Source of the DNA: Gordonia humi
GTDB lineage: Bacteria; Actinomycetota; Actinomycetes; Mycobacteriales; Mycobacteriaceae
Direction: 5' to 3'
NCBI RefSeq assembly: GCF_014197435.1
Contig: NZ_JACIFP010000001.1
Coordinates: 3,100,001-3,164,000, forward strand
DNA: 64,000 bases
Made by a program: the position numbers and the translations under genes. The notes under the pieces were generated by a model. It worked only from the letters and a program-made list of their open reading frames with translations, was not told the origin of the DNA and made no database searches. Positions within the stretch are counted from its first letter, which is position 1. Each line of letters opens with the position of its first letter. Positions 1 through 64,000 of this stretch are shown here, one piece after another.

Positions 1-308
1 GGACAGTGGTCGACGGCGGTCTCGCGCGCTCGGTCCACGAGCCGGACGAGCTGCTGCCCGCCGCGATCGCCCTCGCCCGCTCGTTCGTCGTCGACCGCTC
101 GCCGGTCGCCGTGGCGTTGGCGAAGAAGCTGATCTATCGCAACGTCGGCGTCGCCACACCGCTCGAGGCTCATCTGTCCGATTCGCTGGCGATGTACTAC
201 ACCTCGATCGGCGACGGTAAGGAGGGCGTCGCCGCGTTCCTGGAGAAGCGGACGCCGACCTTCACCGGTCGTGCATCGGAGCTCCCCGCGGTGTTCCCGG
301 GCGACTGA
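1..308 (+). CDS. Enoyl-CoA hydratase/isomerase family protein, C-terminal part
   Basis: Only the last ~100 codons are in the window; the start lies upstream, so the GTG near base 6 is not taken as the true start. The residues (a long helix with PVAVALAKKLIYR, then an HLSDSLAMYYTSIGDGKEGVAAFLEKR stretch split here by reading) match the C-terminal helical part of the crotonase fold that follows the catalytic domain and trimerises. The KEGVAAFLEKR pattern is characteristic of enoyl-CoA hydratases. The catalytic residues are not in view, so the substrate cannot be named. Its 3' end overlaps the convergent MFS gene by 47 bp. Confidence 0.8.
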   Translation, partial: TVVDGGLARSVHEPDELLPAAIALARSFVVDRSPVAVALAKKLIYRNVGVATPLEAHLSDSLAMYYTSIGDGKEGVAAFLEKRTPTFTGRASELPAVFPGD

Positions 309-1476
309 AACCGAGGACGACCACCAGCGCGCCGCACAGCCACCAGAGACCGGCCACCGAGCCGGTCCGGGTGAGCAGTGCGTCGTCGCCGAGGCCGGAG
401 GTGAGTCCGGCGCCGACGGCCACGCCCGCGCTCGTGCCGACCTGGCGCAACGCATTGTTGAGTCCACCGGCGAGACCGGGGCGCGCGGGCCAGGCAGCCA
501 TGGTCTCGCCGACGATTGCCGCGGTCATCAGGCCGAGTCCGACGCCGATGCCGAGGAGCCCGGGCACCAGTCCCACCAGACCGGACACCCGACCGAGAGT
601 CGCCAGTCCGACGGCTCCGGCGACGAATCCGCTCGCGGCGACGGCGCGTCGTCCCCGGGCAGCGACGAGTCGGCCGGACATCGGCCCGAGGATCACGAAC
701 GGCGCGGTGCCGACCAGCAGCAGGGTGCCCGCCGGTCCGGGCGCCAGATGCAGGTCGTCCTGCATGTGCACGGTCACGACCTGCAGGGTTCCGTTGGCGC
801 CGCTGGTCATGATCGCTGCGGCGACCACCGAGGCCGCAAGGGATCGCGGGCCGGTCGGACGTCCGTGTTCGCTTCGCGCGCGGCGCTCCGGAAGCAGGCG
901 CCGAGTCCCGATCACGGCGACCAGTACGAGTGGGATGTCGATCCAGAACACCGCCCGCCAGTCGAACGCCGCGACCAGGCCGCCGCCGGCTCCCGGTCCG
1001 ATCGCTGTCGCCACGGCGCTGACCCCCGACCAGATCCCGAGCGTGCGGGCCCGCGGCGCGGGGTCGGTCCAGGTGGTGGTCAACGCTGCCAGCCCGGCGG
1101 GAAGCATCGCCGCGGCGGCCAGTCCCTGCAGCAGGCGTGCGGCGAGAACCGCCGACCACGCCCACCCGACGGCGCCGAGCATCGAGGCGGCCGCGAAGAC
1201 GAGCAGGCCGCCGAGCAGGACGCGGCGCGGTCCGATGCGATCCACGAGCCATCCCGCAGGCAGGAGTCCGACCGCCAGTGGCACCGTATAGGCGCCGACG
1301 AGCAGCGACCACTGATCGCGGCCGATCGCATACGCGCGACCGAGGCTCGGCATCGCCACGTTCATCGCGAGCACGTCGAGGAGCACCAGGAACATGGGTG
1401 CGCACAGCACGGTGAGGAGCAGGGGAGAGCCGCGGTGAACGGCGGTCGGTGTGGTGGATCTGTTCACACTCGACAT
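262..1476 (-). CDS. MFS transporter (drug efflux type)
   Basis: A 404-residue protein of the major facilitator superfamily with about 12 predicted hydrophobic segments. The first helix carries LLDVLAMNVAMPSLGRA, a DHA2-like drug:H+ antiporter signature, and the loop 2-3 motif is present as GWLVDRIGPRR. Helix 5 has the GxxxGPxxGG-type antiporter motif C (IGPGAGGG). It is probably a proton-driven exporter in the cytoplasmic membrane. A divergent ArsR-type regulator starts 56 bp away, which suggests it controls this gene. The substrate is unknown. The 3' end overlaps the convergent hydratase gene. Confidence 0.85.
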   Translation of the reverse strand: MSSVNRSTTPTAVHRGSPLLLTVLCAPMFLVLLDVLAMNVAMPSLGRAYAIGRDQWSLLVGAYTVPLAVGLLPAGWLVDRIGPRRVLLGGLLVFAAASMLGAVGWAWSAVLAARLLQGLAAAAMLPAGLAALTTTWTDPAPRARTLGIWSGVSAVATAIGPGAGGGLVAAFDWRAVFWIDIPLVLVAVIGTRRLLPERRARSEHGRPTGPRSLAASVVAAAIMTSGANGTLQVVTVHMQDDLHLAPGPAGTLLLVGTAPFVILGPMSGRLVAARGRRAVAASGFVAGAVGLATLGRVSGLVGLVPGLLGIGVGLGLMTAAIVGETMAAWPARPGLAGGLNNALRQVGTSAGVAVGAGLTSGLGDDALLTRTGSVAGLWWLCGALVVVLGFSRPGTPRGAPMHDR

Positions 1477-1520
1477 GGTCGGCGCCGAATACTTCGACGC
1501 CGGCCGAAGTGTCGGGCCGC

Positions 1521-1532
1521 GATACTGGTATC
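1521..1532. promoter_or_regulatory. Palindrome just before the ArsR-type gene, candidate operator
   Basis: GATAC-TG-GTATC, a perfect 5-bp inverted repeat with a 2-bp centre, ends one base before the ATG of the ArsR-type gene and lies in the 56-bp divergent interval with the MFS gene. ArsR dimers bind short AT-containing palindromes of this kind. A role as a shared autoregulatory operator is inferred. Confidence 0.4.
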
Positions 1533-2297
1533 ATGCACGCTCACCCGGATCTGGCCGCCGTCGCCGAGTTGTTCGCCGACTCCTCGCGCGCCCGCATGCT
1601 GATGGAGCTCATCGACGGTGCGGCGCGACCGGCAGGCCATCTGGCGACGATCGCCGGGGTGTCGGCGTCGACGGCCAGCTCCCATCTCGCCCGCCTCGTC
1701 GAGGCCGAGTTCGTCACCGTCGAGACGTCCGGTCGCACCCGGCGGTACCGCATCGTCGACCCGCGGGTCGTCGCCGCGATCGAGGGGCTGCTGCCGCTGG
1801 CCCGCACGGAGCCGCCGACCGGGTTGACCGCGGTCCGCGCCTGGGACCGGCTGCGGGTGGCACGATCCTGTTACGACCACCTCGCCGGCGGGCTCGGCGT
1901 CGACGTCCTGGCCGGTCTCGTCGAGTGCGACGCCCTGGTCCGGATCGACGGTGTACCGGGCACCGGACTCGGATCGTCCGACGAACTGAGCTCGTCCGTG
2001 CCCGTCGCGCCCTACCGGGTCGGCCCCCGCGGAGCCGAGGTGTTCGGTGTGATCGGCGTCGACCTCGGTGCACTGAACGCCGACAGACGACCACTGATCA
2101 GGGCGTGCGTCGACTGGTCCGAACAGCGACATCATCTCGCGGGTGGGCTCGGCGCCGCCGTGATGACCGGGATGATCGGCCGAGGGTGGGTCGAGCGACG
2201 CACCGGTCGTCGGGATCTGCGTGTCATCGAGCCGGAGGCGGTCGCGGCGTGGTTGACCGGCGGGTCGGCTTCCGCTGACGCCTCATCCGCTCCGTGA
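1533..2297 (+). CDS. ArsR-family winged-helix regulator with extended C-terminal half
   Basis: A 254-residue protein. Residues ~5-85 form an ArsR-type winged helix (LFADSSRARMLMELIDG at the N-terminus, recognition helix STASSHLARLVEAEFV, then a wing with TSGRTRRYRI). The remaining ~170 residues are an additional domain seen in a subgroup of actinobacterial ArsR proteins that control transporters or oxidoreductases; no metal-binding cysteines are evident. The ATG at 1533 is chosen because the HTH starts right after it; an in-frame start at 1449 would overlap the divergent MFS promoter. It probably regulates the adjacent MFS gene and itself. Confidence 0.8.
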   Translation: MHAHPDLAAVAELFADSSRARMLMELIDGAARPAGHLATIAGVSASTASSHLARLVEAEFVTVETSGRTRRYRIVDPRVVAAIEGLLPLARTEPPTGLTAVRAWDRLRVARSCYDHLAGGLGVDVLAGLVECDALVRIDGVPGTGLGSSDELSSSVPVAPYRVGPRGAEVFGVIGVDLGALNADRRPLIRACVDWSEQRHHLAGGLGAAVMTGMIGRGWVERRTGRRDLRVIEPEAVAAWLTGGSASADASSAP

Positions 2298-2345
2298 TCA
2301 GCCGATGACCTCGTCCGAACGATTCCTCGCCAGGCAGACCGCGGG

Positions 2346-3194
2346 TCAGATCCGCCGCGCGGTTCCGGTGACCACGATGCCGCCCGAGGCCGGTACCCGG
2401 ACGCGAAGGAGACTCGGGCGGCCGACGTGCTCACCCTGGCGGATGACGAACTCGCCCCCGTCCGGAACGCGGTCGATCGCGCGGAGATACGCACCGGTCG
2501 ACGCCGCCGACGATCCGGTGGCCGGGTCTTCGGTGATCCGACCGACCGGGAAGAGGTTCCGTGCGGCGAACGCGCCGTCTCCGAGGTCGTGCAGGACGGT
2601 GATCGTTCCCGCCCAGCCGTTCTCGTCGAGGAACGCGGCGACGGTCGGCGGCCAGAACCGGAACTGGTCGAACACGTCGCGGTCGCCGACGACGAGGACG
2701 GGATGCCAGTTCCCGGCGAAGGACTCACGGGCCGGAAACCTCGGATCCAGATCGGCCGCAGTGAGTCCGAGTGCGTCGAGCAGATCGGCGAGCACGTGAT
2801 CGTCGAGGTCACGGACCCGTGGTTCGACGCTGGTGAACGACACCGCGATCTCGCCGTCCACCACGGACGCCTCGAGCGAGACGTCGCCCGCCGACGTGTG
2901 GAAGAGGTAGTCGCCTGCTCCGTGGCGTCCGGCGAGGACGGACGCCGTCGCCACCGTCGCGTGTCCGCAGAAGGGGACCTCGGCACGCGGGGAGAAGTAG
3001 CGGATGTCGACTTCGGAGCGACCCGCATCGCTCGCCCTGACCGACCGGACGAAGGCGGTCTCCGCGTAACCCACGTCAGCGGCGATCGCGAGCATCTCCG
3101 CGTCGTCGAGCGCGGACGCATCGAGCACCACACCCGCGGGGTTACCGCCGTGATCGGCAGCAGGGAACGCGGTCATGCGAAGGACGTCGGTCAT
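2346..3194 (-). CDS. PhzF family isomerase/epimerase-like protein
   Basis: A 282-residue protein of the PhzF (diaminopimelate epimerase fold) family. The family pattern is visible along the whole length: GNPAGVVLDA near residue 17, the AETAFV segment with the conserved catalytic-position Glu near residue 45, FCGHATVA near residue 75 and the C-terminal DPATGSSAASTGAYL. PhzF itself isomerises 2,3-dihydro-3-hydroxyanthranilate in phenazine synthesis, but no other phenazine gene is present, and most homologues have no known substrate. An IS3-type element sits 55 bp upstream of the start codon and reads toward it, so the native promoter may be displaced. Confidence 0.85.
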   Translation of the reverse strand: MTDVLRMTAFPAADHGGNPAGVVLDASALDDAEMLAIAADVGYAETAFVRSVRASDAGRSEVDIRYFSPRAEVPFCGHATVATASVLAGRHGAGDYLFHTSAGDVSLEASVVDGEIAVSFTSVEPRVRDLDDHVLADLLDALGLTAADLDPRFPARESFAGNWHPVLVVGDRDVFDQFRFWPPTVAAFLDENGWAGTITVLHDLGDGAFAARNLFPVGRITEDPATGSSAASTGAYLRAIDRVPDGGEFVIRQGEHVGRPSLLRVRVPASGGIVVTGTARRI

Positions 3195-3283
3195 GCGGCG
3201 AGCGTACGCGCGGACGCCGGGAGGCCGTCACCGCGGGCGTTCGTCGATGGGGTCTGCTGCACGGATAGGTGACAGTTTCGGTG

Positions 3284-4150
3284 TCATGCCGCGGTGAGCG
3301 CGGCGGTGTTGAGAATGGCCTCGAATTCGATAGGTGTCAACCGGCCCAGGCGGGCTTGCCGACGTCGGCGGTGGTAGGTCCGTTCGATCCAGGTGACGAT
3401 CGCGATCCGCAGCTGTTCACCGGTGGCCCAGCGTTGGCGGTCGAGAACGTTGCGTTGCAGCAGCGCAAAGAACGATTCCATCGCGGCGTTGTCCCCAACA
3501 GCACCGACCCGCCCCATCGATCCGACCAGACCGTGCCGATTCAATGCGAACACAAACAAACTTCCGTGCACGGAATTGAGATCCCCTGTCCGAGTGGACA
3601 ACACAACCGGCAACGCTGCCTCTCGGCGGGCGATGGCGTTGTTGAGCGCATTCACGGCCAGGCCGGACTGCATGCGGGAGTCGATGCTGTATCCGACGAT
3701 ACGACCGGAGCAGGCGTCTTTGATCGCGCAGAGATACAGTTTGCCCTCGTCGGTCCAGTGCTCGGTGATGTCGGTGAACCACAGTTGATCGGGTGCGTCG
3801 GCGGTGAAGTTGCGTTCGACCAGGTCGTCATGCACCGGCGGGCCCGGTGTTTTGCCGGCCCGGCCAGGCTTCTTCCCGAAGCTCGACCACCACCGATTGG
3901 CCGAGCAGATCCGCCAGGCCGTTCGTGAGCTCATCGGCTGACCAGCATGTTCTGCTTCATCGGCGAGGAACCGGTACCCGAACTCCGGGTCATCACGATG
4001 GGCGTCGAACAGGGCATCCGCCCGTTGCGCTTCGACACGATCAGAGGTGGTGACCGGGTCTTTGAGCCACCGGTAGTAAGGCTGGCGGGAGAGCTTAAGC
4101 ACCCGGCACGTCACCGTCACAGGAATCCCAGCTTCGGCGAGCTCTGTCAC
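3284..4150 (-). pseudogene. IS3-type transposase OrfB, active site lost by compensating frameshifts
   Basis: This is the DDE integrase-domain subunit of the IS3 type A element and starts with GTG overlapping the end of orfA. Compared with the copy at 56168-57031 it has an extra CAAA near 3551-3560 and lacks one T near 3620. The two changes restore the frame but replace about 20 residues, including the HSDRGSQF motif that carries the second catalytic Asp (D188 in the other copy). The first Asp (WFTD) and the Glu (AAMESFF) remain. The reading frame is therefore open but the protein should be catalytically dead. An assembly error in this copy is possible. Confidence 0.8.
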
Positions 4151-4464
4151 GAGCGGGTAGAGCCTTTTCCCGGCAGGTTCGCCTGCGACAGATACGCCGC
4201 GGCTCTGCGCAGGACCTCATTCTCCTGCTCCAGCAACCGGATTCGCTTGTTCGCTTCCCGTAGCTCCGCCCACTGCCCGCTCGTCACCCCGGGCTTGTTG
4301 CCGTCGTCGATATCGGCGCGGCGCATCCACTTCTGCAAGGTCATCGGGTGCACCCCGAAGTCCTTCGCAATCTGCTCGATCGTCACACCGATTTCACGGT
4401 CCCGGGCAACCCGAACCACGTCATCACGGAACTCTTTCGGATAAGGCTTGGGCACGATGGTCAT
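4147..4464 (-). CDS. IS3-type transposase OrfA (helix-turn-helix subunit)
   Basis: A 105-residue protein. Residues ~8-50 form the HTH_Tnp_1 domain (YPKEFRDDVVRVA, then TIEQIAKDFGVHPMTLQKWMRRA), followed by a leucine-zipper-like helix (ELREANKRIRLLEQENEVLRRAAAYL) typical of IS3-family OrfA. It overlaps orfB by a GTGA junction, consistent with coupled translation or an OrfAB frameshift fusion. The protein is identical to the one encoded at 57028-57345. Confidence 0.92.
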   Translation of the reverse strand: MTIVPKPYPKEFRDDVVRVARDREIGVTIEQIAKDFGVHPMTLQKWMRRADIDDGNKPGVTSGQWAELREANKRIRLLEQENEVLRRAAAYLSQANLPGKGSTRS

Positions 4465-4632
4465 CCTTCCAGGCCGGCCTTCCCAGGCAAGCCAGATCAG
4501 ATGTCACCTATCCGTGCAGCAGTCCCATGCTGTCCGAATCCATGCCGTCATCGGCGGTCGACGCACTACGTCGTCGTGGTGGCTCGCGGTACTGGTTTCG
4601 GCAGCGCCGGAGTGCGGGGGGGGCTGGCTATC

Positions 4633-5283
4633 TCAGTTAGAAGTGGCTCCACTGTGGCGGTTCGAGCTGTCCCCGCCTGCGTTGGCGGGCGGTGGGGTGT
4701 CGAAGTTGGCGTGCCGCCCGACGGCGGCGTCGAAGACGACCATGCACAAGGCGAGGTTCTCATCCGGCGATATCCGTTTGTCGAGGTAGGTGGAGAGCGA
4801 GCTCTCGCGAACGAACGCGATCCAGCCTGCGAACGCGACTTCAGCGGCGGCGCGATCATGGCCGTCGACGGCGACAGCACCGAGTAGCGAGTCGGCGACT
4901 TGACGGAAAGCCTGGTCAACGGGACGGCGGACCGCGGGATCCGCGGAGATCGAGCTTCGGTTGGCGGCGACCACCAGCGGCAGGTTTGCGGCATAGAAGT
5001 CGAGGTAGTCGCGGAGGAGTTGCTCGAGCCATGCGCGGGCAGTCGGCGCCGGCGATGCGGGGCGGGTGCGCACTTGCTGGTGCGCTCTGGACCAGATACC
5101 GCCGAACAGCTCGGCTTTGGTGGCGAAGTAGTGGTAGAGCAACGCGCGTGTGACCCCGGCATGTTCGGCGATCTCCTGCATGGATACCTCGTCGACGCCG
5201 CGTGCGCTGAACAGTCGCTCGCCGACGTCAAGTATCGCCTCTCGGCGCTGATCGGGTGTGAGGCGTCGTCTACGGGTGGGCAT
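4633..5283 (-). CDS. TetR/AcrR family transcriptional regulator
   Basis: A 216-residue TetR-type repressor. The ATG at 5283 (MPTRRRRLTPDQRRE) is preferred over the upstream in-frame start because the DNA-binding domain begins right after it: REAILDVGERLFSARG, then the HTH core EIAEHAGVTRALLYHYFATKAEL. The C-terminal half is a ligand-binding helical domain of unknown specificity. It is divergent from a DUF4345 membrane protein, and a perfect 7-bp inverted repeat lies over that gene's ribosome-binding region, making that gene the likely target. Confidence 0.88.
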   Translation of the reverse strand: MPTRRRRLTPDQRREAILDVGERLFSARGVDEVSMQEIAEHAGVTRALLYHYFATKAELFGGIWSRAHQQVRTRPASPAPTARAWLEQLLRDYLDFYAANLPLVVAANRSSISADPAVRRPVDQAFRQVADSLLGAVAVDGHDRAAAEVAFAGWIAFVRESSLSTYLDKRISPDENLALCMVVFDAAVGRHANFDTPPPANAGGDSSNRHSGATSN

Positions 5284-5343
5284 CTGGTCACTGTAGTCGC
5301 GTGTCAGGTGAGGTGTTGATGTCGACGCGGAGTGCGCGTACCG

Positions 5344-5369
5344 TCCTATTTTACATCTGTTGAATAGGA
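5344..5369. promoter_or_regulatory. Candidate TetR operator, inverted repeat TCCTATT-N12-AATAGGA
   Basis: Perfect 7-bp arms TCCTATT (5344-5350) and AATAGGA (5363-5369) with a 12-bp spacer lie between the divergent tetR and DUF4345 genes. The right arm overlaps the AGGAG ribosome-binding site of the GTG start at 5377. Binding by the adjacent TetR would block expression of the membrane protein; this role is inferred from position and symmetry. Confidence 0.5.
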
Positions 5370-5376
5370 GATTCTG

Positions 5377-5781
5377 GTGAGGCGGATACTCAGCATGTGG
5401 CTCGCGGTCTTCGGAGTGCTGATGATAGGAATCGCGTTGGCGCACTTTCTATTCGGTCAGGTCACCTATATCGGTGGCGGCGAGGTCAACGCAACCATGG
5501 ACTCCGACCTGCGCTTCCTCAATGTTCTGTTCGTGGCATACGGTGCCGCCTTCGTTTGGGCGTCGCGAGATGTCGTCGGCCGGGCCCGGGAGATCAATGT
5601 CCTTGGCCTGTTGTTCTTCGTCGGCGCCATCGGCCGCGTGCTGGCGTGGATCCTCTCGGGTGCGCCCACCCCGTTCTATGTGGCCATGCTCATCGTCGAG
5701 TTTGTGATCCCCGTTGTGCACTACTTCGCGCTCCGGATGCTGACGACGTCGTCACCGGCAGGCGCCCCGGCCTCTGGTTAG
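5377..5781 (+). CDS. DUF4345-like small membrane protein
   Basis: A 134-residue protein with four hydrophobic segments (about residues 5-25, 48-66, 74-94, 100-120), resembling DUF4345 proteins of unknown function. The GTG start at 5377 is supported by AGGAG 6-10 bases upstream. The loop after the first helix contains TYIGGGEVNATMDSDLRF, close to the conserved polar motif of this family. It is divergently transcribed from a TetR gene, which probably represses it. It is likely an inner-membrane protein; no enzymatic residues were recognised. Confidence 0.7.
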   Translation: MRRILSMWLAVFGVLMIGIALAHFLFGQVTYIGGGEVNATMDSDLRFLNVLFVAYGAAFVWASRDVVGRAREINVLGLLFFVGAIGRVLAWILSGAPTPFYVAMLIVEFVIPVVHYFALRMLTTSSPAGAPASG

Positions 5782-5900
5782 GTAGCAACCGCTGCAGCCT
5801 CGGAATCGCTTCCGAGCCGACGCCCGGATACTCGTGCCCGCCACCCGGGCGTCCGCCGGATCTTCGCGAACAACTCCACCTTCGATCCCATCATCGACCA

Positions 5901-5949
5901 CCACCTGATTCGGCTCGTGAAAGTGAGTTCACGAGCAACCATCAGGTGG
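5901..5949. terminator. Two stacked perfect stems between convergent genes
   Basis: Outer stem CCACCTGAT (5901-5909) with ATCAGGTGG (5941-5949) and inner stem CTCGTGAA (5914-5921) with TTCACGAG (5928-5935), loop AGTGAG. It lies in the 301-bp gap (5782-6082) between the converging DUF4345 and FAD monooxygenase genes, so a bidirectional terminator is the simplest reading. There is no T-run, as is common in actinobacteria. Nothing else was seen in the gap. Confidence 0.55.
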
Positions 5950-6082
5950 GCCAGACCAAACCGTCGCAACACCACCGGCGAGTCGCAAACGGGGCCAAGT
6001 CAAACCGTCGAGCCGGGGCCTACTCACGCTGTCACGACCAGTGCGGGCGCGCCGACTCCTTCTGCGAGGTCCGGCGGTGCAC

Positions 6083-7213
6083 TCAGGCCTGCGGCGTCCA
6101 ATCCTGCATCCGGGCCGACGTCGCCGACACGATGCGTGACGGTGCGATCGTCATGGCGGCGTCGCGCAACGAGGCCAGCGGTCCGGACGTCTGCATCACT
6201 CGCCCGAGGAGTCGAGCCTGACGTGCGATCCGGCGGCTGCGAGGCCGACGAACTGCGTCGTAGTCGGCGAGTGCGTCGGCGACCGCACCGGCAGTCGGAG
6301 CCGTGATGATCGGCCGTAGGCACCGCGCGAGGACTGCCGCGTCTTCGAGACCCTGGTTCGCGCCCTGGCCCAGATCCGGAGTCATGGCGTGTGCGGCGTC
6401 ACCGATGAGCACCCTGCCGCCGAGAGCGTACGAGTCGAGCCGACCGCGCAGATACTCGATCGGCAGATAAGAGATCCGCGCGTCATCGGTGGTCGCGATC
6501 AGCTCGGGGATCGGATCGTGCCAGGAACCGAACGTCGAGCGGAGGACGTCGAGGCCGGGCCGCGCATCGAACGGCACAGACAGACATGCGAACCAGTAGA
6601 CGCGGCCGTCGCGCAGCGGCGCGATGCCGAATCGCTGTCCGGCGCCGACGGTCTCGCCGCCGTCGCTCACGGAGACGGCGCGCGTGGTGATACCGCGCCA
6701 GGCGCCGTAACCCGCGTGATGAGGTGCCGCGGCAGCGGGCCACGCGGACCGCACGCGGCTGCGCAGTCCGTCCGCGCCGACGACGACGTCGAATCCGCCG
6801 ATTCGGGTGCCGTCGGCGACCCTGACTCCGGTGTCGTCGGCCGAGTCGACGCGGACGCCGTGCCGAATGTCGATACCGTCGCAGGCAGCGACGAGCACTC
6901 GATGAAGATCGGTGCGGTCGACGATGCGCAGCTGTTCGGTGACTCCGGGTGTGAACACCGTCATCCAACGGCCGTCCGGACGCCGGGTGCCGCTGCGGCC
7001 GGGAGGCGGCGCATCGGCGGCGATCTCACGCACCGCGTCGCCGAGGCCGAGTGCGTCGAGTGCTCGGAATCCGTTGCCGAACATCGAGAGTCCCGATCCG
7101 GCCTCGGTGAACTCGGGGGCCTGTTCGAGGACCGTCACGTGCGCCCCGTCGCGGTGCAGTGCACTCGCGAGAGCCAGCCCACTGATACCGGCACCTACGA
7201 TGAGGACCTTCAT
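6083..7213 (-). CDS. FAD-dependent monooxygenase (aromatic hydroxylase type)
   Basis: A 376-residue group A flavoprotein monooxygenase. The N-terminal Rossmann motif is VGAGISGLALASALHRDG, followed ~residue 28 by the acidic end of the second strand (LEQ). The DG motif VVGADGLRSRVR is central, and the second FAD motif GRVLIGDAAHAMTPDLGQGANQGLEDA is near residue 275. Such enzymes hydroxylate aromatic or related rings with NAD(P)H and O2. The ATG at 7213 (MKVLIVG) is preferred over one 18 bases upstream, since strand 1 begins there. A TetR-type gene is divergent and two palindromes lie between them, suggesting induction by substrate. Confidence 0.85.
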   Translation of the reverse strand: MKVLIVGAGISGLALASALHRDGAHVTVLEQAPEFTEAGSGLSMFGNGFRALDALGLGDAVREIAADAPPPGRSGTRRPDGRWMTVFTPGVTEQLRIVDRTDLHRVLVAACDGIDIRHGVRVDSADDTGVRVADGTRIGGFDVVVGADGLRSRVRSAWPAAAAPHHAGYGAWRGITTRAVSVSDGGETVGAGQRFGIAPLRDGRVYWFACLSVPFDARPGLDVLRSTFGSWHDPIPELIATTDDARISYLPIEYLRGRLDSYALGGRVLIGDAAHAMTPDLGQGANQGLEDAAVLARCLRPIITAPTAGAVADALADYDAVRRPRSRRIARQARLLGRVMQTSGPLASLRDAAMTIAPSRIVSATSARMQDWTPQA

Positions 7214-7221
7214 CGGCTCCG

Positions 7222-7272
7222 TTCTCCGCATGGAGAAGACGCTAGCACGGTATCTTCGCCATGTGGAGAAGA
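7222..7272. promoter_or_regulatory. Two operator-like palindromes between monooxygenase and TetR gene
   Basis: Site 1 is TTCTCC-GCAT-GGAGAA (7222-7237), a perfect 6-bp inverted repeat. Site 2 is TCTTCGCC-ATGT-GGAGAAGA (7253-7272), with one mismatched pair. Both share the half site GGAGAA(G). They cover the 5' ends of both divergent genes, and a TATCTT box (7251-7256) overlaps site 2. Control of both genes by the adjacent TetR is inferred. Confidence 0.5.
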
Positions 7273-7760
7273 CGACACGCGAACGGCTGCTCGACGAGGG
7301 GCTGGAACTGCTGGGCCAGAGCGGTTTCCGAGCCTGGTCCGCGCGCCGGGTAGAAGATGCGGCCGGCGTGCCGCACGGCTCGGTCCGACATCACTTCGTC
7401 GACCAACGCGGTCTGGTCACCGCGATGGTCCATCGTCTGGTGGAGCTCGACGGCCCGCGCGACGGCGAACAGCCCGCCGACCAGATCCGCCGCTGGCTCG
7501 GCGACGACCTGTCGCGGACCAGGGCCCGCTACGAGCTGATCGTCGCATCGATGCACGACGACGATCTGGCCGCGGAGATGGTGCGCGGTCGCGATGCATT
7601 CGTGGCCTCGATCGTCGCCGTGGGCCTGCCCGAGACCGAGGCGCGCGAACTGGTGGCCGCATTGGACGGACACGTGCTCGACGCAGTGCTGCGCGGTCGC
7701 GATCCGGCGGCCGCGGCGGCGGAGACCGGACGTATCATCGGACGGTTCTCGATGCCCTGA
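7263..7760 (+). CDS. TetR family transcriptional regulator
   Basis: A 165-residue TetR protein: TRERLLDEGLELLGQSGF, then HTH VEDAAGVPHGSVRHHFVDQRGLV. The ligand domain is short, ending at IIGRFSMP. The GTG at 7263 is preferred over the ATG at 7230: a TATCTT -10-like box at 7251-7256 places the transcript start about at 7263, which would give a leaderless mRNA as is frequent in actinobacteria, and the HTH domain begins immediately after. It is divergent from the FAD monooxygenase, its likely target. Confidence 0.8.
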   Translation: MEKTTRERLLDEGLELLGQSGFRAWSARRVEDAAGVPHGSVRHHFVDQRGLVTAMVHRLVELDGPRDGEQPADQIRRWLGDDLSRTRARYELIVASMHDDDLAAEMVRGRDAFVASIVAVGLPETEARELVAALDGHVLDAVLRGRDPAAAAAETGRIIGRFSMP

Positions 7761-7806
7761 CCGGTGATCGGTCACTCGCTGCCGGGGGAACAGCGGCGAC
7801 TCCGGG

Positions 7807-9291
7807 TTAGGCGGCGTCGAGAAGCGTCGCCAGGAGCGCTTCGACGGCCGAACCGGAGCCGCGGGGCGGGCCATGGGGCAGGAATTCGGGTTCCTGCCCG
7901 ACGTGGTGGAGTGGATTCACCTGCCACGGGCGGGTCGATCCGGACGGTCGCCACCCGACGCGCCCGGTATGCGGGCCGTCGTGCACGATGCCCGTCTCCC
8001 ATTTCCCGGGGCCCTTCCCCTCGGCCCGGTTGTGTTTGCCGCACGCCGCACCCAGGTTGATGATATCGGTCGCGCCGCCGTCCTCCCACCGTTGGACGTG
8101 GTGGGCTTCGGTCCGGGAGAACGGGACATCGCATTCGGGGCCGCTGCACCCGCGATCGCGGGCGAACAACGCCAGCCGCTGCGCCTTCGACGCCAGGCGC
8201 TTTCCCCGTCCGAGGTAGAGGATTTCGCTGGTGTGGCCTTTGAACACGGCCAGGTGTGGGGTGGCGTGGGCGGCGACCTCGACCAGATCCGTCACCGGAA
8301 CCCGCGCCCCGGTCGCCGTGTGCGCGACACCGGCTTCGGCGGCCAGCTCCTGGTCGGTGACGGTCACGACCAGCTCGGCCGGTATCCGATCCGGACGGCC
8401 GAGCGCACCGTGTCCCAACACGAAGTCGAGCATCGCGGCCAGCGCATCATGGTTGCGTTGCGCGGTGCTGCGGGTATCGCGCTCGACGGCGGTGGCGAGA
8501 ACCTGCGGGTCCAGACCGTCCCGGTCGACGGCCCCGAACAGGGGCGTTTCATCGTCGGGGTTGTTCATCCCGGGTGCGGCCCACGCGGTCAGGACGACGT
8601 CGAGTTTTGCCCGGAAAGTCGGGGTGAGTGATCCGCGGAGCTTGGACATCAACCGGGCATCTTGCGGGGCCACGGTGAACCCGCGGGTGCGCTTGCGGTC
8701 GCGGTCGTCGGTGAGTTCCCCGTCGGGGTCGAGGTGACCGAGGAGTCGCTCGCCGACGGTGCGTACCCCGTCCGGAGACAGTGTGCGCGCGGTAGCGGCG
8801 AGGTGTTCTTCGGCGGCGGTGACGGTGTCGGCGTCGATTGCTGCGGGGATCTTGTCGATCACGTCGGCGATAGTGCGGACGTGTGCCCGGTTGATGCCGC
8901 CCTCGCGGAGGGCGTGGGCGGTCGCCTCCAAACGGGCGGGAAGTCGTTGGCCGCCGATCCCGAGGAACTCGCCGGTGGCGAACATGAGTTTCATGCGGGT
9001 GTTGGCTTCGGGTGCACCCACCCGGAGACCGGTCGTCATGTACTTCTGCACGTTTTGGAAGCCGCGGGTGTGGAAGGCGTACTGGTCGTTAATTTCGATC
9101 ATCAACGAGGTGGTGGCCGCTTCGTGGCGGTTGCGGATGCGTTCGTTGGTTTCGGCGGCGGCGAGGAGGTCTTCGCCGGTGAGGGCGGCGAACTTGGTGT
9201 CGTTGAGTTTGGCGAACGCGGCCTCGGCGAGCGCGAGGAGAGCTGCGGGTGAATCCGGGAGTGCCGGGCCGTCGTGGGCGGGTTCGGTCAT
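7807..9291 (-). CDS. DUF222 domain HNH endonuclease-like protein (13E12 type)
   Basis: A 494-residue protein with an N-terminal DUF222 helical region (~residues 20-330) and a C-terminal HNH domain. The HNH residues are visible in CSGPECDVPFSRTEAHHVQRWEDGG followed by NLGAACGKHNR (shown in pieces). These proteins are repeated many times in Mycobacteriales genomes (13E12 repeat family in M. tuberculosis) and are thought to be mobile or nuclease-related; their role is not established. The ATG at 9291 is chosen because AAGGGGG precedes it at a good distance; the in-frame start at 9357 lacks this. Confidence 0.85.
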   Translation of the reverse strand: MTEPAHDGPALPDSPAALLALAEAAFAKLNDTKFAALTGEDLLAAAETNERIRNRHEAATTSLMIEINDQYAFHTRGFQNVQKYMTTGLRVGAPEANTRMKLMFATGEFLGIGGQRLPARLEATAHALREGGINRAHVRTIADVIDKIPAAIDADTVTAAEEHLAATARTLSPDGVRTVGERLLGHLDPDGELTDDRDRKRTRGFTVAPQDARLMSKLRGSLTPTFRAKLDVVLTAWAAPGMNNPDDETPLFGAVDRDGLDPQVLATAVERDTRSTAQRNHDALAAMLDFVLGHGALGRPDRIPAELVVTVTDQELAAEAGVAHTATGARVPVTDLVEVAAHATPHLAVFKGHTSEILYLGRGKRLASKAQRLALFARDRGCSGPECDVPFSRTEAHHVQRWEDGGATDIINLGAACGKHNRAEGKGPGKWETGIVHDGPHTGRVGWRPSGSTRPWQVNPLHHVGQEPEFLPHGPPRGSGSAVEALLATLLDAA

Positions 9292-9393
9292 CGGATTCAC
9301 CCCCTTGTAAGTGCTGGTCATAGCCGTTTCGACCTTTGACCACACACTAACAAGCACCTACGACATTCTCGTTCTCGAACCGACCAGTCGGGG

Positions 9394-10308
9394 TCAGCCG
9401 CGAGACGGATCGAATGGAGTCTCCTGATAGACGCAGTAGTTCAGCCAGTTCGCATACAGGAGATGACCGTGACCGCGCCACCGATTGCGAGGTTCAGCGG
9501 CGGGATCGTCGCCGGGGAAATAGTGTGCGGGCACGGGGACCGCGACGCCCTGATCGGTGTCGCGACGGAACTCGCGAGCCAGGGTGTCGGCATCGTACTC
9601 CGGGTGACCGGTCACGAAGACCTGTCGCCCGTCCGCGGTCGCCGCGAGGTACACGCCGGCCTCGTCGCTCGTCGCCAGGACGTCCACCTGGCCCGTCGCC
9701 TCGATGTCGGCGGCGTACACGTCGGTGTGCCGTGAGTGCGGAGCAAGGAAGACGTCGTCGAAGCCGGTCAGAACGTGCGACGTGGAACCGGTGAGACGAT
9801 GCTCGAACACCCCCGAGATCTTCTGCGGCACTTCGTGTTTGCCGACGCCGTAGTGATGGAAGAGTCCGGCTTGAGCGCCCCAGCACACATGCAGGGTCGA
9901 CTGGACGTTGGTTCGTGTCCAGTCCAGGATCCTGGTCATCTCCGGCCAGTAGTCGACGTCCTCGAACTCGAGCTTCTCGATCGGCGCACCGGTGATGATC
10001 AACCCGTCGAAATGCCGGTCGGCCACTTCGTCGAAAGTCGAGTAGAACGACTCGAGGTGAGCCGCGGACGTGGTGCGCGAGGTGTGAGTCGCGGTGTGGA
10101 GCAAGGTGATCTCGATCTGGAGCGGCGTATTGCTGAGTAGCCGCAGAAGTTGCGTCTCTGTGGTCACCTTCAACGGCATCAGATTCAAGATCGCGATGCG
10201 CAGAGGACGGATGTCCTGGTGTCCGGCGCGTTCGTCGGACATGACGAAGATGTTCTCCGCCTCCAGGATCGCTCGGGCGGGCAGGTCGTACGGCATCGTG
10301 ACAGGCAT
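9394..10308 (-). CDS. metA: Homoserine O-acyltransferase, MetA type, predicted acetyl-CoA specific
   Basis: A 304-residue MetA-family protein for the first committed step of methionine synthesis: acylation of L-homoserine. The catalytic Cys is at residue 142 in VCWGAQAG, and the GHPEYD motif carries the conserved Glu/His of the glutamine-amidotransferase-like fold. Residue 111 is Glu (GAPIEKLEF); in characterised MetA proteins Glu at 111 goes with acetyl-CoA and Gly with succinyl-CoA, so this is predicted to be an acetyltransferase. Most actinobacteria use the unrelated MetX. It stands alone, with no other met gene next to it. Confidence 0.9.
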
Positions 10309-10370
10309 CGTCGACCAGTCTAATCCGCCGACTCGCGAGCAGAGCGGCCACTTCGAGTACGCGGTGCCGC

Positions 10371-10394
10371 GTTTCGGATGCGTTCATCCGGGTA
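10371..10394 (+). promoter_or_regulatory. Stress-sigma-type promoter, GTTT-N15-GGGTA
   Basis: GTTT (10371-10374), a 15-bp spacer, then GGGTAC from 10390. This fits the SigB/SigF-type consensus of actinobacteria (GTTT-N14-16-GGGTA). It points at the hemerythrin-like gene starting at 10498, giving a leader of about 95 bases. Confidence 0.55.
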
Positions 10395-10497
10395 CTCCGA
10401 GAGACAGACGGCCCGCGACCTATCGGCATACGGAAGAGACGTCGGATTCATCGCGCGAGACGCCGAACACCATCCCGAGAACCCGTGGAGGACAGCA

Positions 10498-10935
10498 GTG
10501 GACCTCGAAGCGACAGCGCACCTGCAGAGTGACCATCGGCGGTTGCTGAGACTGCTGGACGGCCTCGACGGACCACTGCCATCGGGTGCGTCCGCCGTCG
10601 AAGAACGGCGCACACGAGCCGTGGCACTGCTCGTCGCCGAATCCCGCCATCAGTCTGTCGAGGAAGACGCGTTCTGGCCGATAGTCCGCACGGCACTGGA
10701 CTGCGGCGGCCGACTGGCCGATCGGGCGCTCGCCGACCACGTCGAGAACCGGCGACTCATGCGGGCCGTCGAGGACTCGGAGGCGGGAAGCGCCGAGTTC
10801 GAAGAGGCGCTCTGTGCTCTCAGTACCGCACTACGTGAACACCTCGTGTTCGAGTTGCAGGAAGTATGGCCGCAGCTGTGGACCGCGGCGCCGTCGCAGC
10901 CGCTCCGTGATCTGCTTGAGCATCTCGAACGCTGA
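10498..10935 (+). CDS. Hemerythrin-like HHE-domain protein
   Basis: A 145-residue all-helical protein with hemerythrin HHE spacing: an early LQSDHRRLLRLLD, a middle ESRHQSVEEDAFWP with His and Glu ligands, a third helix ADHVENRRLM and a fourth with ALREHLVFELQEVWP. Such proteins bind a di-iron centre and are linked to O2, NO or redox sensing. The GTG at 10498 is chosen since GTGGAGGAC gives a ribosome-binding site; the longer frame from 10378 runs through the promoter. The GTTT-N15-GGGTA promoter upstream suggests stress-sigma control. Confidence 0.78.
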   Translation: MDLEATAHLQSDHRRLLRLLDGLDGPLPSGASAVEERRTRAVALLVAESRHQSVEEDAFWPIVRTALDCGGRLADRALADHVENRRLMRAVEDSEAGSAEFEEALCALSTALREHLVFELQEVWPQLWTAAPSQPLRDLLEHLER

Positions 10936-11131
10936 GGCGATGTCCGCGGCGACTCGATGACGCTCCGCGTCGCAGCGAAGACATCGACGACATCGAGCGA
11001 TGCGTTCGAACCGACGAAGAGCCGTACCGGCCATTGCGAGGGCGAGCGCTGTCGTCGAGGGGTTCGGCGACGGCCATCGTTCGACCGTCGGCTGCAGAGG
11101 TCACGGGCCGCGAACCCCTGAGGCGTTGTCA

Positions 11132-13558
11132 TCACGCCCAGGTCCAGTCTCTGATCTCCGGCAGATCGTCGAAATGTCGGCGGATATAGGAATGGTGGCG
11201 CTCGAGCTGCGACCGGCACAGTCGTGCGAGTCGCTCGGCGTCTTCGCTGTCGGCACCTGCTCGTCGAATCGCCTCCAGCACCAGGTGGTACCGACTCATG
11301 CGATTGAGGACCACCATGTCGAACGGTGTCGTCGTGGTGCCTTGTTCGGAGAACCCGCGAACGTGGAATCGCCCGGCGTCCGGGCGTCCGTGCAGGAGCT
11401 GGTGTAGCGCGCGAGGGTAGCCGTGAAACGCGACGACGACATCGACCGTGGTCGTGAAGACGTCGGCGAACTCGGCGTCGGAGAGTCCGTGGGGGTGCTC
11501 TCCCGGTGGCAGCAGCGCCATCAGATCGATGATGTTGACCACGCGGGTGCGCAGGGCCGGCATGTGCTCGCGAAGGAGGGACGCCGCGGCGAGGGTCTCG
11601 TGAGTCGGCACATCGCCCGCGCATGCCAGGACCACATCCGGCGCCGCACCGTCGCTCTCGTTTCCGGCCCAGTGCCAGATCGAGGCGCCGGCGGACGTCT
11701 GGGTCGTCGCCTCTTCGTCCGTCAGGTATTGCAGATGGGGCTGTTTGTCCGCGACGATCAGATTCACCTGGTCCCGGCTCTCCAGACAGCGTTTGGAGAC
11801 CGCTAGCAGCGAGTTCGCATCGGGCGGAAGCCACACTCGTACTACGCCGGGCGACAACGACAGGACCGTATCGATCAGTCCCGGGCCTTGATGCGAGAAG
11901 CCATTGTGGTCGTTACGCCAGCACGTCGATGTGAGCAGGATGTTCAGTGACGACACCGGTTCGCGCCAGCCCAGTCCTGCTGCGTGTTGAAGCCACTTCG
12001 TGTGCTGGACGACCATTGACGCGCTGATCATCGCGAACGCTTCGTAACTGGCGAACAGTCCGTGTCGTCCGGACAGCAGGTAGCCTTCGAGCCAACCTTG
12101 ACAGAGGTGTTCGCTCAGAACCTCCATCACGCGTCCCGACGGTGCCAGATGATCGTCATCGGATGACGCCGGCAACTGCCAGCACCGCTCGGTCGCCTCG
12201 AACACCGCATCCAGCTTGTTGCTCGCCGTCTCATCGGGGCAGAACAGTCGAAACGTGCCGCCGTCGTCGGTTGTACGGTCCGCGCGGTACACGTCGCGCA
12301 GGTACTCGCCGAGCACCGTCGTGGTGGGGTAGGTCACCGTCCCAGGTGTGTCGATGCGTAGCGAGTACGGGGCCGGATCGGGGAGCGTCAACGGCTCACG
12401 GCGCAGACCGCCGTTCGCGTACGGCGTGCTTCCCATACGCAGCGATCCGTCGGGGGCGAGGACGCTCACGTCGTCGACGACGGCGCCGCGGTCGTCGAAC
12501 AGTTCATCGGGACGATAGGACCGAAGCCAGGCGTCGAGCTGGCGGAGACGCGCCGGATCGTCCCGGACTCCAGACAACGGAACCTGGTGCGCACGATGGG
12601 TGCCTTCGACGAGGTGCCCGTCCACGCGGCGTGGCCCGGTCCATCCCTTCGGCGTCCGCATGACGATGGCGGGCCACCGTGGCGCGGGCCGGTCGGTCCC
12701 GGCACGCGCCTCGGTCTGTATCCGACGGATGTCCTCGTATGCGGCCCCGACCGCCTCGGTCAACTGGACGAAGACGTCCCGTGGATCGGTGCCCTCGACG
12801 AACACCGGTTCCCAGCCCTTGCCGTGAAGATCGGCGCGGACGTCCGCATCGGCTCTCCGACCCATGACCGTCGGACCGGAGATCTTCGCATCATTGAGGT
12901 GAAGGACCGGGAGGACCGCGCCGTCGCGGGCGGGGTTCAGAAACGCGGTCGAGTTCCACGAAGCGCTCAGCGGGCCGGTCTCGGCCTCGCCGTCACCTAC
13001 GACGCACGCCACGACCAGGTCGGGGGAGTCCAACGCCGCTCCGACCGCGTGCGCGAGCGAGTAGCCGAGCTCTCCGCCCTCGTGGATGCTGCCCGGTGTC
13101 TCGACGCTGACGTGGCTGGGGACGCCGCCTGGCGTCGAGAACTGTCGACACAGTCGCAGCAGTCCCTGCTCATCGCGACCGACGTCAGGATAGATCTCCG
13201 AATAGGTGCCTTCGAGATAGACGTTGGCTATCAACGCCGGTCCGCCGTGGCCGGGACCGGTGACGAACAGCCATCGCGACTCCGTCCGCTTGATCAACCG
13301 GTTGAGGACTGTGTAGATCGCCGACAGTCCAGGGCTGGTTCCCCAGTGTCCGAGAAGACGCGGTTTGATGTCGCTCGGTGTGAGCTCCGAGCGGAGGAGG
13401 ACGTTTCCTTGCAGATAGATCTGCGCGACGGTGAGGTAGTTGGCGGCGTTCCACCACCTCAGATCGGCATCGATGTCGGCGGACGAGTAGTCCGGCAGTC
13501 GCGCTCGCGCCGACCGTGTCGGGTCCGGGTCTCGCCGGAGTGCGGTCTCGCGTGTCAC
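11132..13558 (-). CDS. xfp: Phosphoketolase (xylulose-5-phosphate/fructose-6-phosphate)
   Basis: An 808-residue thiamine-diphosphate enzyme of full family length. Visible are the XFP N-terminal pattern WWNAANYLTVAQIYL, the substrate loop LLGHWGTSPGL, VTGPGHGGPALIAN, the ThDP/Mg motif GDGEAETGPL, HLNDAKISGPT, and C-terminal QGPGLIDTVLSL and GYPRALHQLL. It splits xylulose 5-phosphate (or fructose 6-phosphate) with phosphate into acetyl phosphate and a triose (or tetrose) phosphate. The GTG at 13558 overlaps the stop of a 68-residue gene (GTGA), so the two are translationally coupled. No acetate kinase or phosphotransacetylase gene is adjacent. Confidence 0.93.
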   Translation of the reverse strand: MTRETALRRDPDPTRSARARLPDYSSADIDADLRWWNAANYLTVAQIYLQGNVLLRSELTPSDIKPRLLGHWGTSPGLSAIYTVLNRLIKRTESRWLFVTGPGHGGPALIANVYLEGTYSEIYPDVGRDEQGLLRLCRQFSTPGGVPSHVSVETPGSIHEGGELGYSLAHAVGAALDSPDLVVACVVGDGEAETGPLSASWNSTAFLNPARDGAVLPVLHLNDAKISGPTVMGRRADADVRADLHGKGWEPVFVEGTDPRDVFVQLTEAVGAAYEDIRRIQTEARAGTDRPAPRWPAIVMRTPKGWTGPRRVDGHLVEGTHRAHQVPLSGVRDDPARLRQLDAWLRSYRPDELFDDRGAVVDDVSVLAPDGSLRMGSTPYANGGLRREPLTLPDPAPYSLRIDTPGTVTYPTTTVLGEYLRDVYRADRTTDDGGTFRLFCPDETASNKLDAVFEATERCWQLPASSDDDHLAPSGRVMEVLSEHLCQGWLEGYLLSGRHGLFASYEAFAMISASMVVQHTKWLQHAAGLGWREPVSSLNILLTSTCWRNDHNGFSHQGPGLIDTVLSLSPGVVRVWLPPDANSLLAVSKRCLESRDQVNLIVADKQPHLQYLTDEEATTQTSAGASIWHWAGNESDGAAPDVVLACAGDVPTHETLAAASLLREHMPALRTRVVNIIDLMALLPPGEHPHGLSDAEFADVFTTTVDVVVAFHGYPRALHQLLHGRPDAGRFHVRGFSEQGTTTTPFDMVVLNRMSRYHLVLEAIRRAGADSEDAERLARLCRSQLERHHSYIRRHFDDLPEIRDWTWA

Positions 13559-13761
13559 CGAGCCGACCTCCGCGTCGAATCGGCGCCGTCGGTCTGGTCG
13601 AACATCGTCCACTGCCCGTCTTGATCGACTTCCATGCGGTAGCCAATGACGTGCGACGGGACTTCGATCTGATGGAACCATTCGTACGCGTCTTGAGCGT
13701 TCTCGAACTCCGCGGTCTCGATCACGTCTTCATTCGGATTCAGTACTCGATACATCGCCAT
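13555..13761 (-). CDS. Small protein coupled to phosphoketolase, paralogue of 44294-44494
   Basis: A 68-residue protein of no recognised family. Pattern: MAMYRVLNPNEDVIETAEFEN, then AQDAYEWFHQIEVPSHVIGY and RMEVDQDGQWTMFDQTD. The protein at 44294-44494 has the same layout (NARDAYDWHSSIEVPSHELDY, MKVDQDGRWVM). Its stop overlaps the phosphoketolase start as GTGA. The ATG at 13761 has GGGAG seven bases upstream; a longer frame to 13815 is less likely. It may be a small accessory or regulatory subunit; this is a guess from coupling. A stress-sigma-type promoter lies about 200 bp upstream. Confidence 0.75.
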   Translation of the reverse strand: MAMYRVLNPNEDVIETAEFENAQDAYEWFHQIEVPSHVIGYRMEVDQDGQWTMFDQTDGADSTRRSAR

Positions 13762-13957
13762 CGTCGGGCTCCCGTCTGGTCGGTTCGTTCGTCCTGTTCT
13801 CGTCTCCGGATGCACCGCGAACGCTGCCGGGACCGATGTCGCTCGCTGTGGGTCGAAGAGATCCTCGGGTCGACCCCGCGTCGCCTCCTCGGCGCAGAGA
13901 CGTCTCGGGTCGGCAGCCGCTGGCAGTGCAAGGCGTGGACTTCTGACATCCTCGGGC

Positions 13958-13982
13958 TACCCGTCGTCCAGGGATCGCAAAC
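13958..13982 (-). promoter_or_regulatory. Stress-sigma-type promoter for small protein/phosphoketolase operon
   Basis: On the minus strand GTTT (13982-13979), 16 bp, then GGGTAG (from 13962). It matches the GTTT-N14-16-GGGTA pattern and faces the coupled small gene and phosphoketolase, with a leader of roughly 190 bases. Apart from this box and the one at 14052, nothing was recognised in the 406-bp divergent gap 13762-14167. Confidence 0.45.
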
Positions 13983-14051
13983 ACCACGCGTTCGGGCCGG
14001 TACGAATCCGCCGTCGCCCTCATGTACGCGCTCGCGATCTGGGCCGACGAT

Positions 14052-14075
14052 GTTTACGACACGGCGTGCGGGGAA
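14052..14075 (+). promoter_or_regulatory. Weak stress-sigma-type promoter before DUF5709 gene
   Basis: GTTT (14052-14055), exactly 15 bp, then GGGAAC, one mismatch from GGGTAC. It faces the DUF5709 gene at 14168. Confidence 0.3.
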
Positions 14076-14167
14076 CCCTCCGTCGAGGGCCGCATGCGGT
14101 GGGCCGACGTACGCCGGCCCGCGGACCGCGTCGGCCAGTACCGACGGCAGGACTGGACGGAGTACCC

Positions 14168-14560
14168 ATGACCGAGCAGAACGACCCCACCGACGGCAAC
14201 GATGTGGACGACAGCGACCAGTTGCAACCCGAAGACACCCTCGACGCCCCTGAGCTCAGTGACGTTCTCGACCGCGGCTATTCACCACCCGACCACGAAC
14301 CGGCCGGGCACGAGCACCGGTCCCTGGACGACAGACTGGCCGAGCAGGAACCGGAGGTCGACGCGAATCCGGGCGAGCGGGATCCGGACTTCCCTGAGAC
14401 GGCCGAAGCCGGGGAATTGCGCGCGGGCCGCCTCGTCGATTCCGCGGGACGCGGCGATCCCGTTGTGGATTCAGAACTCGTCGCCGACGACGTCGGAGTA
14501 GACGGTGCCGGAGCGAGTGCCGAAGAAGCGGCCGTGCACGTCACCGACCCATCGGAATAG
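14168..14560 (+). CDS. DUF5709 family protein
   Basis: A 130-residue strongly acidic, probably largely disordered protein. It has the DUF5709 pattern: DAPELSDVLDRGYSPPDHEP near residue 26-45, then ETxxxR-type DDRLAEQEPEV, DPDFPETAEAGELRAGRLVD, and a C-terminal AEEAAVHV. This family is common in actinobacteria, without known function, and often found with stress genes. The ATG at 14168 starts right at the family's N-terminus. A possible GTTT-N15-GGGAA promoter is upstream. Confidence 0.72.
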   Translation: MTEQNDPTDGNDVDDSDQLQPEDTLDAPELSDVLDRGYSPPDHEPAGHEHRSLDDRLAEQEPEVDANPGERDPDFPETAEAGELRAGRLVDSAGRGDPVVDSELVADDVGVDGAGASAEEAAVHVTDPSE

Positions 14561-14670
14561 GCGCAGGAGCGCGATCACCGTCGGGCCGCGCCTCGCACCG
14601 CGCTGATGCGGAGCGTGCGCGCCGCGAGAACTCCGCATCTCACCGGGCCCGGCGACGTGTGCTGGGCGGC

Positions 14671-16176
14671 TCAGTCTGCGTAGCGAGAAATCCATCCCGG
14701 ACCGTACCCGGCCGCGCCGACAAGATAGAGCCCGCGACCGGCTCGCTCCCACGTCGCAGAGTAGTCGTGGACCGGCTCGATCTCCCAACGCTGCGCGGCA
14801 CTCCGACCGTCGAATGCACTCAGACGCGGAATGTTCGGCTCTTGTTGAGCATCCGGAGCGCCGGCGAAGATCAGGCGTCGGCCGTCGTATCCGAGAAGCG
14901 ACCGTCCGAACCTCGTCACGAGCGCCCTTCCTTCGCTTCCGGTGTCCGCATCGACGACACGCCAGGTGCGGAAGAAGACGTCCGCGGCATCGAAATCGTC
15001 GGTGGCGACCGCGAGTTCGCCGTCGCCGATGCTCTCGACGACATCCGCGCGGTCATAACGCGACCACAGCAGTTCGCCTGACCGCCCGCTCGCGACCGCG
15101 AATCGCCGGGTGATCCACTCTTCGACCGGCACCCGATCGCGGTCGATTGTCATGGGCTCGAACTCGTTCGTCATCAGGGTCCAGCCGGGCAGGTCCGGGC
15201 CGTGGTGACCGGTCTCGTCATAGAACCGTACGGTCGGCTCGCTGGCCGAATCGATGGCGAAGCCCCCGTCGAAGAGGACATAAGACTCCGGAATGTCGCC
15301 ACTGGTCCAAACGAGGAGACCGTGGTACTTGGACGCGTACTTCCGGTACGCGTTGCGGGCGTACTCCTCCTCCGGCACGGGGTCGGCCGACGAGTAGACC
15401 TGTGCTCCGGTGTCGACTCGGTAGATCGAGAATCCGGCTGCGCGATCGCCTTCCATAGCGACGACGCGGGAGCCCGCGGCCGAGCGCAGTGAGCTTCGGC
15501 CGGCGGGGACCGTCGTCGACCAGGATCGATCGCCCGATCCCGAGTAGCCGACGAGGGCGGTCTCGCCGACGGCGACCTCGCTCGCGTCCGGAGCACGATC
15601 GTAGGTCGGATCCGGTACCAGACGCTCCTCGATCAGGCTGAGTCCGTCGTCTCTCGTCGCAGCAGCGACGAATCCGTCGCCCACGGCCGCAACGGTGACC
15701 GGACCACGCACGTGAATAGTCTGTCTGGAGAGTTCCCTCCCGGAACGGAGGTCGAAGAAGTGCACCCGAGAGACGATCTCGCCGCGGTCGCGGACGTTCT
15801 TCGTGCACGCCACAACCTCGTCGCCCCCGACATCGCACCGCTGCCACCGTCCCACGGTCGTGGCGCTCCAGATCTGCTCGCCCGAATCGGCATTCACTGC
15901 CGCCAATGTCGCCGTCGGACTGTACGGTTCGGCATAGCCCGACACGACGAGCACATCTTCCGATTCCGCCTCGATGGAGATCCCCGCACGATCGGACTCC
16001 GCACCCGCGAGCTGGTCCGCGGTGATCCGCCAGGCCTGTTCCGGCACCGATGCCATGGTCTGCAACGTCGAATCACCCGGCGACTCGCGTTGCGGCCACA
16101 ACGCGGCGGCCACAACGACGACTTCGGCGAGCATCAGGAGAACGACGATGATCGGCACACGACGCGAAAGGAGCAT
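14671..16176 (-). CDS. Membrane-anchored beta-propeller (PQQ-like repeat) protein
   Basis: A 501-residue protein. Residues ~6-27 (VPIIVVLLMLAEVVVVAAALW) form one membrane anchor or uncleaved signal; the rest is predicted outside the membrane. The exterior part has repeated blades of PQQ-like type, such as AAVNADSGEQIWSATT, FFDLRSGRELSRQT and SAFDGRSAAQRWEIEP, indicating a propeller. No enzyme motif was recognised; such proteins are often scaffolds or sensors. The ATG at 16176 is preferred since it places the hydrophobic helix at the N-terminus and has AAGGAG upstream. It is divergent from a zinc-ribbon membrane protein. Confidence 0.7.
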   Translation of the reverse strand: MLLSRRVPIIVVLLMLAEVVVVAAALWPQRESPGDSTLQTMASVPEQAWRITADQLAGAESDRAGISIEAESEDVLVVSGYAEPYSPTATLAAVNADSGEQIWSATTVGRWQRCDVGGDEVVACTKNVRDRGEIVSRVHFFDLRSGRELSRQTIHVRGPVTVAAVGDGFVAAATRDDGLSLIEERLVPDPTYDRAPDASEVAVGETALVGYSGSGDRSWSTTVPAGRSSLRSAAGSRVVAMEGDRAAGFSIYRVDTGAQVYSSADPVPEEEYARNAYRKYASKYHGLLVWTSGDIPESYVLFDGGFAIDSASEPTVRFYDETGHHGPDLPGWTLMTNEFEPMTIDRDRVPVEEWITRRFAVASGRSGELLWSRYDRADVVESIGDGELAVATDDFDAADVFFRTWRVVDADTGSEGRALVTRFGRSLLGYDGRRLIFAGAPDAQQEPNIPRLSAFDGRSAAQRWEIEPVHDYSATWERAGRGLYLVGAAGYGPGWISRYAD

Positions 16177-16289
16177 GCGATTCCTCCAATCATCGCTAGA
16201 CGCCGGATCGACGGACTTCGGACAACTCTCGTATAGTAGCCCGAACGGATGACACACATCACACTGTGTCGACGGTGGAGGAGGCTTCG

Positions 16290-17330
16290 ATGATCTGTCC
16301 GCACTGCAGTAGCAGCGTGCGTTATCGCGAACGCCCCGACCATGTCTGCGGCGTCTGTGATCGCGAGTTCGCACTCGATCCGAAGTCGGAGCCGTTCCAA
16401 CTGAACGATCTCCGTCTGCTACGTCTCGCGGACAAGCTCCGCACCGATGATCAGCTGAAATACACTTTCGAGCAGCTTCGTTACGCGGCCGGTAGACGCA
16501 CGGTCGGGACGGACATCCGATCGGGCTGGCGGTTCGCCTTCTGGGGTACGGTCGGCGGATTACTGATCGTCACCCTCGTTCCGGGCCTACCCCTGGCCAT
16601 GGGGTTCGTTCCGAGCGTCTTCGACGTCTCGGAAGGGACCGGCGTCAAATGGCTCTTCATCGTGTCGGCCTGCGCCATCGCACTCAGCATGATCGTCAAC
16701 GGAGTGCGCCGCCCATGGATGATCCGGAACCACCGGATCGCGTTGGACGGTTCGCTCGACGACTTCGCGGACACGGTGTCGAACCGGTGGCGCACCGTGT
16801 ACGGCACGGACGTCCTCGGCGCGGTCGACGAGCGAGACGCCACGATCTCGGGTTCGCCGACGCCGCGATACGCGGTTCTGTGCCCCGATCGCAGCGTGCT
16901 CGTCTGTCTGTCTGCGAATCACGTCGCACTCAATCGCGGTCTCGCACTGCTCACCGACCCCGATCAGGTGCCGCCGACGATCCCCGTGCTGGTGCTCCAC
17001 GATGCGAGCCCCGCGGGCCTGCGATTCGTCGCTGACGCACGACGACGGTTCGGATCCCGCGCGGTGGACGTCGGCCTCAGTCCGCGGCACGCGCTCGCGC
17101 GCAGATTATGGCTGCGCGAGCCCCAGCTCTCACCCGACGACGTCGACGCGTTGCCGACTGACCTCTCCGACGACGAACGCGACTGGCTCGGCATCGGATG
17201 GTGGTCTCCGATCGCCGCGGTGCCGCCGCGCAAGCTGATCGCCGCCGTCGACCGCGCCGTCGACCGGTTCGAACCGGGTACCGCCTCCGCCCGCGAGATC
17301 GGATTCCTCACCTGGCCGACAGCGGGCTGA
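16290..17330 (+). CDS. Zinc-ribbon membrane protein of unknown function
   Basis: A 346-residue protein. It begins with a zinc ribbon, CPHC at residues 3-6 and CGVC at ~22-25, followed by ~60 residues of charged helix, two hydrophobic segments (about residues 80-105 and 118-140), and a ~190-residue soluble C-terminal domain with VLCPDRSVLVCLSANHVALNR and IPVLVLHDASPAGLRFVADARRRFG. The latter looks like a nucleoside- or Toprim-like alpha/beta fold, but this is not secure. The ATG at 16290 has GGAGGAGG upstream, deciding it over 16266. No family is recognised; it is divergent from the beta-propeller gene. Confidence 0.65.
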   Translation: MICPHCSSSVRYRERPDHVCGVCDREFALDPKSEPFQLNDLRLLRLADKLRTDDQLKYTFEQLRYAAGRRTVGTDIRSGWRFAFWGTVGGLLIVTLVPGLPLAMGFVPSVFDVSEGTGVKWLFIVSACAIALSMIVNGVRRPWMIRNHRIALDGSLDDFADTVSNRWRTVYGTDVLGAVDERDATISGSPTPRYAVLCPDRSVLVCLSANHVALNRGLALLTDPDQVPPTIPVLVLHDASPAGLRFVADARRRFGSRAVDVGLSPRHALARRLWLREPQLSPDDVDALPTDLSDDERDWLGIGWWSPIAAVPPRKLIAAVDRAVDRFEPGTASAREIGFLTWPTAG

Positions 17331-17839
17331 CGGTCACACCGCGCAATTCGGCGACGTCTGCATCTTGCTCGGCCCGCATGCCGGCGCGTCGGCGCGTACG
17401 ACGTCGCCGACGGTGTTCGGATGGGGAAGGAACATTCTCGAAGCCCCTGAAGAATTCGCCCCCGATGCGGTGCGCACACTGGCCGAGGGTCGTATCAGTT
17501 TGAGACGAATCGTAGGCGGACAGTCGCTCCGTCGTAGTCTTCGAATTCATGTCACAGGTCACAATTCTTCGCCTCCGGTCGATTTCTTCGCGGGTATGGC
17601 GCGAATGAGTTCGCGTTTGACCGCAAATATGAATCGGCAGCGGAGTCGCATTATGTCGGGCGGAGAGTCTGGAAGGAGCGTAGTCCTCCCACCGTATTGA
17701 TCGGTGATCTCCCGATCGAAAGGTCAGGGTGCGAACGGAACTCTTTCCTGTCTTTTGTATCGCACCAGAAGAATCCATTTCGGGTTCGACGAATCGCACC
17801 CGAATGCTGATGCTGTTGATTTCAGAAAGGAACTATGTC
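17331..17839. other. Long leader/intergenic region before SatP-type gene
   Basis: About 510 bases without a convincing gene. Base composition falls to clearly lower GC in 17520-17830 than in the flanking genes, as expected for a regulatory region. The open frame at 17365-17700 has no family pattern and no ribosome-binding site. No secure promoter motif was found. Confidence 0.5.
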
Positions 17840-18448
17840 ATGAGTGAAGACGTTGGAACACCGCCCGTCGGAAACCCGGCCGCGATAGGGCTGCCGTCCT
17901 TCGTGGTCGGGTCGATCGCACTAGGCCTCGTCCTCGTCGGCTACGTCCCCGCGACCGCGACCGGGGCATCGATACCGATCATCTTCGCCGCCACCGGAGT
18001 CGGTCTGATCGTGGCGGCAGTCTGGTCGGCCGTAGTGGGCGCGAGCGCCGTCGCCGCGATCTTCGGGATCTTCTCCGGATTCTGGCTGAGCTACGCGATT
18101 CTCGTGATCGGTCTCACCCATAACTGGTACGGCATCGATCCCGCCGATGCGGTCGCCACCCAGAAGCTGTTTCTTCTCGCCTGGTTGATCGTCATCGTCG
18201 TGCTGACTCTTGCGACGCTTCGTCTGCCGTCGGCGTTCACGCTGCTGTTCGCGCTCATCGACGTCGCGCTGCTGCTGGTGCTGCTCGGCACCGCCAACGC
18301 GAGCACCGCTCTGACGAAGACCGGCGGATGGGTGGTGCTGGCCTTCGCTCTGGTCGGTGTCTATCTGTTCTTCGATGTGATGTCACAGGCCACGGGCGGC
18401 AAAGCGCTGCCCGGAGGGCGCCCGCTCCTCGGAAGCCGACGTTCGTGA
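17840..18448 (+). CDS. GPR1/FUN34/YaaH (SatP) family acetate/succinate transporter
   Basis: A 202-residue protein with six hydrophobic segments, the length and topology of SatP/YaaH. The signature NPAPLGL of the first helix is present as NPAAIGL at residues 12-18. The family moves acetate (and succinate) across the inner membrane with protons or as channels. The ATG at 17840 has AGAAAGGAA upstream and starts next to the signature. It is alone; a metabolic link to the phosphoketolase at 11-13.5 kb (acetyl phosphate/acetate) is possible but only suggested by function. Confidence 0.75.
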   Translation: MSEDVGTPPVGNPAAIGLPSFVVGSIALGLVLVGYVPATATGASIPIIFAATGVGLIVAAVWSAVVGASAVAAIFGIFSGFWLSYAILVIGLTHNWYGIDPADAVATQKLFLLAWLIVIVVLTLATLRLPSAFTLLFALIDVALLLVLLGTANASTALTKTGGWVVLAFALVGVYLFFDVMSQATGGKALPGGRPLLGSRRS

Positions 18449-18578
18449 TGCAGACGACCCGGATCAGTCCTCGACGTCGAGGGTGAGTCTCGAGAGGCGT
18501 CGTCGACAGCGGCGCCTCTTCGGTCACAGTCCGCGACAAAGGGCCGTCGGGATAGGGGCGATGACCGCATAGGCGGTC

Positions 18579-19280
18579 TCACTGCTCGAAGTCGGCGAGG
18601 ATCCTCTCGGTGAGCGCGTCGGCGGACTGAGGATTCTGCCCCGAGTAGAGATTGCCGTCGACGACGACGAACGGCCGCAGTGGCAGCGTGGCCTTTCGGT
18701 ACTCGACGCCCGCAGTCTTCACTGCATCCTCGAGGAACCATTTCGCCTTCCACGCGAATGGATTCAGGCGTTCCTCGATATTCGAGAGGCCGGTCATCCT
18801 TCGCCCGTTGAAGGCATTCGTACCGTCGGACTTCTTCGCCGCGAGAATAGCCGCGGGCGCGTGGCACAGAAGGGCGAGCGGCCTGCCCGAATCGAGGCGC
18901 CGCGTCAATAGGGCACCGGACGTCTCATCGACGGCGAGGTCTTCCATCGGCCCGTGGCCGCCCGGGTAGAACACGACGTCGTAGTCGTCTTCGTCGACGA
19001 CGTCGAGTGCGATGGGCGAATCGAGCTGTGGCTGGATGGAGGCCAGGTACTGACGCATCACCTTGCGTTTGGACGGCATCCCGCCGGCGATCCCGAGGCT
19101 CAGTTCGTCGAGTGTCGGCGGAACGGCGCCCGGCGTGGCCACGGTGACATCCCACCCGGCGGCACGAAACAACCGGTGCGGCTCGGCCAGTTCTTCGGCC
19201 CAGTAGCCGGTGGGGTGCACCGTTCCGTCCTTCAGCGTCCATCCGTTCGCCGCCGTGACGACGAAGACGACTTTGGCCAT
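18579..19280 (-). CDS. DJ-1/PfpI family protein (Hsp31/glyoxalase III-like)
   Basis: A 233-residue protein of the type 1 glutamine amidotransferase-like superfamily. The nucleophile Cys is residue 139 in LALLCHAPAAIL, the conserved Glu is in the WAEELAEP segment (~residue 29-30), and YPGGHGPMEDL provides the second loop, typical of the Hsp31-type branch with chaperone, deglycase or glyoxalase III activity. The ATG at 19280 (MAKVVFVV) begins strand 1 and has an AGAGGGGG upstream. It is divergent from a TetR gene; a 15-bp palindrome sits between them and recurs twice upstream of the NAD(P)-reductase gene. Confidence 0.85.
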   Translation of the reverse strand: MAKVVFVVTAANGWTLKDGTVHPTGYWAEELAEPHRLFRAAGWDVTVATPGAVPPTLDELSLGIAGGMPSKRKVMRQYLASIQPQLDSPIALDVVDEDDYDVVFYPGGHGPMEDLAVDETSGALLTRRLDSGRPLALLCHAPAAILAAKKSDGTNAFNGRRMTGLSNIEERLNPFAWKAKWFLEDAVKTAGVEYRKATLPLRPFVVVDGNLYSGQNPQSADALTERILADFEQ

Positions 19281-19299
19281 CGCACGCGCCCCCTCTAAG

Positions 19300-19314
19300 G
19301 TTGACATTGTCAAC
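19300..19314. promoter_or_regulatory. TetR operator copy 1, GTTGACA-T-TGTCAAC
   Basis: A perfect 15-bp palindrome between the divergent DJ-1 and TetR genes, 20 bp from each start. Two further copies with one or more substitutions are at 19926 and 19959. The repetition before each transcription unit supports binding by the TetR at 19335. Confidence 0.65.
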
Positions 19315-19334
19315 TTCGACAGTAGGGAGACATC

Positions 19335-19916
19335 ATGGCGACGTCAACCGGCCACGGTGGACATCATCACGGCAACCTGCGCGAGGCGCTCATCGAGGGT
19401 GGGATCGAGATGCTCGAGGCGGGGGAGACGTTCAGCCTTCGCGCCGTGGCCCGGCGAGCGGGCGTCTCACAGGCCGCTCCCTACCGGCACTTCGCCGACA
19501 AGGAGGATCTCGAGGCCGCGATGGCAGCCAGGGGATTCGAGAAGCTCCAGGAACATCTGGCAGTGGCCGCGGCGAATGAGGCGTCCGCCGAGGGCGGTGC
19601 GCGGCTCGCGCAACTGACGATCGCCTACGTCGCGTTCGCGACGCAGCACCCCAGCCTGTACCGCCTGATGCACTCCCGCGCCCACACGTCCGACGGCGCA
19701 CGCATCCCCGAGTCTGCCTCGGTGTTCGCGCTCATCGAAGAGATGGCCGGGCGGGAGTTCCCCGACGTCGACGCCCATGGGCTCGCCACCGGAGGGTGGG
19801 CGCTGGCCCACGGGTTCGCTTCCCTGCACATCGACGGGCAGATCGCCGTACCGTCCGGGACGTCCGTCGACGACCGCATCCGAGCAGGACTGGCCGCATT
19901 GGCCGCCGCATCGTGA
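19335..19916 (+). CDS. TetR/AcrR regulator of the DJ-1/reductase group
   Basis: A 193-residue protein. HTH: LREALIEGGIEMLEAG, then AVARRAGVSQAAPYRHFADKEDL. The C-terminal part with RLAQLTIAYVAFATQHPSLYRLMHS is of the WHG (TetR_C_33) type. The N-terminus is His-rich (GHGGHHHGNLRE), which is usual for this subfamily. Operator-like palindromes before itself/DJ-1 and before the NAD(P)-reductase gene suggest it represses all three. The inducer is unknown; by family, electrophiles or aldehydes are candidates. Confidence 0.88.
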   Translation: MATSTGHGGHHHGNLREALIEGGIEMLEAGETFSLRAVARRAGVSQAAPYRHFADKEDLEAAMAARGFEKLQEHLAVAAANEASAEGGARLAQLTIAYVAFATQHPSLYRLMHSRAHTSDGARIPESASVFALIEEMAGREFPDVDAHGLATGGWALAHGFASLHIDGQIAVPSGTSVDDRIRAGLAALAAAS

Positions 19917-19925
19917 CGCCGTCTA

Positions 19926-19973
19926 GTTGACAGTGTTAACTCGGCCTCGTACGTTGTTGTTAACATCGTAAAC
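19926..19973. promoter_or_regulatory. TetR operator copies 2 and 3 before the NAD(P)-reductase gene
   Basis: GTTGACA-G-TGTTAAC (19926-19940) and GTTAACA-T-CGTAAAC (19959-19973), both close variants of the perfect site at 19300. They lie in the 116-bp gap between tetR and the reductase gene starting at 20033, in position to block its promoter. Confidence 0.6.
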
Positions 19974-20032
19974 TTGAGGGCGCCGAGTGCTTCGACGGCC
20001 GCCGACAACCGCGATCAGAAGGGGCCTCCATC

Positions 20033-20950
20033 ATGCAGACGATCCTCGGGGCCGGTGGGCCCATCGCCGACGGGCTGGTGCGCGAACTGCGCCGTACGTA
20101 CGACGGCGATATCCGTATCGTCAGCCGACGACCCGCTGAGGTGACCGCGGGCGATCAATTGGTCGCGGCCGACCTCACGGACGCCGCCGCCACCTCTCGG
20201 GCCGTCGCGGGCAGCGATGTCGCCTACCTCACCGTCGGTCTGCCGATGGACTCGGATCTGTGGGAACGGCGGTTTCCCACGATGATGCGCAACGTCCTCG
20301 ACGCGTGCATCGAGCACGGCGCGAAGCTCGTATTCTTCGACAACACGTACATGTACCCGCGAACCTCGACGCCGCAGACCGAATCGACGGCGTTCGAGCC
20401 GGTGGGCCGCAAGTCCCAGGTTCGTGCCCACATCGCGACGATGCTCCTGGCCGAACAGGCGGCCGGGCGCGTGGAGGCACTCATCGCGCGCGCCCCCGAG
20501 TTCTACGGTCCGGGAAAGACCACGAGCCTGACGAACACATTCGTCCTCGACCGCATCCGAGAAGGCAAGCGGCCGATGGTCCCGGTCAGCGCGAACACGA
20601 AGCGCAGCTTGATCTGGACGCCCGACGCCTCGCGCGCGATGGCACTGCTCGGCAACACGGCGGACGCATACGGTCAGACCTGGCACCTTCCGATCGACCC
20701 GGATCGGAAGACGTACGCGGAACTGATCGGCCTGGCGGCCGAGGTCGGGGGAGGGAAGATCGGCTACACCGTCCTGCCGCGGTTCGCCTTCGCCGTGGGC
20801 GCGCGGCTGCGCGCGGAACTGCGAGAAGTTCACGAACTCGTACCTCGCTACGAGGTGGACAACGTCTTCGACTCATCGAAGTTCGCCGACCGTTTCCCGG
20901 AGTTCGTCGCGACGACGTACCGAGACGGCATTCGCGAAATTCTGAACTGA
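20033..20950 (+). CDS. NAD(P)-dependent epimerase/dehydratase or NmrA-like reductase
   Basis: A 305-residue protein of the atypical/extended SDR type. The N-terminal nucleotide motif is degenerate, ILGAGGPIADGLVREL; an FDNTYMYPR stretch places a tyrosine near the usual catalytic YxxxK site, but the matching Lys is not clear. ARAPEFYGPGKTTS and HLPIDPDRKTYAELIGLAAEVGG are typical of NAD-dependent epimerase-like proteins of actinobacteria. The ATG at 20033 has AAGGGG upstream. It is preceded by two TetR operator copies and so is probably co-regulated with the DJ-1 protein. The substrate is unknown. Confidence 0.75.
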   Translation: MQTILGAGGPIADGLVRELRRTYDGDIRIVSRRPAEVTAGDQLVAADLTDAAATSRAVAGSDVAYLTVGLPMDSDLWERRFPTMMRNVLDACIEHGAKLVFFDNTYMYPRTSTPQTESTAFEPVGRKSQVRAHIATMLLAEQAAGRVEALIARAPEFYGPGKTTSLTNTFVLDRIREGKRPMVPVSANTKRSLIWTPDASRAMALLGNTADAYGQTWHLPIDPDRKTYAELIGLAAEVGGGKIGYTVLPRFAFAVGARLRAELREVHELVPRYEVDNVFDSSKFADRFPEFVATTYRDGIREILN

Positions 20951-21092
20951 GTACGCCGGGCGCCGTCGAACTGGGCGGTGCACCCGAACGATGTCGACGT
21001 GCGATCGCGGATTGGTCGACTCTATCGGAGGCAACCGGCAACGAGCTGTGTACGAGCGGGACGAGTCGTCACGGTCGGTACCATCGTGAGGT

Positions 21093-21689
21093 GTGAGTCA
21101 GTCGGTCGAGCAACGCTGGAACCACAACATCCACTATCACCGAATAGTGTTGGGGGCTGTACCTGCGGGAGCACGTTCCGCGCTCGATGTCGGGACGGGT
21201 GACGGTCTCCTCGCAGGGGAGCTGGCTCAACGAGTACCCGAAGTCACTGCGATTGACATCGACCGCGACGTCGTGAGTTCCGCTCGCGCGGAGTTCGACG
21301 CGGTCGACTTCGTCGTCGGCGACGTCATGTCTCCCGAGTTCGGCGGACAGTTCGACCTCGTAGCGTCCATGGCTGCCGTGCATCATCTGGGAGACCCGTC
21401 GGCCGCATTGCGTCGCCTCGCCGACCTGACCTCGCCCGGTGGAACCTTGGTCGTGGTCGGCCTCGCGCGGCCGACCGGATGGAGCGACTACGCCATGGAC
21501 GCGGTCGGCGTCGTCCAGCACAAGTGGCTGTCGTGGCGCCGCGGCCTGTGGGAGCATTCCGCGCCCACTGTCTGGCCGCCCGCGCATTCGTACCAACAGG
21601 TACGTCGATCCGCACGGCTCGAGCTGCCGGGAGTCTCGTGGCGCAGGCTCCCGCTGTTCAGATACTCACTGGTCGGGCGGAAGCCGTGA
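21093..21689 (+). CDS. Class I SAM-dependent methyltransferase
   Basis: A 198-residue Rossmann methyltransferase. Motif I is ALDVGTGDGLLAGELA, motif II acidic residue is in AIDIDRDVV, motif post-II FVVGDVMSPEF, and DLVASMAAVHHLGD with LADLTSPGGTLVVVGL follow as motifs IV-VI. The length and layout fit Methyltransf_11-type small-molecule enzymes. It starts with GTG at 21093. No neighbour suggests a substrate. A large hairpin follows before the convergent SDR operon. Confidence 0.82.
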   Translation: MSQSVEQRWNHNIHYHRIVLGAVPAGARSALDVGTGDGLLAGELAQRVPEVTAIDIDRDVVSSARAEFDAVDFVVGDVMSPEFGGQFDLVASMAAVHHLGDPSAALRRLADLTSPGGTLVVVGLARPTGWSDYAMDAVGVVQHKWLSWRRGLWEHSAPTVWPPAHSYQQVRRSARLELPGVSWRRLPLFRYSLVGRKP

Positions 21690-21884
21690 GCGAGGCGCGC
21701 TCCTGACCCGACCTGGTCGGTGCTCAACGGGTTCGTGTGTTGCGACGTGTCCTCACGTATGTCGACGTGACCGTTCAGCGGGTGCCGACGATGACTGCGC
21801 GGAACGCGATCGTGCGCGGCGGGTCGCACGATCTTGAGCCGACCGGTCGCAGCGGTTCGATCGATGTCTCCCGTGAACGGCACC

Positions 21885-21940
21885 GCGGGAGATCACGAGT
21901 CTCCGCACGCCGGGTGGCTCGAGACGCTGTGATCTCCCGC
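21885..21940. terminator. Long hairpin between convergent methyltransferase and SDR operon
   Basis: Perfect 12-bp arms GCGGGAGATCAC (21885-21896) and GTGATCTCCCGC (21929-21940) with a nested GTCTC (21899-21903)/GAGAC (21921-21925) stem inside the loop. It lies between the ends of two converging units, so a bidirectional terminator is likely. The rest of 21690-21968 shows nothing more. Confidence 0.6.
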
Positions 21941-21968
21941 AGTGCCGGTGGGAAGGATCCTCGGTGAA

Positions 21969-22715
21969 TTACTCGTCGACGACGGCGCCCGCGCAGTTCA
22001 CCAGGCCGCCGTCGATGACGAACTCGGAGCCGGTGGAGTACGAGGACTCGTCGGAAGCCAGGTACACGACCAGATTCGCGACCTCGTCGGCCTCGGCGAT
22101 CCGTCGGATGGGGGCGGCCAGGGTCGACAGGTCCATTCCTTCGGTCAGGGGAGTCTTGACCGTGCCGGGGTGGACCGAGTTGACCCGCACGTTCTTCCCG
22201 CCCAATTCGGCGGCGACGGACTTGGTCAGACCGCGCACCCCGAACTTCGACGCGGCGTATCCGTGCTGACCGGCGCTGCCGGTGAGTCCCGCGGTCGACG
22301 AGATGTTGACGATCGACGCCGGGGCCGACCGGACCAGTTCGTCGCGGGCCGCCTTGATGCCGAGGAACGAGCCGGTGAGGTTGATCCCCAGAATGGTGTT
22401 CCACTGGTCCACCGAGTAGTTCTCCAGGAATCCGAAGTTGACGATTCCGGCGTTATTCACCAGTACGTTGAGCTTTCCGAATGTGCCGACCGCGGTGGCG
22501 ACTCCATTGGCCCAGTCGTCCTCGCTGATGACGTCGAGGTGCACGAACGCCGCGCTCTCGCCGAGTTCCTTCGCGAGCGCTGCACCCTTCTCGTCGAGGA
22601 TGTCGCCGATCACGACCTGCCCGCCTTCGCGGACGACTGCGCGGGCGTGTGCGGCACCCATGCCCTGAGCTGCTCCGCTGACGAGAGCGACCTTGCCTTC
22701 GAGTCGGTTGACCAT
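21969..22715 (-). CDS. Short-chain dehydrogenase/reductase (3alpha/20beta-HSD-like)
   Basis: A 248-residue classical SDR. It has the Gly-rich motif SGAAQGMGAAHAR, HLDV, the NNAG motif, Ser in IVNISSTAGL, and the YAASK active site (HGYAASKFGV), ending with GSEFVIDGG. The acidic D in GDILDEKG favours NAD(H). Similar proteins are named 3alpha(20beta)-hydroxysteroid or cyclohexanol-type dehydrogenases. It is the last gene of the minus-strand operon SnoaL-FMO-SDR-SDR, the left half of the TetR regulon, and probably oxidises an alcohol of the degraded compound. Confidence 0.88.
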   Translation of the reverse strand: MVNRLEGKVALVSGAAQGMGAAHARAVVREGGQVVIGDILDEKGAALAKELGESAAFVHLDVISEDDWANGVATAVGTFGKLNVLVNNAGIVNFGFLENYSVDQWNTILGINLTGSFLGIKAARDELVRSAPASIVNISSTAGLTGSAGQHGYAASKFGVRGLTKSVAAELGGKNVRVNSVHPGTVKTPLTEGMDLSTLAAPIRRIAEADEVANLVVYLASDESSYSTGSEFVIDGGLVNCAGAVVDE

Positions 22716-22820
22716 GTGATTGTGCTCCTTACCTGGTGGCGGGGTAGCGGGGTGGGGCGGACCGCCCCGATGACGTGGTGATCGGGTGGGACGACCGGGG
22801 CCGTCCCACCCGAAGTCGTG

Positions 22821-23747
22821 TTACTGCTGAAACAGCGGTGGGATGAGGGCGAGCTCGTCGCCGGTACCCCTGACCGGATCGAGGTAGTTGTCGAGGCTGC
22901 GCACGGCATCGACGTTGTCCCTCAGATCCTCCGGCGTGTAATCCGGGTTGAAGTAGCCCTCGCCGACGATGAAGCCGACCCGTGAGACCTTGCCCGACGA
23001 CGTGCTGAAGACGTCGCCGTTCACCTGCGTGTCGCGGTGGGCGAGCCAGAGCACGGTCGGCGACACAGCCGACGGTGGTCCCATCGGCACCCGGCCCGAC
23101 TTGAGGTCGTCACGCCAGTCGTCGCTGGCGGACTCCTTGCCGCCGAAGAACGCATCGCGGTTCATCCGGGTGACCGCCATCGGTGCGATGGCGTTGACAT
23201 GGATGCCGGTGCCTGCGACCTCCTGGGACAGGGCCTTGGTGAATCCGGCGATTCCGAGTTTGGCGGCTCCGTAGTGGACGAGGGTCTCGTTGCCTGCGAA
23301 GCCGGCATTCGACGTGGTGTTGACGACGCGGCCGTAATCGTTCGCGAGGAACGTCGGCCACGCTGCGCGAGTCACGAAGTACGTGCCGTTGAGGGTCACC
23401 GACACCATGTCGCTCCACAGCTGAGGGGTGATGTCCTCGAGCTTGTGATAGTTGATGATGCCGGCGTTGTTGACCACCACGGTCAGCGTGCCGAACTCGT
23501 CGAGCGCATGCTTGACGAGTTCGGCGGCCCCCTCTTCGGTCGCGATGTTGTTGTCGTCCGCGACCGCGGTGCCTCCTGCGGCGACGATCTCGGCGACCGC
23601 CTCCTTTGCCACGTCCAGATCGATGTCGTTGAGCACGACGCGCGCGCCGCGCGCCGCGAACTGCTGCGCATGGGACCGGCCCAGTCCTCGTCCGGCTCCG
23701 GTGACGATGACGACGTCGTCGTCGAATCTCAGTTGTCCACTCGGCAT
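22821..23747 (-). CDS. Short-chain dehydrogenase/reductase, MFE-2-like
   Basis: A 308-residue SDR. N-terminal TGAGRGLGRSHAQQFAARGA, NDIDLD (NAD-type acid), NNAGII, Ser in NTTSNAGFAG, and YGAAK as the catalytic pair (VHYGAAKLGI). Length and the GRGLGRSHA motif resemble the 3-hydroxyacyl-CoA dehydrogenase domain of multifunctional enzyme type 2, with a ~50-residue C-terminal extension. It lies between the flavin monooxygenase and the other SDR genes in the same operon. It could act on a CoA ester or on a free alicyclic alcohol; the sequence does not decide. Confidence 0.85.
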   Translation of the reverse strand: MPSGQLRFDDDVVIVTGAGRGLGRSHAQQFAARGARVVLNDIDLDVAKEAVAEIVAAGGTAVADDNNIATEEGAAELVKHALDEFGTLTVVVNNAGIINYHKLEDITPQLWSDMVSVTLNGTYFVTRAAWPTFLANDYGRVVNTTSNAGFAGNETLVHYGAAKLGIAGFTKALSQEVAGTGIHVNAIAPMAVTRMNRDAFFGGKESASDDWRDDLKSGRVPMGPPSAVSPTVLWLAHRDTQVNGDVFSTSSGKVSRVGFIVGEGYFNPDYTPEDLRDNVDAVRSLDNYLDPVRGTGDELALIPPLFQQ

Positions 23748-23910
23748 CGCGAGTCCTCTTCTCTGTGTACAGGTGGTGTCGTGGAGTGCCGGGCCGAAGA
23801 CAGCGGGCAGGTCGGCGCGTCACGTCGGCGTCGTACCCGGGTCGGCCCGGCGTGGACTGCCGCAGCGGCAGTCCACGCCGGACTCCGGCTCCTCTTGTGC
23901 GGTCGGTCGC

Positions 23911-25305
23911 CTACTCGGCGGCGGCCGTGTCGAGCGTCTTGACGGGTGCGCGGCTGTAGAAGTCGTCGTCGGCGGAGGTCGGCATCTCGATGCCGTAGCG
24001 CTTCTGCAACTCGTCGGTCATGTCGATGAGCTTGCCCATGTCGTACTGATTGATGTTGCGGTGCGTCTCGATCAGGTTGTCGTTCTTCAGGACCGGGTCG
24101 TAGTTCATGATCTCGTCCCGGAACTCCTGCCCTTCGCCCGTCATCAAGCGCTTGGCGTCCCAGACGGCGAGCTGGATCAGGCGGTCCCAGGTGAGGTAGG
24201 TGAGTCCGGGGAAGTGCACGGCACCGGCCGCGTACAGCCCTTCGACCTTGCTCGACAGGGTGCCGAGGTGGAACTTGGGTGCGCCCTGACTCCAGTCCAC
24301 GAGTTCGGGGTCGAGCCACGGAATGTCGAACCGGTACCCGGTCGCCAGGATGATGAGGTCGACCTCCGCGGAGGTACCGTCCACGAAGTGGACGGTCTTC
24401 CCGTCGACCGCCTGGATGTCCTGGTGCGCTTCGAGGTGTCCGTGCGCGATCTGGTACAGCACCTGATCATTCATGACCCAGTGCGTGGCGCCGGGTTCGT
24501 GGTCGGGCTTCGGCAGACCGAACGACGTGAGGTCGCCGACGCTCTCCAGGGTCAGCTGCATGGCCTCGGCCTCGGTCAACTCGCTGAGGGGAGTGACCGC
24601 CTGGGGAACTGTGCCGGTGCGGCTCAGCACCTGCAGGATCGGCTGACCGAAGATGAGCTTCGGGAAGAAGTGATACCCGCGGCGCACGGACAGGTGCGCC
24701 ATCGAGCCCGCGATCGCGGCGTCGACCACGATGTCAACTCCGCTGTTGCCCGCACCGACGACCAGGACTCGCTTGCCGACGACCTGATCGATGCGCTTGT
24801 ACTTGCTGCTGTGGATGATCTCGCCCGTGAAACCGTCGAGTCCCTTGATCTCGGGCTGGTGCGGGGTGCTCTGGAGACCGCAAGCCCACACGACGCCGCG
24901 GTAGAGGGTCTCGGCGCCGTCCGCGGTCTTGACGACCCAGCGCTGGCCGTCCGCGGTGTCGATCGGATGGGCCTCGGTCACCTCCTTGCCGGTGACGACG
25001 TATTCGTCCAGACCGTTGTCGCGAGCGAACGCGTGCATGAAGTCGCGGACCTCGTGCCAGGTGGGAAAGACCGGGATACCGTCCGGCATGGGGTATCCGA
25101 CCATGGCGCTGCTGACGCGATCGGAGATGAAGTTGCACGACTCGTACACCGGGCTGTGCGGGTTGTCGATGTTCCAGATTCCACCGACGGCGTCGTGCCG
25201 CTCCAAGATGTCGATGTCGAGTCCGGCCCGCCGGAAGGCGCGGGCGGCGATCAGGCCGTTCGGGCCTGCGCCGACGATCGCGAAGCGATTCTCTCGATTT
25301 TCCAT
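23911..25305 (-). CDS. Flavin-containing monooxygenase (class B, FMO type)
   Basis: A 464-residue flavoprotein with two dinucleotide motifs: VGAGPNGLIAARAF at residue ~11 (FAD) and VGAGNSGVDIV in the middle (NADPH). Between them is FTGEIIHSSKY, the FMO signature FxGxxxHxxxY, rather than the longer Baeyer-Villiger form ending in W-P/D. ATGYRFDIPWL is the usual C-terminal ATG motif. Class B enzymes insert oxygen next to ketones or oxidise N/S atoms. With two SDRs in the same operon, alcohol-ketone-oxygenated product steps are likely. Substrate unknown. Confidence 0.88.
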   Translation of the reverse strand: MENRENRFAIVGAGPNGLIAARAFRRAGLDIDILERHDAVGGIWNIDNPHSPVYESCNFISDRVSSAMVGYPMPDGIPVFPTWHEVRDFMHAFARDNGLDEYVVTGKEVTEAHPIDTADGQRWVVKTADGAETLYRGVVWACGLQSTPHQPEIKGLDGFTGEIIHSSKYKRIDQVVGKRVLVVGAGNSGVDIVVDAAIAGSMAHLSVRRGYHFFPKLIFGQPILQVLSRTGTVPQAVTPLSELTEAEAMQLTLESVGDLTSFGLPKPDHEPGATHWVMNDQVLYQIAHGHLEAHQDIQAVDGKTVHFVDGTSAEVDLIILATGYRFDIPWLDPELVDWSQGAPKFHLGTLSSKVEGLYAAGAVHFPGLTYLTWDRLIQLAVWDAKRLMTGEGQEFRDEIMNYDPVLKNDNLIETHRNINQYDMGKLIDMTDELQKRYGIEMPTSADDDFYSRAPVKTLDTAAAE

Positions 25306-25368
25306 GGATCTTTCCTCTGTAGCTCTCGTTCTAGATGTCGATGGGTCGGGGAGTGGTCGCCGACGGGA

Positions 25369-25758
25369 TCAGCCGAAGTCGTAGTAGTCGACCAGACGGC
25401 CGTCGGCGAACGTCATGAAGGTGACCAGCTCAAGGGCGATGAGCTCCCCCTTGGTGCCGAAACCGGGGACGTCGGCCAATGGAGTGCCTCCCCAGGTGTG
25501 TCGCAGAACGACGGTGTCGTCGCTGACCTGCTTGATGAGCGTGCGCTGGGTGAATCCCTTGTCCGGCAGGATGGCGGTGAAATCCCGCATCATCTGGATG
25601 GCCGGGGCGGCTCCGGTGTTGTCCACACCGCGAGGGGTGTGCCGCATTCGGATGTTCTCGTCGAGCAGCCCGCCGAGGTAGTCGTAATCCTCGGTGTTGT
25701 ACGCGGTTATGTACGCGTCTGCGAGCTTCTCGAGGTCGGTCATGGGTTGGACGTCCAT
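25369..25758 (-). CDS. SnoaL/NTF2-like protein
   Basis: A 129-residue cone-shaped NTF2-fold protein: LADAYITAYNTEDYDYLGGLLDENIRMRH at the start, then FTAILPDKGFTQRTLIKQV and ELVTFMTFADGRLVDYYDFG at the end. Family members are small isomerases, cyclases or accessory proteins in steroid, polyketide and alicyclic metabolism. The ATG at 25758 has AGGAGA upstream; a second ATG at 25743 is possible. It is the first gene of the minus operon and an operator copy lies about 30 bp upstream. Confidence 0.75.
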   Translation of the reverse strand: MDVQPMTDLEKLADAYITAYNTEDYDYLGGLLDENIRMRHTPRGVDNTGAAPAIQMMRDFTAILPDKGFTQRTLIKQVSDDTVVLRHTWGGTPLADVPGFGTKGELIALELVTFMTFADGRLVDYYDFG

Positions 25759-25786
25759 CTGGCTTCTCCTGTCTGGTCGGTATTCA

Positions 25787-25808
25787 TTCAACCTACCGAC
25801 CGTTTGAA
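25787..25808. promoter_or_regulatory. Regulon operator a, before the SnoaL-FMO-SDR operon
   Basis: TTCAAC at 25787, core CTACCGAC, then CGTTTGAA ending at 25808; arms TTCAA/TTGAA are perfect. It shares ACCnACCGTTTGA with sites at 26924, 31260 and (reverse) 36499. It precedes the start at 25758 by 29 bp. Confidence 0.55.
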
Positions 25809-26068
25809 TAACTGTAGCGCCGATCACAAGCGATGCAAAGTCCCGTGGTGATGCACGTGCGCCGGTGCGCAGATCGTCGCTACTGTCACCTGGCGTTTCA
25901 TCAGTCCACGGGCCGAGTTCCTGTGTGAAATCGGGTCGAACACGCGCATGGCAGGCGGGCTGCGCTCGACTGTCGACCGCGGCTGTCCGCTGCGTGTCGT
26001 CGCTGATGCTGGTGCGCGCAGAGGCGGACCCTACCGCGTGTCGGAGCGCCGAAAGAGGCCGGCCTGTT

Positions 26069-26082
26069 CAAACTAACGTTTG
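26069..26082. promoter_or_regulatory. Regulon operator b, before the TetR gene
   Basis: CAAAC-TAAC-GTTTG, a 5-bp inverted repeat located 83 bp upstream of the tetR GTG at 26166. It suggests autoregulation. Confidence 0.5.
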
Positions 26083-26165
26083 GCTTAACCCTTGCCGAGT
26101 TGAGAGTATGTGCAGTCAGAGACGATCCCGCGTCGACGCGGCACTGAAAGAGACTGGAGAAGACG

Positions 26166-26843
26166 GTGACATCAGAAGCGGCAGCCCAACCGGCGCGTCG
26201 GAAGAGGGGGCGTCCGCCCGCGGCGGGCAAGTCGAAGAAGGATCTCGACGGGGGCAAGTCTCGCGACCGCGAAGTCGTCGCCGCCGCGGTCCGACTCTTC
26301 TACAGCAAGGGCTACGCGGCGACCTCCATTCAGGACATCGCCGACGAGCTCGGTCTGCTCAAGGGGAGTGTCTACTACTACATCGACACCAAGGAGACCC
26401 TGCTGCGCAGGATCTTCGAGACCTCGCACGAACAAGTTCGGGAGATCGCCGAGAAGTACCAGGCGCCGGAAGACGGATCCGCGTTGGAGCGATTCCGCGG
26501 ATTCCTTCGCGAATACGCGCTGTGGTACCTGAGGAACATTCCGCGCGCGAGCCTGTTCGCGCGGGAATGGCGGCACGCCAGCGATGAACTCCGAGCGGTG
26601 ATGCTCGAGCAGCGCAAATACTACGACCACGCGCTCCGTGCGCTGATCCTCGCCGTGGGCGACGAGCGGAGGCTCGAGGTGGCCGACGACGCATCGATGA
26701 TCAGTAACTTCATCATGTCGGCGGTGTCGTCGCTCCCTGACTGGTTCCACCCCGACGGGAGCCGCAGTGCCGAAGACGTTGCGACGCACTACGTCGACTA
26801 CGCCACCCGAGTGTTGACGGGCGGCGACGTTCAACCGGGCTGA
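26166..26843 (+). CDS. TetR family regulator of the catabolic cluster
   Basis: A 225-residue protein. A basic, proline-rich N-terminus (PARRKRGRPPAAGKSKK) precedes the HTH: REVVAAAVRLFYSKGYAATSIQDIADELGLLKGSVYYYIDTK (in two parts), the family consensus. The C-terminal helical domain is of the type found in regulators of fatty-acid or steroid catabolism. The GTG at 26166 has GGAGAAG upstream. It sits between two divergent catabolic blocks, and five related inverted repeats precede its own gene and four other transcription units. It probably represses all until a CoA-ester intermediate binds. Confidence 0.9.
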   Translation: MTSEAAAQPARRKRGRPPAAGKSKKDLDGGKSRDREVVAAAVRLFYSKGYAATSIQDIADELGLLKGSVYYYIDTKETLLRRIFETSHEQVREIAEKYQAPEDGSALERFRGFLREYALWYLRNIPRASLFAREWRHASDELRAVMLEQRKYYDHALRALILAVGDERRLEVADDASMISNFIMSAVSSLPDWFHPDGSRSAEDVATHYVDYATRVLTGGDVQPG

Positions 26844-26923
26844 CGCCGCACCCGCGTCCGATCCGATGAGGTGGCCCAGGGCACTTCGCCGACGGGGGAG
26901 CGGGGGTGCTCACTGGTGTGATA

Positions 26924-26940
26924 TTCTACCGACCGGTTGA
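26924..26940. promoter_or_regulatory. Regulon operator c, before the CoA-transferase operon
   Basis: TTCTACCGACCGGTTGA, aligning with operator a over TACCGACCG-TTGA. It lies 23 bp before the GTG at 26963 and next to an AGGAGGG ribosome-binding site. Confidence 0.5.
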
Positions 26941-26962
26941 TGGAAATTAGGAGGGCGCTTTC

Positions 26963-27655
26963 GTGAGCATTGACAAGGTCGTCGCGTCGGTCGGAGAGGC
27001 GATCGCCGGGATCGGCGACGGTGCAACACTGATGGTGAGTGGTTTCGGGCCGCCCGGTCAACCGACGGAGTTGATCGACGGCGTCCTGGAGAGCGGGGTC
27101 GGTGATCTGACGATCATCAACAACAATGCCGGTGCCGGCGGGCGAGCGATCTCGGATCTGTTCGCCGCCAAACGAGTTCGAAAGGTCATCTGTTCCTTCC
27201 CGAAGGCCATCGGATCGACTGTGTTCGACGACCTCTATCGAGCCGGTGAGATCGAACTGGAACTCGTGCCGCAGGGCACCCTCGCCGAGCGCATCCGCGC
27301 GGGCGGAGCGGGTATAAAGGGCTTCTTCACGCCGACCGCGTACGAGACCGAACTCGCCGAGGGCAAGGAGACCCGAGTCATCGACGGGACCCCGTGCGTG
27401 CTCGAGATGCCACTGCACGCCGATTTCGCACTCGTGCGCGCCGACACCGGTGACCGCTACGGCAACCTGACCTACCGGAAGACCGGCCGCAACTACGGGC
27501 CGCTGATGGCGGCGGCCGCGGACGTGACGATCGCGGAGATCGCGCATCTGGCCGATCCCGACGACATGGACGCCGAGACGATCGTGACCCCGGGCATCTA
27601 CACCGACCGACTCTTCGTCGTCGACGGAGGCACCACCGAACAGGAGAAGTCATGA
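26963..27655 (+). CDS. 3-oxoacid CoA-transferase, subunit A
   Basis: A 230-residue alpha subunit of the type I CoA-transferase family. Typical are DGATLMVSGFGPPGQP, the NNAGAGGRAISDLFAAKRVRK segment, QGTLAERIRAGGAG and FFTPTAYETELAEGKE. It moves CoA from a donor such as succinyl-CoA to a carboxylic or 3-oxo acid. The start is GTG with AGGAGGG upstream. Its stop overlaps the B-subunit ATG (ATGA). In this cluster it probably activates the ring-opened acid. Confidence 0.9.
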   Translation: MSIDKVVASVGEAIAGIGDGATLMVSGFGPPGQPTELIDGVLESGVGDLTIINNNAGAGGRAISDLFAAKRVRKVICSFPKAIGSTVFDDLYRAGEIELELVPQGTLAERIRAGGAGIKGFFTPTAYETELAEGKETRVIDGTPCVLEMPLHADFALVRADTGDRYGNLTYRKTGRNYGPLMAAAADVTIAEIAHLADPDDMDAETIVTPGIYTDRLFVVDGGTTEQEKS

Positions 27656-28293
27656 GTCGTTGGACGCGCGACGAACTCGCCGCCCGCATCGCTCTCGACA
27701 TTCCCGACGGCGCGTACGTCAACCTCGGGATCGGCATGCCGACGATGGTGGCCGACCATGTGCCGGAGGGGCGCGAACTCGTGTTCCACACCGAGAACGG
27801 CATGCTGGGGATGGGGCCTGCCGCGGTGGGCGACCAGGTCGACGAGGACCTCATCAACGCGGGGAAGCTCTATGTCACGGAGTCGGTCGGCTGTTCGTAC
27901 TTCCACCACGGCGACTCGTTCTCGATGATTCGCGGCGGCCACATCGAATACTGCGTCATCGGCGCGTACCAGGTCGGAGCCCGCGGCGACCTGGCCAACT
28001 GGCGCACCACGTCCGCCGACGTCATTCCGGGTGTCGGCGGGGCGATGGACCTCGCGGTCGGGGCCCGCAACGTCTACGTGAGCATGGACCTCTTCACCAA
28101 GACCGGAGAGTGCAAGCTCGTCGCGGACTGCTCCTACCCGCTGACGGCGCGGCGATGCGTCGACCGCGTGTACACCGATCATGGAGTGTTCGAACCGAAC
28201 GGCACCGGATTCACCGTGATCGAGCTCAACGGCGCCGCGACCCTGGACGAGATCCAGGCGCGCTGCGTCGTTCCGCTCGTCTCGGCCGGCTGA
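27652..28293 (+). CDS. 3-oxoacid CoA-transferase, subunit B
   Basis: A 213-residue beta subunit. The catalytic glutamate is residue 48 in HTENGMLGMGP, and VNLGIGMPTMVADHVP and GGHIEYCVIGAYQV are family patterns. It begins with the ATG overlapping the stop of subunit A. The pair resembles PcaI/PcaJ and ScoA/ScoB; the natural acceptor cannot be read from the sequence. Confidence 0.92.
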   Translation: MSRWTRDELAARIALDIPDGAYVNLGIGMPTMVADHVPEGRELVFHTENGMLGMGPAAVGDQVDEDLINAGKLYVTESVGCSYFHHGDSFSMIRGGHIEYCVIGAYQVGARGDLANWRTTSADVIPGVGGAMDLAVGARNVYVSMDLFTKTGECKLVADCSYPLTARRCVDRVYTDHGVFEPNGTGFTVIELNGAATLDEIQARCVVPLVSAG

Positions 28294-28353
28294 TCGTCGC
28301 CGACTGCGCCGACACCGCACCGTCGGCCTCACATCTTCTGGAAGGTTTCACCT

Positions 28354-30354
28354 ATGAGTCTTGTGACGATCGAGCGGCTCGACGACGTCGCGGTGGTCCG
28401 GATCGACCATCCTCCGATCAATGCAGGCGACGCCGAGCAGCGGGCGGCTCTGCTCGCGGCGATCACCACGGTCAAGGGCTGGTCGGGACTCCGCGGCGTC
28501 GTGGTGACCACTGCGGGACGACACTTCTACGCGGGCTCGGAACTGCGGGAGTTCGACGCCCCGCTCACCGACCCTCAGCTGCCCGCGGTGATCGCCGCGG
28601 TCGAAGGGTTGGACGTCCCCGTGGTCGCGGCACTGCGCGGTCTCGCGCTGGGCGGCGGACTCGAGTTCGCGCTCGGCTGCGACGGGCGGATCGCCACCCC
28701 GAATGTCGAGCTTGCGTTCCCCGAAGTCGGCTTCGGCATCGTCCCGGGCGCGGGTGGGACAGTGCGCTGCGCGCGCCTGATCGGTGTCGAGGCCGCATTC
28801 GACCTGGTGACGACGGGCCGACGCGTCGCAGCGACGGAGGCGTGCGATCTGGGACTCGTAGACGAGATCGTCGACGACGGCGAGTTGCTCACGCGAGCAC
28901 TCGCGGTGGCGGGTTCACTCGGTGCCAAGCGAAGACTCGTCGACGTCGACCCCGAGTCTGGCTTCGCCGACCGAGACGATCTCCTCGATCGGCTGCCGCG
29001 GCGGCATCGGCCGAACGTCCGCATCGCCGGTGAACTCGTCGTCGACGGCGTGTCGCTGCCCGCGGCGGAGGCGCTCGCCGCCGAGCGCGCACGATTCGAC
29101 GAGCTCCGGGTGTCCGACGAGTCGAACAGCCTGCGCTACCTTTTCTTCGCCCGCCAGGCCGCAGCCAGGGCCCTGCGGTCGCGGTCTGCGGCCGTGCCGG
29201 TTCGGCGCGTCGCTGTGGTCGGAGCCGGAACCATGGGGGCGGGTCTGGCGCAGCTGTTCGCGGACAACGGCTACGGGACAGTCGTCGTCGACGGATCTGC
29301 GGACGCGCTGTCCCGGATCGCCGGCGACACCATCCAGACCTCGACGTCGCTGGCCGTGTGCGCCGACTGTGATGTCGTGATCGAGGCGGTCTTCGAGGAC
29401 ATGCAGGTGAAACACGATCTCCTCCGACAGTTGGACGGCATCGTCCGCACCGACGCGATCATCGCCACCAACACGTCATATCTGGACATCGACGAGATGA
29501 GCGCCGCGCTGTCGGATCCCGGTCGCTTCGCCGGACTCCACTTCTTCAACCCTCCGCAGCGCAATCGACTCGTGGAGGTCATTCCGGGGTCGTCGACCAG
29601 CGGACAGACTCGTTCTACACTCGGAGCCCTGGCGACGGCGCTCGGCAAGGCCGCGGTACCCAGCGGCGTCGGCGACGGATTCATCGGCAACCGGGTCTAC
29701 TCCGACTACCGCACCCAGGCCGAGTTCCTCGTCGAGGACGGGGCGAGCCCCGCCGATGTCGATCGAGCCATGGAACGATTCGGCATGGCGATGGGGCCCT
29801 TCGCCGTCGCGGACATGTCGGGCCTCGACATCGCGTGGTCGCGGCGTAAGCGACTCGCGCCGACGCGCGACCCCCGACTCCGGTACGTCCCCGTCGCAGA
29901 CCGACTGTGCGAGACGGGCCGGTTGGGTAAGAAGACGGGCGCCGGGTGGTACGCCTACCCGGACGGCGCGCGGCGCGGAGCGGAGGACCCGGTCGTCGCC
30001 GAACTGATCGAGCGGTGCCGGGCGGAGGCCGGAGTGACCCCGCGGACGGTCGACTCCGCAGAGATCCAGCGGCGCGTTCTCGGCGCGATGGTGGCGGGTG
30101 CGACGGCCGTGTTCGACAGCGGTGTCGCGGAACGCGCCGGTGACATCGACGTCGCTCTGACCGAGGGCTTCGCCTTCCCGAAGCACCTGGGCGGTCCGGT
30201 CAGGGCGTTCTCTCGGCTGACCCGAGACGACCAGCTGTCGGCGCTGGCCGGAGTCCACTCGTCGGACCCGGTCGCCTATGCGTCGCTGGCCGATGCGTCG
30301 GTCGGCGCGATGCCGGCACCCGTCGAACGTCTACTGAAAGGACTTGTGAAATGA
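28354..30354 (+). CDS. Fused enoyl-CoA hydratase/3-hydroxyacyl-CoA dehydrogenase
   Basis: A 666-residue bifunctional beta-oxidation protein. Residues ~1-190 are a crotonase domain (ALRGLALGGGLEFALGCD oxyanion-hole region, then FPEVGFGIVPGAGGT with the catalytic Glu). From ~residue 285 comes the NAD-binding VAVVGAGTMGAGLAQLFADNG, then NTSYLDIDEM, HFFNPPQRNRLVEVIPG with the catalytic His, and GDGFIGNRV; the C-terminal helical domain follows. The layout is that of the FadB/FadJ and peroxisomal type. It is the third gene of the operon, ending in an ATGA overlap with the cyclase gene. Confidence 0.93.
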   Translation: MSLVTIERLDDVAVVRIDHPPINAGDAEQRAALLAAITTVKGWSGLRGVVVTTAGRHFYAGSELREFDAPLTDPQLPAVIAAVEGLDVPVVAALRGLALGGGLEFALGCDGRIATPNVELAFPEVGFGIVPGAGGTVRCARLIGVEAAFDLVTTGRRVAATEACDLGLVDEIVDDGELLTRALAVAGSLGAKRRLVDVDPESGFADRDDLLDRLPRRHRPNVRIAGELVVDGVSLPAAEALAAERARFDELRVSDESNSLRYLFFARQAAARALRSRSAAVPVRRVAVVGAGTMGAGLAQLFADNGYGTVVVDGSADALSRIAGDTIQTSTSLAVCADCDVVIEAVFEDMQVKHDLLRQLDGIVRTDAIIATNTSYLDIDEMSAALSDPGRFAGLHFFNPPQRNRLVEVIPGSSTSGQTRSTLGALATALGKAAVPSGVGDGFIGNRVYSDYRTQAEFLVEDGASPADVDRAMERFGMAMGPFAVADMSGLDIAWSRRKRLAPTRDPRLRYVPVADRLCETGRLGKKTGAGWYAYPDGARRGAEDPVVAELIERCRAEAGVTPRTVDSAEIQRRVLGAMVAGATAVFDSGVAERAGDIDVALTEGFAFPKHLGGPVRAFSRLTRDDQLSALAGVHSSDPVAYASLADASVGAMPAPVERLLKGLVK

Positions 30355-31223
30355 CCACCAACGACGGCGAGACCACCGTACCGACCCCGGCCGGTGCCAA
30401 CTGGGGCGGCGGCGTCTGGGAGGGAGCGGTCTCCTGGCCCACGGCCTCGGACCGCGTCTACGACCTCGCGGTGCGGTTCGAGCACGGAATGACGCATCAC
30501 GTTGCGCACCCTCCGTACTCGTACACGCTGGTCAAGAAGCACGGTCAGCACAACTATCCGGGCGGGATCTCGTCGGCGATGGAACTGCTGACGATTCCCG
30601 GCCACGGCGGCACGCACGTCGACGCGCCCGCACACATATCCAAGGACGGCCGCCTGTTCGGGGGCGCGCACGCGGACGATCACCAGACGTGGACCGACGG
30701 GATCGACGCCGGTTCCGTCGAGGAGCTCCCACCGCTGGTGGGCCCCGGCTTTCTGGTCGACGGCACCGAGCTGTTCGGCCGGGAGATGACGCACGAGGAC
30801 GGTTTCGGAGCGGAGGAGCTCGACCGTTGGTTCGCCGAACGTCCGGCCCCCGGCCCGGGTTCGATCGTCCTGTTCCGCACCGGACTGATGCAGTACTGGA
30901 CCGACCCTGAACGGTACCTCGGCACCGGAGTCGGGGTACCGGGAGTGAAGCAGTCCGGCGCACAATGGCTGACCGACCGCGGAGTGCGCGCCGTCGGAGC
31001 CGATACGGCGAGCTTCGAGCACAAGCCCGAATGGACCGTTCCGGCCCTCGACGTCCACGTGCATCTCCTCGTCGAGCACGGGGTGCCGATCATGGAATCG
31101 GTCCAGCTGGAGACGCTGGCCCGGGACGAGGTGTACGACGGATTCCACTTCGTCGCCGCCGCGCTGCGCATCAAGGGCGGCACCGGCTCGCCGATCCGGC
31201 CCCTGGCCTTCGTTCACACGTAA
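30351..31223 (+). CDS. Cyclase-family metal-dependent hydrolase 1
   Basis: A 290-residue protein of the cyclase/kynurenine formamidase-like family. The metal motif HxGTHxDxPxH is complete at residues 85-95 (HGGTHVDAPAH). Other members hydrolyse kynurenine formamide, isatin or cyclic C-C or lactam bonds with Zn or Mn. Within this cluster it could open a ring such as a 1,3-diketone or lactone; this is inferred. It is translationally coupled (ATGA) to the fused beta-oxidation gene, and a second, more divergent cyclase is encoded at 35538. Confidence 0.85.
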   Translation: MTTNDGETTVPTPAGANWGGGVWEGAVSWPTASDRVYDLAVRFEHGMTHHVAHPPYSYTLVKKHGQHNYPGGISSAMELLTIPGHGGTHVDAPAHISKDGRLFGGAHADDHQTWTDGIDAGSVEELPPLVGPGFLVDGTELFGREMTHEDGFGAEELDRWFAERPAPGPGSIVLFRTGLMQYWTDPERYLGTGVGVPGVKQSGAQWLTDRGVRAVGADTASFEHKPEWTVPALDVHVHLLVEHGVPIMESVQLETLARDEVYDGFHFVAAALRIKGGTGSPIRPLAFVHT

Positions 31224-31265
31224 GCATTTGCGTGTGATCGCCTACACATCTAAACTTATTTCCAC

Positions 31266-31279
31266 CAAACGAACGTTTG
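31266..31279. promoter_or_regulatory. Regulon operator d, before the biotin carboxylase operon
   Basis: CAAACG-AA-CGTTTG, a perfect 6-bp inverted repeat, the most symmetric copy. The flanks TTTCCAC upstream and A downstream match operator e read in reverse. It lies 13 bp before the ATG at 31293. Confidence 0.65.
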
Positions 31280-31292
31280 AAAGTGAGTTGTA

Positions 31293-31805
31293 ATGGACGT
31301 CTCGCCCGCCGACATCAAACTGATCCTCTCGACGCTGCAGGATTCGGAGTTCGACCAGGCTGAAGTGGTGATCGGCGATGTGCGCATTGCGGTCGCCCGC
31401 AACGGAATCGCGCTCAATGCGGCCACCGCGGGCGCGCCGGCGACCCCCGCAGCCGTCGACCCCGTCGTGAACACGACCCCCGCGGCCCCGGTGGCTCCGG
31501 CGACGCCGGAACCGGTCGCTGCGGCGCAGGCACCCTCACCCGCACCCACGGTCTCCGAGTCGGCGCACACCGTCACGTCACCGAGCGTTGGCGTCTTCTG
31601 GCATGCGTCGTCCCCGGGGGCGGCGCCGTTCGTCGAAGTCGGTCAGGAGGTCTCCGCGGGCGACACCATCGGCATCGTCGAGGTGATGAAGTTGATGAAC
31701 AACGTGGCCGCGGACGTCGACGGTGTGGTGACCTCGATCCACGTCGAGAACGCCGGATCCGTCGAATTCGGCACCCCGCTGGTCACCATCGAGCCGAGGG
31801 CCTGA
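31293..31805 (+). CDS. Biotin carboxyl carrier protein
   Basis: A 170-residue BCCP. Residues 1-38 are an AccB-like N-terminal helix/strand (DIKLILSTLQDSEFDQAEVVIGDVRI), residues ~40-90 an Ala/Pro-rich linker, and the C-terminal ~75 residues the biotinyl domain with EVMKLMN, the biotinylated Lys being residue 133. It carries the carboxyl group between the biotin carboxylase and the carboxyltransferase encoded next. The ribosome-binding site is weak (GTGAGTTGTA). Confidence 0.92.
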   Translation: MDVSPADIKLILSTLQDSEFDQAEVVIGDVRIAVARNGIALNAATAGAPATPAAVDPVVNTTPAAPVAPATPEPVAAAQAPSPAPTVSESAHTVTSPSVGVFWHASSPGAAPFVEVGQEVSAGDTIGIVEVMKLMNNVAADVDGVVTSIHVENAGSVEFGTPLVTIEPRA

Positions 31806-31808
31806 CCG

Positions 31809-33236
31809 GTGACCGAGAAGACCATCCGCCGTGTCCTCGTCGCCAACCGCGGCGAGATCGCGGTTCGCATCATTCGGGCGTGCTTCGACGAAGGCATCGA
31901 GAGCGTCCTCGCATGCTCGGCGGCCGACACCGAGACGCTGGCCGCGCGGCTGGCCGACCAGGTGATCGTCATCGGCCCCGCCGCCGCCACCGAGAGCTAC
32001 CTCGACATCCCCCGCGTCGTGCAGGCGGCGATCTCGGCCGAATGCGACGCACTGCATCCCGGCTACGGATTCCTGTCGGAGCGCCCCGAACTGGTCGACG
32101 CGTGCGAAGCGAACGACATCGTCTACATCGGGCCGCCCGCCGAGATCATGCGGCAGTCCGGATCCAAACTCGGTGCGCGAGCAGTGGCCGACGAAGTCGG
32201 GATCCCCACCGGCGCGGGCTCCGGCGGACTGTCGAGCGCCGAGGACGCGGTCGCCGCGGCGCGCACACTCGGATTCCCCCTCTTGCTGAAGGCGTCCGCG
32301 GGCGGCGGTGGTCGAGGCATGACGATCCTGCGTTCCGAGGATCAGGTGACGGCGGGCTACCTCCGCTCGAGCGTCGAAGCGGAGCGCGCGTTCGGCGACG
32401 GCACCGTGTATCTCGAGCCCTACGTCGAGCGCGCCCGCCACGTCGAGGTGCAGATCCTCGCCGACTCGCACGGAAACATCTGCCACCTCGGCGAGCGTGA
32501 CTGCTCGACGCAGCGCCGCTATCAGAAGATCATCGAGGAGGCTCCGGCGGTTGGCCTGCCCGCACGACTCGTCGACGAGATCCGGACGGCGGCGGTCGAC
32601 CTCTGCAAAGGTCTCGGCTACGTGGGCGCAGGCACTGTCGAGTTCCTCGTCGACGCGGACAGGAACCGGTTCGTATTCCTTGAGGTCAACGCCCGCGTAC
32701 AGGTGGAGCACCCGATCTCCGAGGCGGTCACCGGCATCGACATCGTCCGCGAGCAGCTGCGGATCGCCCGCGGGCTGCCGCTGTCCTTCACCCAGGCCGA
32801 CGTCGCCATCGACGGACATGCCATCGAGTGCCGGCTCAATGCCGAAGACAGCAGGCGAGACTTCGCTCCGACACCGGGCACGATCACTCAGTGGACGGTG
32901 CCGAGCGGTGAGGGCGTACGCATCGACACCTTCGCCCACGCCGGCGCCGTGATCTCCCCGTGGTACGACTCGCTGATCGCCAAGGTGATCGTGCACGCGC
33001 CCACCCGGGAAGCGGCGATCGACCGGATGCGCAAGGTGCTGAGCAAGATTCACGCCGAGGGCGTCTCGACCACCGCCGACATCCACCAGGCGATCCTGGC
33101 GCATCCGGACTTCGCGGAGGCGCCGGTGACGACGAAGTGGCTCGAAGACGTGTTCCTCCCGGCATGGGAGACCGATTCCGAGTCACATCCCACCGGGACG
33201 TCGCGTAGACCTCATCGAGGAGGAGAGAACCAATGA
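31809..33236 (+). CDS. Biotin carboxylase subunit
   Basis: A 475-residue ATP-grasp enzyme that carboxylates biotin with ATP and bicarbonate. Motifs: VLVANRGEIAVRIIRA, HPGYGFLSE, KASAGGGGRGM (ATP loop), ERDCSTQRRYQKIIEEAP, EFLVDADRNRFVFLEVNARVQVEHP (in parts) with the Glu/Asn metal ligands, and GHAIECRLNAED. It is of AccC length, without BCCP fusion. The GTG at 31809 follows the bccp stop by three bases and its end overlaps the next ATG (ATGA). Confidence 0.94.
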   Translation: MTEKTIRRVLVANRGEIAVRIIRACFDEGIESVLACSAADTETLAARLADQVIVIGPAAATESYLDIPRVVQAAISAECDALHPGYGFLSERPELVDACEANDIVYIGPPAEIMRQSGSKLGARAVADEVGIPTGAGSGGLSSAEDAVAAARTLGFPLLLKASAGGGGRGMTILRSEDQVTAGYLRSSVEAERAFGDGTVYLEPYVERARHVEVQILADSHGNICHLGERDCSTQRRYQKIIEEAPAVGLPARLVDEIRTAAVDLCKGLGYVGAGTVEFLVDADRNRFVFLEVNARVQVEHPISEAVTGIDIVREQLRIARGLPLSFTQADVAIDGHAIECRLNAEDSRRDFAPTPGTITQWTVPSGEGVRIDTFAHAGAVISPWYDSLIAKVIVHAPTREAAIDRMRKVLSKIHAEGVSTTADIHQAILAHPDFAEAPVTTKWLEDVFLPAWETDSESHPTGTSRRPHRGGENQ

Positions 33237-34699
33237 ACATCGATTTCGTCGAACAGAGTCTGCGGGACGGTCAGCAGAGTCTGTGGGGAATGCGACTGCG
33301 TGCCTACGAGGCCGCCGGCGCACTGCCATATCTCACGAACGCGGGTTACCGCACCATCGACCTCACCGGCGCGGGCATGTTCACCGTTCTCCTGCGTGAG
33401 TACGGCGACGACCCGTGGGCCACGCTCGACTTCCTCGTCGCCGGTCTGCGGGGGAACGAGCTCCGTTCCGGGCTGCGGACCCTGAGTTGCGTCGGCTTCG
33501 CGCCCACCCCCCAGGTGATCATGGACCTGTGGGTTCAGACCCTGGTCAAGCACGGCGCGACCAGCTTCTGGCTGTACGACTGCCTCTACGACATGGACCT
33601 GATGAAGCACATGGTGCAGGTCGTCAATGATGCAGGCGGACAGCCGGTTCCGGCGATCATGTACGGGCTCACCGACGTTCACGACGATGCGTACTTCGCC
33701 GACCGGGCAGCACAGATGGCGTCGTGGAACGGCGTCGAGTCGGTCTACCTCGAGGACGCCGCCGGTGTGCTCAAGCCCGAGCGCGCGCGCACCCTGCTAC
33801 CCGCGGTCCGTGAGGCCACGGGGACCACTCCGCTCGAACTGCACTGCCACAACACGACGAACCTCGCCCAGCACAACTACATCGTCGGTGTCGAGAGCGG
33901 GTTCTCCCGACTGCACACCGCGTCGCGACCCATGGCCAACGGTCCGTCGCTGCCCTCGACCGAGGCGATGGTCGCGATCATCGAACACATGGGTCACACC
34001 CACGGGCTCGACACGTCGACCTTCGGTCCCGTCGCGGAGCACTTCGAGCAGGTGGCCCGTGACGCTGGGCGCGCGACCGGTGTGCCCGCCGAGTACGACC
34101 CGCGCATGTACGACCACCAGCTGCCGGGCGGGATGACCGGCACCCTGATCAATCAGCTGGAGCGACACGGGATGGGGCACCGTTTCCCGGAGGTCCTCGA
34201 AGCGATCCCGCAGGTCCGCGTCGACCTCGGGTCGCCGATCATGGCCACCCCGTTCTCGCAGTTCGTCGGCGTGCAGACCGTCCTCAACATCGTCACCGGC
34301 GATCCGTACTCGATGGTGTCGGACGAGGTGATCCACTACGTCCTCGGGCATTACGGCCCGGTGCCCGCTCCGGTGGCGCCGAACGTCCTCGACAAGATCC
34401 TGTCCAGTCCCCGCGCGGAGCAGTTGAAGAACTGGGAACGACCGGATCCCACCCTCGCGGAGATCCGCTCCAAGTTCGCGCCCGGCATCTCGGACGAGGA
34501 ACTGCTGATCCGTTTCATGATGTCCGACGAGGAGGTGGACGCGATGCTGGCGAAGGGCCCGCTGCGGGTCGATCGGCGTCGCAGCACCAACAACATCGTC
34601 GAATCGGTGATCGACCTGCTCGACGATCCCGGAACGAGCAAGTCGTTCTCCGTCTCCACGCCGCATTTCAGCGTCAGTACCTCGAGGAGTGCACGATGA
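33233..34699 (+). CDS. Pyruvate carboxylase/oxaloacetate decarboxylase-type carboxyltransferase subunit, altered metal site
   Basis: A 488-residue protein with a DRE-TIM barrel and the helical C-terminal part of the PC/OadA/transcarboxylase-5S family. RDGQQSLWGMR (residues 11-21) replaces RDAHQSLxATR; LELHCHNTTN gives His204 and His206; YDHQLPGGM (293-301) is the family motif. The metal-binding carboxylated Lys of the family (KDMAG) is Glu174 here (YLEDAAG). Asp12 and both His are kept. With the preceding BCCP and biotin carboxylase it should form a biotin-dependent carboxylase of a keto or enolisable substrate; which one is unknown. ATGA overlap on both sides. Confidence 0.85.
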   Translation: MNIDFVEQSLRDGQQSLWGMRLRAYEAAGALPYLTNAGYRTIDLTGAGMFTVLLREYGDDPWATLDFLVAGLRGNELRSGLRTLSCVGFAPTPQVIMDLWVQTLVKHGATSFWLYDCLYDMDLMKHMVQVVNDAGGQPVPAIMYGLTDVHDDAYFADRAAQMASWNGVESVYLEDAAGVLKPERARTLLPAVREATGTTPLELHCHNTTNLAQHNYIVGVESGFSRLHTASRPMANGPSLPSTEAMVAIIEHMGHTHGLDTSTFGPVAEHFEQVARDAGRATGVPAEYDPRMYDHQLPGGMTGTLINQLERHGMGHRFPEVLEAIPQVRVDLGSPIMATPFSQFVGVQTVLNIVTGDPYSMVSDEVIHYVLGHYGPVPAPVAPNVLDKILSSPRAEQLKNWERPDPTLAEIRSKFAPGISDEELLIRFMMSDEEVDAMLAKGPLRVDRRRSTNNIVESVIDLLDDPGTSKSFSVSTPHFSVSTSRSAR

Positions 34700-35541
34700 G
34701 CGACGAGCTGATCCAGGTCGAGATCGACGGTCACGTCACCTGGCTGACCCTCAACCGTCCCGACCGACTGAACGCCCTCAGTGACGACCTGCTCGAGCAA
34801 CTCGGTGACGTCCTCGACGCCACCGTGAACACCGACGCTCGCGTCGTCGTGATCCGCGGCGCCGGTCGTGCCTTCTGCGCGGGCTACGACGTCGCTCCCG
34901 ATTCGGCTGAAGTCGGTTACGCCGCCGAACGCACACCCGTCGAGGACCGCGACCGGCTTCTCGGCAACATCGAGCTGTTCACCCGCATCTGGCGACACCC
35001 GCAGCCCGTCATCGCCGCGGTGCACGGTCACTGCGTCGCCGGAGGTGCGCAGTTGGCGTCGATGTGCGACGTCACGATCGTCGCCGACGACGCGAACATC
35101 ATGACCTCGCCCGCCCTGCCGCTGGGCGGCGGCTACCTGTCGCCGCTGTGGGTACATCGCGTCGGCGGTCAACGCGCGAAGCTGATGTCGATGGATGCGG
35201 GGCGACGCATCACCGGCGCGAAGGCCGCCGAGTGGGGCTGGGCCGCGGAAGCCGTGCCCGCGGACGAACTACACGACTTCGTCCGTCGTACCGCGCATTC
35301 GATCGCACGTACTCCCGGTCCGCTGCTGCGCTTGAAGAAGGAGGCGGTCAATCGCGCCGTCGAACTGGAGGGGCTGCTGACCTACGCCCGCACGGGTGCC
35401 GAGACCGACGCCCTCCTGCATCTGACACCGGAGGTCCGACACGTTCAGTCGCGGATCAAGGAGGTCGGCCTCAAGGCGGCGATCGTCGAGTTCAACGCCG
35501 ATTTCGACGCCGAGTTCGGCAGCGTCCGGGGTGCGCGATGA
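34696..35541 (+). CDS. Enoyl-CoA hydratase/isomerase family protein
   Basis: A 281-residue crotonase. LNRPDRLNALSDDLLEQL and RAFCAGYDVAP form the first oxyanion loop, and VHGHCVAGGAQLASMCDVTI the second. At the usual catalytic Glu positions the sequence reads SPALPLGGGYLSPLW, without the standard PE, so it may be an isomerase, hydrolase or C-C lyase of the fold rather than a hydratase. It is coupled by ATGA overlaps to both neighbours in the carboxylase operon. Confidence 0.85.
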   Translation: MSDELIQVEIDGHVTWLTLNRPDRLNALSDDLLEQLGDVLDATVNTDARVVVIRGAGRAFCAGYDVAPDSAEVGYAAERTPVEDRDRLLGNIELFTRIWRHPQPVIAAVHGHCVAGGAQLASMCDVTIVADDANIMTSPALPLGGGYLSPLWVHRVGGQRAKLMSMDAGRRITGAKAAEWGWAAEAVPADELHDFVRRTAHSIARTPGPLLRLKKEAVNRAVELEGLLTYARTGAETDALLHLTPEVRHVQSRIKEVGLKAAIVEFNADFDAEFGSVRGAR

Positions 35542-36458
35542 CCGCGGGGACCATGCCGTCCTACGACGAGCTGCCAGAACTGGCCGAACTCGGGGTGCGG
35601 CATTCGTGGGGTCTGCTTCCGCACGAGGCCGGCACCCTGGCGTTCATCGACGCCGACCAGGTCCGACGTGCCGCCGCGACCGTCACCGAAGGCCGCGCGA
35701 TCGCGCTGAGCGAGCCGATCGCGACCTTCGATCAGCCGCTCTTCGAGCGCGACGCACTGACGCACTCCGTCGTCGAAGTCGGCCGCAACGAGCTCGAAGA
35801 CGTCTTCGATCGGTTCAATCCCCAGGCGTACTCGCAGATCGACGGACTCGCGCACGTCCGCGCACGCGAGTTCGGCTTCTATGGCGGCCTCGTCGACGTC
35901 GACGAGGCCCGCGAACGTCTCGGCATGCACCACTGGGCGCAGCGCTCCATCTGCGGACGAGGAGTGCTCCTCGACGTGCACCGGTCCCGACAGGCCCGCG
36001 GCGAGGTCGACGATCCGACGTCCGGATCCGCGATTCTTCCCGACGAGCTCGACGCCGTCGCCCGGGAACAGGGCGTGGCGCTCGAGCGCGGCGACATCGT
36101 CCTCGTGCGCACCGGGTGGCTCGAAGCCTTCCGGGACCTGCCCGCCGGCTGTTCGGTCACCACATGGAACGGTCTGCACGCGGGCGAGGCGACCGCGGAG
36201 TTCCTGTGGAACTCCGGCGTCGCACTGCTCGGTGCGGACAACCCCGCCGTCGAAGACGCCCCCGGTTCTCGAGACGCGGGGTCGCTGCACAGAAGGCTCC
36301 TTCCGGGGCTCGGTCTGTCCTTGCTGGAACTCCTGCGCCTCGACGAGCTCGCGCAGGCGTGTGCCGATGCGCGGCGATGGGAATTCCTGTTCACCGCTGC
36401 ACCGCTGCCGGTCCACGGTGCGGTCAGCTCGCCCGCCAACGCGGTCGCGATCCTCTGA
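35538..36458 (+). CDS. Cyclase-family hydrolase 2 (divergent)
   Basis: A 306-residue protein of the cyclase family in its second branch. The metal motif is reduced to SQIDGLAH (residues 99-106), where the first branch has GTHxDxPxH; this SQxDGLxH form is seen in a recognisable subgroup of unknown function. Other features are GRGVLLDVHRSRQ and ERGDIVLVRTGW. The ATG at 35538 overlaps the hydratase stop. It is last in the carboxylase operon. Two different cyclases in one regulon suggest two hydrolytic C-C or C-N cleavages. Confidence 0.8.
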   Translation: MTAGTMPSYDELPELAELGVRHSWGLLPHEAGTLAFIDADQVRRAAATVTEGRAIALSEPIATFDQPLFERDALTHSVVEVGRNELEDVFDRFNPQAYSQIDGLAHVRAREFGFYGGLVDVDEARERLGMHHWAQRSICGRGVLLDVHRSRQARGEVDDPTSGSAILPDELDAVAREQGVALERGDIVLVRTGWLEAFRDLPAGCSVTTWNGLHAGEATAEFLWNSGVALLGADNPAVEDAPGSRDAGSLHRRLLPGLGLSLLELLRLDELAQACADARRWEFLFTAAPLPVHGAVSSPANAVAIL

Positions 36459-36498
36459 CCGCACGTGCCGGACGCCGTCCAGACCTTGCTATTTATAT

Positions 36499-36512
36499 CA
36501 AACGATTATTTG
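36499..36512. promoter_or_regulatory. Regulon operator e, before the acyl-CoA dehydrogenase pair
   Basis: CAAACGATTATTTG, followed by GTGGAAA; its reverse complement aligns with operator d over TTTCCACCAAA and CGTTTGA. It ends 10 bp before the ATG at 36523 and overlaps the probable ribosome-binding stretch (GGTGGA). Confidence 0.55.
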
Positions 36513-36522
36513 GTGGAAATTC

Positions 36523-37662
36523 ATGACTGTTCAGCCGCTTGACACTGAGCGTGACATCGAGAAGTTCGCCGCGGAAGCCCAAGAATGGCTCGAGACCGCG
36601 GTACCGGAACGATGGAAGAACGAACGTGGCTCGATGACGAGTCACGAGATGGACGAGCTCCGTCGGGAATGGGACTTCATCCTCTGGGAGGGCGGCTATT
36701 CGGGCCTGTCCATCCCGAAGGAGTACGGCGGCCAAGGACTCAGCCTGTCCGAGGAGATCATCTTCCACGTCCTCGCGGGCAGCGCGCAGGCGCCGGACGG
36801 CCTCGCCCGAGTCGGCAAGTCGCTCGTCACGCCGATGCTGATCAAGGGCGGGAGCGAGCGCCAGCGAGCCACCTACATTCCGTCGATCATGAACGGCACC
36901 GACGTGTGGTGCCAGGGCTTCTCCGAGCCCGAAGCCGGCTCCGACATGGCGAACATTCAGACTCGTGCCCGGCGGGTCGACGGCGGCTACCTGCTGACCG
37001 GAACCAAGACATGGACGTCGTTCGCGCAGCACGCCCGACGCTGCTTCGTCCTCGCACAGACTCAGCCCGAAGCGGGGCGGTATCGCAACCTGTCGATGCT
37101 GCTGGTCGACATGCGGGATCCGGGCGTATCCATCAGCGACATCCGCCAGATCTCCGGTGCCGTGCACTTCGCGGAAACGCGCTTCGACAACGTGTTCGTC
37201 GCCGACAGCGACCGGGTGGGCGACGACGGCGACGGCTGGGGCGTCGCGATGCGTGTGCTCGGCGACGAGCGCGGCGGAATCGAGACCGCGGCTCGCTACG
37301 TGGAGATTCGTTCCGACGTCGACGCACTCCTCGCCGTCCTGGGCGGCAACCCTCGCTATGCCGATCGGTTGCGGGACCTGGACATCCGCACTGAGCTGGT
37401 GCGCTGGCAGCTCGCGAAGATCGCCGACCTCGAGGCAGCGGGCGACGAGGCCCGCCTGGCCCGAGCGGGGGCGGTTCTGAAGCTCATGTGGAGCGAGCTG
37501 TGGCAGGACGTCACCCGTCTGGGTGTCGACCACGCCCCTGCGGCGGATCACCGGCACTGGACGTACCAGTACCTCGAGTCGCGCGCCGTCACCATCTACG
37601 GCGGTTCCAGCGAGATCCAACGCAACATTCTGTCCGAACGAGCGTTGGGTCTTCCCCGATGA
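36523..37662 (+). CDS. Acyl-CoA dehydrogenase, first subunit
   Basis: A 379-residue FAD-dependent acyl-CoA dehydrogenase. Signatures: WCQGFSEPEAGSDMANIQTRA (shown with the FAD/substrate loop SEPEAGSD), LTGTKTWTSFAQHA, VHFAETRFDNVFV, and the C-terminal YGGSSEIQRNILSERALGLPR. The N-terminal part is complete. It overlaps the next dehydrogenase gene (ATGA). Adjacent, unequal acyl-CoA dehydrogenases in actinobacteria often form alpha2beta2 enzymes that act on ring-bearing acyl-CoAs (as in steroid catabolism), so the pair is likely one heteromeric enzyme. Confidence 0.9.
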   Translation: MTVQPLDTERDIEKFAAEAQEWLETAVPERWKNERGSMTSHEMDELRREWDFILWEGGYSGLSIPKEYGGQGLSLSEEIIFHVLAGSAQAPDGLARVGKSLVTPMLIKGGSERQRATYIPSIMNGTDVWCQGFSEPEAGSDMANIQTRARRVDGGYLLTGTKTWTSFAQHARRCFVLAQTQPEAGRYRNLSMLLVDMRDPGVSISDIRQISGAVHFAETRFDNVFVADSDRVGDDGDGWGVAMRVLGDERGGIETAARYVEIRSDVDALLAVLGGNPRYADRLRDLDIRTELVRWQLAKIADLEAAGDEARLARAGAVLKLMWSELWQDVTRLGVDHAPAADHRHWTYQYLESRAVTIYGGSSEIQRNILSERALGLPR

Positions 37663-38600
37663 GCACCGAACAGCAGGAGACGACTGTGCGATACGCGATG
37701 ACCACGATGCCGACTGACTTCGGTCAGACCGGAGCCGAGGGAATCCGAGACCTGGTGAGGAGGGCGACCGCACAGGCGCCCATCGCGACCTACGCCGAGG
37801 ATGCCGACTCGCTCATCTCCTGGGCCGCGATCGCCGGCGCGGGATGGGACTGCGCGGGCATCGTCGAAGACGGCGAGGGAGCGACGACGAGAGACCTGAT
37901 CGAGATCGCGCGGGAGTGGGGCTACGGATGCATTCCGCAACCGCTGCTGCCGACGATGCTCGCCAAGCGGCTGTCTCCCGCCGCACGCGCGTCGAACGGG
38001 CCGGTGACCTTCGCCCTGGCCATGGACGGCGACAGCCTCATCCCGTTCGGTCAACTCGCCGATATCGCGCTGGTGACCGCGCTGGGCGGGGACGGCGGAG
38101 CACTGGTCCCGGTCGGGGAGGGCGACGACGACGGCCTCGATCTCATCGGTCGTGGCACGCGGACCACACAACCGGTGACCACGGCGATGACCGTCGACGC
38201 CGCGCGCGAGGTCGCGCTGGTTCTGGCCGCGGAGTCGCTCGGCGGTGCGGAACGCCTGCTGGCGGACTCGATCGAGTTCACCAAGCAGCGGACCCAGTTC
38301 AATCGGCCCGTCGGATCCTTCCAGTCGGTCAAGCACAAACTCGCGAATGCCGCGGTCGCTGTCGAATCCGCCGAGACGGCGCTGATCTGGGGATCGCAAC
38401 GCCGCGAACACGCCTTCCGGTCGGCGGTGTTCGCGGTGGACCGCTGCATCGATGCGGCGGAGATCGCCGTGCAGATGCACGGCGGGCTGGGCTTCACCTG
38501 GGAGGCCGGTCTGCACTACCCGTTCCGCAAGTTCCTCAGCACGCACCGTGTGACCGACGAACTCCAACGGCGGTACGACGGAGGCGGGGACGACGCCTGA
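37659..38600 (+). CDS. Acyl-CoA dehydrogenase, second (short) subunit
   Basis: A 313-residue, divergent acyl-CoA dehydrogenase. The middle beta domain is reduced; the C-terminal helices have FTKQRTQFNRPVGSFQSVKH, the FAD-binding Arg motif, and AVQMHGGLGFTWEAGLHYPFRK. The SEPEAGSD loop of the first subunit is not present. Short partners of this kind pair with a longer one. The ATG at 37659 overlaps the stop of the first subunit. It is the last gene of the catabolic regulon. Confidence 0.88.
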   Translation: MSTEQQETTVRYAMTTMPTDFGQTGAEGIRDLVRRATAQAPIATYAEDADSLISWAAIAGAGWDCAGIVEDGEGATTRDLIEIAREWGYGCIPQPLLPTMLAKRLSPAARASNGPVTFALAMDGDSLIPFGQLADIALVTALGGDGGALVPVGEGDDDGLDLIGRGTRTTQPVTTAMTVDAAREVALVLAAESLGGAERLLADSIEFTKQRTQFNRPVGSFQSVKHKLANAAVAVESAETALIWGSQRREHAFRSAVFAVDRCIDAAEIAVQMHGGLGFTWEAGLHYPFRKFLSTHRVTDELQRRYDGGGDDA

Positions 38601-38947
38601 CGTCGCCGAAGGCCGCGCTCACACGTAGGAGTCGGCGGCGGGCCCTGCCGGAATCCCTGGTACTCCGCGGTCGATAGAGGCCCATCGGGATGGTGCACGG
38701 CGGGCTGGCCTGCACCGTGGGTGGCCACACCTCGGTGAAGGGAGGTCACACTCGGTCAGCGTGAAGAACCGCGCTGGCCCTGGGCGACCGGGAACGCACA
38801 GAGAGAATGCGATCAGGGTTGGCACGCAAGATCGATCAGGAGACTCGTGAGGGTGGACCTGTCATGACCGGTCGACGCAGATCGACGCCGATGAACCAGC
38901 CGGCTCGTCGAACAGTGCACGGCGGGTCTGTACCAGAAAGCCCGGTG
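38601..38947. other. Intergenic stretch with a possible hotdog thioesterase remnant
   Basis: No intact gene in ~350 bases. At 38678-38719 the plus strand reads RPIGMVHGGLACTV in one frame, which resembles the PaaI-type thioesterase motif (PIGxVHGGVxCTLLD), but the frame gives no recognisable continuation on either side. It may be the decayed end of a thioesterase gene once attached to the catabolic cluster. Confidence 0.35.
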
Positions 38948-39310
38948 CTAGCCCGCCGTTCTGGGGCGATCAACGAGCCCGAGACGTAAGTGCTCGGAGT
39001 GATAGATCGCTTCGTCGAGGAGTTGCGCGACATGGTCGTCGTAGAGGCTGTAGGTGATCGACCGGCCGGCGCGAGTGCCCACGACGAGTCCGAGGTTGCG
39101 CAGCAGGCGAAGTTGATGGGACACCGCGGACTGTTCCAATCCAATCGCATCAGCGAGGTCGTTGACCGCCCGGGGACCCTGGCGCAGCTCGGTGAGGATC
39201 AGTAGTCGACTAGGCGTGGCCAGGGCCTGCAAGGTGGTGGCGACGTGCTCGGCTGCGTCCGAATCCAGCCGCCCCGAAGGCCGGTCGCGTCCCTCGACCC
39301 CATGTCCCAT
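38948..39310 (-). CDS. nmtR: Nickel/cobalt-sensing ArsR-family repressor NmtR
   Basis: A 120-residue protein, same length as M. tuberculosis NmtR, and closely similar along its length, starting MGHGVEGRDRPSG. The known Ni/Co ligands are all present: Asp91 and His93 in YDDHVAQLL, His104 and His107 in YHSEHL, plus His3 at the N-terminus. The recognition helix is EQSAVSHQLRLLRNLG. The ATG at 39310 is chosen to keep His3; the in-frame ATG at 39340 lies inside the operator. It is divergent from ctpJ, which it should repress until nickel or cobalt binds. Confidence 0.93.
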   Translation of the reverse strand: MGHGVEGRDRPSGRLDSDAAEHVATTLQALATPSRLLILTELRQGPRAVNDLADAIGLEQSAVSHQLRLLRNLGLVVGTRAGRSITYSLYDDHVAQLLDEAIYHSEHLRLGLVDRPRTAG

Positions 39311-39335
39311 GCGCACGAGGATACCCCCACCATTA

Positions 39336-39357
39336 CACATGAAGAGCTCTTCATATG
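39336..39357. promoter_or_regulatory. NmtR operator
   Basis: A perfect 16-bp palindrome ATGAAGAG-CTCTTCAT (39339-39354) extends to 22 bp with a single mismatch pair. It lies in the 96-bp divergent interval nmtR/ctpJ, in place to control both. Confidence 0.75.
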
Positions 39358-39406
39358 TTCTGCTATTGTCGGCGTCGTACGGATGAGCGCGAGATGGAGG
39401 TGACCG

Positions 39407-41374
39407 ATGTCGGCGTCGACCGTGCTCGACCACGGCGGAATAGCGAGCGCGCAGGGATCTGGGCGAGCACTGCGGATATGGTCGTTGTCCGAGATGCGTT
39501 GGGCAACTGCGGCGTTGGGCTTGTTCGTGCTCGGGCTAGCGACCCAACTGGCCGGCGGTCCTGCCTGGTCGTGGTGGACCTTCTATGTGGCCTGCTATGT
39601 GTGCGGCGGTTGGGAGCCGGGATTGGCAGGGCTGGTCGCACTGCGGGAGAAGACCCTTGACGTTGATCTGCTCATGGTCGCTGCGGCGATCGGGGCGGCG
39701 GCAATCGGACAGGTCACCGACGGCGCATTGCTGATCGTCATCTTCGCGACGTCCGGAGCACTGGAGGCATTCGCCACCGCCCGCACCGAGGACTCGGTGC
39801 GCAGCCTGTTGGACCTGGCGCCGGAGACTGCCACCCGTATCTGCGCCGACGGTGAGAGCCGAGTGCCCGCCGCGGAACTCGTGGTCGGCGACGTGGTGGT
39901 TGTGCGGCCGGGGGAGAGAGTTCCCGCTGATGCGACTGTCATCGGCGGAGCCGGCGAGGTCGATCAAGCCACAATCACCGGGGAACCTTTGCCGGTCGAC
40001 AAGGCCGTTGGTGATGAAGTGTTCGCCGGCACACTCAACGGCACGGGAATGCTGCGTCTGCGTGTCGATCGCCGTGCCGAGGATTCAGTGGTGGCGCGGA
40101 TCGCGGCGCTCGTCGACGAGGCCGGCCAGACCAAGGCAAGAACCCAGTTGTTCATCGAGAAGGTCGAACAGTGGTACTCGATCGGCATGGTGGTGGTGAC
40201 CCTCGCTGTCTTCACGATTCCACTGCTGGTCGGAGAATCGCTGCAGCGAGCGCTGTTGCGAGCCATGACGTTCATGATCGTGGCCTCGCCCTGTGCGGTC
40301 GTCCTGGCGACGATGCCGCCGCTGCTGGCGGCGATCGCCAACGCCGGGCGGCACGGTGTGCTCGTCAAATCCGCCGTGGTGATGGAACGTCTCGGCACCA
40401 TCACCCGAGTGGCGTTCGACAAGACCGGAACACTGACCCGAGGGACTCCTGAGCTCGCCGAGATCCGCAGCGTCAGCGACGACTACGACACAGACGAGAC
40501 GTTGCGGCTCGCCGCAACTGCCGAGCACCCCAGCGAGCACCCACTCGCTCGGGCCATCGTGCGCGCTGCTCGTGATCGCGGGCTTCAGCTGCCGCTCGTC
40601 GACGACTTCACGGCCCGGCCCGGCCGTGGGGTGACAGCGTGCGCCGAGGGACGATCGATCGAGGTCTGCTCACCAAGCGCCCTGGCCGAGCCGTGTGCGG
40701 CCGACACCGCCGCAGCCAACGCGATAGTCGAATTTCATGCACGAGGACAGACCGTCGTCGTGATTCTCATCGACGCCCGACCGGCCGGAGTCGCGGCGAT
40801 CCGGGACCAACCGCGCCGTGACGCTGCCGTCGCGGTCAGCGCCTGTGAGGCCGTTACCGGCACGGCACCGGTCGTGCTCACGGGAGACAGTGCGGTGACG
40901 GCCCGCCAGTTGGCCGCACAGGTGGGGATCACCGATGTCCGCGCCGGGCTGCTGCCTGACGATAAAGTCGGTGCCGTCCATGAGCTGCAGACCGCGGGTG
41001 CCGACGTGGCCGTCGTTGGCGACGGTATCAACGACGCACCGGCCCTCGCGGTCGCCGATGTTGGCATTGCGATGGGTGGCGCCGGATCCGACCTGACACT
41101 GCAGACCGCCGACGCGGTCGTGATCGGGGATGAGCTGACTTCCGTCCCCACGATCCTCGACCTGGCCCGGCGTGCGCGCCGGATCGTCATCGCGAACCTG
41201 ATCATCGCGTCCGCCTTCATCGCCGTACTGGCCGTCTGGGACCTGGCGGGCGACTTGCCGCTGCCACTGGGCGTCGCCGGTCACGAAGGGTCCACCATCA
41301 TCGTTGGACTCAACGGATTGCGACTCCTGCGACGCGCAGCCTGGCGCAAAGCGTCACCTGTTCGCTGTTCGTAA
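39407..41374 (+). CDS. ctpJ: P1B4-type metal-transporting ATPase, CtpJ-like
   Basis: A 655-residue P-type ATPase with six predicted membrane helices and no N-terminal metal-binding domain. The transmembrane metal motif is SPC (residues 294-296), the last helices carry HEGST (626-630), both diagnostic of subgroup P1B4 (Co, Fe, Ni). The phosphorylation site is DKTGTLT (Asp338), TGEP is at 191-194 and the hinge GDGINDAPAL is present. It exports cobalt/nickel or related ions. GGAGG precedes the ATG. Regulated by the divergent NmtR. Confidence 0.92.
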   Translation: MSASTVLDHGGIASAQGSGRALRIWSLSEMRWATAALGLFVLGLATQLAGGPAWSWWTFYVACYVCGGWEPGLAGLVALREKTLDVDLLMVAAAIGAAAIGQVTDGALLIVIFATSGALEAFATARTEDSVRSLLDLAPETATRICADGESRVPAAELVVGDVVVVRPGERVPADATVIGGAGEVDQATITGEPLPVDKAVGDEVFAGTLNGTGMLRLRVDRRAEDSVVARIAALVDEAGQTKARTQLFIEKVEQWYSIGMVVVTLAVFTIPLLVGESLQRALLRAMTFMIVASPCAVVLATMPPLLAAIANAGRHGVLVKSAVVMERLGTITRVAFDKTGTLTRGTPELAEIRSVSDDYDTDETLRLAATAEHPSEHPLARAIVRAARDRGLQLPLVDDFTARPGRGVTACAEGRSIEVCSPSALAEPCAADTAAANAIVEFHARGQTVVVILIDARPAGVAAIRDQPRRDAAVAVSACEAVTGTAPVVLTGDSAVTARQLAAQVGITDVRAGLLPDDKVGAVHELQTAGADVAVVGDGINDAPALAVADVGIAMGGAGSDLTLQTADAVVIGDELTSVPTILDLARRARRIVIANLIIASAFIAVLAVWDLAGDLPLPLGVAGHEGSTIIVGLNGLRLLRRAAWRKASPVRCS

Positions 41375-41500
41375 CCGATCGTCCGATCCCCTCCTCACCG
41401 CCTGCGACACCGACTGGACGCTGATTGCCATGTCTCCGTACGAGACCGATGTGCGGTCCGACCGGTTGCCGATGTCGACGACTTCCGGCACGGTGGAGTC

Positions 41501-41968
41501 ATGAGCGATTCGACGAGTGTCACAGTGGAACGAGTCATCGACGTACCTGTGAATCAGGTCTTCGACGTGCTCAGCAACCCGATGCGCCATCCGGCGCTCG
41601 ACGGATCGGGGTTCGTCCGATCCGTAGATCACGCCGACCGAATCCACAATGTCGGCGAGGTCTTCACCATGAACATGGCGGGTCCGCACATGGGCGGGGA
41701 GTACAAAACCGACAACCATGTCACCGGGTACGCCAAGGACAAGCTCCTCGCGTGGCAGACGGCGCCCGCGGGCACCGAGCCTCCCGGTTGGGAGTGGGTA
41801 TGGGAGCTCGAGTCGCAGGGCCCTGACAGCACGCTGGTGCGGCACACCTACGAGTGGTCCCGCGTCACAGACAAGGACCTCCTGGACAAGATCAAGTTCC
41901 CGCTGGTGAGCGAGGAACAGTTGGAGGACACACTGTCCCGGCTGGCCGCCGAGGCGGCGACGAACTGA
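41501..41968 (+). CDS. SRPBCC family protein
   Basis: A 155-residue START-like (SRPBCC) protein: VERVIDVPVNQVFDVLSNPMRHPALDGSG at the N-terminus, a central GGEYKTDNHVTGY and DSTLVRHTYEW, and a C-terminal long helix EEQLEDTLSRLAAEA. The fold forms a hydrophobic pocket. No enzymatic signature is visible. It lies between ctpJ and the convergent ergothioneine genes and has no clear partner. Confidence 0.75.
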   Translation: MSDSTSVTVERVIDVPVNQVFDVLSNPMRHPALDGSGFVRSVDHADRIHNVGEVFTMNMAGPHMGGEYKTDNHVTGYAKDKLLAWQTAPAGTEPPGWEWVWELESQGPDSTLVRHTYEWSRVTDKDLLDKIKFPLVSEEQLEDTLSRLAAEAATN

Positions 41969-42105
41969 GCCAGGCTGTCTCCGGCGGCGACACGATCCGC
42001 GCACCGGCAGTGCCGGTGTCTTCATCGACAGCCGTTCTCAGCTCGATGCTGATGCGGGCCGTTACGTGCATCCGGAAAGTGCCTGTCACCGCAGTTCGGC
42101 CATTC

Positions 42106-43029
42106 TTACAGACGGCAGAGTGTCAACTGGAAGTCGCCGGCCGGATCTGTCCACACATCGACCGGCGTGAATCCCGCGGCGGTCACCTCGGCGTCGACCA
42201 TTGACGGGGTGAACTTCACACTGATCTCGGTGAGCAGGTCGCCGCCTGCGGGCAGCCGCCATCGCCGACGTACCGACGGGAATTGCGCGTCGACGGTGCG
42301 GCGTGCGCGGAGCTTCATCTCCACGCGGTGTGCGGCCGGGTTCCAGCAGGCGACGTGGTCGAAGTCGTCGGCGTACAAGCCGACCGCACCGTACCGGGAA
42401 CGCAGTACTTCGACGACGTTGCGGTTGAAGTCCGCGGTGACCCCGGCCTGGTCGTTGTAAGCGGCGGTGAGACGACCGGTGTCCTTGACCAGGTCGGTGC
42501 CGAGCAGGAGGGTGTCGCCGGGGGACAGGGTGTCGGCGAGTCGAGAGAGGAACGCGGCGCGAGCGTGGTCGTCGAAATTGCCGATGGTGCTGCCGAGGAA
42601 CGCCACCAAGCGTCGCCCGGTCGCGGCCGGCAGTGACACGCGTGCGTCGGTGAAGTCGGCTTCCACCGCGGTGATCGTGAGATCCGGGTAGGCAATGGCG
42701 AGGTTCTCCGCCGTCGCCGCCAGCATTTCCGCGCTGACGTCGACGGGCACGTATGTGCTGCCGACGGGCAGGGCGTCCAGCAGTAGCCGGGTCTTAGCGG
42801 AAGTTCCCGAACCGAGTTCGACGAGCGTCGTCGCCGCCGATGCGGCGACGATCCGCCGCCCCGCCGCCTGCAGGATCTCCGTCTCACGGCGCGCCGGATA
42901 GTACTCGGGAAGTCGGGTTATCTCGTCGAAGAGCAGGCTGCCGCGCCTGTCGTACAGGCAGCTGGCCGGCAGAGCCGGCTGGGCGTTCCACAAGCCCCGC
43001 AAGACGGCGTTGCCACTGCCGGTCATCAT
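42106..43029 (-). CDS. egtD: Histidine N-alpha-methyltransferase EgtD
   Basis: A 307-residue methyltransferase that trimethylates histidine to hercynine. Motifs: LYDRRGSLLFDEITRLPEYYPARRE (in parts), the SAM motif LVELGSGTSAKTRLLLDAL, FLGSTIGNFD, and LLLGTDLVKD, all typical for EgtD; the C-terminal KLRARR and EISVKFTP follow. The ATG at 43029 overlaps the egtB stop as ATGA; the longer open frame upstream is antiparallel noise in egtB. It is the last gene of the flavodoxin-small protein-egtB-egtD unit. Confidence 0.9.
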   Translation of the reverse strand: MMTGSGNAVLRGLWNAQPALPASCLYDRRGSLLFDEITRLPEYYPARRETEILQAAGRRIVAASAATTLVELGSGTSAKTRLLLDALPVGSTYVPVDVSAEMLAATAENLAIAYPDLTITAVEADFTDARVSLPAATGRRLVAFLGSTIGNFDDHARAAFLSRLADTLSPGDTLLLGTDLVKDTGRLTAAYNDQAGVTADFNRNVVEVLRSRYGAVGLYADDFDHVACWNPAAHRVEMKLRARRTVDAQFPSVRRRWRLPAGGDLLTEISVKFTPSMVDAEVTAAGFTPVDVWTDPAGDFQLTLCRL

Positions 43030-44297
43030 CGGGCCAGCCTCAGGCCGGAGAACGCCCACCGTGCACGGGCCGGGAAGAAATTGCGGTAGGTGACACGCTC
43101 GTGACCCGGCGGGGTGACGGCGGACGCGCCGCGCAGCACATGCTGATCGCACATGAACTTGCCGTTGTACTCGCCGACCGCCCCGTTCGCGGGAACGAAC
43201 CGGGGGTACGGCAGGTAGGCGCTGGCCGTCCATTCCCACACGTCGCCGATCATCGCCGCGCCTACGCGCCGGGGATGACAACGCTTCGGATCGAGCAATT
43301 CCCCGCGGTCGTCGGCGACGGCGCGCGCGGCCGCCTCCCATTCGAACTCGGTGGGGAGACGCGCACCGGCCCAGCGGGCATAGGCGTCGGCTTCGTAGAA
43401 GGACACGTGGAGTACCGGCTCGTCTGCGACGATCGGTCGACGACCCGACAGGGTGAAGGTGCTCCACCGTCCGGCATCGTCCTGTTGCCAGTACTCGGGC
43501 GCCTCCCAACCGACGTCGACGCGGTGCGCCCACCCGTCCGACAGCCACAATTCGGGCCGCCTGTAGCCGCCGTCGACCACGAACTCCAGCCAGTCCGCAT
43601 TGGTGACCAGTCGGGACGCGACCTCGACGTCGTCGATGAGCACCTGGTGCACCGGGCCTTCGTTGTCGTATGCGAAACCGTCGCCGGGCGCACCGACCTG
43701 GACGATCCCGCCGGGCACCTCACGCCAGGTCGGTGGCGGCGGGGCCGACGTCGGCGGATCGGGCAGGCGATCGATGTACACCGGTCCCGGGGTGAACGGC
43801 ATCGTCGAGAACAGGTGTTTGAGGTCCATCAGGATCAGTTCCTGATGCTGTTGCTCGTGGTGACAGCCTAGCTCCAGGAGACGCAGACCCTCCTCGTCGA
43901 GGGCGCCTGCCTCGAGCGCGGAGTCGATTGCCGCGTCGACGTGGCGGCGATAGTGCGTCACGTCAGTGACGCCGGGGCGGGTGACGAGCCCCCGGCTTGG
44001 CCGCGGATGCCGGTCGCCGACAGCCTCGTAGTAGCTATTGAACAGGTATCGGAAGGTGTCGTCATACACGGCGTACGATGGATCCCTTCGCAGCACGAAC
44101 TCTTCGAAGAACCAGGACACGTGGGCGCGGTGCCATTTGGTCGGGCTTGCGTCGGTCATCGACTGCGGGATCTGGTCTTCCGCCGACAGCGTGTCGGTGA
44201 GCCGGTCGGTGAGTGCACGGACGTGCGCGAATCGTTCGCGGAGTCCGGCGGTGCCGCCCGGCGCTGGGCGCGGGCTCTCGGTGGTCGACGCGGTCAC
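43026..44297 (-). CDS. egtB: EgtB-type sulfoxide synthase
   Basis: A 423-residue protein: N-terminal DinB-like domain with iron ligand motif HX3HXE (HEQQHQE, near residue 150) and an upstream SPTKWHRAHVSWFFEEF, then an FGE-sulfatase domain with GDVWEWTASAYLPYPRF and the C-terminal RNFFPARARWAFSGLRLAR. EgtB joins hercynine to a thiol with O2. No egtA, egtC or egtE is adjacent, so the sulfur donor (gamma-glutamylcysteine or cysteine) is open. The GTG at 44297 overlaps the small gene's stop (GTGA). Confidence 0.9.
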   Translation of the reverse strand: MTASTTESPRPAPGGTAGLRERFAHVRALTDRLTDTLSAEDQIPQSMTDASPTKWHRAHVSWFFEEFVLRRDPSYAVYDDTFRYLFNSYYEAVGDRHPRPSRGLVTRPGVTDVTHYRRHVDAAIDSALEAGALDEEGLRLLELGCHHEQQHQELILMDLKHLFSTMPFTPGPVYIDRLPDPPTSAPPPPTWREVPGGIVQVGAPGDGFAYDNEGPVHQVLIDDVEVASRLVTNADWLEFVVDGGYRRPELWLSDGWAHRVDVGWEAPEYWQQDDAGRWSTFTLSGRRPIVADEPVLHVSFYEADAYARWAGARLPTEFEWEAAARAVADDRGELLDPKRCHPRRVGAAMIGDVWEWTASAYLPYPRFVPANGAVGEYNGKFMCDQHVLRGASAVTPPGHERVTYRNFFPARARWAFSGLRLAR

Positions 44298-44494
44298 CGG
44301 GGAACTCCGGGCTCGCTGCTGTCGGTCCGGGCGGACATCACCCACCGCCCGTCCTGGTCGACCTTCATCTGATAGTCCAGTTCGTGGGAGGGCACCTCGA
44401 TGCTGCTGTGCCAGTCGTAGGCATCCCGCGCGTTGTCGAAGTCCTTCGTATCGATGAACTCGGAGTCGGGCTTGATTGCTAGGTACGTTGCCAT
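44294..44494 (-). CDS. Small protein coupled to EgtB, paralogue of 13555-13761
   Basis: A 66-residue protein of unknown family: MATYLAIKPDSEFIDTKDFD, NARDAYDWHSSIEVPSHELDY, then QMKVDQDGRWVMSARTD. It shares about half its residues with the protein before phosphoketolase, including DAY-W, IEVPSH, Y-M-VDQDG-W. The ATG at 44494 has AGGAGG upstream. Stop and egtB start overlap as GTGA, exactly as in the other copy. The charged/aromatic, beta-alpha-beta-like pattern could be a small fold that binds its partner enzyme; function unknown. Confidence 0.75.
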   Translation of the reverse strand: MATYLAIKPDSEFIDTKDFDNARDAYDWHSSIEVPSHELDYQMKVDQDGRWVMSARTDSSEPGVPR

Positions 44495-44552
44495 CGTCGG
44501 CCTCCTGTGATCGTGTCGGCTATCGATATCGGTGTGTCCGGCGCGTGGCTGG

Positions 44553-45164
44553 TCAGTAGGGCGGATAGGTCCGGTCGGCGAGCTGCGCGGCCAGATGGGT
44601 GGCGTTGCGGGCCGCCGTCGCGGTGGTCGCCGCAGTCGGTTCCGGGGTGGTATCGAGGTCGTTGTAGTCCACGCCCTGCATGGACTCGCCGTTCCAGTAC
44701 GTCCCTCCCTGCGCCGGGATCGTGTACCCGATGTCGTTGAGACCCTGGAAGACATCGGCGATGATCTTGTGTGCGCCGTCCTCGTTACCGACGACGGCGG
44801 CGACCGCCACCTTGCCGACCATCCCCGGTCGGTTGCGGTCATCGGTCGCCGACAGTTCGGCGTCGAGACGCTCGAGGGCTCGCTGCGCGACACTCGACAT
44901 GTGGCCCAGCCACGTGGGCGTGGCGAACACGAGGATGTCGGCGTGGACGAGAGCCCGGCGGATCTCCGGCCATTGGTCGCCGTCGCCCATGTCTGCTTCG
45001 ACGCCTGGCGCGATGTCGTAGTCGACCACCCGGATCGGTGCGGAGACGGTGACGCCGTTCTGGGACAACTGGTCGAGGACCTGACCGGCGAGGAGTTCGG
45101 TGCTCGACTGTGCGGGCGTCGGTTTCAGGCTGCAGGTGAGTGCTACTGCGTGTAGTTCAGTCAT
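44553..45164 (-). CDS. Flavodoxin family / NADPH-dependent FMN reductase-like protein
   Basis: A 203-residue flavodoxin-like protein: AVALTCSLKPTPAQSSTELLA (FMN phosphate loop), VHADILVFATPTWLGHMSSVAQRALERLD (second flavin loop), VAVAAVVGNEDGAHKII. These act as FMN-dependent NAD(P)H reductases, often in redox stress. The ATG at 45164 lies only ~11 bases from a GTTT-N16-GGGTA promoter, so the transcript is nearly leaderless. It is 58 bp upstream of the small protein-egtB-egtD genes and probably heads their operon. Confidence 0.8.
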   Translation of the reverse strand: MTELHAVALTCSLKPTPAQSSTELLAGQVLDQLSQNGVTVSAPIRVVDYDIAPGVEADMGDGDQWPEIRRALVHADILVFATPTWLGHMSSVAQRALERLDAELSATDDRNRPGMVGKVAVAAVVGNEDGAHKIIADVFQGLNDIGYTIPAQGGTYWNGESMQGVDYNDLDTTPEPTAATTATAARNATHLAAQLADRTYPPY

Positions 45165-45174
45165 GCCCGGCGAG

Positions 45175-45199
45175 TACCCGCCTGCAGTTGTCCGCAAAC
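45175..45199 (-). promoter_or_regulatory. Stress-sigma-type promoter for flavodoxin-egtBD operon
   Basis: Minus strand GTTT (45199-45196), 16 bp, GGGTAC (from 45179). Same pattern as at 45776, 13958 and 10371. The expected transcript start is within a few bases of the ATG at 45164. Confidence 0.55.
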
Positions 45200-45270
45200 G
45201 TGACGTTCCGACGTCGAGCGCACCGTCTGCAGCGGCGGAAGACCACCGGCCGCTGGGCGGTGACCGACAT

Positions 45271-45765
45271 TCAGGACAGGTCGTGGAAGGCCTCGACGAA
45301 CAGGACGATAAGCTCAAGCGCCCGCGTCACTGTCTGCGCGATGATCTCGTCGGTAGTGCCCTCGAAGTCGCGGTACTCGGTGTGAATGGCGTCGCCCGCG
45401 ACGATCCCGAGCCAGACGGTGCCGGGGTTGTGCCCCTCCTGGCGTCCGGGTCCGGCTGCGCCGGTGACAGCTACGACCACGTCGGCGCCGAGAAGTTCCG
45501 CGGTCGTGACGGCCATAGTTCGGGCACTGATCTCGGAGATCACCGGGACGTCGGGCACACGGAGGAGCCGGTGCTTCACCGCGGAGACATAGGCGACGAT
45601 GCTGCCGAAGTACCACTCCGACGAGCCCGGCGCCGCACCGAGCGTGCAGGCGATCTGCCCTCCGGTGAGCGATTCGGCAGTGGCGACCGACCGGCCCGTC
45701 GACCGGGCCGCGTCACCGACACGAGCAGCGAGGCGGGCGTGTTCGTCGGTCGAGGGATCTGCCAT
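45271..45765 (-). CDS. CinA C-terminal domain protein (nicotinamide-nucleotide amidase type)
   Basis: A 164-residue protein consisting only of the CinA C-terminal domain: [34 protein letters not shown] (in parts), [39 protein letters not shown]. The SGGxxA-type Ser-Lys pocket corresponds to PncC, which deamidates nicotinamide mononucleotide. The ATG at 45765 is preferred: the HTH-less N-terminal extension to 45906 crosses a promoter. The promoter (GTTT-N16-GGGTAT) ends ~10 bases before it. Confidence 0.85.
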
Positions 45766-45775
45766 CCCTCGCGTA

Positions 45776-45800
45776 TACCCGGCGCACCGGAAGCCGAAAC
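45776..45800 (-). promoter_or_regulatory. Stress-sigma-type promoter for the CinA-like gene
   Basis: Minus strand GTTT (45800-45797), 16 bp, GGGTAT (from 45780), the best match of the set. The start codon at 45765 follows at a distance that predicts a very short or absent leader. Confidence 0.6.
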
Positions 45801-45988
45801 ATGTAAGGCTTACGAACGACGACTTCTCGTGGGAGTACATCGCATAGCGCCTTGTCTCCTCGATGACGACATATTTCGTCGCGTGACGAAAGTGGACGGG
45901 GACCACCTTTCGTCGAGGTGAGACAGGCTCACACTGCTGGGATCTCTGATCCGTCCCGGGATTTCCGGAGGGTTCGTCTCAAGGGAAG

Positions 45989-46330
45989 ATGGATCTCATG
46001 GCAGCAGGAACGAAGCACTACTCGGCGGAGTTGAAGCGTGACGCGGTGACGATGGTGGTGGAGTTGGTGGGTCAGGGTTCGACGGAGTGGGCGGCGATGA
46101 AGAAGACCGCGGACCTGCTCGGTGTGGGCGCAGCCGAAACGGTGCGCCAGTGGGTGCGTAAGGCCCCCGGCGTCGGGGCCGCCTCGGTCTCCTCGGGCGG
46201 CGCTTCGGCCGATACGGCTGAGGAGGTGCGTCGGCTCCGCAAGGAAGTCGCCGAACTCAAACGTGCCAACGGCATCCTGAAGGCGGCATCAGCTTTCTTC
46301 GCGGCCGAGATCGACCGGCCACATCGCTGA
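45989..46330 (+). CDS. IS3 type B transposase OrfA
   Basis: A 113-residue HTH protein: KHYSAELKRDAVTMVVELVGQ, then MKKTADLLGVGAAETVRQWVRKA, a serine/alanine linker, and a coiled-coil AEEVRRLRKEVAELKRANGILKAASAFFAAE typical of IS3-family OrfA (given in parts). Its stop is followed two bases later by the GTG start of orfB. Identical to 58465-58806. Confidence 0.92.
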   Translation: MDLMAAGTKHYSAELKRDAVTMVVELVGQGSTEWAAMKKTADLLGVGAAETVRQWVRKAPGVGAASVSSGGASADTAEEVRRLRKEVAELKRANGILKAASAFFAAEIDRPHR

Positions 46331-46332
46331 TC

Positions 46333-47286
46333 GTGGGGTTCATCGGCGCTCACCAGGGAAACCGGGTGGGCGCCGATGGTCTTGTCTGGGGAGTCGATTC
46401 GATGTGCCAGGTGCTCACCGAGCACGGTATGGCCATCGCCCCGTCCACGTACTACGAGTACCGTCGGCGGAGTCCGTCGGCGCGCATGCGGGCGGATGCT
46501 CGCGTCATCGACGCGATTTTCACCATGCGCCGGCAGCACCCGCTGACCCGCGTCCTGGGCTCACGCAAGACATGGATCATATTGCGCAGCAATGGAATTG
46601 ATGTGGCGCGCTGCACCGTCGAGCGTCTCATGAGTGAGATGGGCTGGCGCGGGGCGTCGAAGAAAAAGTCCCCGCGCACCACGACCCCCAACCCCGAGCA
46701 TCACCGGCCGGCCGACCTGGTCGACCGCCACTTCTACGCGGCCGCACCCAACCGGCTGTGGGTGGCCGACTTCACCTACTGCCGCACCGTCGGCGGCTGG
46801 GCCTACACCGCGTTCGTCACCGACGTCTTCGCCCGCAAGATCGTCGGCTGGAAAGTCGCCGCGGAGATGACCTCCGACCTGGTCACCACCGCTATCGACA
46901 ACGCGATTGACAACCGGAAACGTTGTGGCACAACGGCTTTCGATCATCTGATTCATCACAGCGATGCGGGGTCGCAGTACACGGCTCTCGCGTTCGGGCA
47001 ACGGCTGGCCGCAGCGGGGATCGCCGCCTCGATCGGCAGCATCGGTGACAGCTACGACAACGCGTTAGCCGAATCGGTCAACGCCGACTACAAGAACGAA
47101 CTCGTCGACAACCAGCCCCGATTCCACGGCGTCGCGGAACTGTCACTGGCCACCGCCGAATGGGTCGCGTTCTACAACCGGCAGCGGCCTCACAGCTACT
47201 GCCACGACCTCACCCCCGACCACGCCGAGCGACTCCACTACGATCGGATCGCCACCCTCAATCCGGAGGAGGCACTCACGACCTGA
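46333..47286 (+). CDS. IS3 type B transposase OrfB
   Basis: A 317-residue integrase-fold transposase with the DD35E triad visible: Asp146 in LWVADFTYC, Asp211 in IHHSDAGSQY, and Glu247 in NALAESVNADYK, with exactly 35 residues between the last two. The N-terminal HTH_21 (PSTYYEYRRRSPSARMRADARVIDAI) is present. The full length and intact triad indicate a potentially active element. Confidence 0.93.
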   Translation: MGFIGAHQGNRVGADGLVWGVDSMCQVLTEHGMAIAPSTYYEYRRRSPSARMRADARVIDAIFTMRRQHPLTRVLGSRKTWIILRSNGIDVARCTVERLMSEMGWRGASKKKSPRTTTPNPEHHRPADLVDRHFYAAAPNRLWVADFTYCRTVGGWAYTAFVTDVFARKIVGWKVAAEMTSDLVTTAIDNAIDNRKRCGTTAFDHLIHHSDAGSQYTALAFGQRLAAAGIAASIGSIGDSYDNALAESVNADYKNELVDNQPRFHGVAELSLATAEWVAFYNRQRPHSYCHDLTPDHAERLHYDRIATLNPEEALTT

Positions 47287-47313
47287 GCTCTCCGGAAACA
47301 CCGGGATGGATCA

Positions 47314-47433
47314 CTCACAGGACGGACGCATGCTGGTCTCGCAGGCGCAGGCAATGCAGTGGAGCAGTGGGGCGGTTCAACTTCTGGACAGCCCTCGAGT
47401 AGTGCCCCATAAGGTGGTGTAACTCGGTGGCCG
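47314..47433. repeat. Junction with a remnant of the IS1081-like left end
   Basis: Bases 47398-47430 (AGTAGTGCCCCATAAGGTGG and on) match the left end of the IS1081-like element at 50640 with a few differences, and then break off into the IS256-type end. Nothing else was recognised in 47314-47397. Confidence 0.6.
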
Positions 47434-48904
47434 GGGCGTGTCAGATGGTGTGTGTAAGCGGTGATGTTCAGTCCTGAAAGGAACTCACCTCGTGACCATC
47501 GAAGAGAATGTAGTTGTGGATCAACCTGTTTCGCGTGAAGAACGCCGAGGACGCCAGGCAGCGACCGTCGATCAACTCGTCGCTTCCGGGGCGTTGGACG
47601 GCGTGTTCGCCCAGATCGACGCCGGCCAGCCGATCGCCGGCGAAGACGGCCTCCTCAACGCCTTGTTGAAGGCCACCCTCGAGCGAGGGCTCAACGTCGA
47701 GCTGACCGAGCACCTCGGCTACGAGACTGGTGACGCCGACGCCTCGTCGTTTCCGAACTCGCGCAACGGCTACAGCGCGAAGACGCTGGCGACCGAGGTC
47801 GGCGATGTGGAGATCAGCGTCCCGCGTGATCGGGACGGCACCTTCACGCCGATGCTCGTGCGTAAGGGGCAGCGCCGCCTCGACGGGCTCGACGGGATGA
47901 TCGTGTCCCTGTATGCGGGTGGGATGGCGATCCGAGACATTCAGCATCACCTGATCTCGACGATCGGCACCGACTTGTCGCACGAGACGATTTCGAAGAT
48001 CACCGACGAGGTCTCCGACGAAGTGACCCGGTGGCAGACCCGCGACCTCGACGCCCTGTACCCGGTCATCTACCTGGACGCGATCGTGGTCAAGATCCGT
48101 GACGGCGGGCACGTGATCAACAAGGCCGCGCACATTGCCGTCGGCGTCGACATGGACGGGGTCAAACACGTCCTGGGCATCTGGATCCAGGAGCATGAGG
48201 GTGCCAAGTTCTGGGCTGGGGTCTGCGCCGAGCTCCGCAACCGCGGAGTCGCGGACGTGCTCATCGTGTGCTGTGACGGGCTGACCGGGTTCGCTGAGGC
48301 CGTTGAGGCCACGTGGCCGCAAGCGACGGTCCAAACATGTGTGGTGCACCTGATCCGGGCGTCGATGCGGTTCGTCTCCTACACCGACCGCAAAGCCGTC
48401 GTGCGCCTGTTGAAGCCGATCTATCAGGCCTCGACCGAGCAGGCCGCCGCCGACGCATTAGACGCGTTCGAAGACTCCGACATGGGGCGGAAGTATCCAT
48501 CGGCAGTGAAGTCGTTCCGGGCAGCGTGGGACCGGTTCATCCCGTTCCTGACGTTCCCTCCCGAGTTACGGAAGGTCATCTACACGACCAACGCGATCGA
48601 GTCGTTGAACTTCCAGCTGCGCAAGGTCACGAAGAACCGCGGGCAGTTCCCCAACGACGCCGCAGCAGTGAAGCTGTTGTGGCTGGCCATCTGCAACATC
48701 GAGGACAAACGCGCCCGCGAACGCGCCAAGGAGCGCGGGAAGAACGCCGCTGATCGACGAGCCTCCGGACGCCTCGTCGAGGGTGCGGTCACCACGAACT
48801 GGAAACGCGCTCTCGAACAGTTATCGATGGTCTATCCCGAACGAATCGACCGTCACCTCTAACTCGAACACTAGACCGACTTACACAGAAAACTTGACAG
48901 GCTC
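47434..48904 (+). mobile_element. IS256-family insertion sequence (type 1), complete
   Basis: Ends are imperfect inverted repeats: left GGGCGTGTCAGATGGTGTGT with GTAAGCGGT, right (reverse) GAGCCTGTCAAGTTTTCTGT with GTAAGTCGGT. It encodes one transposase. No clear target duplication: the left flank is a piece of the IS1081-like element, the right flank a truncated IS630-type element, so the surroundings have been rearranged after insertion. The exact ends are uncertain by a few bases. Confidence 0.8.
47492..48862 (+). CDS. IS256-family (mutator type) transposase
   Basis: A 456-residue transposase. ELTEHLGYETGDADASSFPNSRNGY (in parts) is the N-terminal mutator pattern; VIYLDAIVVKIRDGG carries the first Asp, DVLIVCCDGLTGFAEAV the second, and YTTNAIESLNFQLRKVTKNRG follows the Glu region. 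Full length and intact. A ~80-85% similar, truncated relative is at 58849-59960. Confidence 0.92.
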   Translation: MTIEENVVVDQPVSREERRGRQAATVDQLVASGALDGVFAQIDAGQPIAGEDGLLNALLKATLERGLNVELTEHLGYETGDADASSFPNSRNGYSAKTLATEVGDVEISVPRDRDGTFTPMLVRKGQRRLDGLDGMIVSLYAGGMAIRDIQHHLISTIGTDLSHETISKITDEVSDEVTRWQTRDLDALYPVIYLDAIVVKIRDGGHVINKAAHIAVGVDMDGVKHVLGIWIQEHEGAKFWAGVCAELRNRGVADVLIVCCDGLTGFAEAVEATWPQATVQTCVVHLIRASMRFVSYTDRKAVVRLLKPIYQASTEQAAADALDAFEDSDMGRKYPSAVKSFRAAWDRFIPFLTFPPELRKVIYTTNAIESLNFQLRKVTKNRGQFPNDAAAVKLLWLAICNIEDKRARERAKERGKNAADRRASGRLVEGAVTTNWKRALEQLSMVYPERIDRHL

Positions 48905-49400
48905 CGGTGGAGAACTTGAATGTTCCCGATCGCCACGGCTGAACGCCGTACTCACGCCAGGCGCGGGCGACCGTGGCGTTCCCGATTCCGAGGTGCCCGG
49001 CCAGCAGCCGCGAGGACCAATGCGTGACTCCGTACTTTCTCGGTGGCGGCATCAACGTCGCCGACACGACATCGGCGTGATTGAGATACCTTGGGCGACC
49101 GGTCCTTTCAGCGTCGAGCAGACCATCGAGTCCGTCCTGGAGATACCGTGAACGCCACTTGAGGACCGTCGGTACCGACGTCCCGACGGCCTCACTGATT
49201 CGCGTATTAGCCATCCCATCGGCAGCAAGCACGACGATCCGCGCCCGACGCGCCAGACCAGCCGACGTCGTGGTCGACCTCAACAACTGATCGAGCTCGT
49301 CCGCATCACCATCACGCAGTTCCAGGGCCGGGGCTGGAGTATTAGCCATAACCAATTCTCTCAACCCAACAACCCTAAACTAATTAACGACACGCGACAC
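48905..49400 (-). pseudogene. IS630-type element, 5' remnant 1, cut by the IS256-type element
   Basis: The right end GTGTCGCGTGTCGTTAATTA (reverse; flanked by TA at 49401-49402) and the first ~148 codons of the transposase (start ATG at 49349) remain: MANTPAPALELRDGDADELD, the HTH VGTSVPTVLKWRSRYL, and GNATVARAWREYGVQPW. The frame stops at FSTG where the IS256-type element begins; the catalytic part is gone. It is nearly identical to remnant 2 at 60019-60435 and more distant from the complete element at 54705. Confidence 0.85.
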
Positions 49401-49402
49401 TA

Positions 49403-49735
49403 GGCTGGCAAACAACAATCGGCGAGGACGAGTTCTCTCATCTGTTTGAACTCGTCCTAGTTTCAAGCCGATAATATACATTATGTCAACTAAACCTCTG
49501 CGTATTACAGCAGATGAATCAATCGCCTGCCCCGGCATGTGCCCCCTTTGTGCATTGCCCTGACCTACGAAAAGTTCCTCTATGTGGAGCCGCTGGCGTC
49601 GCCTAGGCAGTAAGTCGCGGCCCAGGAGCACCGCAACATCCTCTTCGGACGACGTTTCTGACCTGCGCCTATTGCCTTCAGGTCTCATCTGATGCAACAT
49701 TGATTCATCGGGTGAAACCGGATTTGGAGGTTTCG
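49403..49735. other. Lower-GC region before the recombinase gene, with a large inverted repeat
   Basis: No gene in 333 bases. An 11-bp perfect inverted repeat, AGGACGAGTTC (49425-49435) and GAACTCGTCCT (49448-49458), with a 12-base spacer lies here; it could be a terminator or a recombinase binding site. An AT-rich stretch (AATATACATTATG near 49472-49484) may hold the promoter of the recombinase cassette. Confidence 0.45.
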
Positions 49736-50639
49736 ATGCAGATCGACGAGGTTGGCCGCGTCCACTTAGTGAAGTCTGTCCCACTGCTACATCCCGAGGA
49801 ACGGGTCGTCGAGCTGATGCTCGGTGGCTGGCGAAACCAACAGCTGTCGCGGAATCTGCAGTTCGAGACGATCGATCAACGCGCACGATGTGTCCACCGG
49901 TTCATCGCGCACTGCAACGAGGAACCCTGGAAGTGGACGCCCGCGATGGTCGAGGAGTTCTCCGCTGATCTTCGCTCGATCCACCACGTTGCGCACTCAA
50001 CCCTGCGCGGATATCACAACGCGTTGCGGGCGTTCTGCTCCTACGTCAGCAATCCCGACTACGGGTGGGATCGCGTCTGCGAAGCCTGTTCGGCACCCAC
50101 CCGGCGCAGGTGTTCTCCGAGTGGAACACCGCACGTCACATCCAGGAGTATGACGGACAGCCGACCAAACGCCCGTACACGCGCGAAGAACTCGACGCGC
50201 TGTTCGAGTACGCGGACGAGGAAGTCGCCCGGGTCGGTGCGACCGGCCGCAAAGGCTGGCAGGCCGCATACCGTGATGCGACGATGATGAAACTCGCGTA
50301 CGCCTACGGGCTCCGGTTCGTCGAGGTCAGCCACCTACAGACGGTCGACTTCGCCCGCAATCCTCACGCGCGCGAGTTCGGCAAGTTCGGCGTCTGCAGA
50401 GTCCGGTACGGAAAATCGCACAACGGGTCGCCGCCGAAGCCACGGTCGGTGCTGACGGTGTGGCGCTGGACGCCACCGATCATCGACGACTGGCTCGAGA
50501 ACGGCCGAGGCCATCCCGACAGTCTGGATGTCTTCCCGAGCGAGCGCGGTGGGCTCGTCGGTGAGTCGACGCTGATCCGGCGGCTCCACCGGTACCGGAC
50601 CGCACTGGGGATCCCCAAAGCGGTAGATCTGCACTCGTT

Positions 50640-52084
50640 AGTAGTGCCCCATAGAGTGGTGTAACTCGGTGACCAGGACCGTGGCTGGCCAGCGTGTGGC
50701 TGTCGGCATGAGAGCGGTCACCGTGTGATCCTTCGAGTCAACCTTCCACAGAATCCTCGAATGGAGTCATCACGATGACCGCACCCCACATTGTCGATCC
50801 TGCCGGCCTGTTAAGCCAAGCCCTCGCCGATGCATCACCTGATCTGATGCGCGAGTTGCTGCAGACGATGATCAACGCTCTGCTATCGGCCGACGCCGAC
50901 GCCGTCTGCGGCGCAGAATGGAACGCCCGCTCGGCCGAGCGCACCAACTACCGCAACGGCTACCGGCACCGATCCCTCGATACCCGCGTGGGCACCGTCG
51001 AGGTCGCCGTGCCGAAACTGCGCTCAGGATCCTACTTCCCCGAATGGCTGCTCGAGCGCCGCAAACGCGCCGAATCCGCGCTGATCACCGTGGTCGCGGA
51101 CTGTTATCTGGCCGGAGTCTCGACCCGCCGGATGGACAAGTTGGTCAAGACCTTGGGTATCGATTCGTTGTCGAAGTCGCAGGTCTCACGGATGGCCGAA
51201 GACCTCGATGAGCAGGTTGCCGCGTTCCGGCATCGCCGTCTCGAGGAGGCCGGCCCGTTCACGTTCGTCACCGCCGACGCGTTGACGATCAAGGTCCGCG
51301 AGAACAAGCAGGTCGTCAAAGCCGTCGTCCTGCTCGCTACCGGCGTCAACGGTGACGGCCACCGCGAAGTCCTCGGTATGCAGGTCGCCACCAGCGAGAG
51401 CACAGCCTCCTGGAACACGTTCTTCGCCGACCTGGTCGCCCGCGGCCTGGGCGGAGTCCGCCTGGTGACCTCCGACGCCCACGCCGGCCTCATCGAAGCG
51501 ATCGCAGCGAACCTGCCGGGAGCGGCGTGGCAGCGCTGCCGCACCCACTACGCCGCGAACCTGATGGCCGTGTGCCCCAAGTCCATGTGGCCAGCCGTGA
51601 AGGCGATGCTGCACAGCGTGTATGACCAGCCCACCGCCGACTCGGTGAACGCCCAGTTCGACCGGCTCCTGGAGTACACCCAAGGGCGGCTCCCTGATGT
51701 GGCCGAGCACCTCGGCGATGCTCGCGAGGACCTGTTGGCGTTCACCGCATTCCCCGACGACGTGTGGCGGCAGATCTGGTCCAACAACCCCACCGAACGC
51801 CTCAACCGCGAGATCCGACGGCGTACCGACGTCGTCGGGATCTTCCCCAACAGAGACGCCATCGCCCGCCTCATCGGCGCCGTCCTGGCCGAACAGACCG
51901 ACGAATGGGCCGAAGGACGCCGATACCTCGGCCTGGAAGTCCTCAGCAGATGCCGACTCACCCTGACCACCGACACCGACACCGACTCGCAGACGGAGGT
52001 GAGTACCGACCCGTTGATGGAACTACCCGCCTGATCACCAACGAAGGATCACAAACCAGTTACACCACTACCCGGGACTTGACC
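50640..52084 (+). mobile_element. IS256-family element, IS1081-like, with 8-bp target duplication
   Basis: A 1,445-bp element flanked by the direct repeat CACTCGTT (50632-50639 and 52085-52092). The 27-bp ends AGTAGTGCCCCATAG-AGTGGTGTAACT and (reverse) GGTCAAGTCCCGGGT-AGTGGTGTAACT match in the inner 12 bases and partly outside. It interrupts the tyrosine recombinase gene between the codons for Ser and Phe of its HxFR active-site motif. Confidence 0.92.
50775..52034 (+). CDS. IS256-family transposase, IS1081-like
   Basis: A 419-residue transposase, similar along its length to that of IS1081 of the M. tuberculosis complex: [29 protein letters not shown] (in parts), [53 protein letters not shown] (first Asp), [13 protein letters not shown] (second Asp) and [25 protein letters not shown] (Glu region). 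Intact and possibly active. Confidence 0.93.
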
Positions 52085-52293
52085 CACTCGTTTCGACGCT
52101 CGTACGCCACACACTTACTGGAAGCCGGTTGGGACCCACGATTCGTTCAGGACCAGATGGGCCACGAACACGCATCGACCACCGGGATCTACCAATTCAC
52201 CTCTGACCAGTTCCGTCAATCGACTCTGCGTTCGGCGTTGGATCGGACCATGAAACAGGCACTGCGCAGCGCAGAGAACGGCAAGGAGAAGCA

Positions 52294-52626
52294 ATGAAGC
52301 GGAAAGTCGACTACACCTGGCGCCTGGCCGAGCTGATGGCCACACGCGGGATGAACAACACGACCGACCTGATCCCCCTGCTAGCCGAACGCAACATCTC
52401 CCTCTCGCGGCCGCAGGTCTACCGCCTGGTCAACCAGCGTCCCGAACGCGTCTCGCTGCAACTAGTTTCCGCTCTCTGCGACGTCTTCAGCTGCGGCCCG
52501 GATGATCTCCTCACGGTCACGGCAGTCAATGCGCGCGAACACAAGAAGGCCAGCAACGCTGGCCCGAATGTCGTCTCACTCGACCGGACGGCGCGCCCAC
52601 GCCGCGCCAACATCCTCGACGAGTAG
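52294..52626 (+). CDS. Helix-turn-helix protein of the recombinase cassette
   Basis: A 110-residue protein with a Cro/C1-like [67 protein letters not shown] (in parts). The C-terminal ~30 residues are basic and flexible. Its ATG overlaps the recombinase stop. In similar cassettes such a gene sits between two integrase-like genes; it may regulate them or assist recombination. The HTH pattern is clear, the function inferred. Confidence 0.75.
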
Positions 52627-52649
52627 CCACCCGCGATGAGGTGAACGTT

Positions 52650-54140
52650 ATGGACCCAGACGGGCTGATCCCACACTACTCGGTTCGCGGTCGACCGCGA
52701 TTGACCGACGGCTACTGGGTGTGCGACCGATGCGGACGATCTACGACCCGTATCCAGGCGCACTGGCCCGAGGGGCGAATCTGCTTCACCTGCTGGTTCA
52801 CCGCGATCCACACTCACGGCATCTGCCCATGCTGCGGAGCCGCCCGACTCCTACCCGGCCCACCGACACAGGACCGAACACCGCTCTGCGCCGAGTGCGC
52901 CGGTATCGGCGACGATCTCCGCTGTGCCCGCTGCGGTGAGGAGAACGGACACCATCGCGGGCGGATCTGTGCTCGCTGCGCCGTTCGCGAGGACCTCTAC
53001 CAGATCATGGGCGGTACGCCGACCGACCCGATTCTCCTCGGGCTCGTCGACGGGCTGTGCCAAGCGAAACGTCCTGAGTCGACGATGGTCTGGAAACGCT
53101 CGCCGAAGGTCATCGCGCTGCTGAGCGGGCTGGGCGACGGGACGATCGCGGCTACGCACGAAGGCCTCGACACACTGCCCGGGCGTGCGACCGAACATCT
53201 GCGGGCGCTGATGCAACACCATCAACTCCTCCCGCCTCGCGATCGGTGGCTCCCGCGATTCGAACAGTGGATCGAGATGAAGCTCGACGGCCTACCTGCT
53301 GAAGTTGCGCGGCCTGCCCGCCACTTCGCGACCTGGCACCAACTGCGCCGCATCCGCGAGATCGCCGATGACGGCCACGACACCCAACCGTCGGCCCGCT
53401 CAGCCAAACAGGAAATTACCGAGACCATCAAGTTCCTGACCTGGCTGCACCAAACCCACGCTCGCACTATCGCATCGTGCACCCAATACGACGTCGATCA
53501 ATGGATCGCGACGGGACCGACCACCCGACACGCGATCCGCACCTTCCTCGTCGTCTGCAAGCGAGACAAACTCAACACCACCGTGGCCCTCGGTCACCGC
53601 GCCGCTCGCACGAGCCCAGAACTCACCCAAGACCAGCGGATCGCGTGGATCGGGGAACTGGTCACCGGTACCAGCGAAACACTCTCCTACCGTGTGGCCG
53701 GCATCCTCATCCTGCTCTACGCCCAACCATTGAAAGCAGTAGTGCGACTACGACGAGAAGCCGTCCTCGACGGCGTTCCCATGACCATCGCCTTCGGAAC
53801 GCACCCAGTCGACGTTCCCGAACCGTTCGCCGACCTCGTCAGGCAACTCCTGCGTCATCGCACGAACCTGCGCATCACTGGCGAAGACACACCCTGGTTG
53901 TTCCCCGGCCGGCACGCCGACACCCACATGTTCCCCGACACCGTCATGCATCGACTCCGCAAGATCGGAATGAGCAATCTCGGCGCCCGCAACAGCGCCC
54001 TCAACGACCTCGTCATCGAATGTCCACCACCGATCGTCGCCGACGCCCTCGGCTACAGCCACCAAGTCGCGTTCCACCATGCCGAACTCGCTGGGGAGAC
54101 CTGGGCACGCTACGCCGGCCGAACCATCCGACAGCCCTAA
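52650..54140 (+). CDS. Zinc-ribbon protein with integrase-like C-terminal domain
   Basis: A 496-residue protein. The first ~110 residues contain six CxxC pairs (CDRC, CFTC, CPCC, CAEC, CARC, CARC), so two or three zinc ribbons. The rest resembles a tyrosine recombinase: a core-binding-like helix bundle, VAGILILLYAQPLKAVVRLRREAVL where box I normally has Arg (here Lys), then LGARNSALNDLVIECPPPIVADALGYSHQVAFHHAE and WARYAGRT with a Tyr (in parts). The catalytic set is incomplete, so it may be a DNA-binding partner. The ATG at 52650 has GAGG upstream; GTG at 52641 is an alternative. Confidence 0.75.
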   Translation: MDPDGLIPHYSVRGRPRLTDGYWVCDRCGRSTTRIQAHWPEGRICFTCWFTAIHTHGICPCCGAARLLPGPPTQDRTPLCAECAGIGDDLRCARCGEENGHHRGRICARCAVREDLYQIMGGTPTDPILLGLVDGLCQAKRPESTMVWKRSPKVIALLSGLGDGTIAATHEGLDTLPGRATEHLRALMQHHQLLPPRDRWLPRFEQWIEMKLDGLPAEVARPARHFATWHQLRRIREIADDGHDTQPSARSAKQEITETIKFLTWLHQTHARTIASCTQYDVDQWIATGPTTRHAIRTFLVVCKRDKLNTTVALGHRAARTSPELTQDQRIAWIGELVTGTSETLSYRVAGILILLYAQPLKAVVRLRREAVLDGVPMTIAFGTHPVDVPEPFADLVRQLLRHRTNLRITGEDTPWLFPGRHADTHMFPDTVMHRLRKIGMSNLGARNSALNDLVIECPPPIVADALGYSHQVAFHHAELAGETWARYAGRTIRQP

Positions 54141-54209
54141 CTCCTCTATCAAGTATTGCGGTAAACCCGTAACCGTCGATTCGACATTCATCAAAATGTG
54201 GAGGTTGCC

Positions 54210-54644
54210 ATGTCCAGAGTCCAGCTCGCCCTCAACGTTGAAGATCTCGAGCAGTCGATCGCGTTCTACAGCACGCTGTTCAAGACCGTTCCAGGCAAGA
54301 CGAAGCCGGGACAAGCGAATTTCGTCGTCGAGAATCCGCCCCTCAAGCTCGTCCTGCTGGAAAATCCAGGCAACGGAGGCAGCATCAATCACCTCGGCGT
54401 CGAGGTCGACACCAGCGAAGCCGTGCACGAGGAGATCGCACGGCTCAGCGAAGCCGGCCTGTTCACCGACGAACAGATCAACACCACGTGTTGCTTCGCG
54501 ACACAGGACAAAGTCTGGGTCGAGGCGCCTGATACCGAGCGCTGGGAAGTCTACACCGTATTAGCCGACTCGGAATCCTTCGGGACTCCCCCGACGTTTT
54601 CTGACGACACCTCCACCACCTGCTGTGCAGCATCGAACTCATAA
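54210..54644 (+). CDS. cadI: CadI/ArsI-type metalloenzyme
   Basis: A 144-residue vicinal-oxygen-chelate protein, very similar to mycobacterial CadI: MSRVQLALNVEDLEQSIAFY, KPGQANFVVENPPLKLVLLENP, NHLGVEVDTSEAVH, TTCCFATQDKVWVEAPDTERWEVYTVLADSE (in parts). The TTCC thiols and His/Glu form the metal site; relatives (ArsI) cleave C-As bonds, and CadI is cadmium-induced. Start ATG 54210 with GGAGG. In mycobacteria cadI is followed by arsR and an arsenite pump gene; here an IS630 element and a broken arsR follow. Confidence 0.9.
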   Translation: MSRVQLALNVEDLEQSIAFYSTLFKTVPGKTKPGQANFVVENPPLKLVLLENPGNGGSINHLGVEVDTSEAVHEEIARLSEAGLFTDEQINTTCCFATQDKVWVEAPDTERWEVYTVLADSESFGTPPTFSDDTSTTCCAASNS

Positions 54645-54704
54645 ACAGGACCAGGCGCCCATTCGCCAGCAGCCCGTTGGCGAATGGGCCGCCACCGCCC
54701 CCTA

Positions 54705-55827
54705 GTGTCGCGTGTCGTTAATTAGTTTCTGGTTTCGGGCTTGAGAGAATGAGTTATGGCGAATTCTCCGGCTCCGGCTTTGGATCTGCGTGAGGGCGAT
54801 GCTGTCGAACTCGATCGATTGTTGCGGTCGACGTCGACGCCGGCGGGTGTGGTGCGGCGGGCTCGGATCGTGACGTTGGCGGCCGAGGGTATGGCGAACT
54901 CGCACATCAGCGTGGTCGTTGGAGTGTCGGTCCCGACGGTACGCAAGTGGCGTGAACGGTACCTGCACGACGGGATGGTCGGTCTGCTCGATGATGATCG
55001 ACCCGGCCGGCCGCGGCATATCGATCACTCCGACATCGTGTCGGCGACGTTGATGCCGCCACCGAAGAAGTACGGAGTCACGCACTGGTCTTCCCGGCTG
55101 CTGGCTGGGCATCTCGGGGTCGGGAACGCGACGATCGCCCGGGCGTGGCGCGAGTACGGAGTGCAGCCGTGGCGGTCGGGAACGTTCAGGTTCTCCACCG
55201 ACCCAGAACTGGTCGCCAAGGTCACCGACGTCGTCGGCTTGTACCTGGAACCGCCGACGAACGCGATCGTGCTGTGCATCGATGAGAAGTCGCAGATCCA
55301 AGCACTCGATCGGACTGCGCCGATGTTGCCGATGCAGCCCGGTCAGATCGAACGCCGAACCCATGACTACAAGCGCCACGGAACGACCACGCTGTTCGCC
55401 GCGCTGGATATCGCGACGGGCCAGGTCACGGCCGCGGTCAAGCCGCGACACCGCCACCAGGAGTTCCTGGCGTTTCTGAGGCAGATCGACCGCGCCTACG
55501 GCGGCCAGGAACTGCATCTGGTGATGGACAACTACGCCACTCACAAGAAGGCTGAGGTCCGCGACTGGCTGGCCGAGCACCCGAACATGCACGTGCACTT
55601 CACTCCGACGTCAGGGTCATGGCTCAACCTCGTCGAGGTGTGGTTCGGGATCATCGACCGGCAAGCGATCCGCCGAGGAGTGTTCACCTCAGTCAACGAC
55701 CTGAACGCGAAGATCCGAGCATTCATCAACGGATGGAATGGGCGGAAGCACCCGTTCGTGTGGACCAAGACTGCCGACGAAATCCTGAAGAAAGCCCAAC
55801 CGAAAACTAATTAACGACACGCGACAC
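54705..55827 (+). mobile_element. IS630-family insertion sequence, complete
   Basis: A 1,123-bp element with matched ends GTGTCGCGTGTCGTTAATTA followed by GTTT on both sides, flanked by TA (54703-54704 and 55828-55829), the target duplication of the IS630/Tc1 group. One transposase gene. It lies in the intergenic space between cadI and arsR. Two truncated, more distant relatives are at 48905 and 60019. Confidence 0.92.
54756..55814 (+). CDS. IS630-family transposase
   Basis: A 352-residue DDE_3 transposase. N-terminal HTH (RARIVTLAAEGMANSHISVVVGVSVPTVRKWRERYLHDG, in parts), then IVLCIDEKSQIQALDRT (first Asp), LVMDNYATHKKAEVRDWL (second Asp), and TPTSGSWLNLVEVWFGII (Glu). Complete, so probably active. 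Confidence 0.93.
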   Translation: MANSPAPALDLREGDAVELDRLLRSTSTPAGVVRRARIVTLAAEGMANSHISVVVGVSVPTVRKWRERYLHDGMVGLLDDDRPGRPRHIDHSDIVSATLMPPPKKYGVTHWSSRLLAGHLGVGNATIARAWREYGVQPWRSGTFRFSTDPELVAKVTDVVGLYLEPPTNAIVLCIDEKSQIQALDRTAPMLPMQPGQIERRTHDYKRHGTTTLFAALDIATGQVTAAVKPRHRHQEFLAFLRQIDRAYGGQELHLVMDNYATHKKAEVRDWLAEHPNMHVHFTPTSGSWLNLVEVWFGIIDRQAIRRGVFTSVNDLNAKIRAFINGWNGRKHPFVWTKTADEILKKAQPKTN

Positions 55828-55882
55828 TAGCTCGTTGAACCGTTCACTCGAGCCTCGTTGCGCAGTACATCGACACCTGTCA

Positions 55883-55892
55883 ATATCGATAT
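55883..55892. promoter_or_regulatory. Palindrome directly before the arsR start
   Basis: ATATCGATAT, perfect, ends one base before the ATG at 55893. It is AT-rich in a GC-rich setting and resembles ArsR-type operators; the flanks CGACA and TGTCG extend the symmetry loosely. Operator role inferred. Confidence 0.4.
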
Positions 55893-56136
55893 ATGTCGAA
55901 ACCGATGGCTCCGGCCGACGACATAGTCCGCTGCTCACCGCTCGTGCGCGAGCCACTCAACGAGGGCCAGGCAGCCGACCTCGCGGCAGCCTTCAAGGCG
56001 CTGAGTGATCCCGTCCGACTTCGACTACTCAGTTTGATCGCCAGCCATGAAGGCGGTGAGGCATGCGTGTGCGACATCTCTACCGCAGTCGATGTGTCAC
56101 AGCCGACGATTTCGCATCATTTGAAGATTCTTAGGG
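55893..56136 (+). pseudogene. arsR: Arsenic/metal-responsive ArsR regulator, truncated by IS3 type A
   Basis: The first ~80 codons of an ArsR close to that of the mycobacterial cadI-arsR locus: SPLVREPLNEGQAADLAAAFKALSDPVRLRLLSLIASHEGGEACVCDIS (in parts) with the CVC thiols, then VDVSQPTISHHLKILR. Here the IS3 type A left end begins; the wing, dimerisation helix and the rest are missing, and nothing on the far side of the IS continues it. The gene product would end VCCTDR inside the IS. Probably inactive. Confidence 0.9.
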
Positions 56137-56167
56137 TCTGCTGCACGGATAGGTGACAGTTTCGGTG

Positions 56168-57031
56168 TCATGCCGCGGTGAGCGCGGCGGTGTTGAGAAT
56201 GGCCTCGAATTCGATAGGTGTCAACCGGCCCAGGCGGGCTTGCCGACGTCGGCGGTGGTAGGTCCGTTCGATCCAGGTGACGATCGCGATCCGCAGCTGT
56301 TCACGGGTGGCCCAGCGTTGGCGGTCGAGAACGTTGCGTTGCAGCAGCGCAAAGAACGATTCCATCGCGGCGTTGTCCCCAGCAGCACCGACCCGCCCCA
56401 TCGATCCGACCAGACCGTGCCGATTCAATGCGAACACAAACTTCCGTGCACGGAATTGAGATCCCCTGTCCGAGTGGACAACACAACCGGCAACGCTGCC
56501 TTCTCGGCGGGCGATGGCGTTGTTGAGCGCATTCACGGCCAGGCCGGACTGCATGCGGGAGTCGATGCTGTATCCGACGATACGACCGGAGCAGGCGTCT
56601 TTGATCGCGCAGAGATACAGTTTGCCCTCGTCGGTCCAGTGCTCGGTGATGTCGGTGAACCACAGTTGATCGGGTGCGTCGGCGGTGAAGTTGCGTTCGA
56701 CCAGGTCGTCATGCACCGGCGGGCCCGGTGTTTTGCCGGCCCGGCCAGGCTTCTTCCCGAAGCTCGACCACCACCGATTGGCCGAGCAGATCCGCCAGGC
56801 CGTTCGTGAGCTCATCGGCTGACCAGCATGTTCTGCTTCATCGGCGAGGAACCGGTACCCGAACTCCGGGTCATCACGATGGGCGTCGAACAGGGCATCC
56901 GCCCGTTGCGCTTCGACACGATCAGAGGTGGTGACCGGGTCTTTGAGCCACCGGTAGTAAGGCTGGCGGGAGAGCTTAAGCACCCGGCACGTCACCGTCA
57001 CAGGAATCCCAGCTTCGGCGAGCTCTGTCAC
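56168..57031 (-). CDS. IS3 type A transposase OrfB, intact copy
   Basis: A 287-residue DDE transposase with a complete triad: Asp127 (LWFTDITEHW), Asp188 (VVHSDRGSQF), Glu224 (NAAMESFFAL), 35 residues between the last two. HTH_21 near residues 25-80. GTG start overlaps orfA. Compared with the copy at 3284 it lacks the two frame-shifting changes and differs by single residues. It could supply transposase for both copies. Confidence 0.93.
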   Translation of the reverse strand: MTELAEAGIPVTVTCRVLKLSRQPYYRWLKDPVTTSDRVEAQRADALFDAHRDDPEFGYRFLADEAEHAGQPMSSRTAWRICSANRWWSSFGKKPGRAGKTPGPPVHDDLVERNFTADAPDQLWFTDITEHWTDEGKLYLCAIKDACSGRIVGYSIDSRMQSGLAVNALNNAIARREGSVAGCVVHSDRGSQFRARKFVFALNRHGLVGSMGRVGAAGDNAAMESFFALLQRNVLDRQRWATREQLRIAIVTWIERTYHRRRRQARLGRLTPIEFEAILNTAALTAA

Positions 57032-57345
57032 GAGCGGGTAGAGCCTTTTCCCGGCAGGTTCGCCTGCGACAGATACGCCGCGGCTCTGCGCAGGACCTCA
57101 TTCTCCTGCTCCAGCAACCGGATTCGCTTGTTCGCTTCCCGTAGCTCCGCCCACTGCCCGCTCGTCACCCCGGGCTTGTTGCCGTCGTCGATATCGGCGC
57201 GGCGCATCCACTTCTGCAAGGTCATCGGGTGCACCCCGAAGTCCTTCGCAATCTGCTCGATCGTCACACCGATTTCACGGTCCCGGGCAACCCGAACCAC
57301 GTCATCACGGAACTCTTTCGGATAAGGCTTGGGCACGATGGTCAT
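57028..57345 (-). CDS. IS3 type A transposase OrfA
   Basis: A 105-residue HTH plus leucine-zipper protein identical to that at 4147-4464 (TIEQIAKDFGVHPMTLQKW; ELREANKRIRLLEQENEVLRR). Upstream of orfB with a GTGA overlap. Confidence 0.92.
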   Translation of the reverse strand: MTIVPKPYPKEFRDDVVRVARDREIGVTIEQIAKDFGVHPMTLQKWMRRADIDDGNKPGVTSGQWAELREANKRIRLLEQENEVLRRAAAYLSQANLPGKGSTRS

Positions 57346-57407
57346 CCTTCCAGGCCGGCCTTCCCAGGCAAGCCAGATCAGATGTCACCTATCCGTGCAG
57401 CAGTCCC

Positions 57408-57433
57408 CCCGGAGTTCGGGTACCGGTTCCTCG
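57408..57433 (+). repeat. 26-bp internal fragment of IS3 type A orfB
   Basis: Bases identical to the orfB segment encoding PEFGYRFL, on the plus strand (opposite to the adjoining IS copy). It is directly joined to the right end of IS3 type A copy 2 and to the end of an IS256-type element. It appears to be what is left of an older IS3 type A copy into which other elements inserted. Confidence 0.8.
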
Positions 57434-57481
57434 AGCTTGTCAACTTTTCTGTGTAAGTCGATTAGGTATTCGATCTACAAG
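57434..57481 (-). repeat. Outer end of a truncated IS256-type element
   Basis: AGCTTGTCAACTTTTCTGTG followed by TAAGTCG matches the right terminal repeat of the IS256-type element at 48860-48904 (reverse). It is the 3' tail of the element whose 5' part lies at 58849-60018; IS3 type B copy 2 sits between the two parts. Confidence 0.8.
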
Positions 57482-57508
57482 TGATCCATCCCGGTGTTTC
57501 CGGAGAGC

Positions 57509-58462
57509 TCAGGTCGTGAGTGCCTCCTCCGGATTGAGGGTGGCGATCCGATCGTAGTGGAGTCGCTCGGCGTGGTCGGGGGTGAGGTCGTGGCAGTAGC
57601 TGTGAGGCCGCTGCCGGTTGTAGAACGCGACCCATTCGGCGGTGGCCAGTGACAGTTCCGCGACGCCGTGGAATCGGGGCTGGTTGTCGACGAGTTCGTT
57701 CTTGTAGTCGGCGTTGACCGATTCGGCTAACGCGTTGTCGTAGCTGTCACCGATGCTGCCGATCGAGGCGGCGATCCCCGCTGCGGCCAGCCGTTGCCCG
57801 AACGCGAGAGCCGTGTACTGCGACCCCGCATCGCTGTGATGAATCAGATGATCGAAAGCCGTTGTGCCACAACGTTTCCGGTTGTCAATCGCGTTGTCGA
57901 TAGCGGTGGTGACCAGGTCGGAGGTCATCTCCGCGGCGACTTTCCAGCCGACGATCTTGCGGGCGAAGACGTCGGTGACGAACGCGGTGTAGGCCCAGCC
58001 GCCGACGGTGCGGCAGTAGGTGAAGTCGGCCACCCACAGCCGGTTGGGTGCGGCCGCGTAGAAGTGGCGGTCGACCAGGTCGGCCGGCCGGTGATGCTCG
58101 GGGTTGGGGGTCGTGGTGCGCGGGGACTTTTTCTTCGACGCCCCGCGCCAGCCCATCTCACTCATGAGACGCTCGACGGTGCAGCGCGCCACATCAATTC
58201 CATTGCTGCGCAATATGATCCATGTCTTGCGTGAGCCCAGGACGCGGGTCAGCGGGTGCTGCCGGCGCATGGTGAAAATCGCGTCGATGACGCGAGCATC
58301 CGCCCGCATGCGCGCCGACGGACTCCGCCGACGGTACTCGTAGTACGTGGACGGGGCGATGGCCATACCGTGCTCGGTGAGCACCTGGCACATCGAATCG
58401 ACTCCCCAGACAAGACCATCGGCGCCCACCCGGTTTCCCTGGTGAGCGCCGATGAACCCCAC
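57509..58462 (-). CDS. IS3 type B transposase OrfB, copy 2
   Basis: A 317-residue protein identical to that at 46333-47286, with the DD35E residues Asp146, Asp211 and Glu247. Confidence 0.93.
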   Translation of the reverse strand: MGFIGAHQGNRVGADGLVWGVDSMCQVLTEHGMAIAPSTYYEYRRRSPSARMRADARVIDAIFTMRRQHPLTRVLGSRKTWIILRSNGIDVARCTVERLMSEMGWRGASKKKSPRTTTPNPEHHRPADLVDRHFYAAAPNRLWVADFTYCRTVGGWAYTAFVTDVFARKIVGWKVAAEMTSDLVTTAIDNAIDNRKRCGTTAFDHLIHHSDAGSQYTALAFGQRLAAAGIAASIGSIGDSYDNALAESVNADYKNELVDNQPRFHGVAELSLATAEWVAFYNRQRPHSYCHDLTPDHAERLHYDRIATLNPEEALTT

Positions 58463-58464
58463 GA

Positions 58465-58806
58465 TCAGCGATGTGGCCGGTCGATCTCGGCCGCGAAGAA
58501 AGCTGATGCCGCCTTCAGGATGCCGTTGGCACGTTTGAGTTCGGCGACTTCCTTGCGGAGCCGACGCACCTCCTCAGCCGTATCGGCCGAAGCGCCGCCC
58601 GAGGAGACCGAGGCGGCCCCGACGCCGGGGGCCTTACGCACCCACTGGCGCACCGTTTCGGCTGCGCCCACACCGAGCAGGTCCGCGGTCTTCTTCATCG
58701 CCGCCCACTCCGTCGAACCCTGACCCACCAACTCCACCACCATCGTCACCGCGTCACGCTTCAACTCCGCCGAGTAGTGCTTCGTTCCTGCTGCCATGAG
58801 ATCCAT
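58465..58806 (-). CDS. IS3 type B transposase OrfA, copy 2
   Basis: A 113-residue protein identical to that at 45989-46330, upstream of orfB on the minus strand. Confidence 0.92.
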   Translation of the reverse strand: MDLMAAGTKHYSAELKRDAVTMVVELVGQGSTEWAAMKKTADLLGVGAAETVRQWVRKAPGVGAASVSSGGASADTAEEVRRLRKEVAELKRANGILKAASAFFAAEIDRPHR

Positions 58807-58848
58807 CTTCCCTTGAGACGAACCCTCCGGAAATCCCGGGACGGATCA

Positions 58849-60018
58849 TTCAACGATTCGATGCTGTTGGTGGTGTAGATGACCCGCCGCAGCTCTGGCG
58901 GGAACGCCAGGAACGGAATGAACCGCTCCCACGCGTCCCGGAAGGTCTTGACCGCCGAGGGGTACTTGCGACCGAGGTCGGAGTCGGCGAACGCATCCAA
59001 CGCATCGGCAGCGGCCTGTTCGGTCGAGGCCTGGTAGATCGGCTTGAGTAATGCGGCGACGGCTTTGCGGTCGCCGTAGCCGACGAACCGCATCGATGCC
59101 CGGATCAGGTGCACCACACACGTCTGAACGGTCGCCTGCGGCCAGGTCGCCTCTACGGCCTCGGCGAACCCGGTCAGGCCGTCGCAGCACACGATCAACA
59201 CGTCCTCGACCCCGCGATTGCGTAGTTCGGCGCATACGGCGGCCCAGAATTTGGCGCCCTCGGTCTGCTGAATCCAGATCCCCAGGACGTGCTTAACGCC
59301 CTCCATATCGACGCCGACGGCGAGGTGGGCGGCCTTGTTGCGCACGTGTCCGCCATCGCGGATCTTGACGATGATCGCATCGAGGTAGATCACCGGATAC
59401 AGCGCTTCGAGGTCGCGGGTCTGCCATTTGGCGACCTCGTCGGCGACTTCCTCGGTGATCTTCGAGATCGTCTCGTGCGACAGGTCGGTGCCGATCGTCG
59501 ACGCGAGATGATGTTGGATGTCGCGGATCGTCATGCCGCCGGCGTAGAGCGAGACGATCATCGCATCGAGGCCGTCGAGGCGGCGTTGGCCCTTGCGGAC
59601 CAGCATCGGGGTGAAGCTGCCGTCGCGGTCCCGCGGGACCGACAACGCCACATCGCCGATCTCGGTCGCCACGGTTTTGGCGGCGTATCCGTTGCGGGAG
59701 TTCGGAAACGACGCTGCATCCGGGTCCCCGGCCTCGTAGCCGAGGTGCTCGGTCAGCTCGGTGTTCAGGCCTCGTTCGAGGGTCGCTTTGAGTAGCGAGT
59801 TCAGCAGGCCGTCCTGCCCGCCGACCGGTTCTCCGGCATCGATCCGAGCGAACACGTCGTCGAGTGCTCCCGAGGCGATCAGTTCGTTGGCCATCTCGGT
59901 CTGCCGACGGCGTTTCTCTGCACGCGAATCATCCACGCTCACATCATGATTGACAGTCACTACAGCGGTTCCCTTCAGGGTTGAACCTCACCGCTTACAC
60001 AAACCATCTGACACGCCC
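58849..60018 (-). pseudogene. IS256-family element, 5' part with truncated transposase
   Basis: Transposase codons from the GTG at 59960 to 58849 remain (about 370 residues): GLLNSLLKATLERGLNTELTEHLGYEAGD (in parts), VIYLDAIIVKIRDGG, DVLIVCCDGLTG, ending VIYTTNSIESLN. The last ~80 residues, with the catalytic Glu region end, are lost at the IS3 type B junction, though the frame runs on into the IS to 58761. The left end (GGGCGTGTCAG, reverse) at ~60018 abuts IS630 remnant 2. It is a different isoform from the complete element at 47434. Confidence 0.87.
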
Positions 60019-60435
60019 GATTCCGAGGTGCCCGGCCAGCAGCCGCGAGGACCAATGCGTGACCCCGTACTTTCTCGGTGGCGGCATCAACGTCGCCGAC
60101 ACGACATCGGCGTGATTGAGATACCTTGGGCGACCGGTCCTTTCAGCGTCGAGCAGACCATCGAGTCCGTCCTGGAGATACCGTGAACGCCACTTGAGGA
60201 CCGTCGGTACCGACGTCCCGACGGCCTCACTGATTCGCGTATTAGCCATCCCATCGGCAGCAAGCACGACGATCCGCGCCCGACGCGCCAGACCAGCCGA
60301 CGTCGTGGTCGACCTCAACAACTGATCGAGCTCGTCCGCATCACCATCACGCAGTTCCAGGGCCGGGGCTGGAGTATTAGCCATAACCAATTCTCTCAAC
60401 CCAACAACCCTAAACTAATTAACGACACGCGACAC
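60019..60435 (-). pseudogene. IS630-type element, 5' remnant 2
   Basis: Right end GTGTCGCGTGTCGTTAATTA (reverse) next to TA at 60436-60437, and the first ~122 codons (start ATG at 60384), ending SRLLAGHLGIG at the IS256-type junction. Nearly identical in DNA to remnant 1 at 48905-49400, but cut at a different codon. Confidence 0.85.
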
Positions 60436-60724
60436 TAGTGCTGATCGTCGACCCGGCTTACTGGGACGGATCCGGTCTCAATGAGTGGTCGTCGGAGTCG
60501 GATCGAAATCCGGTACCTCAGGCAGCGCCGAAGCACACAGGCCCGAGATACGACGAGACCACCACCGGACGACTGCACGATCCTGAGACCGCCCGTACAT
60601 CGATCATGGGACGATATATAAACGAAAGAAGGGACATTCGCCTCGCCGCGCGTGGGCGCCGACCGGAACGACAGACGATCGACAAGCATTGTCGCGATCC
60701 GGGACCGACCGGAAGGACGGCAGC

Positions 60725-61555
60725 ATGGACCAGAACGACTCGGTTGATGCGCCCGCGGCCGGTCAGTCCGCGATCTGGGCGAGCGTCGCGGCAGCGCGCC
60801 GACCTCGTCTCCATCGGCCCCGTGACATCCCCCGACCGGAGTCGGTCGACGAGGTCGCCGCATGGGCCGATCACGGGACTCTGCGCCGGACCGAGTACGT
60901 CTACGCACCGGTGTTCTGGTTGCTGCTCCCCGTCGCCGCGCTCGGATTCCTCGTCCACCATACGATCACGGACCCGACCGGAGCCGGGTGGAACATCACC
61001 GTCAACGGTGAGCACCGCGACTCCTGGCCGACCTGGGCGCCGTGGCTCGCCTGGATCGGCGTCGGCGTCTGGCTGCTCGTCGCCGTAGGGGTGCTCGTCG
61101 TGCGGCTGAGCATCCTGCGGGACCTGCGTGCGGAGAGCCGGCGGATCTACCGGCACGGTGTCGCGCATTCGATCCACCGCGCCTCGGTCGACTTCGACGA
61201 CGGCGAGGGCCGCTGGGCGACGTACATCGCCCTGGACCACCGCTTGGACGACACGCAGGCCGCTCGGATCTTCCAGGCGTTCGACCAGTGGCTGCATGAA
61301 GCGGGTATGCCACCGCAGGGATCCGATCCGATCTCGTCGGACACGCTCTTCGGCGCACGGGCGGCAGGCGGGTATTTCATGCTGTACTTCCCCGGATCTC
61401 AAACGGCGGGAGAGACCACAGAGCATCAATGGGTGCTCATCACCGAACCGCACGCGGAGGACGACTACGCGATCTTCACCCTCGTGCCCACGCCGAAGAC
61501 CATCGCGAGGATCCGCCGCAGGCTCCATCGGAGAGCACGAAGGAGCGCTCCGTGA
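60725..61555 (+). CDS. Membrane protein of unknown function (operon gene 1)
   Basis: A 276-residue protein: ~60 polar N-terminal residues (RPRLHRPRDIPRPESVDEVAAWADHG), two membrane helices (about 62-85 with VFWLLLPVAALGFLVHHTI, and 105-130 with LAWIGVGVWLLVAVGVLVVRL), then a ~140-residue soluble domain with YIALDHRLDDTQAARIFQAFDQWLHEAG. No family recognised. The 286 bases upstream (60439-60724) hold no gene I can support. Overlaps gene 2 by GTGA. Confidence 0.68.
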   Translation: MDQNDSVDAPAAGQSAIWASVAAARRPRLHRPRDIPRPESVDEVAAWADHGTLRRTEYVYAPVFWLLLPVAALGFLVHHTITDPTGAGWNITVNGEHRDSWPTWAPWLAWIGVGVWLLVAVGVLVVRLSILRDLRAESRRIYRHGVAHSIHRASVDFDDGEGRWATYIALDHRLDDTQAARIFQAFDQWLHEAGMPPQGSDPISSDTLFGARAAGGYFMLYFPGSQTAGETTEHQWVLITEPHAEDDYAIFTLVPTPKTIARIRRRLHRRARRSAP

Positions 61556-62169
61556 TCGGACGGAAGACTCCCGTCGAGTTGCGCGCCCTGTTCGTCTCCG
61601 ACGAGGACGTCCGGGGCTGGATGTCTCCGCGGTCCACGCCGGCGGCCCGCACACGAGTCCGGCGATGGGTGAGAGTCGAGAACGTCGCCATGACGACGAT
61701 CGTCGTCGGCGCCGCGCTGATGGTCCTCGCCCCGGTCGCGTCGATCGCGGTGGCCGTCTGGTCCACTGTCACCGACATCGGCCGACCGGACCTGTACTGG
61801 TGGATCTGGGGCATCGCGATCGGCGTGTTCGCGTGCGGGATGATCGCCTGGGTGATCGCCACCTCTCGGCGAGTATCGGCCCGCTATGCCGACGGGCACG
61901 TCTCAGTGGGCACCGTCGACCGAGCCGTCGAGCACCCTGGCGAAGGAGACGACCACACCTGGTACGACCTGCGGATCAGCGCCGACCTCCCGGACGGAAC
62001 CACACTGCACCGCAGGCTGCAACGCGAGGGCGAGGGCCTCGATCGCCGCGTCGGCGGCCGCATCCGGTTCCGACACGACACGCTCGACCCCGACGACGTC
62101 CACGACGTCCACTTCGCGGGTTGGCCCGATAAGAAGAGACGACGCCGCCGCGAGAGGAGCGACCGATGA
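61552..62169 (+). CDS. Membrane protein of unknown function (operon gene 2)
   Basis: A 205-residue protein. Two membrane helices (about 45-70, TTIVVGAALMVLAPVASIAVAVW; and 80-103, WWIWGIAIGVFACGMIAWVIA) and a C-terminal beta-rich domain with VSVGTVDRAVEHPG, TWYDLRISADLPDGTTLHRRL and RIRFRHDTLDPDDVHDVHFAGW, resembling DUF3592-like domains. The GTG at 61552 overlaps the stop of gene 1; gene 3 follows with an ATGA overlap. Confidence 0.68.
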   Translation: MIGRKTPVELRALFVSDEDVRGWMSPRSTPAARTRVRRWVRVENVAMTTIVVGAALMVLAPVASIAVAVWSTVTDIGRPDLYWWIWGIAIGVFACGMIAWVIATSRRVSARYADGHVSVGTVDRAVEHPGEGDDHTWYDLRISADLPDGTTLHRRLQREGEGLDRRVGGRIRFRHDTLDPDDVHDVHFAGWPDKKRRRRRERSDR

Positions 62170-62966
62170 GCAGACGAGTCACGATCACCACCGGTAGGCG
62201 CACCGTCGCCCATGACGAAGACGACGCGGCGCCGTTCTGGCTCGAACATCTCGTCGCGCTCGTCATCGCCGGCGTGATCGTCGTCGCCGGCGCACTGGTG
62301 CTGCTGTCTCTGACCGATCGGGGTCGGGCCGCGTTGGTGTGGCTCGGTCTCGCGCTCGGCCTGGTCATGGCCTGCGGGCTTGCGATCGGACCGTGGCGCA
62401 GTCGGCGTGCAGGCAAGCCCCCGACGGTCTGGATCGGGGAGGCGCTCTCCGCTTTCGGCTGGAGCGCGACGACCGTCTGCCTCGCCGCGGGCATCCCGTA
62501 CGTCTTCTGGCGCGGCCCGGACACTATCCCCGAGTGGGCGTTCGCCGTGCCGGGTGTCGGGGCGGTGGTCTTCATGACGATCGCGGGTCTCGGGGTACGG
62601 ATCAGAAGGCAGCTTCCTGCCCTGAACCTAGATCCGCGGCGCGCGACGGTGCTGTTCAACGACAGCGATGCCGACGGACGTCAGAGTATCGCTCTGCGTT
62701 ACCAGGGTGTCGACGGCGAGGAACACGACGCGGAGCTCGCCGACATGATCGACGACTCCTGGCTCGACAGATTCGCCCCGGGGACGATCTGGCAGGTGTA
62801 CGCCTTTCGAGACCCGATGCTCGCGACCTCCGTCCTCTTCCTCACCGAGGCTCACGACGACGTCTGGCGCAACGGCTACAAGCTCGACGGCGTACGCCTC
62901 GGAGGAGAAGGCGGACCCGTACGACCCGGCCCGGGGTCACCGTTCTTCGGCGAAGACTCGACGTAG
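62166..62966 (+). CDS. Membrane protein of unknown function (operon gene 3)
   Basis: A 266-residue protein with about four membrane helices (residues ~28-52, 57-75, 93-112, 120-140) and a soluble C-terminal domain: RATVLFNDSDADGRQSIALRYQGVDGEEHDAELADMID (in parts), APGTIWQVYAFRDPMLATSVLFL. The C-terminal layout (beta strands, small polar turns, PGT-xVYAFRDP) parallels that of gene 2, so genes 2 and 3 may be related. ATGA overlap with gene 2. Confidence 0.68.
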   Translation: MSRRVTITTGRRTVAHDEDDAAPFWLEHLVALVIAGVIVVAGALVLLSLTDRGRAALVWLGLALGLVMACGLAIGPWRSRRAGKPPTVWIGEALSAFGWSATTVCLAAGIPYVFWRGPDTIPEWAFAVPGVGAVVFMTIAGLGVRIRRQLPALNLDPRRATVLFNDSDADGRQSIALRYQGVDGEEHDAELADMIDDSWLDRFAPGTIWQVYAFRDPMLATSVLFLTEAHDDVWRNGYKLDGVRLGGEGGPVRPGPGSPFFGEDST

Positions 62967-63578
62967 ACGTTCGAATCGTGAATCGAACGGCGACCGAGCA
63001 CAACGAACGATCGTGCCGAATCCGACGAGCGTCGGGACGGTGTCGGACTCGCCATCGACGACCCGGTCGACGCCGCTGACACGTCGGCAGTACAGCACTC
63101 GTGCCGACATCGTCACCGCCGAAGGCAACGAGCGAACAGGGAGCGGAACCTCGTGGACCACGTCGTCGTGCCGCGCGTGCGGGGCTGCAATGGAGGAACA
63201 GGCATCTGCCCCGCTCGATAGAACACGTGGAGTTCCTCTCCGGGAATCACAGTTGGAACTCCGCCATAGTCCACCATCGCATCCATTCCCGGCGGATCTT
63301 CGATCGACAATCTGTACCCGCCCCTCGAATATTCATCCCTTCGGTCGACGTGAGCGTGATACCGCTGTTTCCGATATCCGTTTCCGGACAGACGGGAAAG
63401 GTCTCACCGACGCCAAGAATCACGAACGAAGACCGGAAGAAGGCGATGTGATCGTGGTGACGGCCCGTCGGTGTCGGCGGCCGGAGCGTGTTGAACGCGG
63501 ACGCGACGGATCGTCCGGCGTCCGCCGCTACCGAGAATCTCTCACTGCTGTCGACCGACCGCATGTAGCGTCACCGGT
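62967..63578. other. Region without a convincing gene
   Basis: About 610 bases. Several open frames cross it on both strands but none has family features, consistent coding bias or a ribosome-binding site. GC drops in 63280-63440. A decayed gene on the minus strand is possible (short segments reading GIGNSGITL-like and VPTVIPGEELHVFY in different frames) but not supported. Confidence 0.4.
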
Positions 63579-63992
63579 ATGAGTCCCAGCGACGAATCCA
63601 CTGTGGCGAGCCGGCACGTCAGCGCGGTGATCCGGTGTTCACCGGACCAGGTGTACCGGTACGCGGCCGATCCCGCGAACCTGCCGACATGGGCGGCGGG
63701 GCTGGCCAGTTCTGCGGTGACCGTCGACGGAGACACGCTCATCGCCGACTCGCCGATGGGCGAGGTGACGGTCCGCTTCGTCGAGCGGAACGCATTCGGC
63801 GTTCTCGACCACGACGTCACCCTGCCGTCGGGTACCACGGTCACCAATCCTGTTCGCGTACTGAGCCACCCGGACGGCGCCGAGGTCCTGTTCACGGTCC
63901 GCCAGATCGAACTCAGCGACGACGAGTTCGAGCGCGACGTCCGCCTGGTGGCCGACGATCTCAACAGACTCAAAGGCGTGTTGGAGAGGTAG
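63579..63992 (+). CDS. SRPBCC family protein
   Basis: A 137-residue START-like protein: SAVIRCSPDQVYRYAADPANLPTWAAGLASS at the start (the family's helix-loop), then MGEVTVRFVERNAFGVLDHDVTLPSGTTV and GAEVLFTVRQIELSDDEFERDVRLVADDLNRLKGVLER (in parts). The ATG at 63579 has no Shine-Dalgarno; TGTAGC about 10 bases upstream could be the -10 box of a leaderless transcript. Ligand unknown. Confidence 0.72.
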   Translation: MSPSDESTVASRHVSAVIRCSPDQVYRYAADPANLPTWAAGLASSAVTVDGDTLIADSPMGEVTVRFVERNAFGVLDHDVTLPSGTTVTNPVRVLSHPDGAEVLFTVRQIELSDDEFERDVRLVADDLNRLKGVLER

Positions 63993-64000
63993 GTCCTCGG

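Follow-up and report, generated by a model that had tools for sequence, protein, structure and literature searches.

A predicted TetR-controlled gene cluster for degradation of a 1,8-cineole-type monoterpenoid via ketone carboxylation in an actinobacterium

A cluster of 16 adjacent genes in an actinobacterium of the Rhodococcus family is likely a TetR-repressed regulon, predicted to direct the degradation of a 1,8-cineole-type monoterpenoid via ketone carboxylation (rough probability 0.6). It is likely that the sixteen genes form one repressor-controlled pathway, since a common motif precedes five predicted transcription units and counterparts of the genes lie near P450cin, which acts on 1,8-cineole (eucalyptus oil), in related strains. 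Compared with the list of enzymes given in a preliminary description of this DNA, the predicted route via a ketone carboxylase is more specific. More tentatively, at a little under even odds, the cluster may represent the missing lower half of 1,8-cineole degradation with a carboxylase of a monoterpenoid methyl ketone, its core being a portable actinobacterial module.

Genetic organization of the cluster

The cluster is located within a 64-kb window (the whole stretch of DNA that was analysed). The boundaries of the predicted units were taken from gene order and strand. The following genes were identified:

21969..22715, minus strand: SDR1, short-chain dehydrogenase, predicted hydroxycineole-type dehydrogenase (PF13561/PF00106)
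22821..23747, minus strand: SDR2, second short-chain dehydrogenase (PF00106)
23911..25305, minus strand: FMO, flavin monooxygenase, predicted Baeyer-Villiger monooxygenase (PF00743)
25369..25758, minus strand: SnoaL-like small protein, first gene of the FMO operon (PF07366/PF12680)
26166..26843, plus strand: TetR-family regulator, likely repressor of the regulon (PF00440, PF17932)
26963..27655, plus strand: 3-oxoacid CoA-transferase subunit A (TIGR02429, 309 bits, cut-off 128.5)
27652..28293, plus strand: 3-oxoacid CoA-transferase subunit B (TIGR02428, 266 bits, cut-off 243.6)
28354..30354, plus strand: enoyl-CoA hydratase/3-hydroxyacyl-CoA dehydrogenase fusion, FadB-like (PF00378, PF02737, PF00725)
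30351..31223, plus strand: Cyc1, PF04199 hydrolase (HGGTHVDAPAH motif)
31293..31805, plus strand: BCCP of the predicted ketone carboxylase (PF00364, TIGR00531; MKL biotin-site motif)
31809..33236, plus strand: biotin carboxylase subunit (PF02786, PF00289, PF02785)
33233..34699, plus strand: carboxyltransferase subunit, PYC_OADA type (PF02436, PF00682)
34696..35541, plus strand: crotonase-family enzyme, ECH2 (PF00378)
35538..36458, plus strand: Cyc2, second PF04199 hydrolase (QIDGLAH motif)
36523..37662, plus strand: large acyl-CoA dehydrogenase (PF02770/PF02771/PF00441)
37659..38600, plus strand: small acyl-CoA dehydrogenase (PF00441)

The gene set named in the preliminary description is corrected in two units: the CoA-transferase operon additionally contains the FadB-like fusion and one of the PF04199 hydrolases, and the carboxylase operon consists of BCCP, biotin carboxylase, a PYC_OADA-type carboxyltransferase, a crotonase and the second PF04199 hydrolase. 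The solved relatives of the PF04199 hydrolases are all distant (an uncharacterised protein, kynurenine formamidase and isatin hydrolase); the phloroglucinol ring-opening enzyme is presumably also a member of this family.

The FMO carries a FxGxxxHxxx[YF][KR] motif (FTGEIIHSSKYK) at residue 159, together with two Rossmann motifs, and its closest solved chain is a flavin monooxygenase of 432 residues. The possibility that SnoaL and FMO form a split type II FMO was considered and rejected: of the 120 FMO relatives listed as closest, none carries a SnoaL Pfam domain. A PDB sequence search with the SnoaL protein gave no match to JsFMO (8ACS). Two high-scoring BurrH rows (70 bits) in the output of this search, in which no stretch passed alone, were ignored.

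Operator sites and the TetR regulator

Five related sites with cores of 16 bp, one per predicted unit, were identified within the window (no strand assigned):

25792..25807: operator a, ends 33 bases before the SnoaL start codon
26068..26083: operator b, ends 82 bases before the tetR start codon
26925..26940: operator c, ends 22 bases before the CoA-transferase A start codon
31265..31280: operator d, ends 12 bases before the BCCP start codon
36498..36513: operator e, ends 9 bases before the start codon of the large acyl-CoA dehydrogenase

The palindromes are imperfect, with 4 (a), 5 (b), 6 (c), 6 (d) and 5 (e) of 8 positions paired. All five inverted repeats reported previously (at 25787, 26069, 26924, 31266 and 36499) are present, with an offset of 1–5 bases, and their assignment to the SnoaL-FMO-SDR-SDR, tetR, CoA-transferase, carboxylase and acyl-CoA dehydrogenase units was borne out; the likeness of sites d and e is also visible.

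In a leave-one-out analysis, a symmetric weight matrix was built from four sites and the fifth was ranked against all other positions of the 64-kb window. The held-out operator ranked first in each of the five trials, with scores of 15.0–22.0 bits, compared to 10.6–11.7 bits for the best other position. The result is weaker at a loose threshold of 13.5 bits, at which 5 sites occur in the window, whereas 30 shuffles gave 1.0 on average and at most 4. When applied to seven other cluster loci (219,652 bases), three of which (L009, L010 and G658) are closely related, the window matrix gave 25 sites scoring 17 bits or more, whereas 30 dinucleotide shuffles gave 0.17 on average and at most 1; with the threshold lowered to 13.5 bits there were 34 sites versus a mean of 3.1 in shuffles (maximum 7). 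The operator precedes orthologous units in L001, L002, L003, L009, L010 and G658, and a single site is present in L004. The genera with the motif in this position are Rhodococcus, Georgenia and Leucobacter, plus an unclassified actinobacterium.

The genome-wide search used degenerate patterns. Because the pattern for sites a, c and d was derived from the sites themselves, its hits within the cluster are to be expected; elsewhere in the 5.09-Mb genome it has no perfect match. Six matches with one mismatch lie outside the cluster (C1:243246, 3299499, 4605505, 4764669, C2:43609 and C3:53207). With up to two mismatches, 268 matches per strand were obtained versus 348 for a reversed control pattern, and these loose matches are therefore attributed to chance. 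Site e (two mismatches) is absent among the matches listed (about the first 100 of 268 per strand).

All five of the other operator-bearing clusters that were compared contain a tetR gene, and the encoded DNA-binding domains share 26–44 of 47 residues with that of the local TetR, compared to only 13/47 and 8/45 for two control TetRs. The remainder of the protein has diverged (30/47 identical residues in the DNA-binding domain against 31/133 outside it, in comparison with L010). The earlier view of a single operator type ahead of five units surrounding one TetR gene is supported by this joint conservation of operator and DNA-binding domain across genera. Judging from these sequences, the local TetR is likely the repressor of the five predicted units. 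The genome holds 125 TetR_N matches, any of which might supply a different protein that binds the operators in place of the local TetR; this is very improbable, however, since a TetR with the conserved domain is present in all five other clusters and one operator precedes tetR itself.

Counterparts of the cluster in P450cin loci

Comparative analysis revealed counterparts of the window genes within approximately 35 kb of P450cin, FAD reductase and cindoxin (the 1,8-cineole 6-hydroxylase system) in three strains, the loci of which are related to one another: G658 (16 of 16 genes), R. opacus G13 (16 of 16) and R. pyridinivorans P23 (15 of 16). The suggestion of a terpenoid substrate, made in the preliminary description, is therefore supported. 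Beside the SDR1 counterpart in R. pyridinivorans lies a P450 that matches P450cin with 871.7 bits (199 bits for the next best family), and its flavodoxin matches cindoxin with 264.7 bits; this locus also includes genes for the biotin transporter BioY and a thiolase. The P450cin loci encode, in addition, a further monooxygenase, of the luciferase type, and a further carboxyltransferase, so the pathway steps could be divided differently among the enzymes.

The identity of SDR1 to the P450cin-adjacent SDR is 90% in L009, 91% in L010, 89% in G658 and 81% in G617, and the FMO counterparts are 82–83% identical in the three P450cin loci. SDR2 has counterparts in L010 (60%) and G658 (59%), with none detected in the R. 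pyridinivorans locus. In a survey of 376 genomes of the family, in which the 4–7 best candidates per genome were scored, SDR1 (E≤1e-95) was found in three genomes, namely the own genome and the sole two with P450cin (E≤1e-120), and in both of the latter it directly adjoins P450cin. A search of 72,556 plasmid records located the FMO (E≤1e-100) in two, and these are also the two with P450cin (E≤1e-120). Other genomes speak against the link between carboxylase and cineole. In G617, an operator-like site (16.4 bits) lies between P450cin and SDR1, and no carboxylase gene is present in the 39 kb read; the carboxyltransferase was detected at E≤1e-150 in 3 of 401 genomes, G617 not among them. G600 has an FMO relative (45% identity) and gave no carboxyltransferase hit.

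P450cin is absent from the genome that carries the cluster (13 P450 matches, the best, at 34%, having a CYP125-type enzyme as its closest solved relative); the pathway may therefore begin with another step here or have another true substrate. Cindoxin was not found there at high identity either, the best flavodoxin reaching 49%. This flavodoxin (C1:1519660) was examined as a local partner and rejected: a P450 about 12 kb away is just 28% identical to P450cin, and no operator-like site above 12.1 bits was found around it.

Most of the core is shared by R. yunnanensis, Georgenia and Leucobacter, but the stretches read there contain no counterpart of P450cin, FMO or SDR1, and hence the core is not specific to cineole; instead, R. 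yunnanensis encodes a type I Baeyer-Villiger enzyme. In L001 the core is accompanied by a type I Baeyer-Villiger enzyme along with SDRs and a zinc-type dehydrogenase; L002 has ABC-transporter and ETF genes next to it, and L003 has ETF genes. Such differences, together with the lack of P450cin in the own genome, would fit a general ketone-carboxylation module whose oxygenase end is swapped between species, and the same regulon and carboxylase core could then serve another alicyclic ketone or monoterpenoid (e.g. a p-menthane ketone). This alternative is nevertheless rather unlikely, as SDR1 and FMO are closer to the enzymes of the P450cin loci (81–91% and 82–83%) than are most core genes, and such an SDR1 occurs outside the own genome solely beside P450cin in the family survey.

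Predicted pathway

In the predicted pathway for a 1,8-cineole-type compound, TetR would sit on the operators near the start codons and leave them upon binding a pathway compound. SDR1 would oxidise a hydroxycineole-type alcohol to a ketone, and the FMO would insert oxygen into that cyclic ketone. In the case of 6-oxocineole, the lactone formed by oxygen insertion is reported to rearrange to 5,5-dimethyl-4-(3-oxobutyl)dihydrofuran-2-one, a methyl ketone. BCCP, biotin carboxylase and carboxyltransferase would add CO2 beside the ketone group to form a 3-oxo acid, which the 3-oxoacid CoA-transferase would activate. The acyl-CoA dehydrogenases, the crotonase, the FadB-like fusion and a thiolase (no gene for which was found in the cluster) may then shorten the chain from the carboxylated end, so that the branch, an obstacle to ordinary beta-oxidation starting at the carboxyl end, would be bypassed. 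The probable role of the PF04199 hydrolases is to open the lactone or to cleave a C-C bond.

Alignment of the carboxyltransferase with the pyruvate carboxylase of the same genome showed W and E in place of R and K, respectively. This signature is not uniform, because a P. putida homologue keeps K and has V in place of R.

A different use of the carboxylase would be the conversion of a cyclic ketone to a 2-oxocycloalkane carboxylate, the CoA ester of which would be opened by a BadI-like crotonase to a pimeloyl-type dicarboxylyl-CoA. A 3-oxoacid CoA-transferase and a crotonase are indeed present, and pimC (TIGR03204) is the NCBIfam model that fits the large acyl-CoA dehydrogenase best. However, the score of this match (193 bits) is far under the cut-off of 624 bits, as is that of the small dehydrogenase with PimD (44/653 bits), no BadI model occurs among the best 25 of 70 crotonase hits, and a Baeyer-Villiger-type FMO in the regulon would be superfluous, all of which makes this route improbable.

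For bacterial cineole degradation, the upper half is in print (P450cin and, as cited in a review, a cin operon of Rhodococcus strain TMP1), and the available part of a review follows the pathway no further than a keto-lactone that arises spontaneously once the ring is cleaved (PMC4097962). The proposal of an undescribed route made in the preliminary description thus fails for the upper half, and only the lower half could be undescribed; a search from which subscription papers were mostly absent found no title or abstract on steps after the keto-lactone.

How P450 enzymes first oxidise 1,8-cineole is well known, and a set of 16 genes with a common operator makes the remainder testable gene by gene. 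Should the cluster be the lower half, a methyl-ketone dead end would become a CoA-activatable 3-oxo acid and the branched skeleton would be consumed from the opposite end; aerobic ketone carboxylation would then reach past phosphorylated aromatic ketones. Should the core be a portable module, one conserved operator and a TetR would connect it to oxygenase front ends that can replace one another (P450cin, or enzymes of the luciferase, FMO or type I Baeyer-Villiger kind). The operator/TetR pair is also a possible monoterpenoid sensor.

Comparison with known systems

The KstR2 operator differs from that of the cluster. The KstR2/HIP regulon of mycolic-acid actinobacteria, in the available part of its description, resembles the cluster in having a TetR-type repressor with several targets, SDRs, a crotonase and acyl-CoA dehydrogenases. 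A KstR2-like regulon for steroid ring fragments could also account for the CoA-transferase-fold pair, the IpdE2-like small acyl-CoA dehydrogenase (best NCBIfam model NF050027) and the similarity of SDR1 to its closest solved relatives, the SDR Rv2002 and hydroxysteroid dehydrogenases. It is nonetheless extremely unlikely, and the steroid-fragment substrate proposed in the preliminary description is not favoured: the KstR and IpdE2 models score far under their cut-offs (20/280 and 89/450 bits), the cluster adds a biotin carboxylase (not included among the KstR2-regulon genes in the available part of the source) and PF04199 hydrolases, and CoA-transferase B keeps the ENG motif (TENGM, residues 47–51), whereas the steroid hydrolase IpdAB is without the catalytic Glu (PMC5380842, in its available part). 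Acetone-only carboxylation is ranked low.

Like the type II FMOs with Baeyer-Villiger activity (JsFMO, RjFMO-E/F/G), the FMO of the cluster has the FxGxxxHxxx[YF][KR] motif. In the long subgroup of type II FMOs a SnoaL-like domain is fused at the N-terminus, whereas here SnoaL and FMO are separate genes.

As in the phospho-acetophenone carboxylases of the acetovanillone pathway, HpeCBA (a proven ketone carboxylase with three subunits) and XccBCA, BCCP, biotin carboxylase and carboxyltransferase are separate subunits; the comparison is of the Pfam domains of the three subunits with the subunit roles described in the available part of PMC9618137, which proposes that in the Hpe pathway the beta-keto acid is next activated with CoA. 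Unlike that pathway, the cluster has no PEP-type kinase or phosphatase genes among its 16, and it has a CoA-transferase in place of an AMP-forming synthetase. The R. oxybenzonivorans relative that adjoins PEP-utilizing enzyme genes is just 47% identical.

The host of P450cin (CYP176A1), R. globerulus, is the Citrobacter braakii of older papers. Although the genome studied here differs from the P450cin/cindoxin system of Rhodococcus in being without either component at high identity, the cluster resembles that system in that SDR1, FMO and, in total, 15–16 of its 16 genes have counterparts in P450cin loci.

Genetic organization of the cluster and its recurrent core

Pfam and NCBIfam assignments were obtained for the 16 genes of the cluster (21969..38600). 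Unit 1 encodes two SDR proteins (SDR1 and SDR2), an FMO and a SnoaL protein, and the tetR gene comes next. The CoA-transferase unit encodes 3-oxoacid CoA-transferase subunits A and B (both exceeding the curated cut-offs), a hydratase/dehydrogenase fusion protein and a PF04199 hydrolase. The carboxylase unit comprises genes for BCCP, biotin carboxylase, a PYC_OADA-type carboxyltransferase, a crotonase and a PF04199 hydrolase, and the last unit encodes two acyl-CoA dehydrogenases.

A core set of these genes, coding for TetR, the CoA-transferase, the fusion protein, both hydrolases, the carboxylase, the crotonase and the dehydrogenase pair, recurs in relatives; the SnoaL-FMO-SDR-SDR unit stands outside it. 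No CoA-transferase gene was found in the Georgenia stretch (L002), no large dehydrogenase gene in the Leucobacter stretch (L003), and no counterparts of the fusion gene or the hydrolase gene cyc1 in the 12-kb stretch of a further relative (L004). A thiolase gene, not found within the cluster, is an extra gene in R. yunnanensis (L001), L002, L003 and the loci carrying P450cin (the 1,8-cineole 6-hydroxylase P450).

Elsewhere in the window, two 1298-bp copies of an element (45989-47286 and 57509-58806), letter-for-letter identical and in opposite orientation, contain two reading frames of 113 and 317 aa; this is probably an insertion sequence. Another pair of similar two-frame elements (3284-4464 and 56168-57345) have identical 318-base frames, and their longer frames match partly in an ungapped comparison.

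Candidate operators in the cluster and in related loci

The preliminary description noted a set of five related inverted repeats, one ahead of each of five transcription units surrounding the tetR gene, and all five were found. Their 16-bp cores, all given on one strand, are as follows.

25792, site a, ends 33 bases before the SnoaL start codon: CCTACCGACCGTTTGA
26068, site b, ends 82 bases before the tetR start codon: CCAAACGTTAGTTTGA
26925, site c, ends 22 bases before the CoA-transferase A start codon: TCTACCGACCGGTTGA
31265, site d, ends 12 bases before the BCCP start codon: CCAAACGAACGTTTGA
36498, site e, ends 9 bases before the large acyl-CoA dehydrogenase start codon: CCAAATAATCGTTTGA

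A protein bound at these positions would be likely to block transcription. When a matrix was built from four sites, the held-out one outscored every other position in the 64-kb window in all five trials. A pattern covering sites a, c and d had no further perfect match in the G. humi genome (5.09 Mb).

The window matrix was also applied to seven other loci carrying the carboxyltransferase gene (219,652 bases), where it detected 25 sites scoring 17 bits or more, compared to 0.17 expected from shuffles; since three of the seven loci are closely related, these do not represent 25 independent events. Sites were located as follows.

L001 (R. yunnanensis): upstream of tetR and of the genes for CoA-transferase A, BCCP, the acyl-CoA dehydrogenase pair, a Baeyer-Villiger enzyme and a zinc-type dehydrogenase
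L002 (Georgenia): in the interval separating tetR from the fusion gene, and upstream of the genes for BCCP, a transporter and an ETF
L003 (Leucobacter): in the interval separating tetR from cyc1, and upstream of the genes for BCCP, the fusion protein and an ETF
L004 (further relative): before an acyl-CoA dehydrogenase gene

The P450cin locus of genome G658 has six sites scoring 17 bits or more. The DNA-binding domain of the window TetR shares 26-44 of 47 residues with those of five other clusters, compared to 13/47 and 8/45 for two control TetRs. In another P450cin locus (L010), an operator-like site (15.4 bits) directly precedes a gene (13532-16807) whose large product combines a serine/threonine kinase domain with a LuxR-type DNA-binding end.

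Counterparts of the cluster in P450cin loci

Carboxyltransferase matches were identified in 8 of 72,556 plasmid records, including R. pyridinivorans P23 pA and R. opacus G13 pRho-G13 (86% identity each). Both of these plasmids contain an SDR1 counterpart (90-91%) divergent from P450, FAD reductase and flavodoxin genes. The R. pyridinivorans P450 scored 871.7 bits against P450cin (next family, 199) and the flavodoxin 264.7 bits against cindoxin, the P450cin flavodoxin; these scores identify the set as the 1,8-cineole 6-hydroxylase system.

Counterparts of all 16 window genes are present in the G658 P450cin locus (SDR1 89%, FMO 83%, carboxyltransferase 86 and 65%, large acyl-CoA dehydrogenase 81 and 57%, others 32-71%) and on the R. 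opacus plasmid, and of 15 on the R. pyridinivorans plasmid, where no SDR2 counterpart was detected. In all three loci they lie at most about 35 kb from P450cin. The plasmid records with an FMO counterpart are exactly the two with P450cin. Among 376 family genomes, with the 4-7 best candidates per genome scored for SDR1 and P450cin, SDR1 (E≤1e-95) occurs in three: G. humi itself and both P450cin-bearing ones. Of the same 376 genomes, those with the FMO (E≤1e-120) were G. humi, G658 and G600 (45%). Of 401 family genomes, those with the carboxyltransferase (E≤1e-150) were G. humi, G658 and G581, the last of another genus. Among the matches listed, the closest FMO outside the G. humi genome (92%) is that of Rhodococcus sp. 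Eu-32 (P0130, P0241), which also has an SDR1 relative (79%).

Three further features of these loci were observed. L010 and G658 (L020-L022) have two carboxyltransferases (86 and 64-65% identical to that of the window) and one detected biotin carboxylase, which suggests two ketone substrates with one common carboxylase subunit. In R. pyridinivorans P23 (L029), the biotin transporter gene bioY (24062-24679) follows the CoA-transferase-to-thiolase genes, consistent with a biotin-dependent pathway. The R. opacus G13 SnoaL counterpart preceding the FMO gene (L028, 12117-12504) may be decayed or mis-sequenced, since it matches as two separate pieces (62 and 67%).

P450cin is absent from the G. humi genome, and 1,8-cineole itself may therefore not be a growth substrate of this strain. 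In genome G617, which carries both P450cin and SDR1, an operator-like site (16.4 bits) separates the two genes, and no carboxylase gene was found in the 39 kb examined. Three genera carry most of the core without cineole-type front ends.

Carboxylase and proposed route

Alignment revealed the motifs [FV]W[LI]YD and EDAAG in the window carboxyltransferase and six clade relatives, in place of FRIFD and KDMAG in the G. humi pyruvate carboxylase. The W and E are also present in three more distant homologues (L007, L008 and L011); the P. putida homologue retains K and has V in place of R, and the Novosphingobium homologue has W and Y. We take the FRIFD arginine to hold the pyruvate carboxylate and the KDMAG lysine to be the carbamylated metal ligand; given these roles, the W/E change would fit a ketone that lacks a carboxylate at this position.

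The window FMO contains the motif FxGxxxHxxx[YF][KR], described for FMO-type enzymes, some of which perform Baeyer-Villiger chemistry. SDR1 and FMO would fit the two oxidations ahead of carboxylation. According to a review (PMC4097962), Rhodococcus sp. C1 converts 1,8-cineole to 6-hydroxycineole and 6-oxocineole, and ring cleavage gives an unstable lactone and then 5,5-dimethyl-4-(3-oxobutyl)dihydrofuran-2-one. One arm of this keto-lactone bears a methyl ketone, and a branch adjoins the other carboxyl end. The methyl ketone would be carboxylated to a 3-oxo acid, the substrate type of PcaIJ-type CoA-transferases, and CoA activation would be followed by thiolysis and one round of beta-oxidation via the dehydrogenase pair and the fusion protein. 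The PF04199 hydrolases might open the lactone. Assignment of single steps is uncertain, since P450cin loci also contain a luciferase-type monooxygenase, a flavin reductase and a second carboxyltransferase.

Comparison with known systems

P450cin and the cin operon of Rhodococcus TMP1 are already in print; no cineole steps past the keto-lactone were found in a literature search whose coverage left out most subscription journals. The nearest proven enzyme type to the window carboxylase is the three-subunit ketone carboxylase HpeCBA (BCCP, carboxyltransferase and biotin carboxylase), which carboxylates phosphorylated acetophenones (PMC9618137). The window system is predicted to be a TetR catabolic regulon with an HpeCBA-like carboxylase in a new use.
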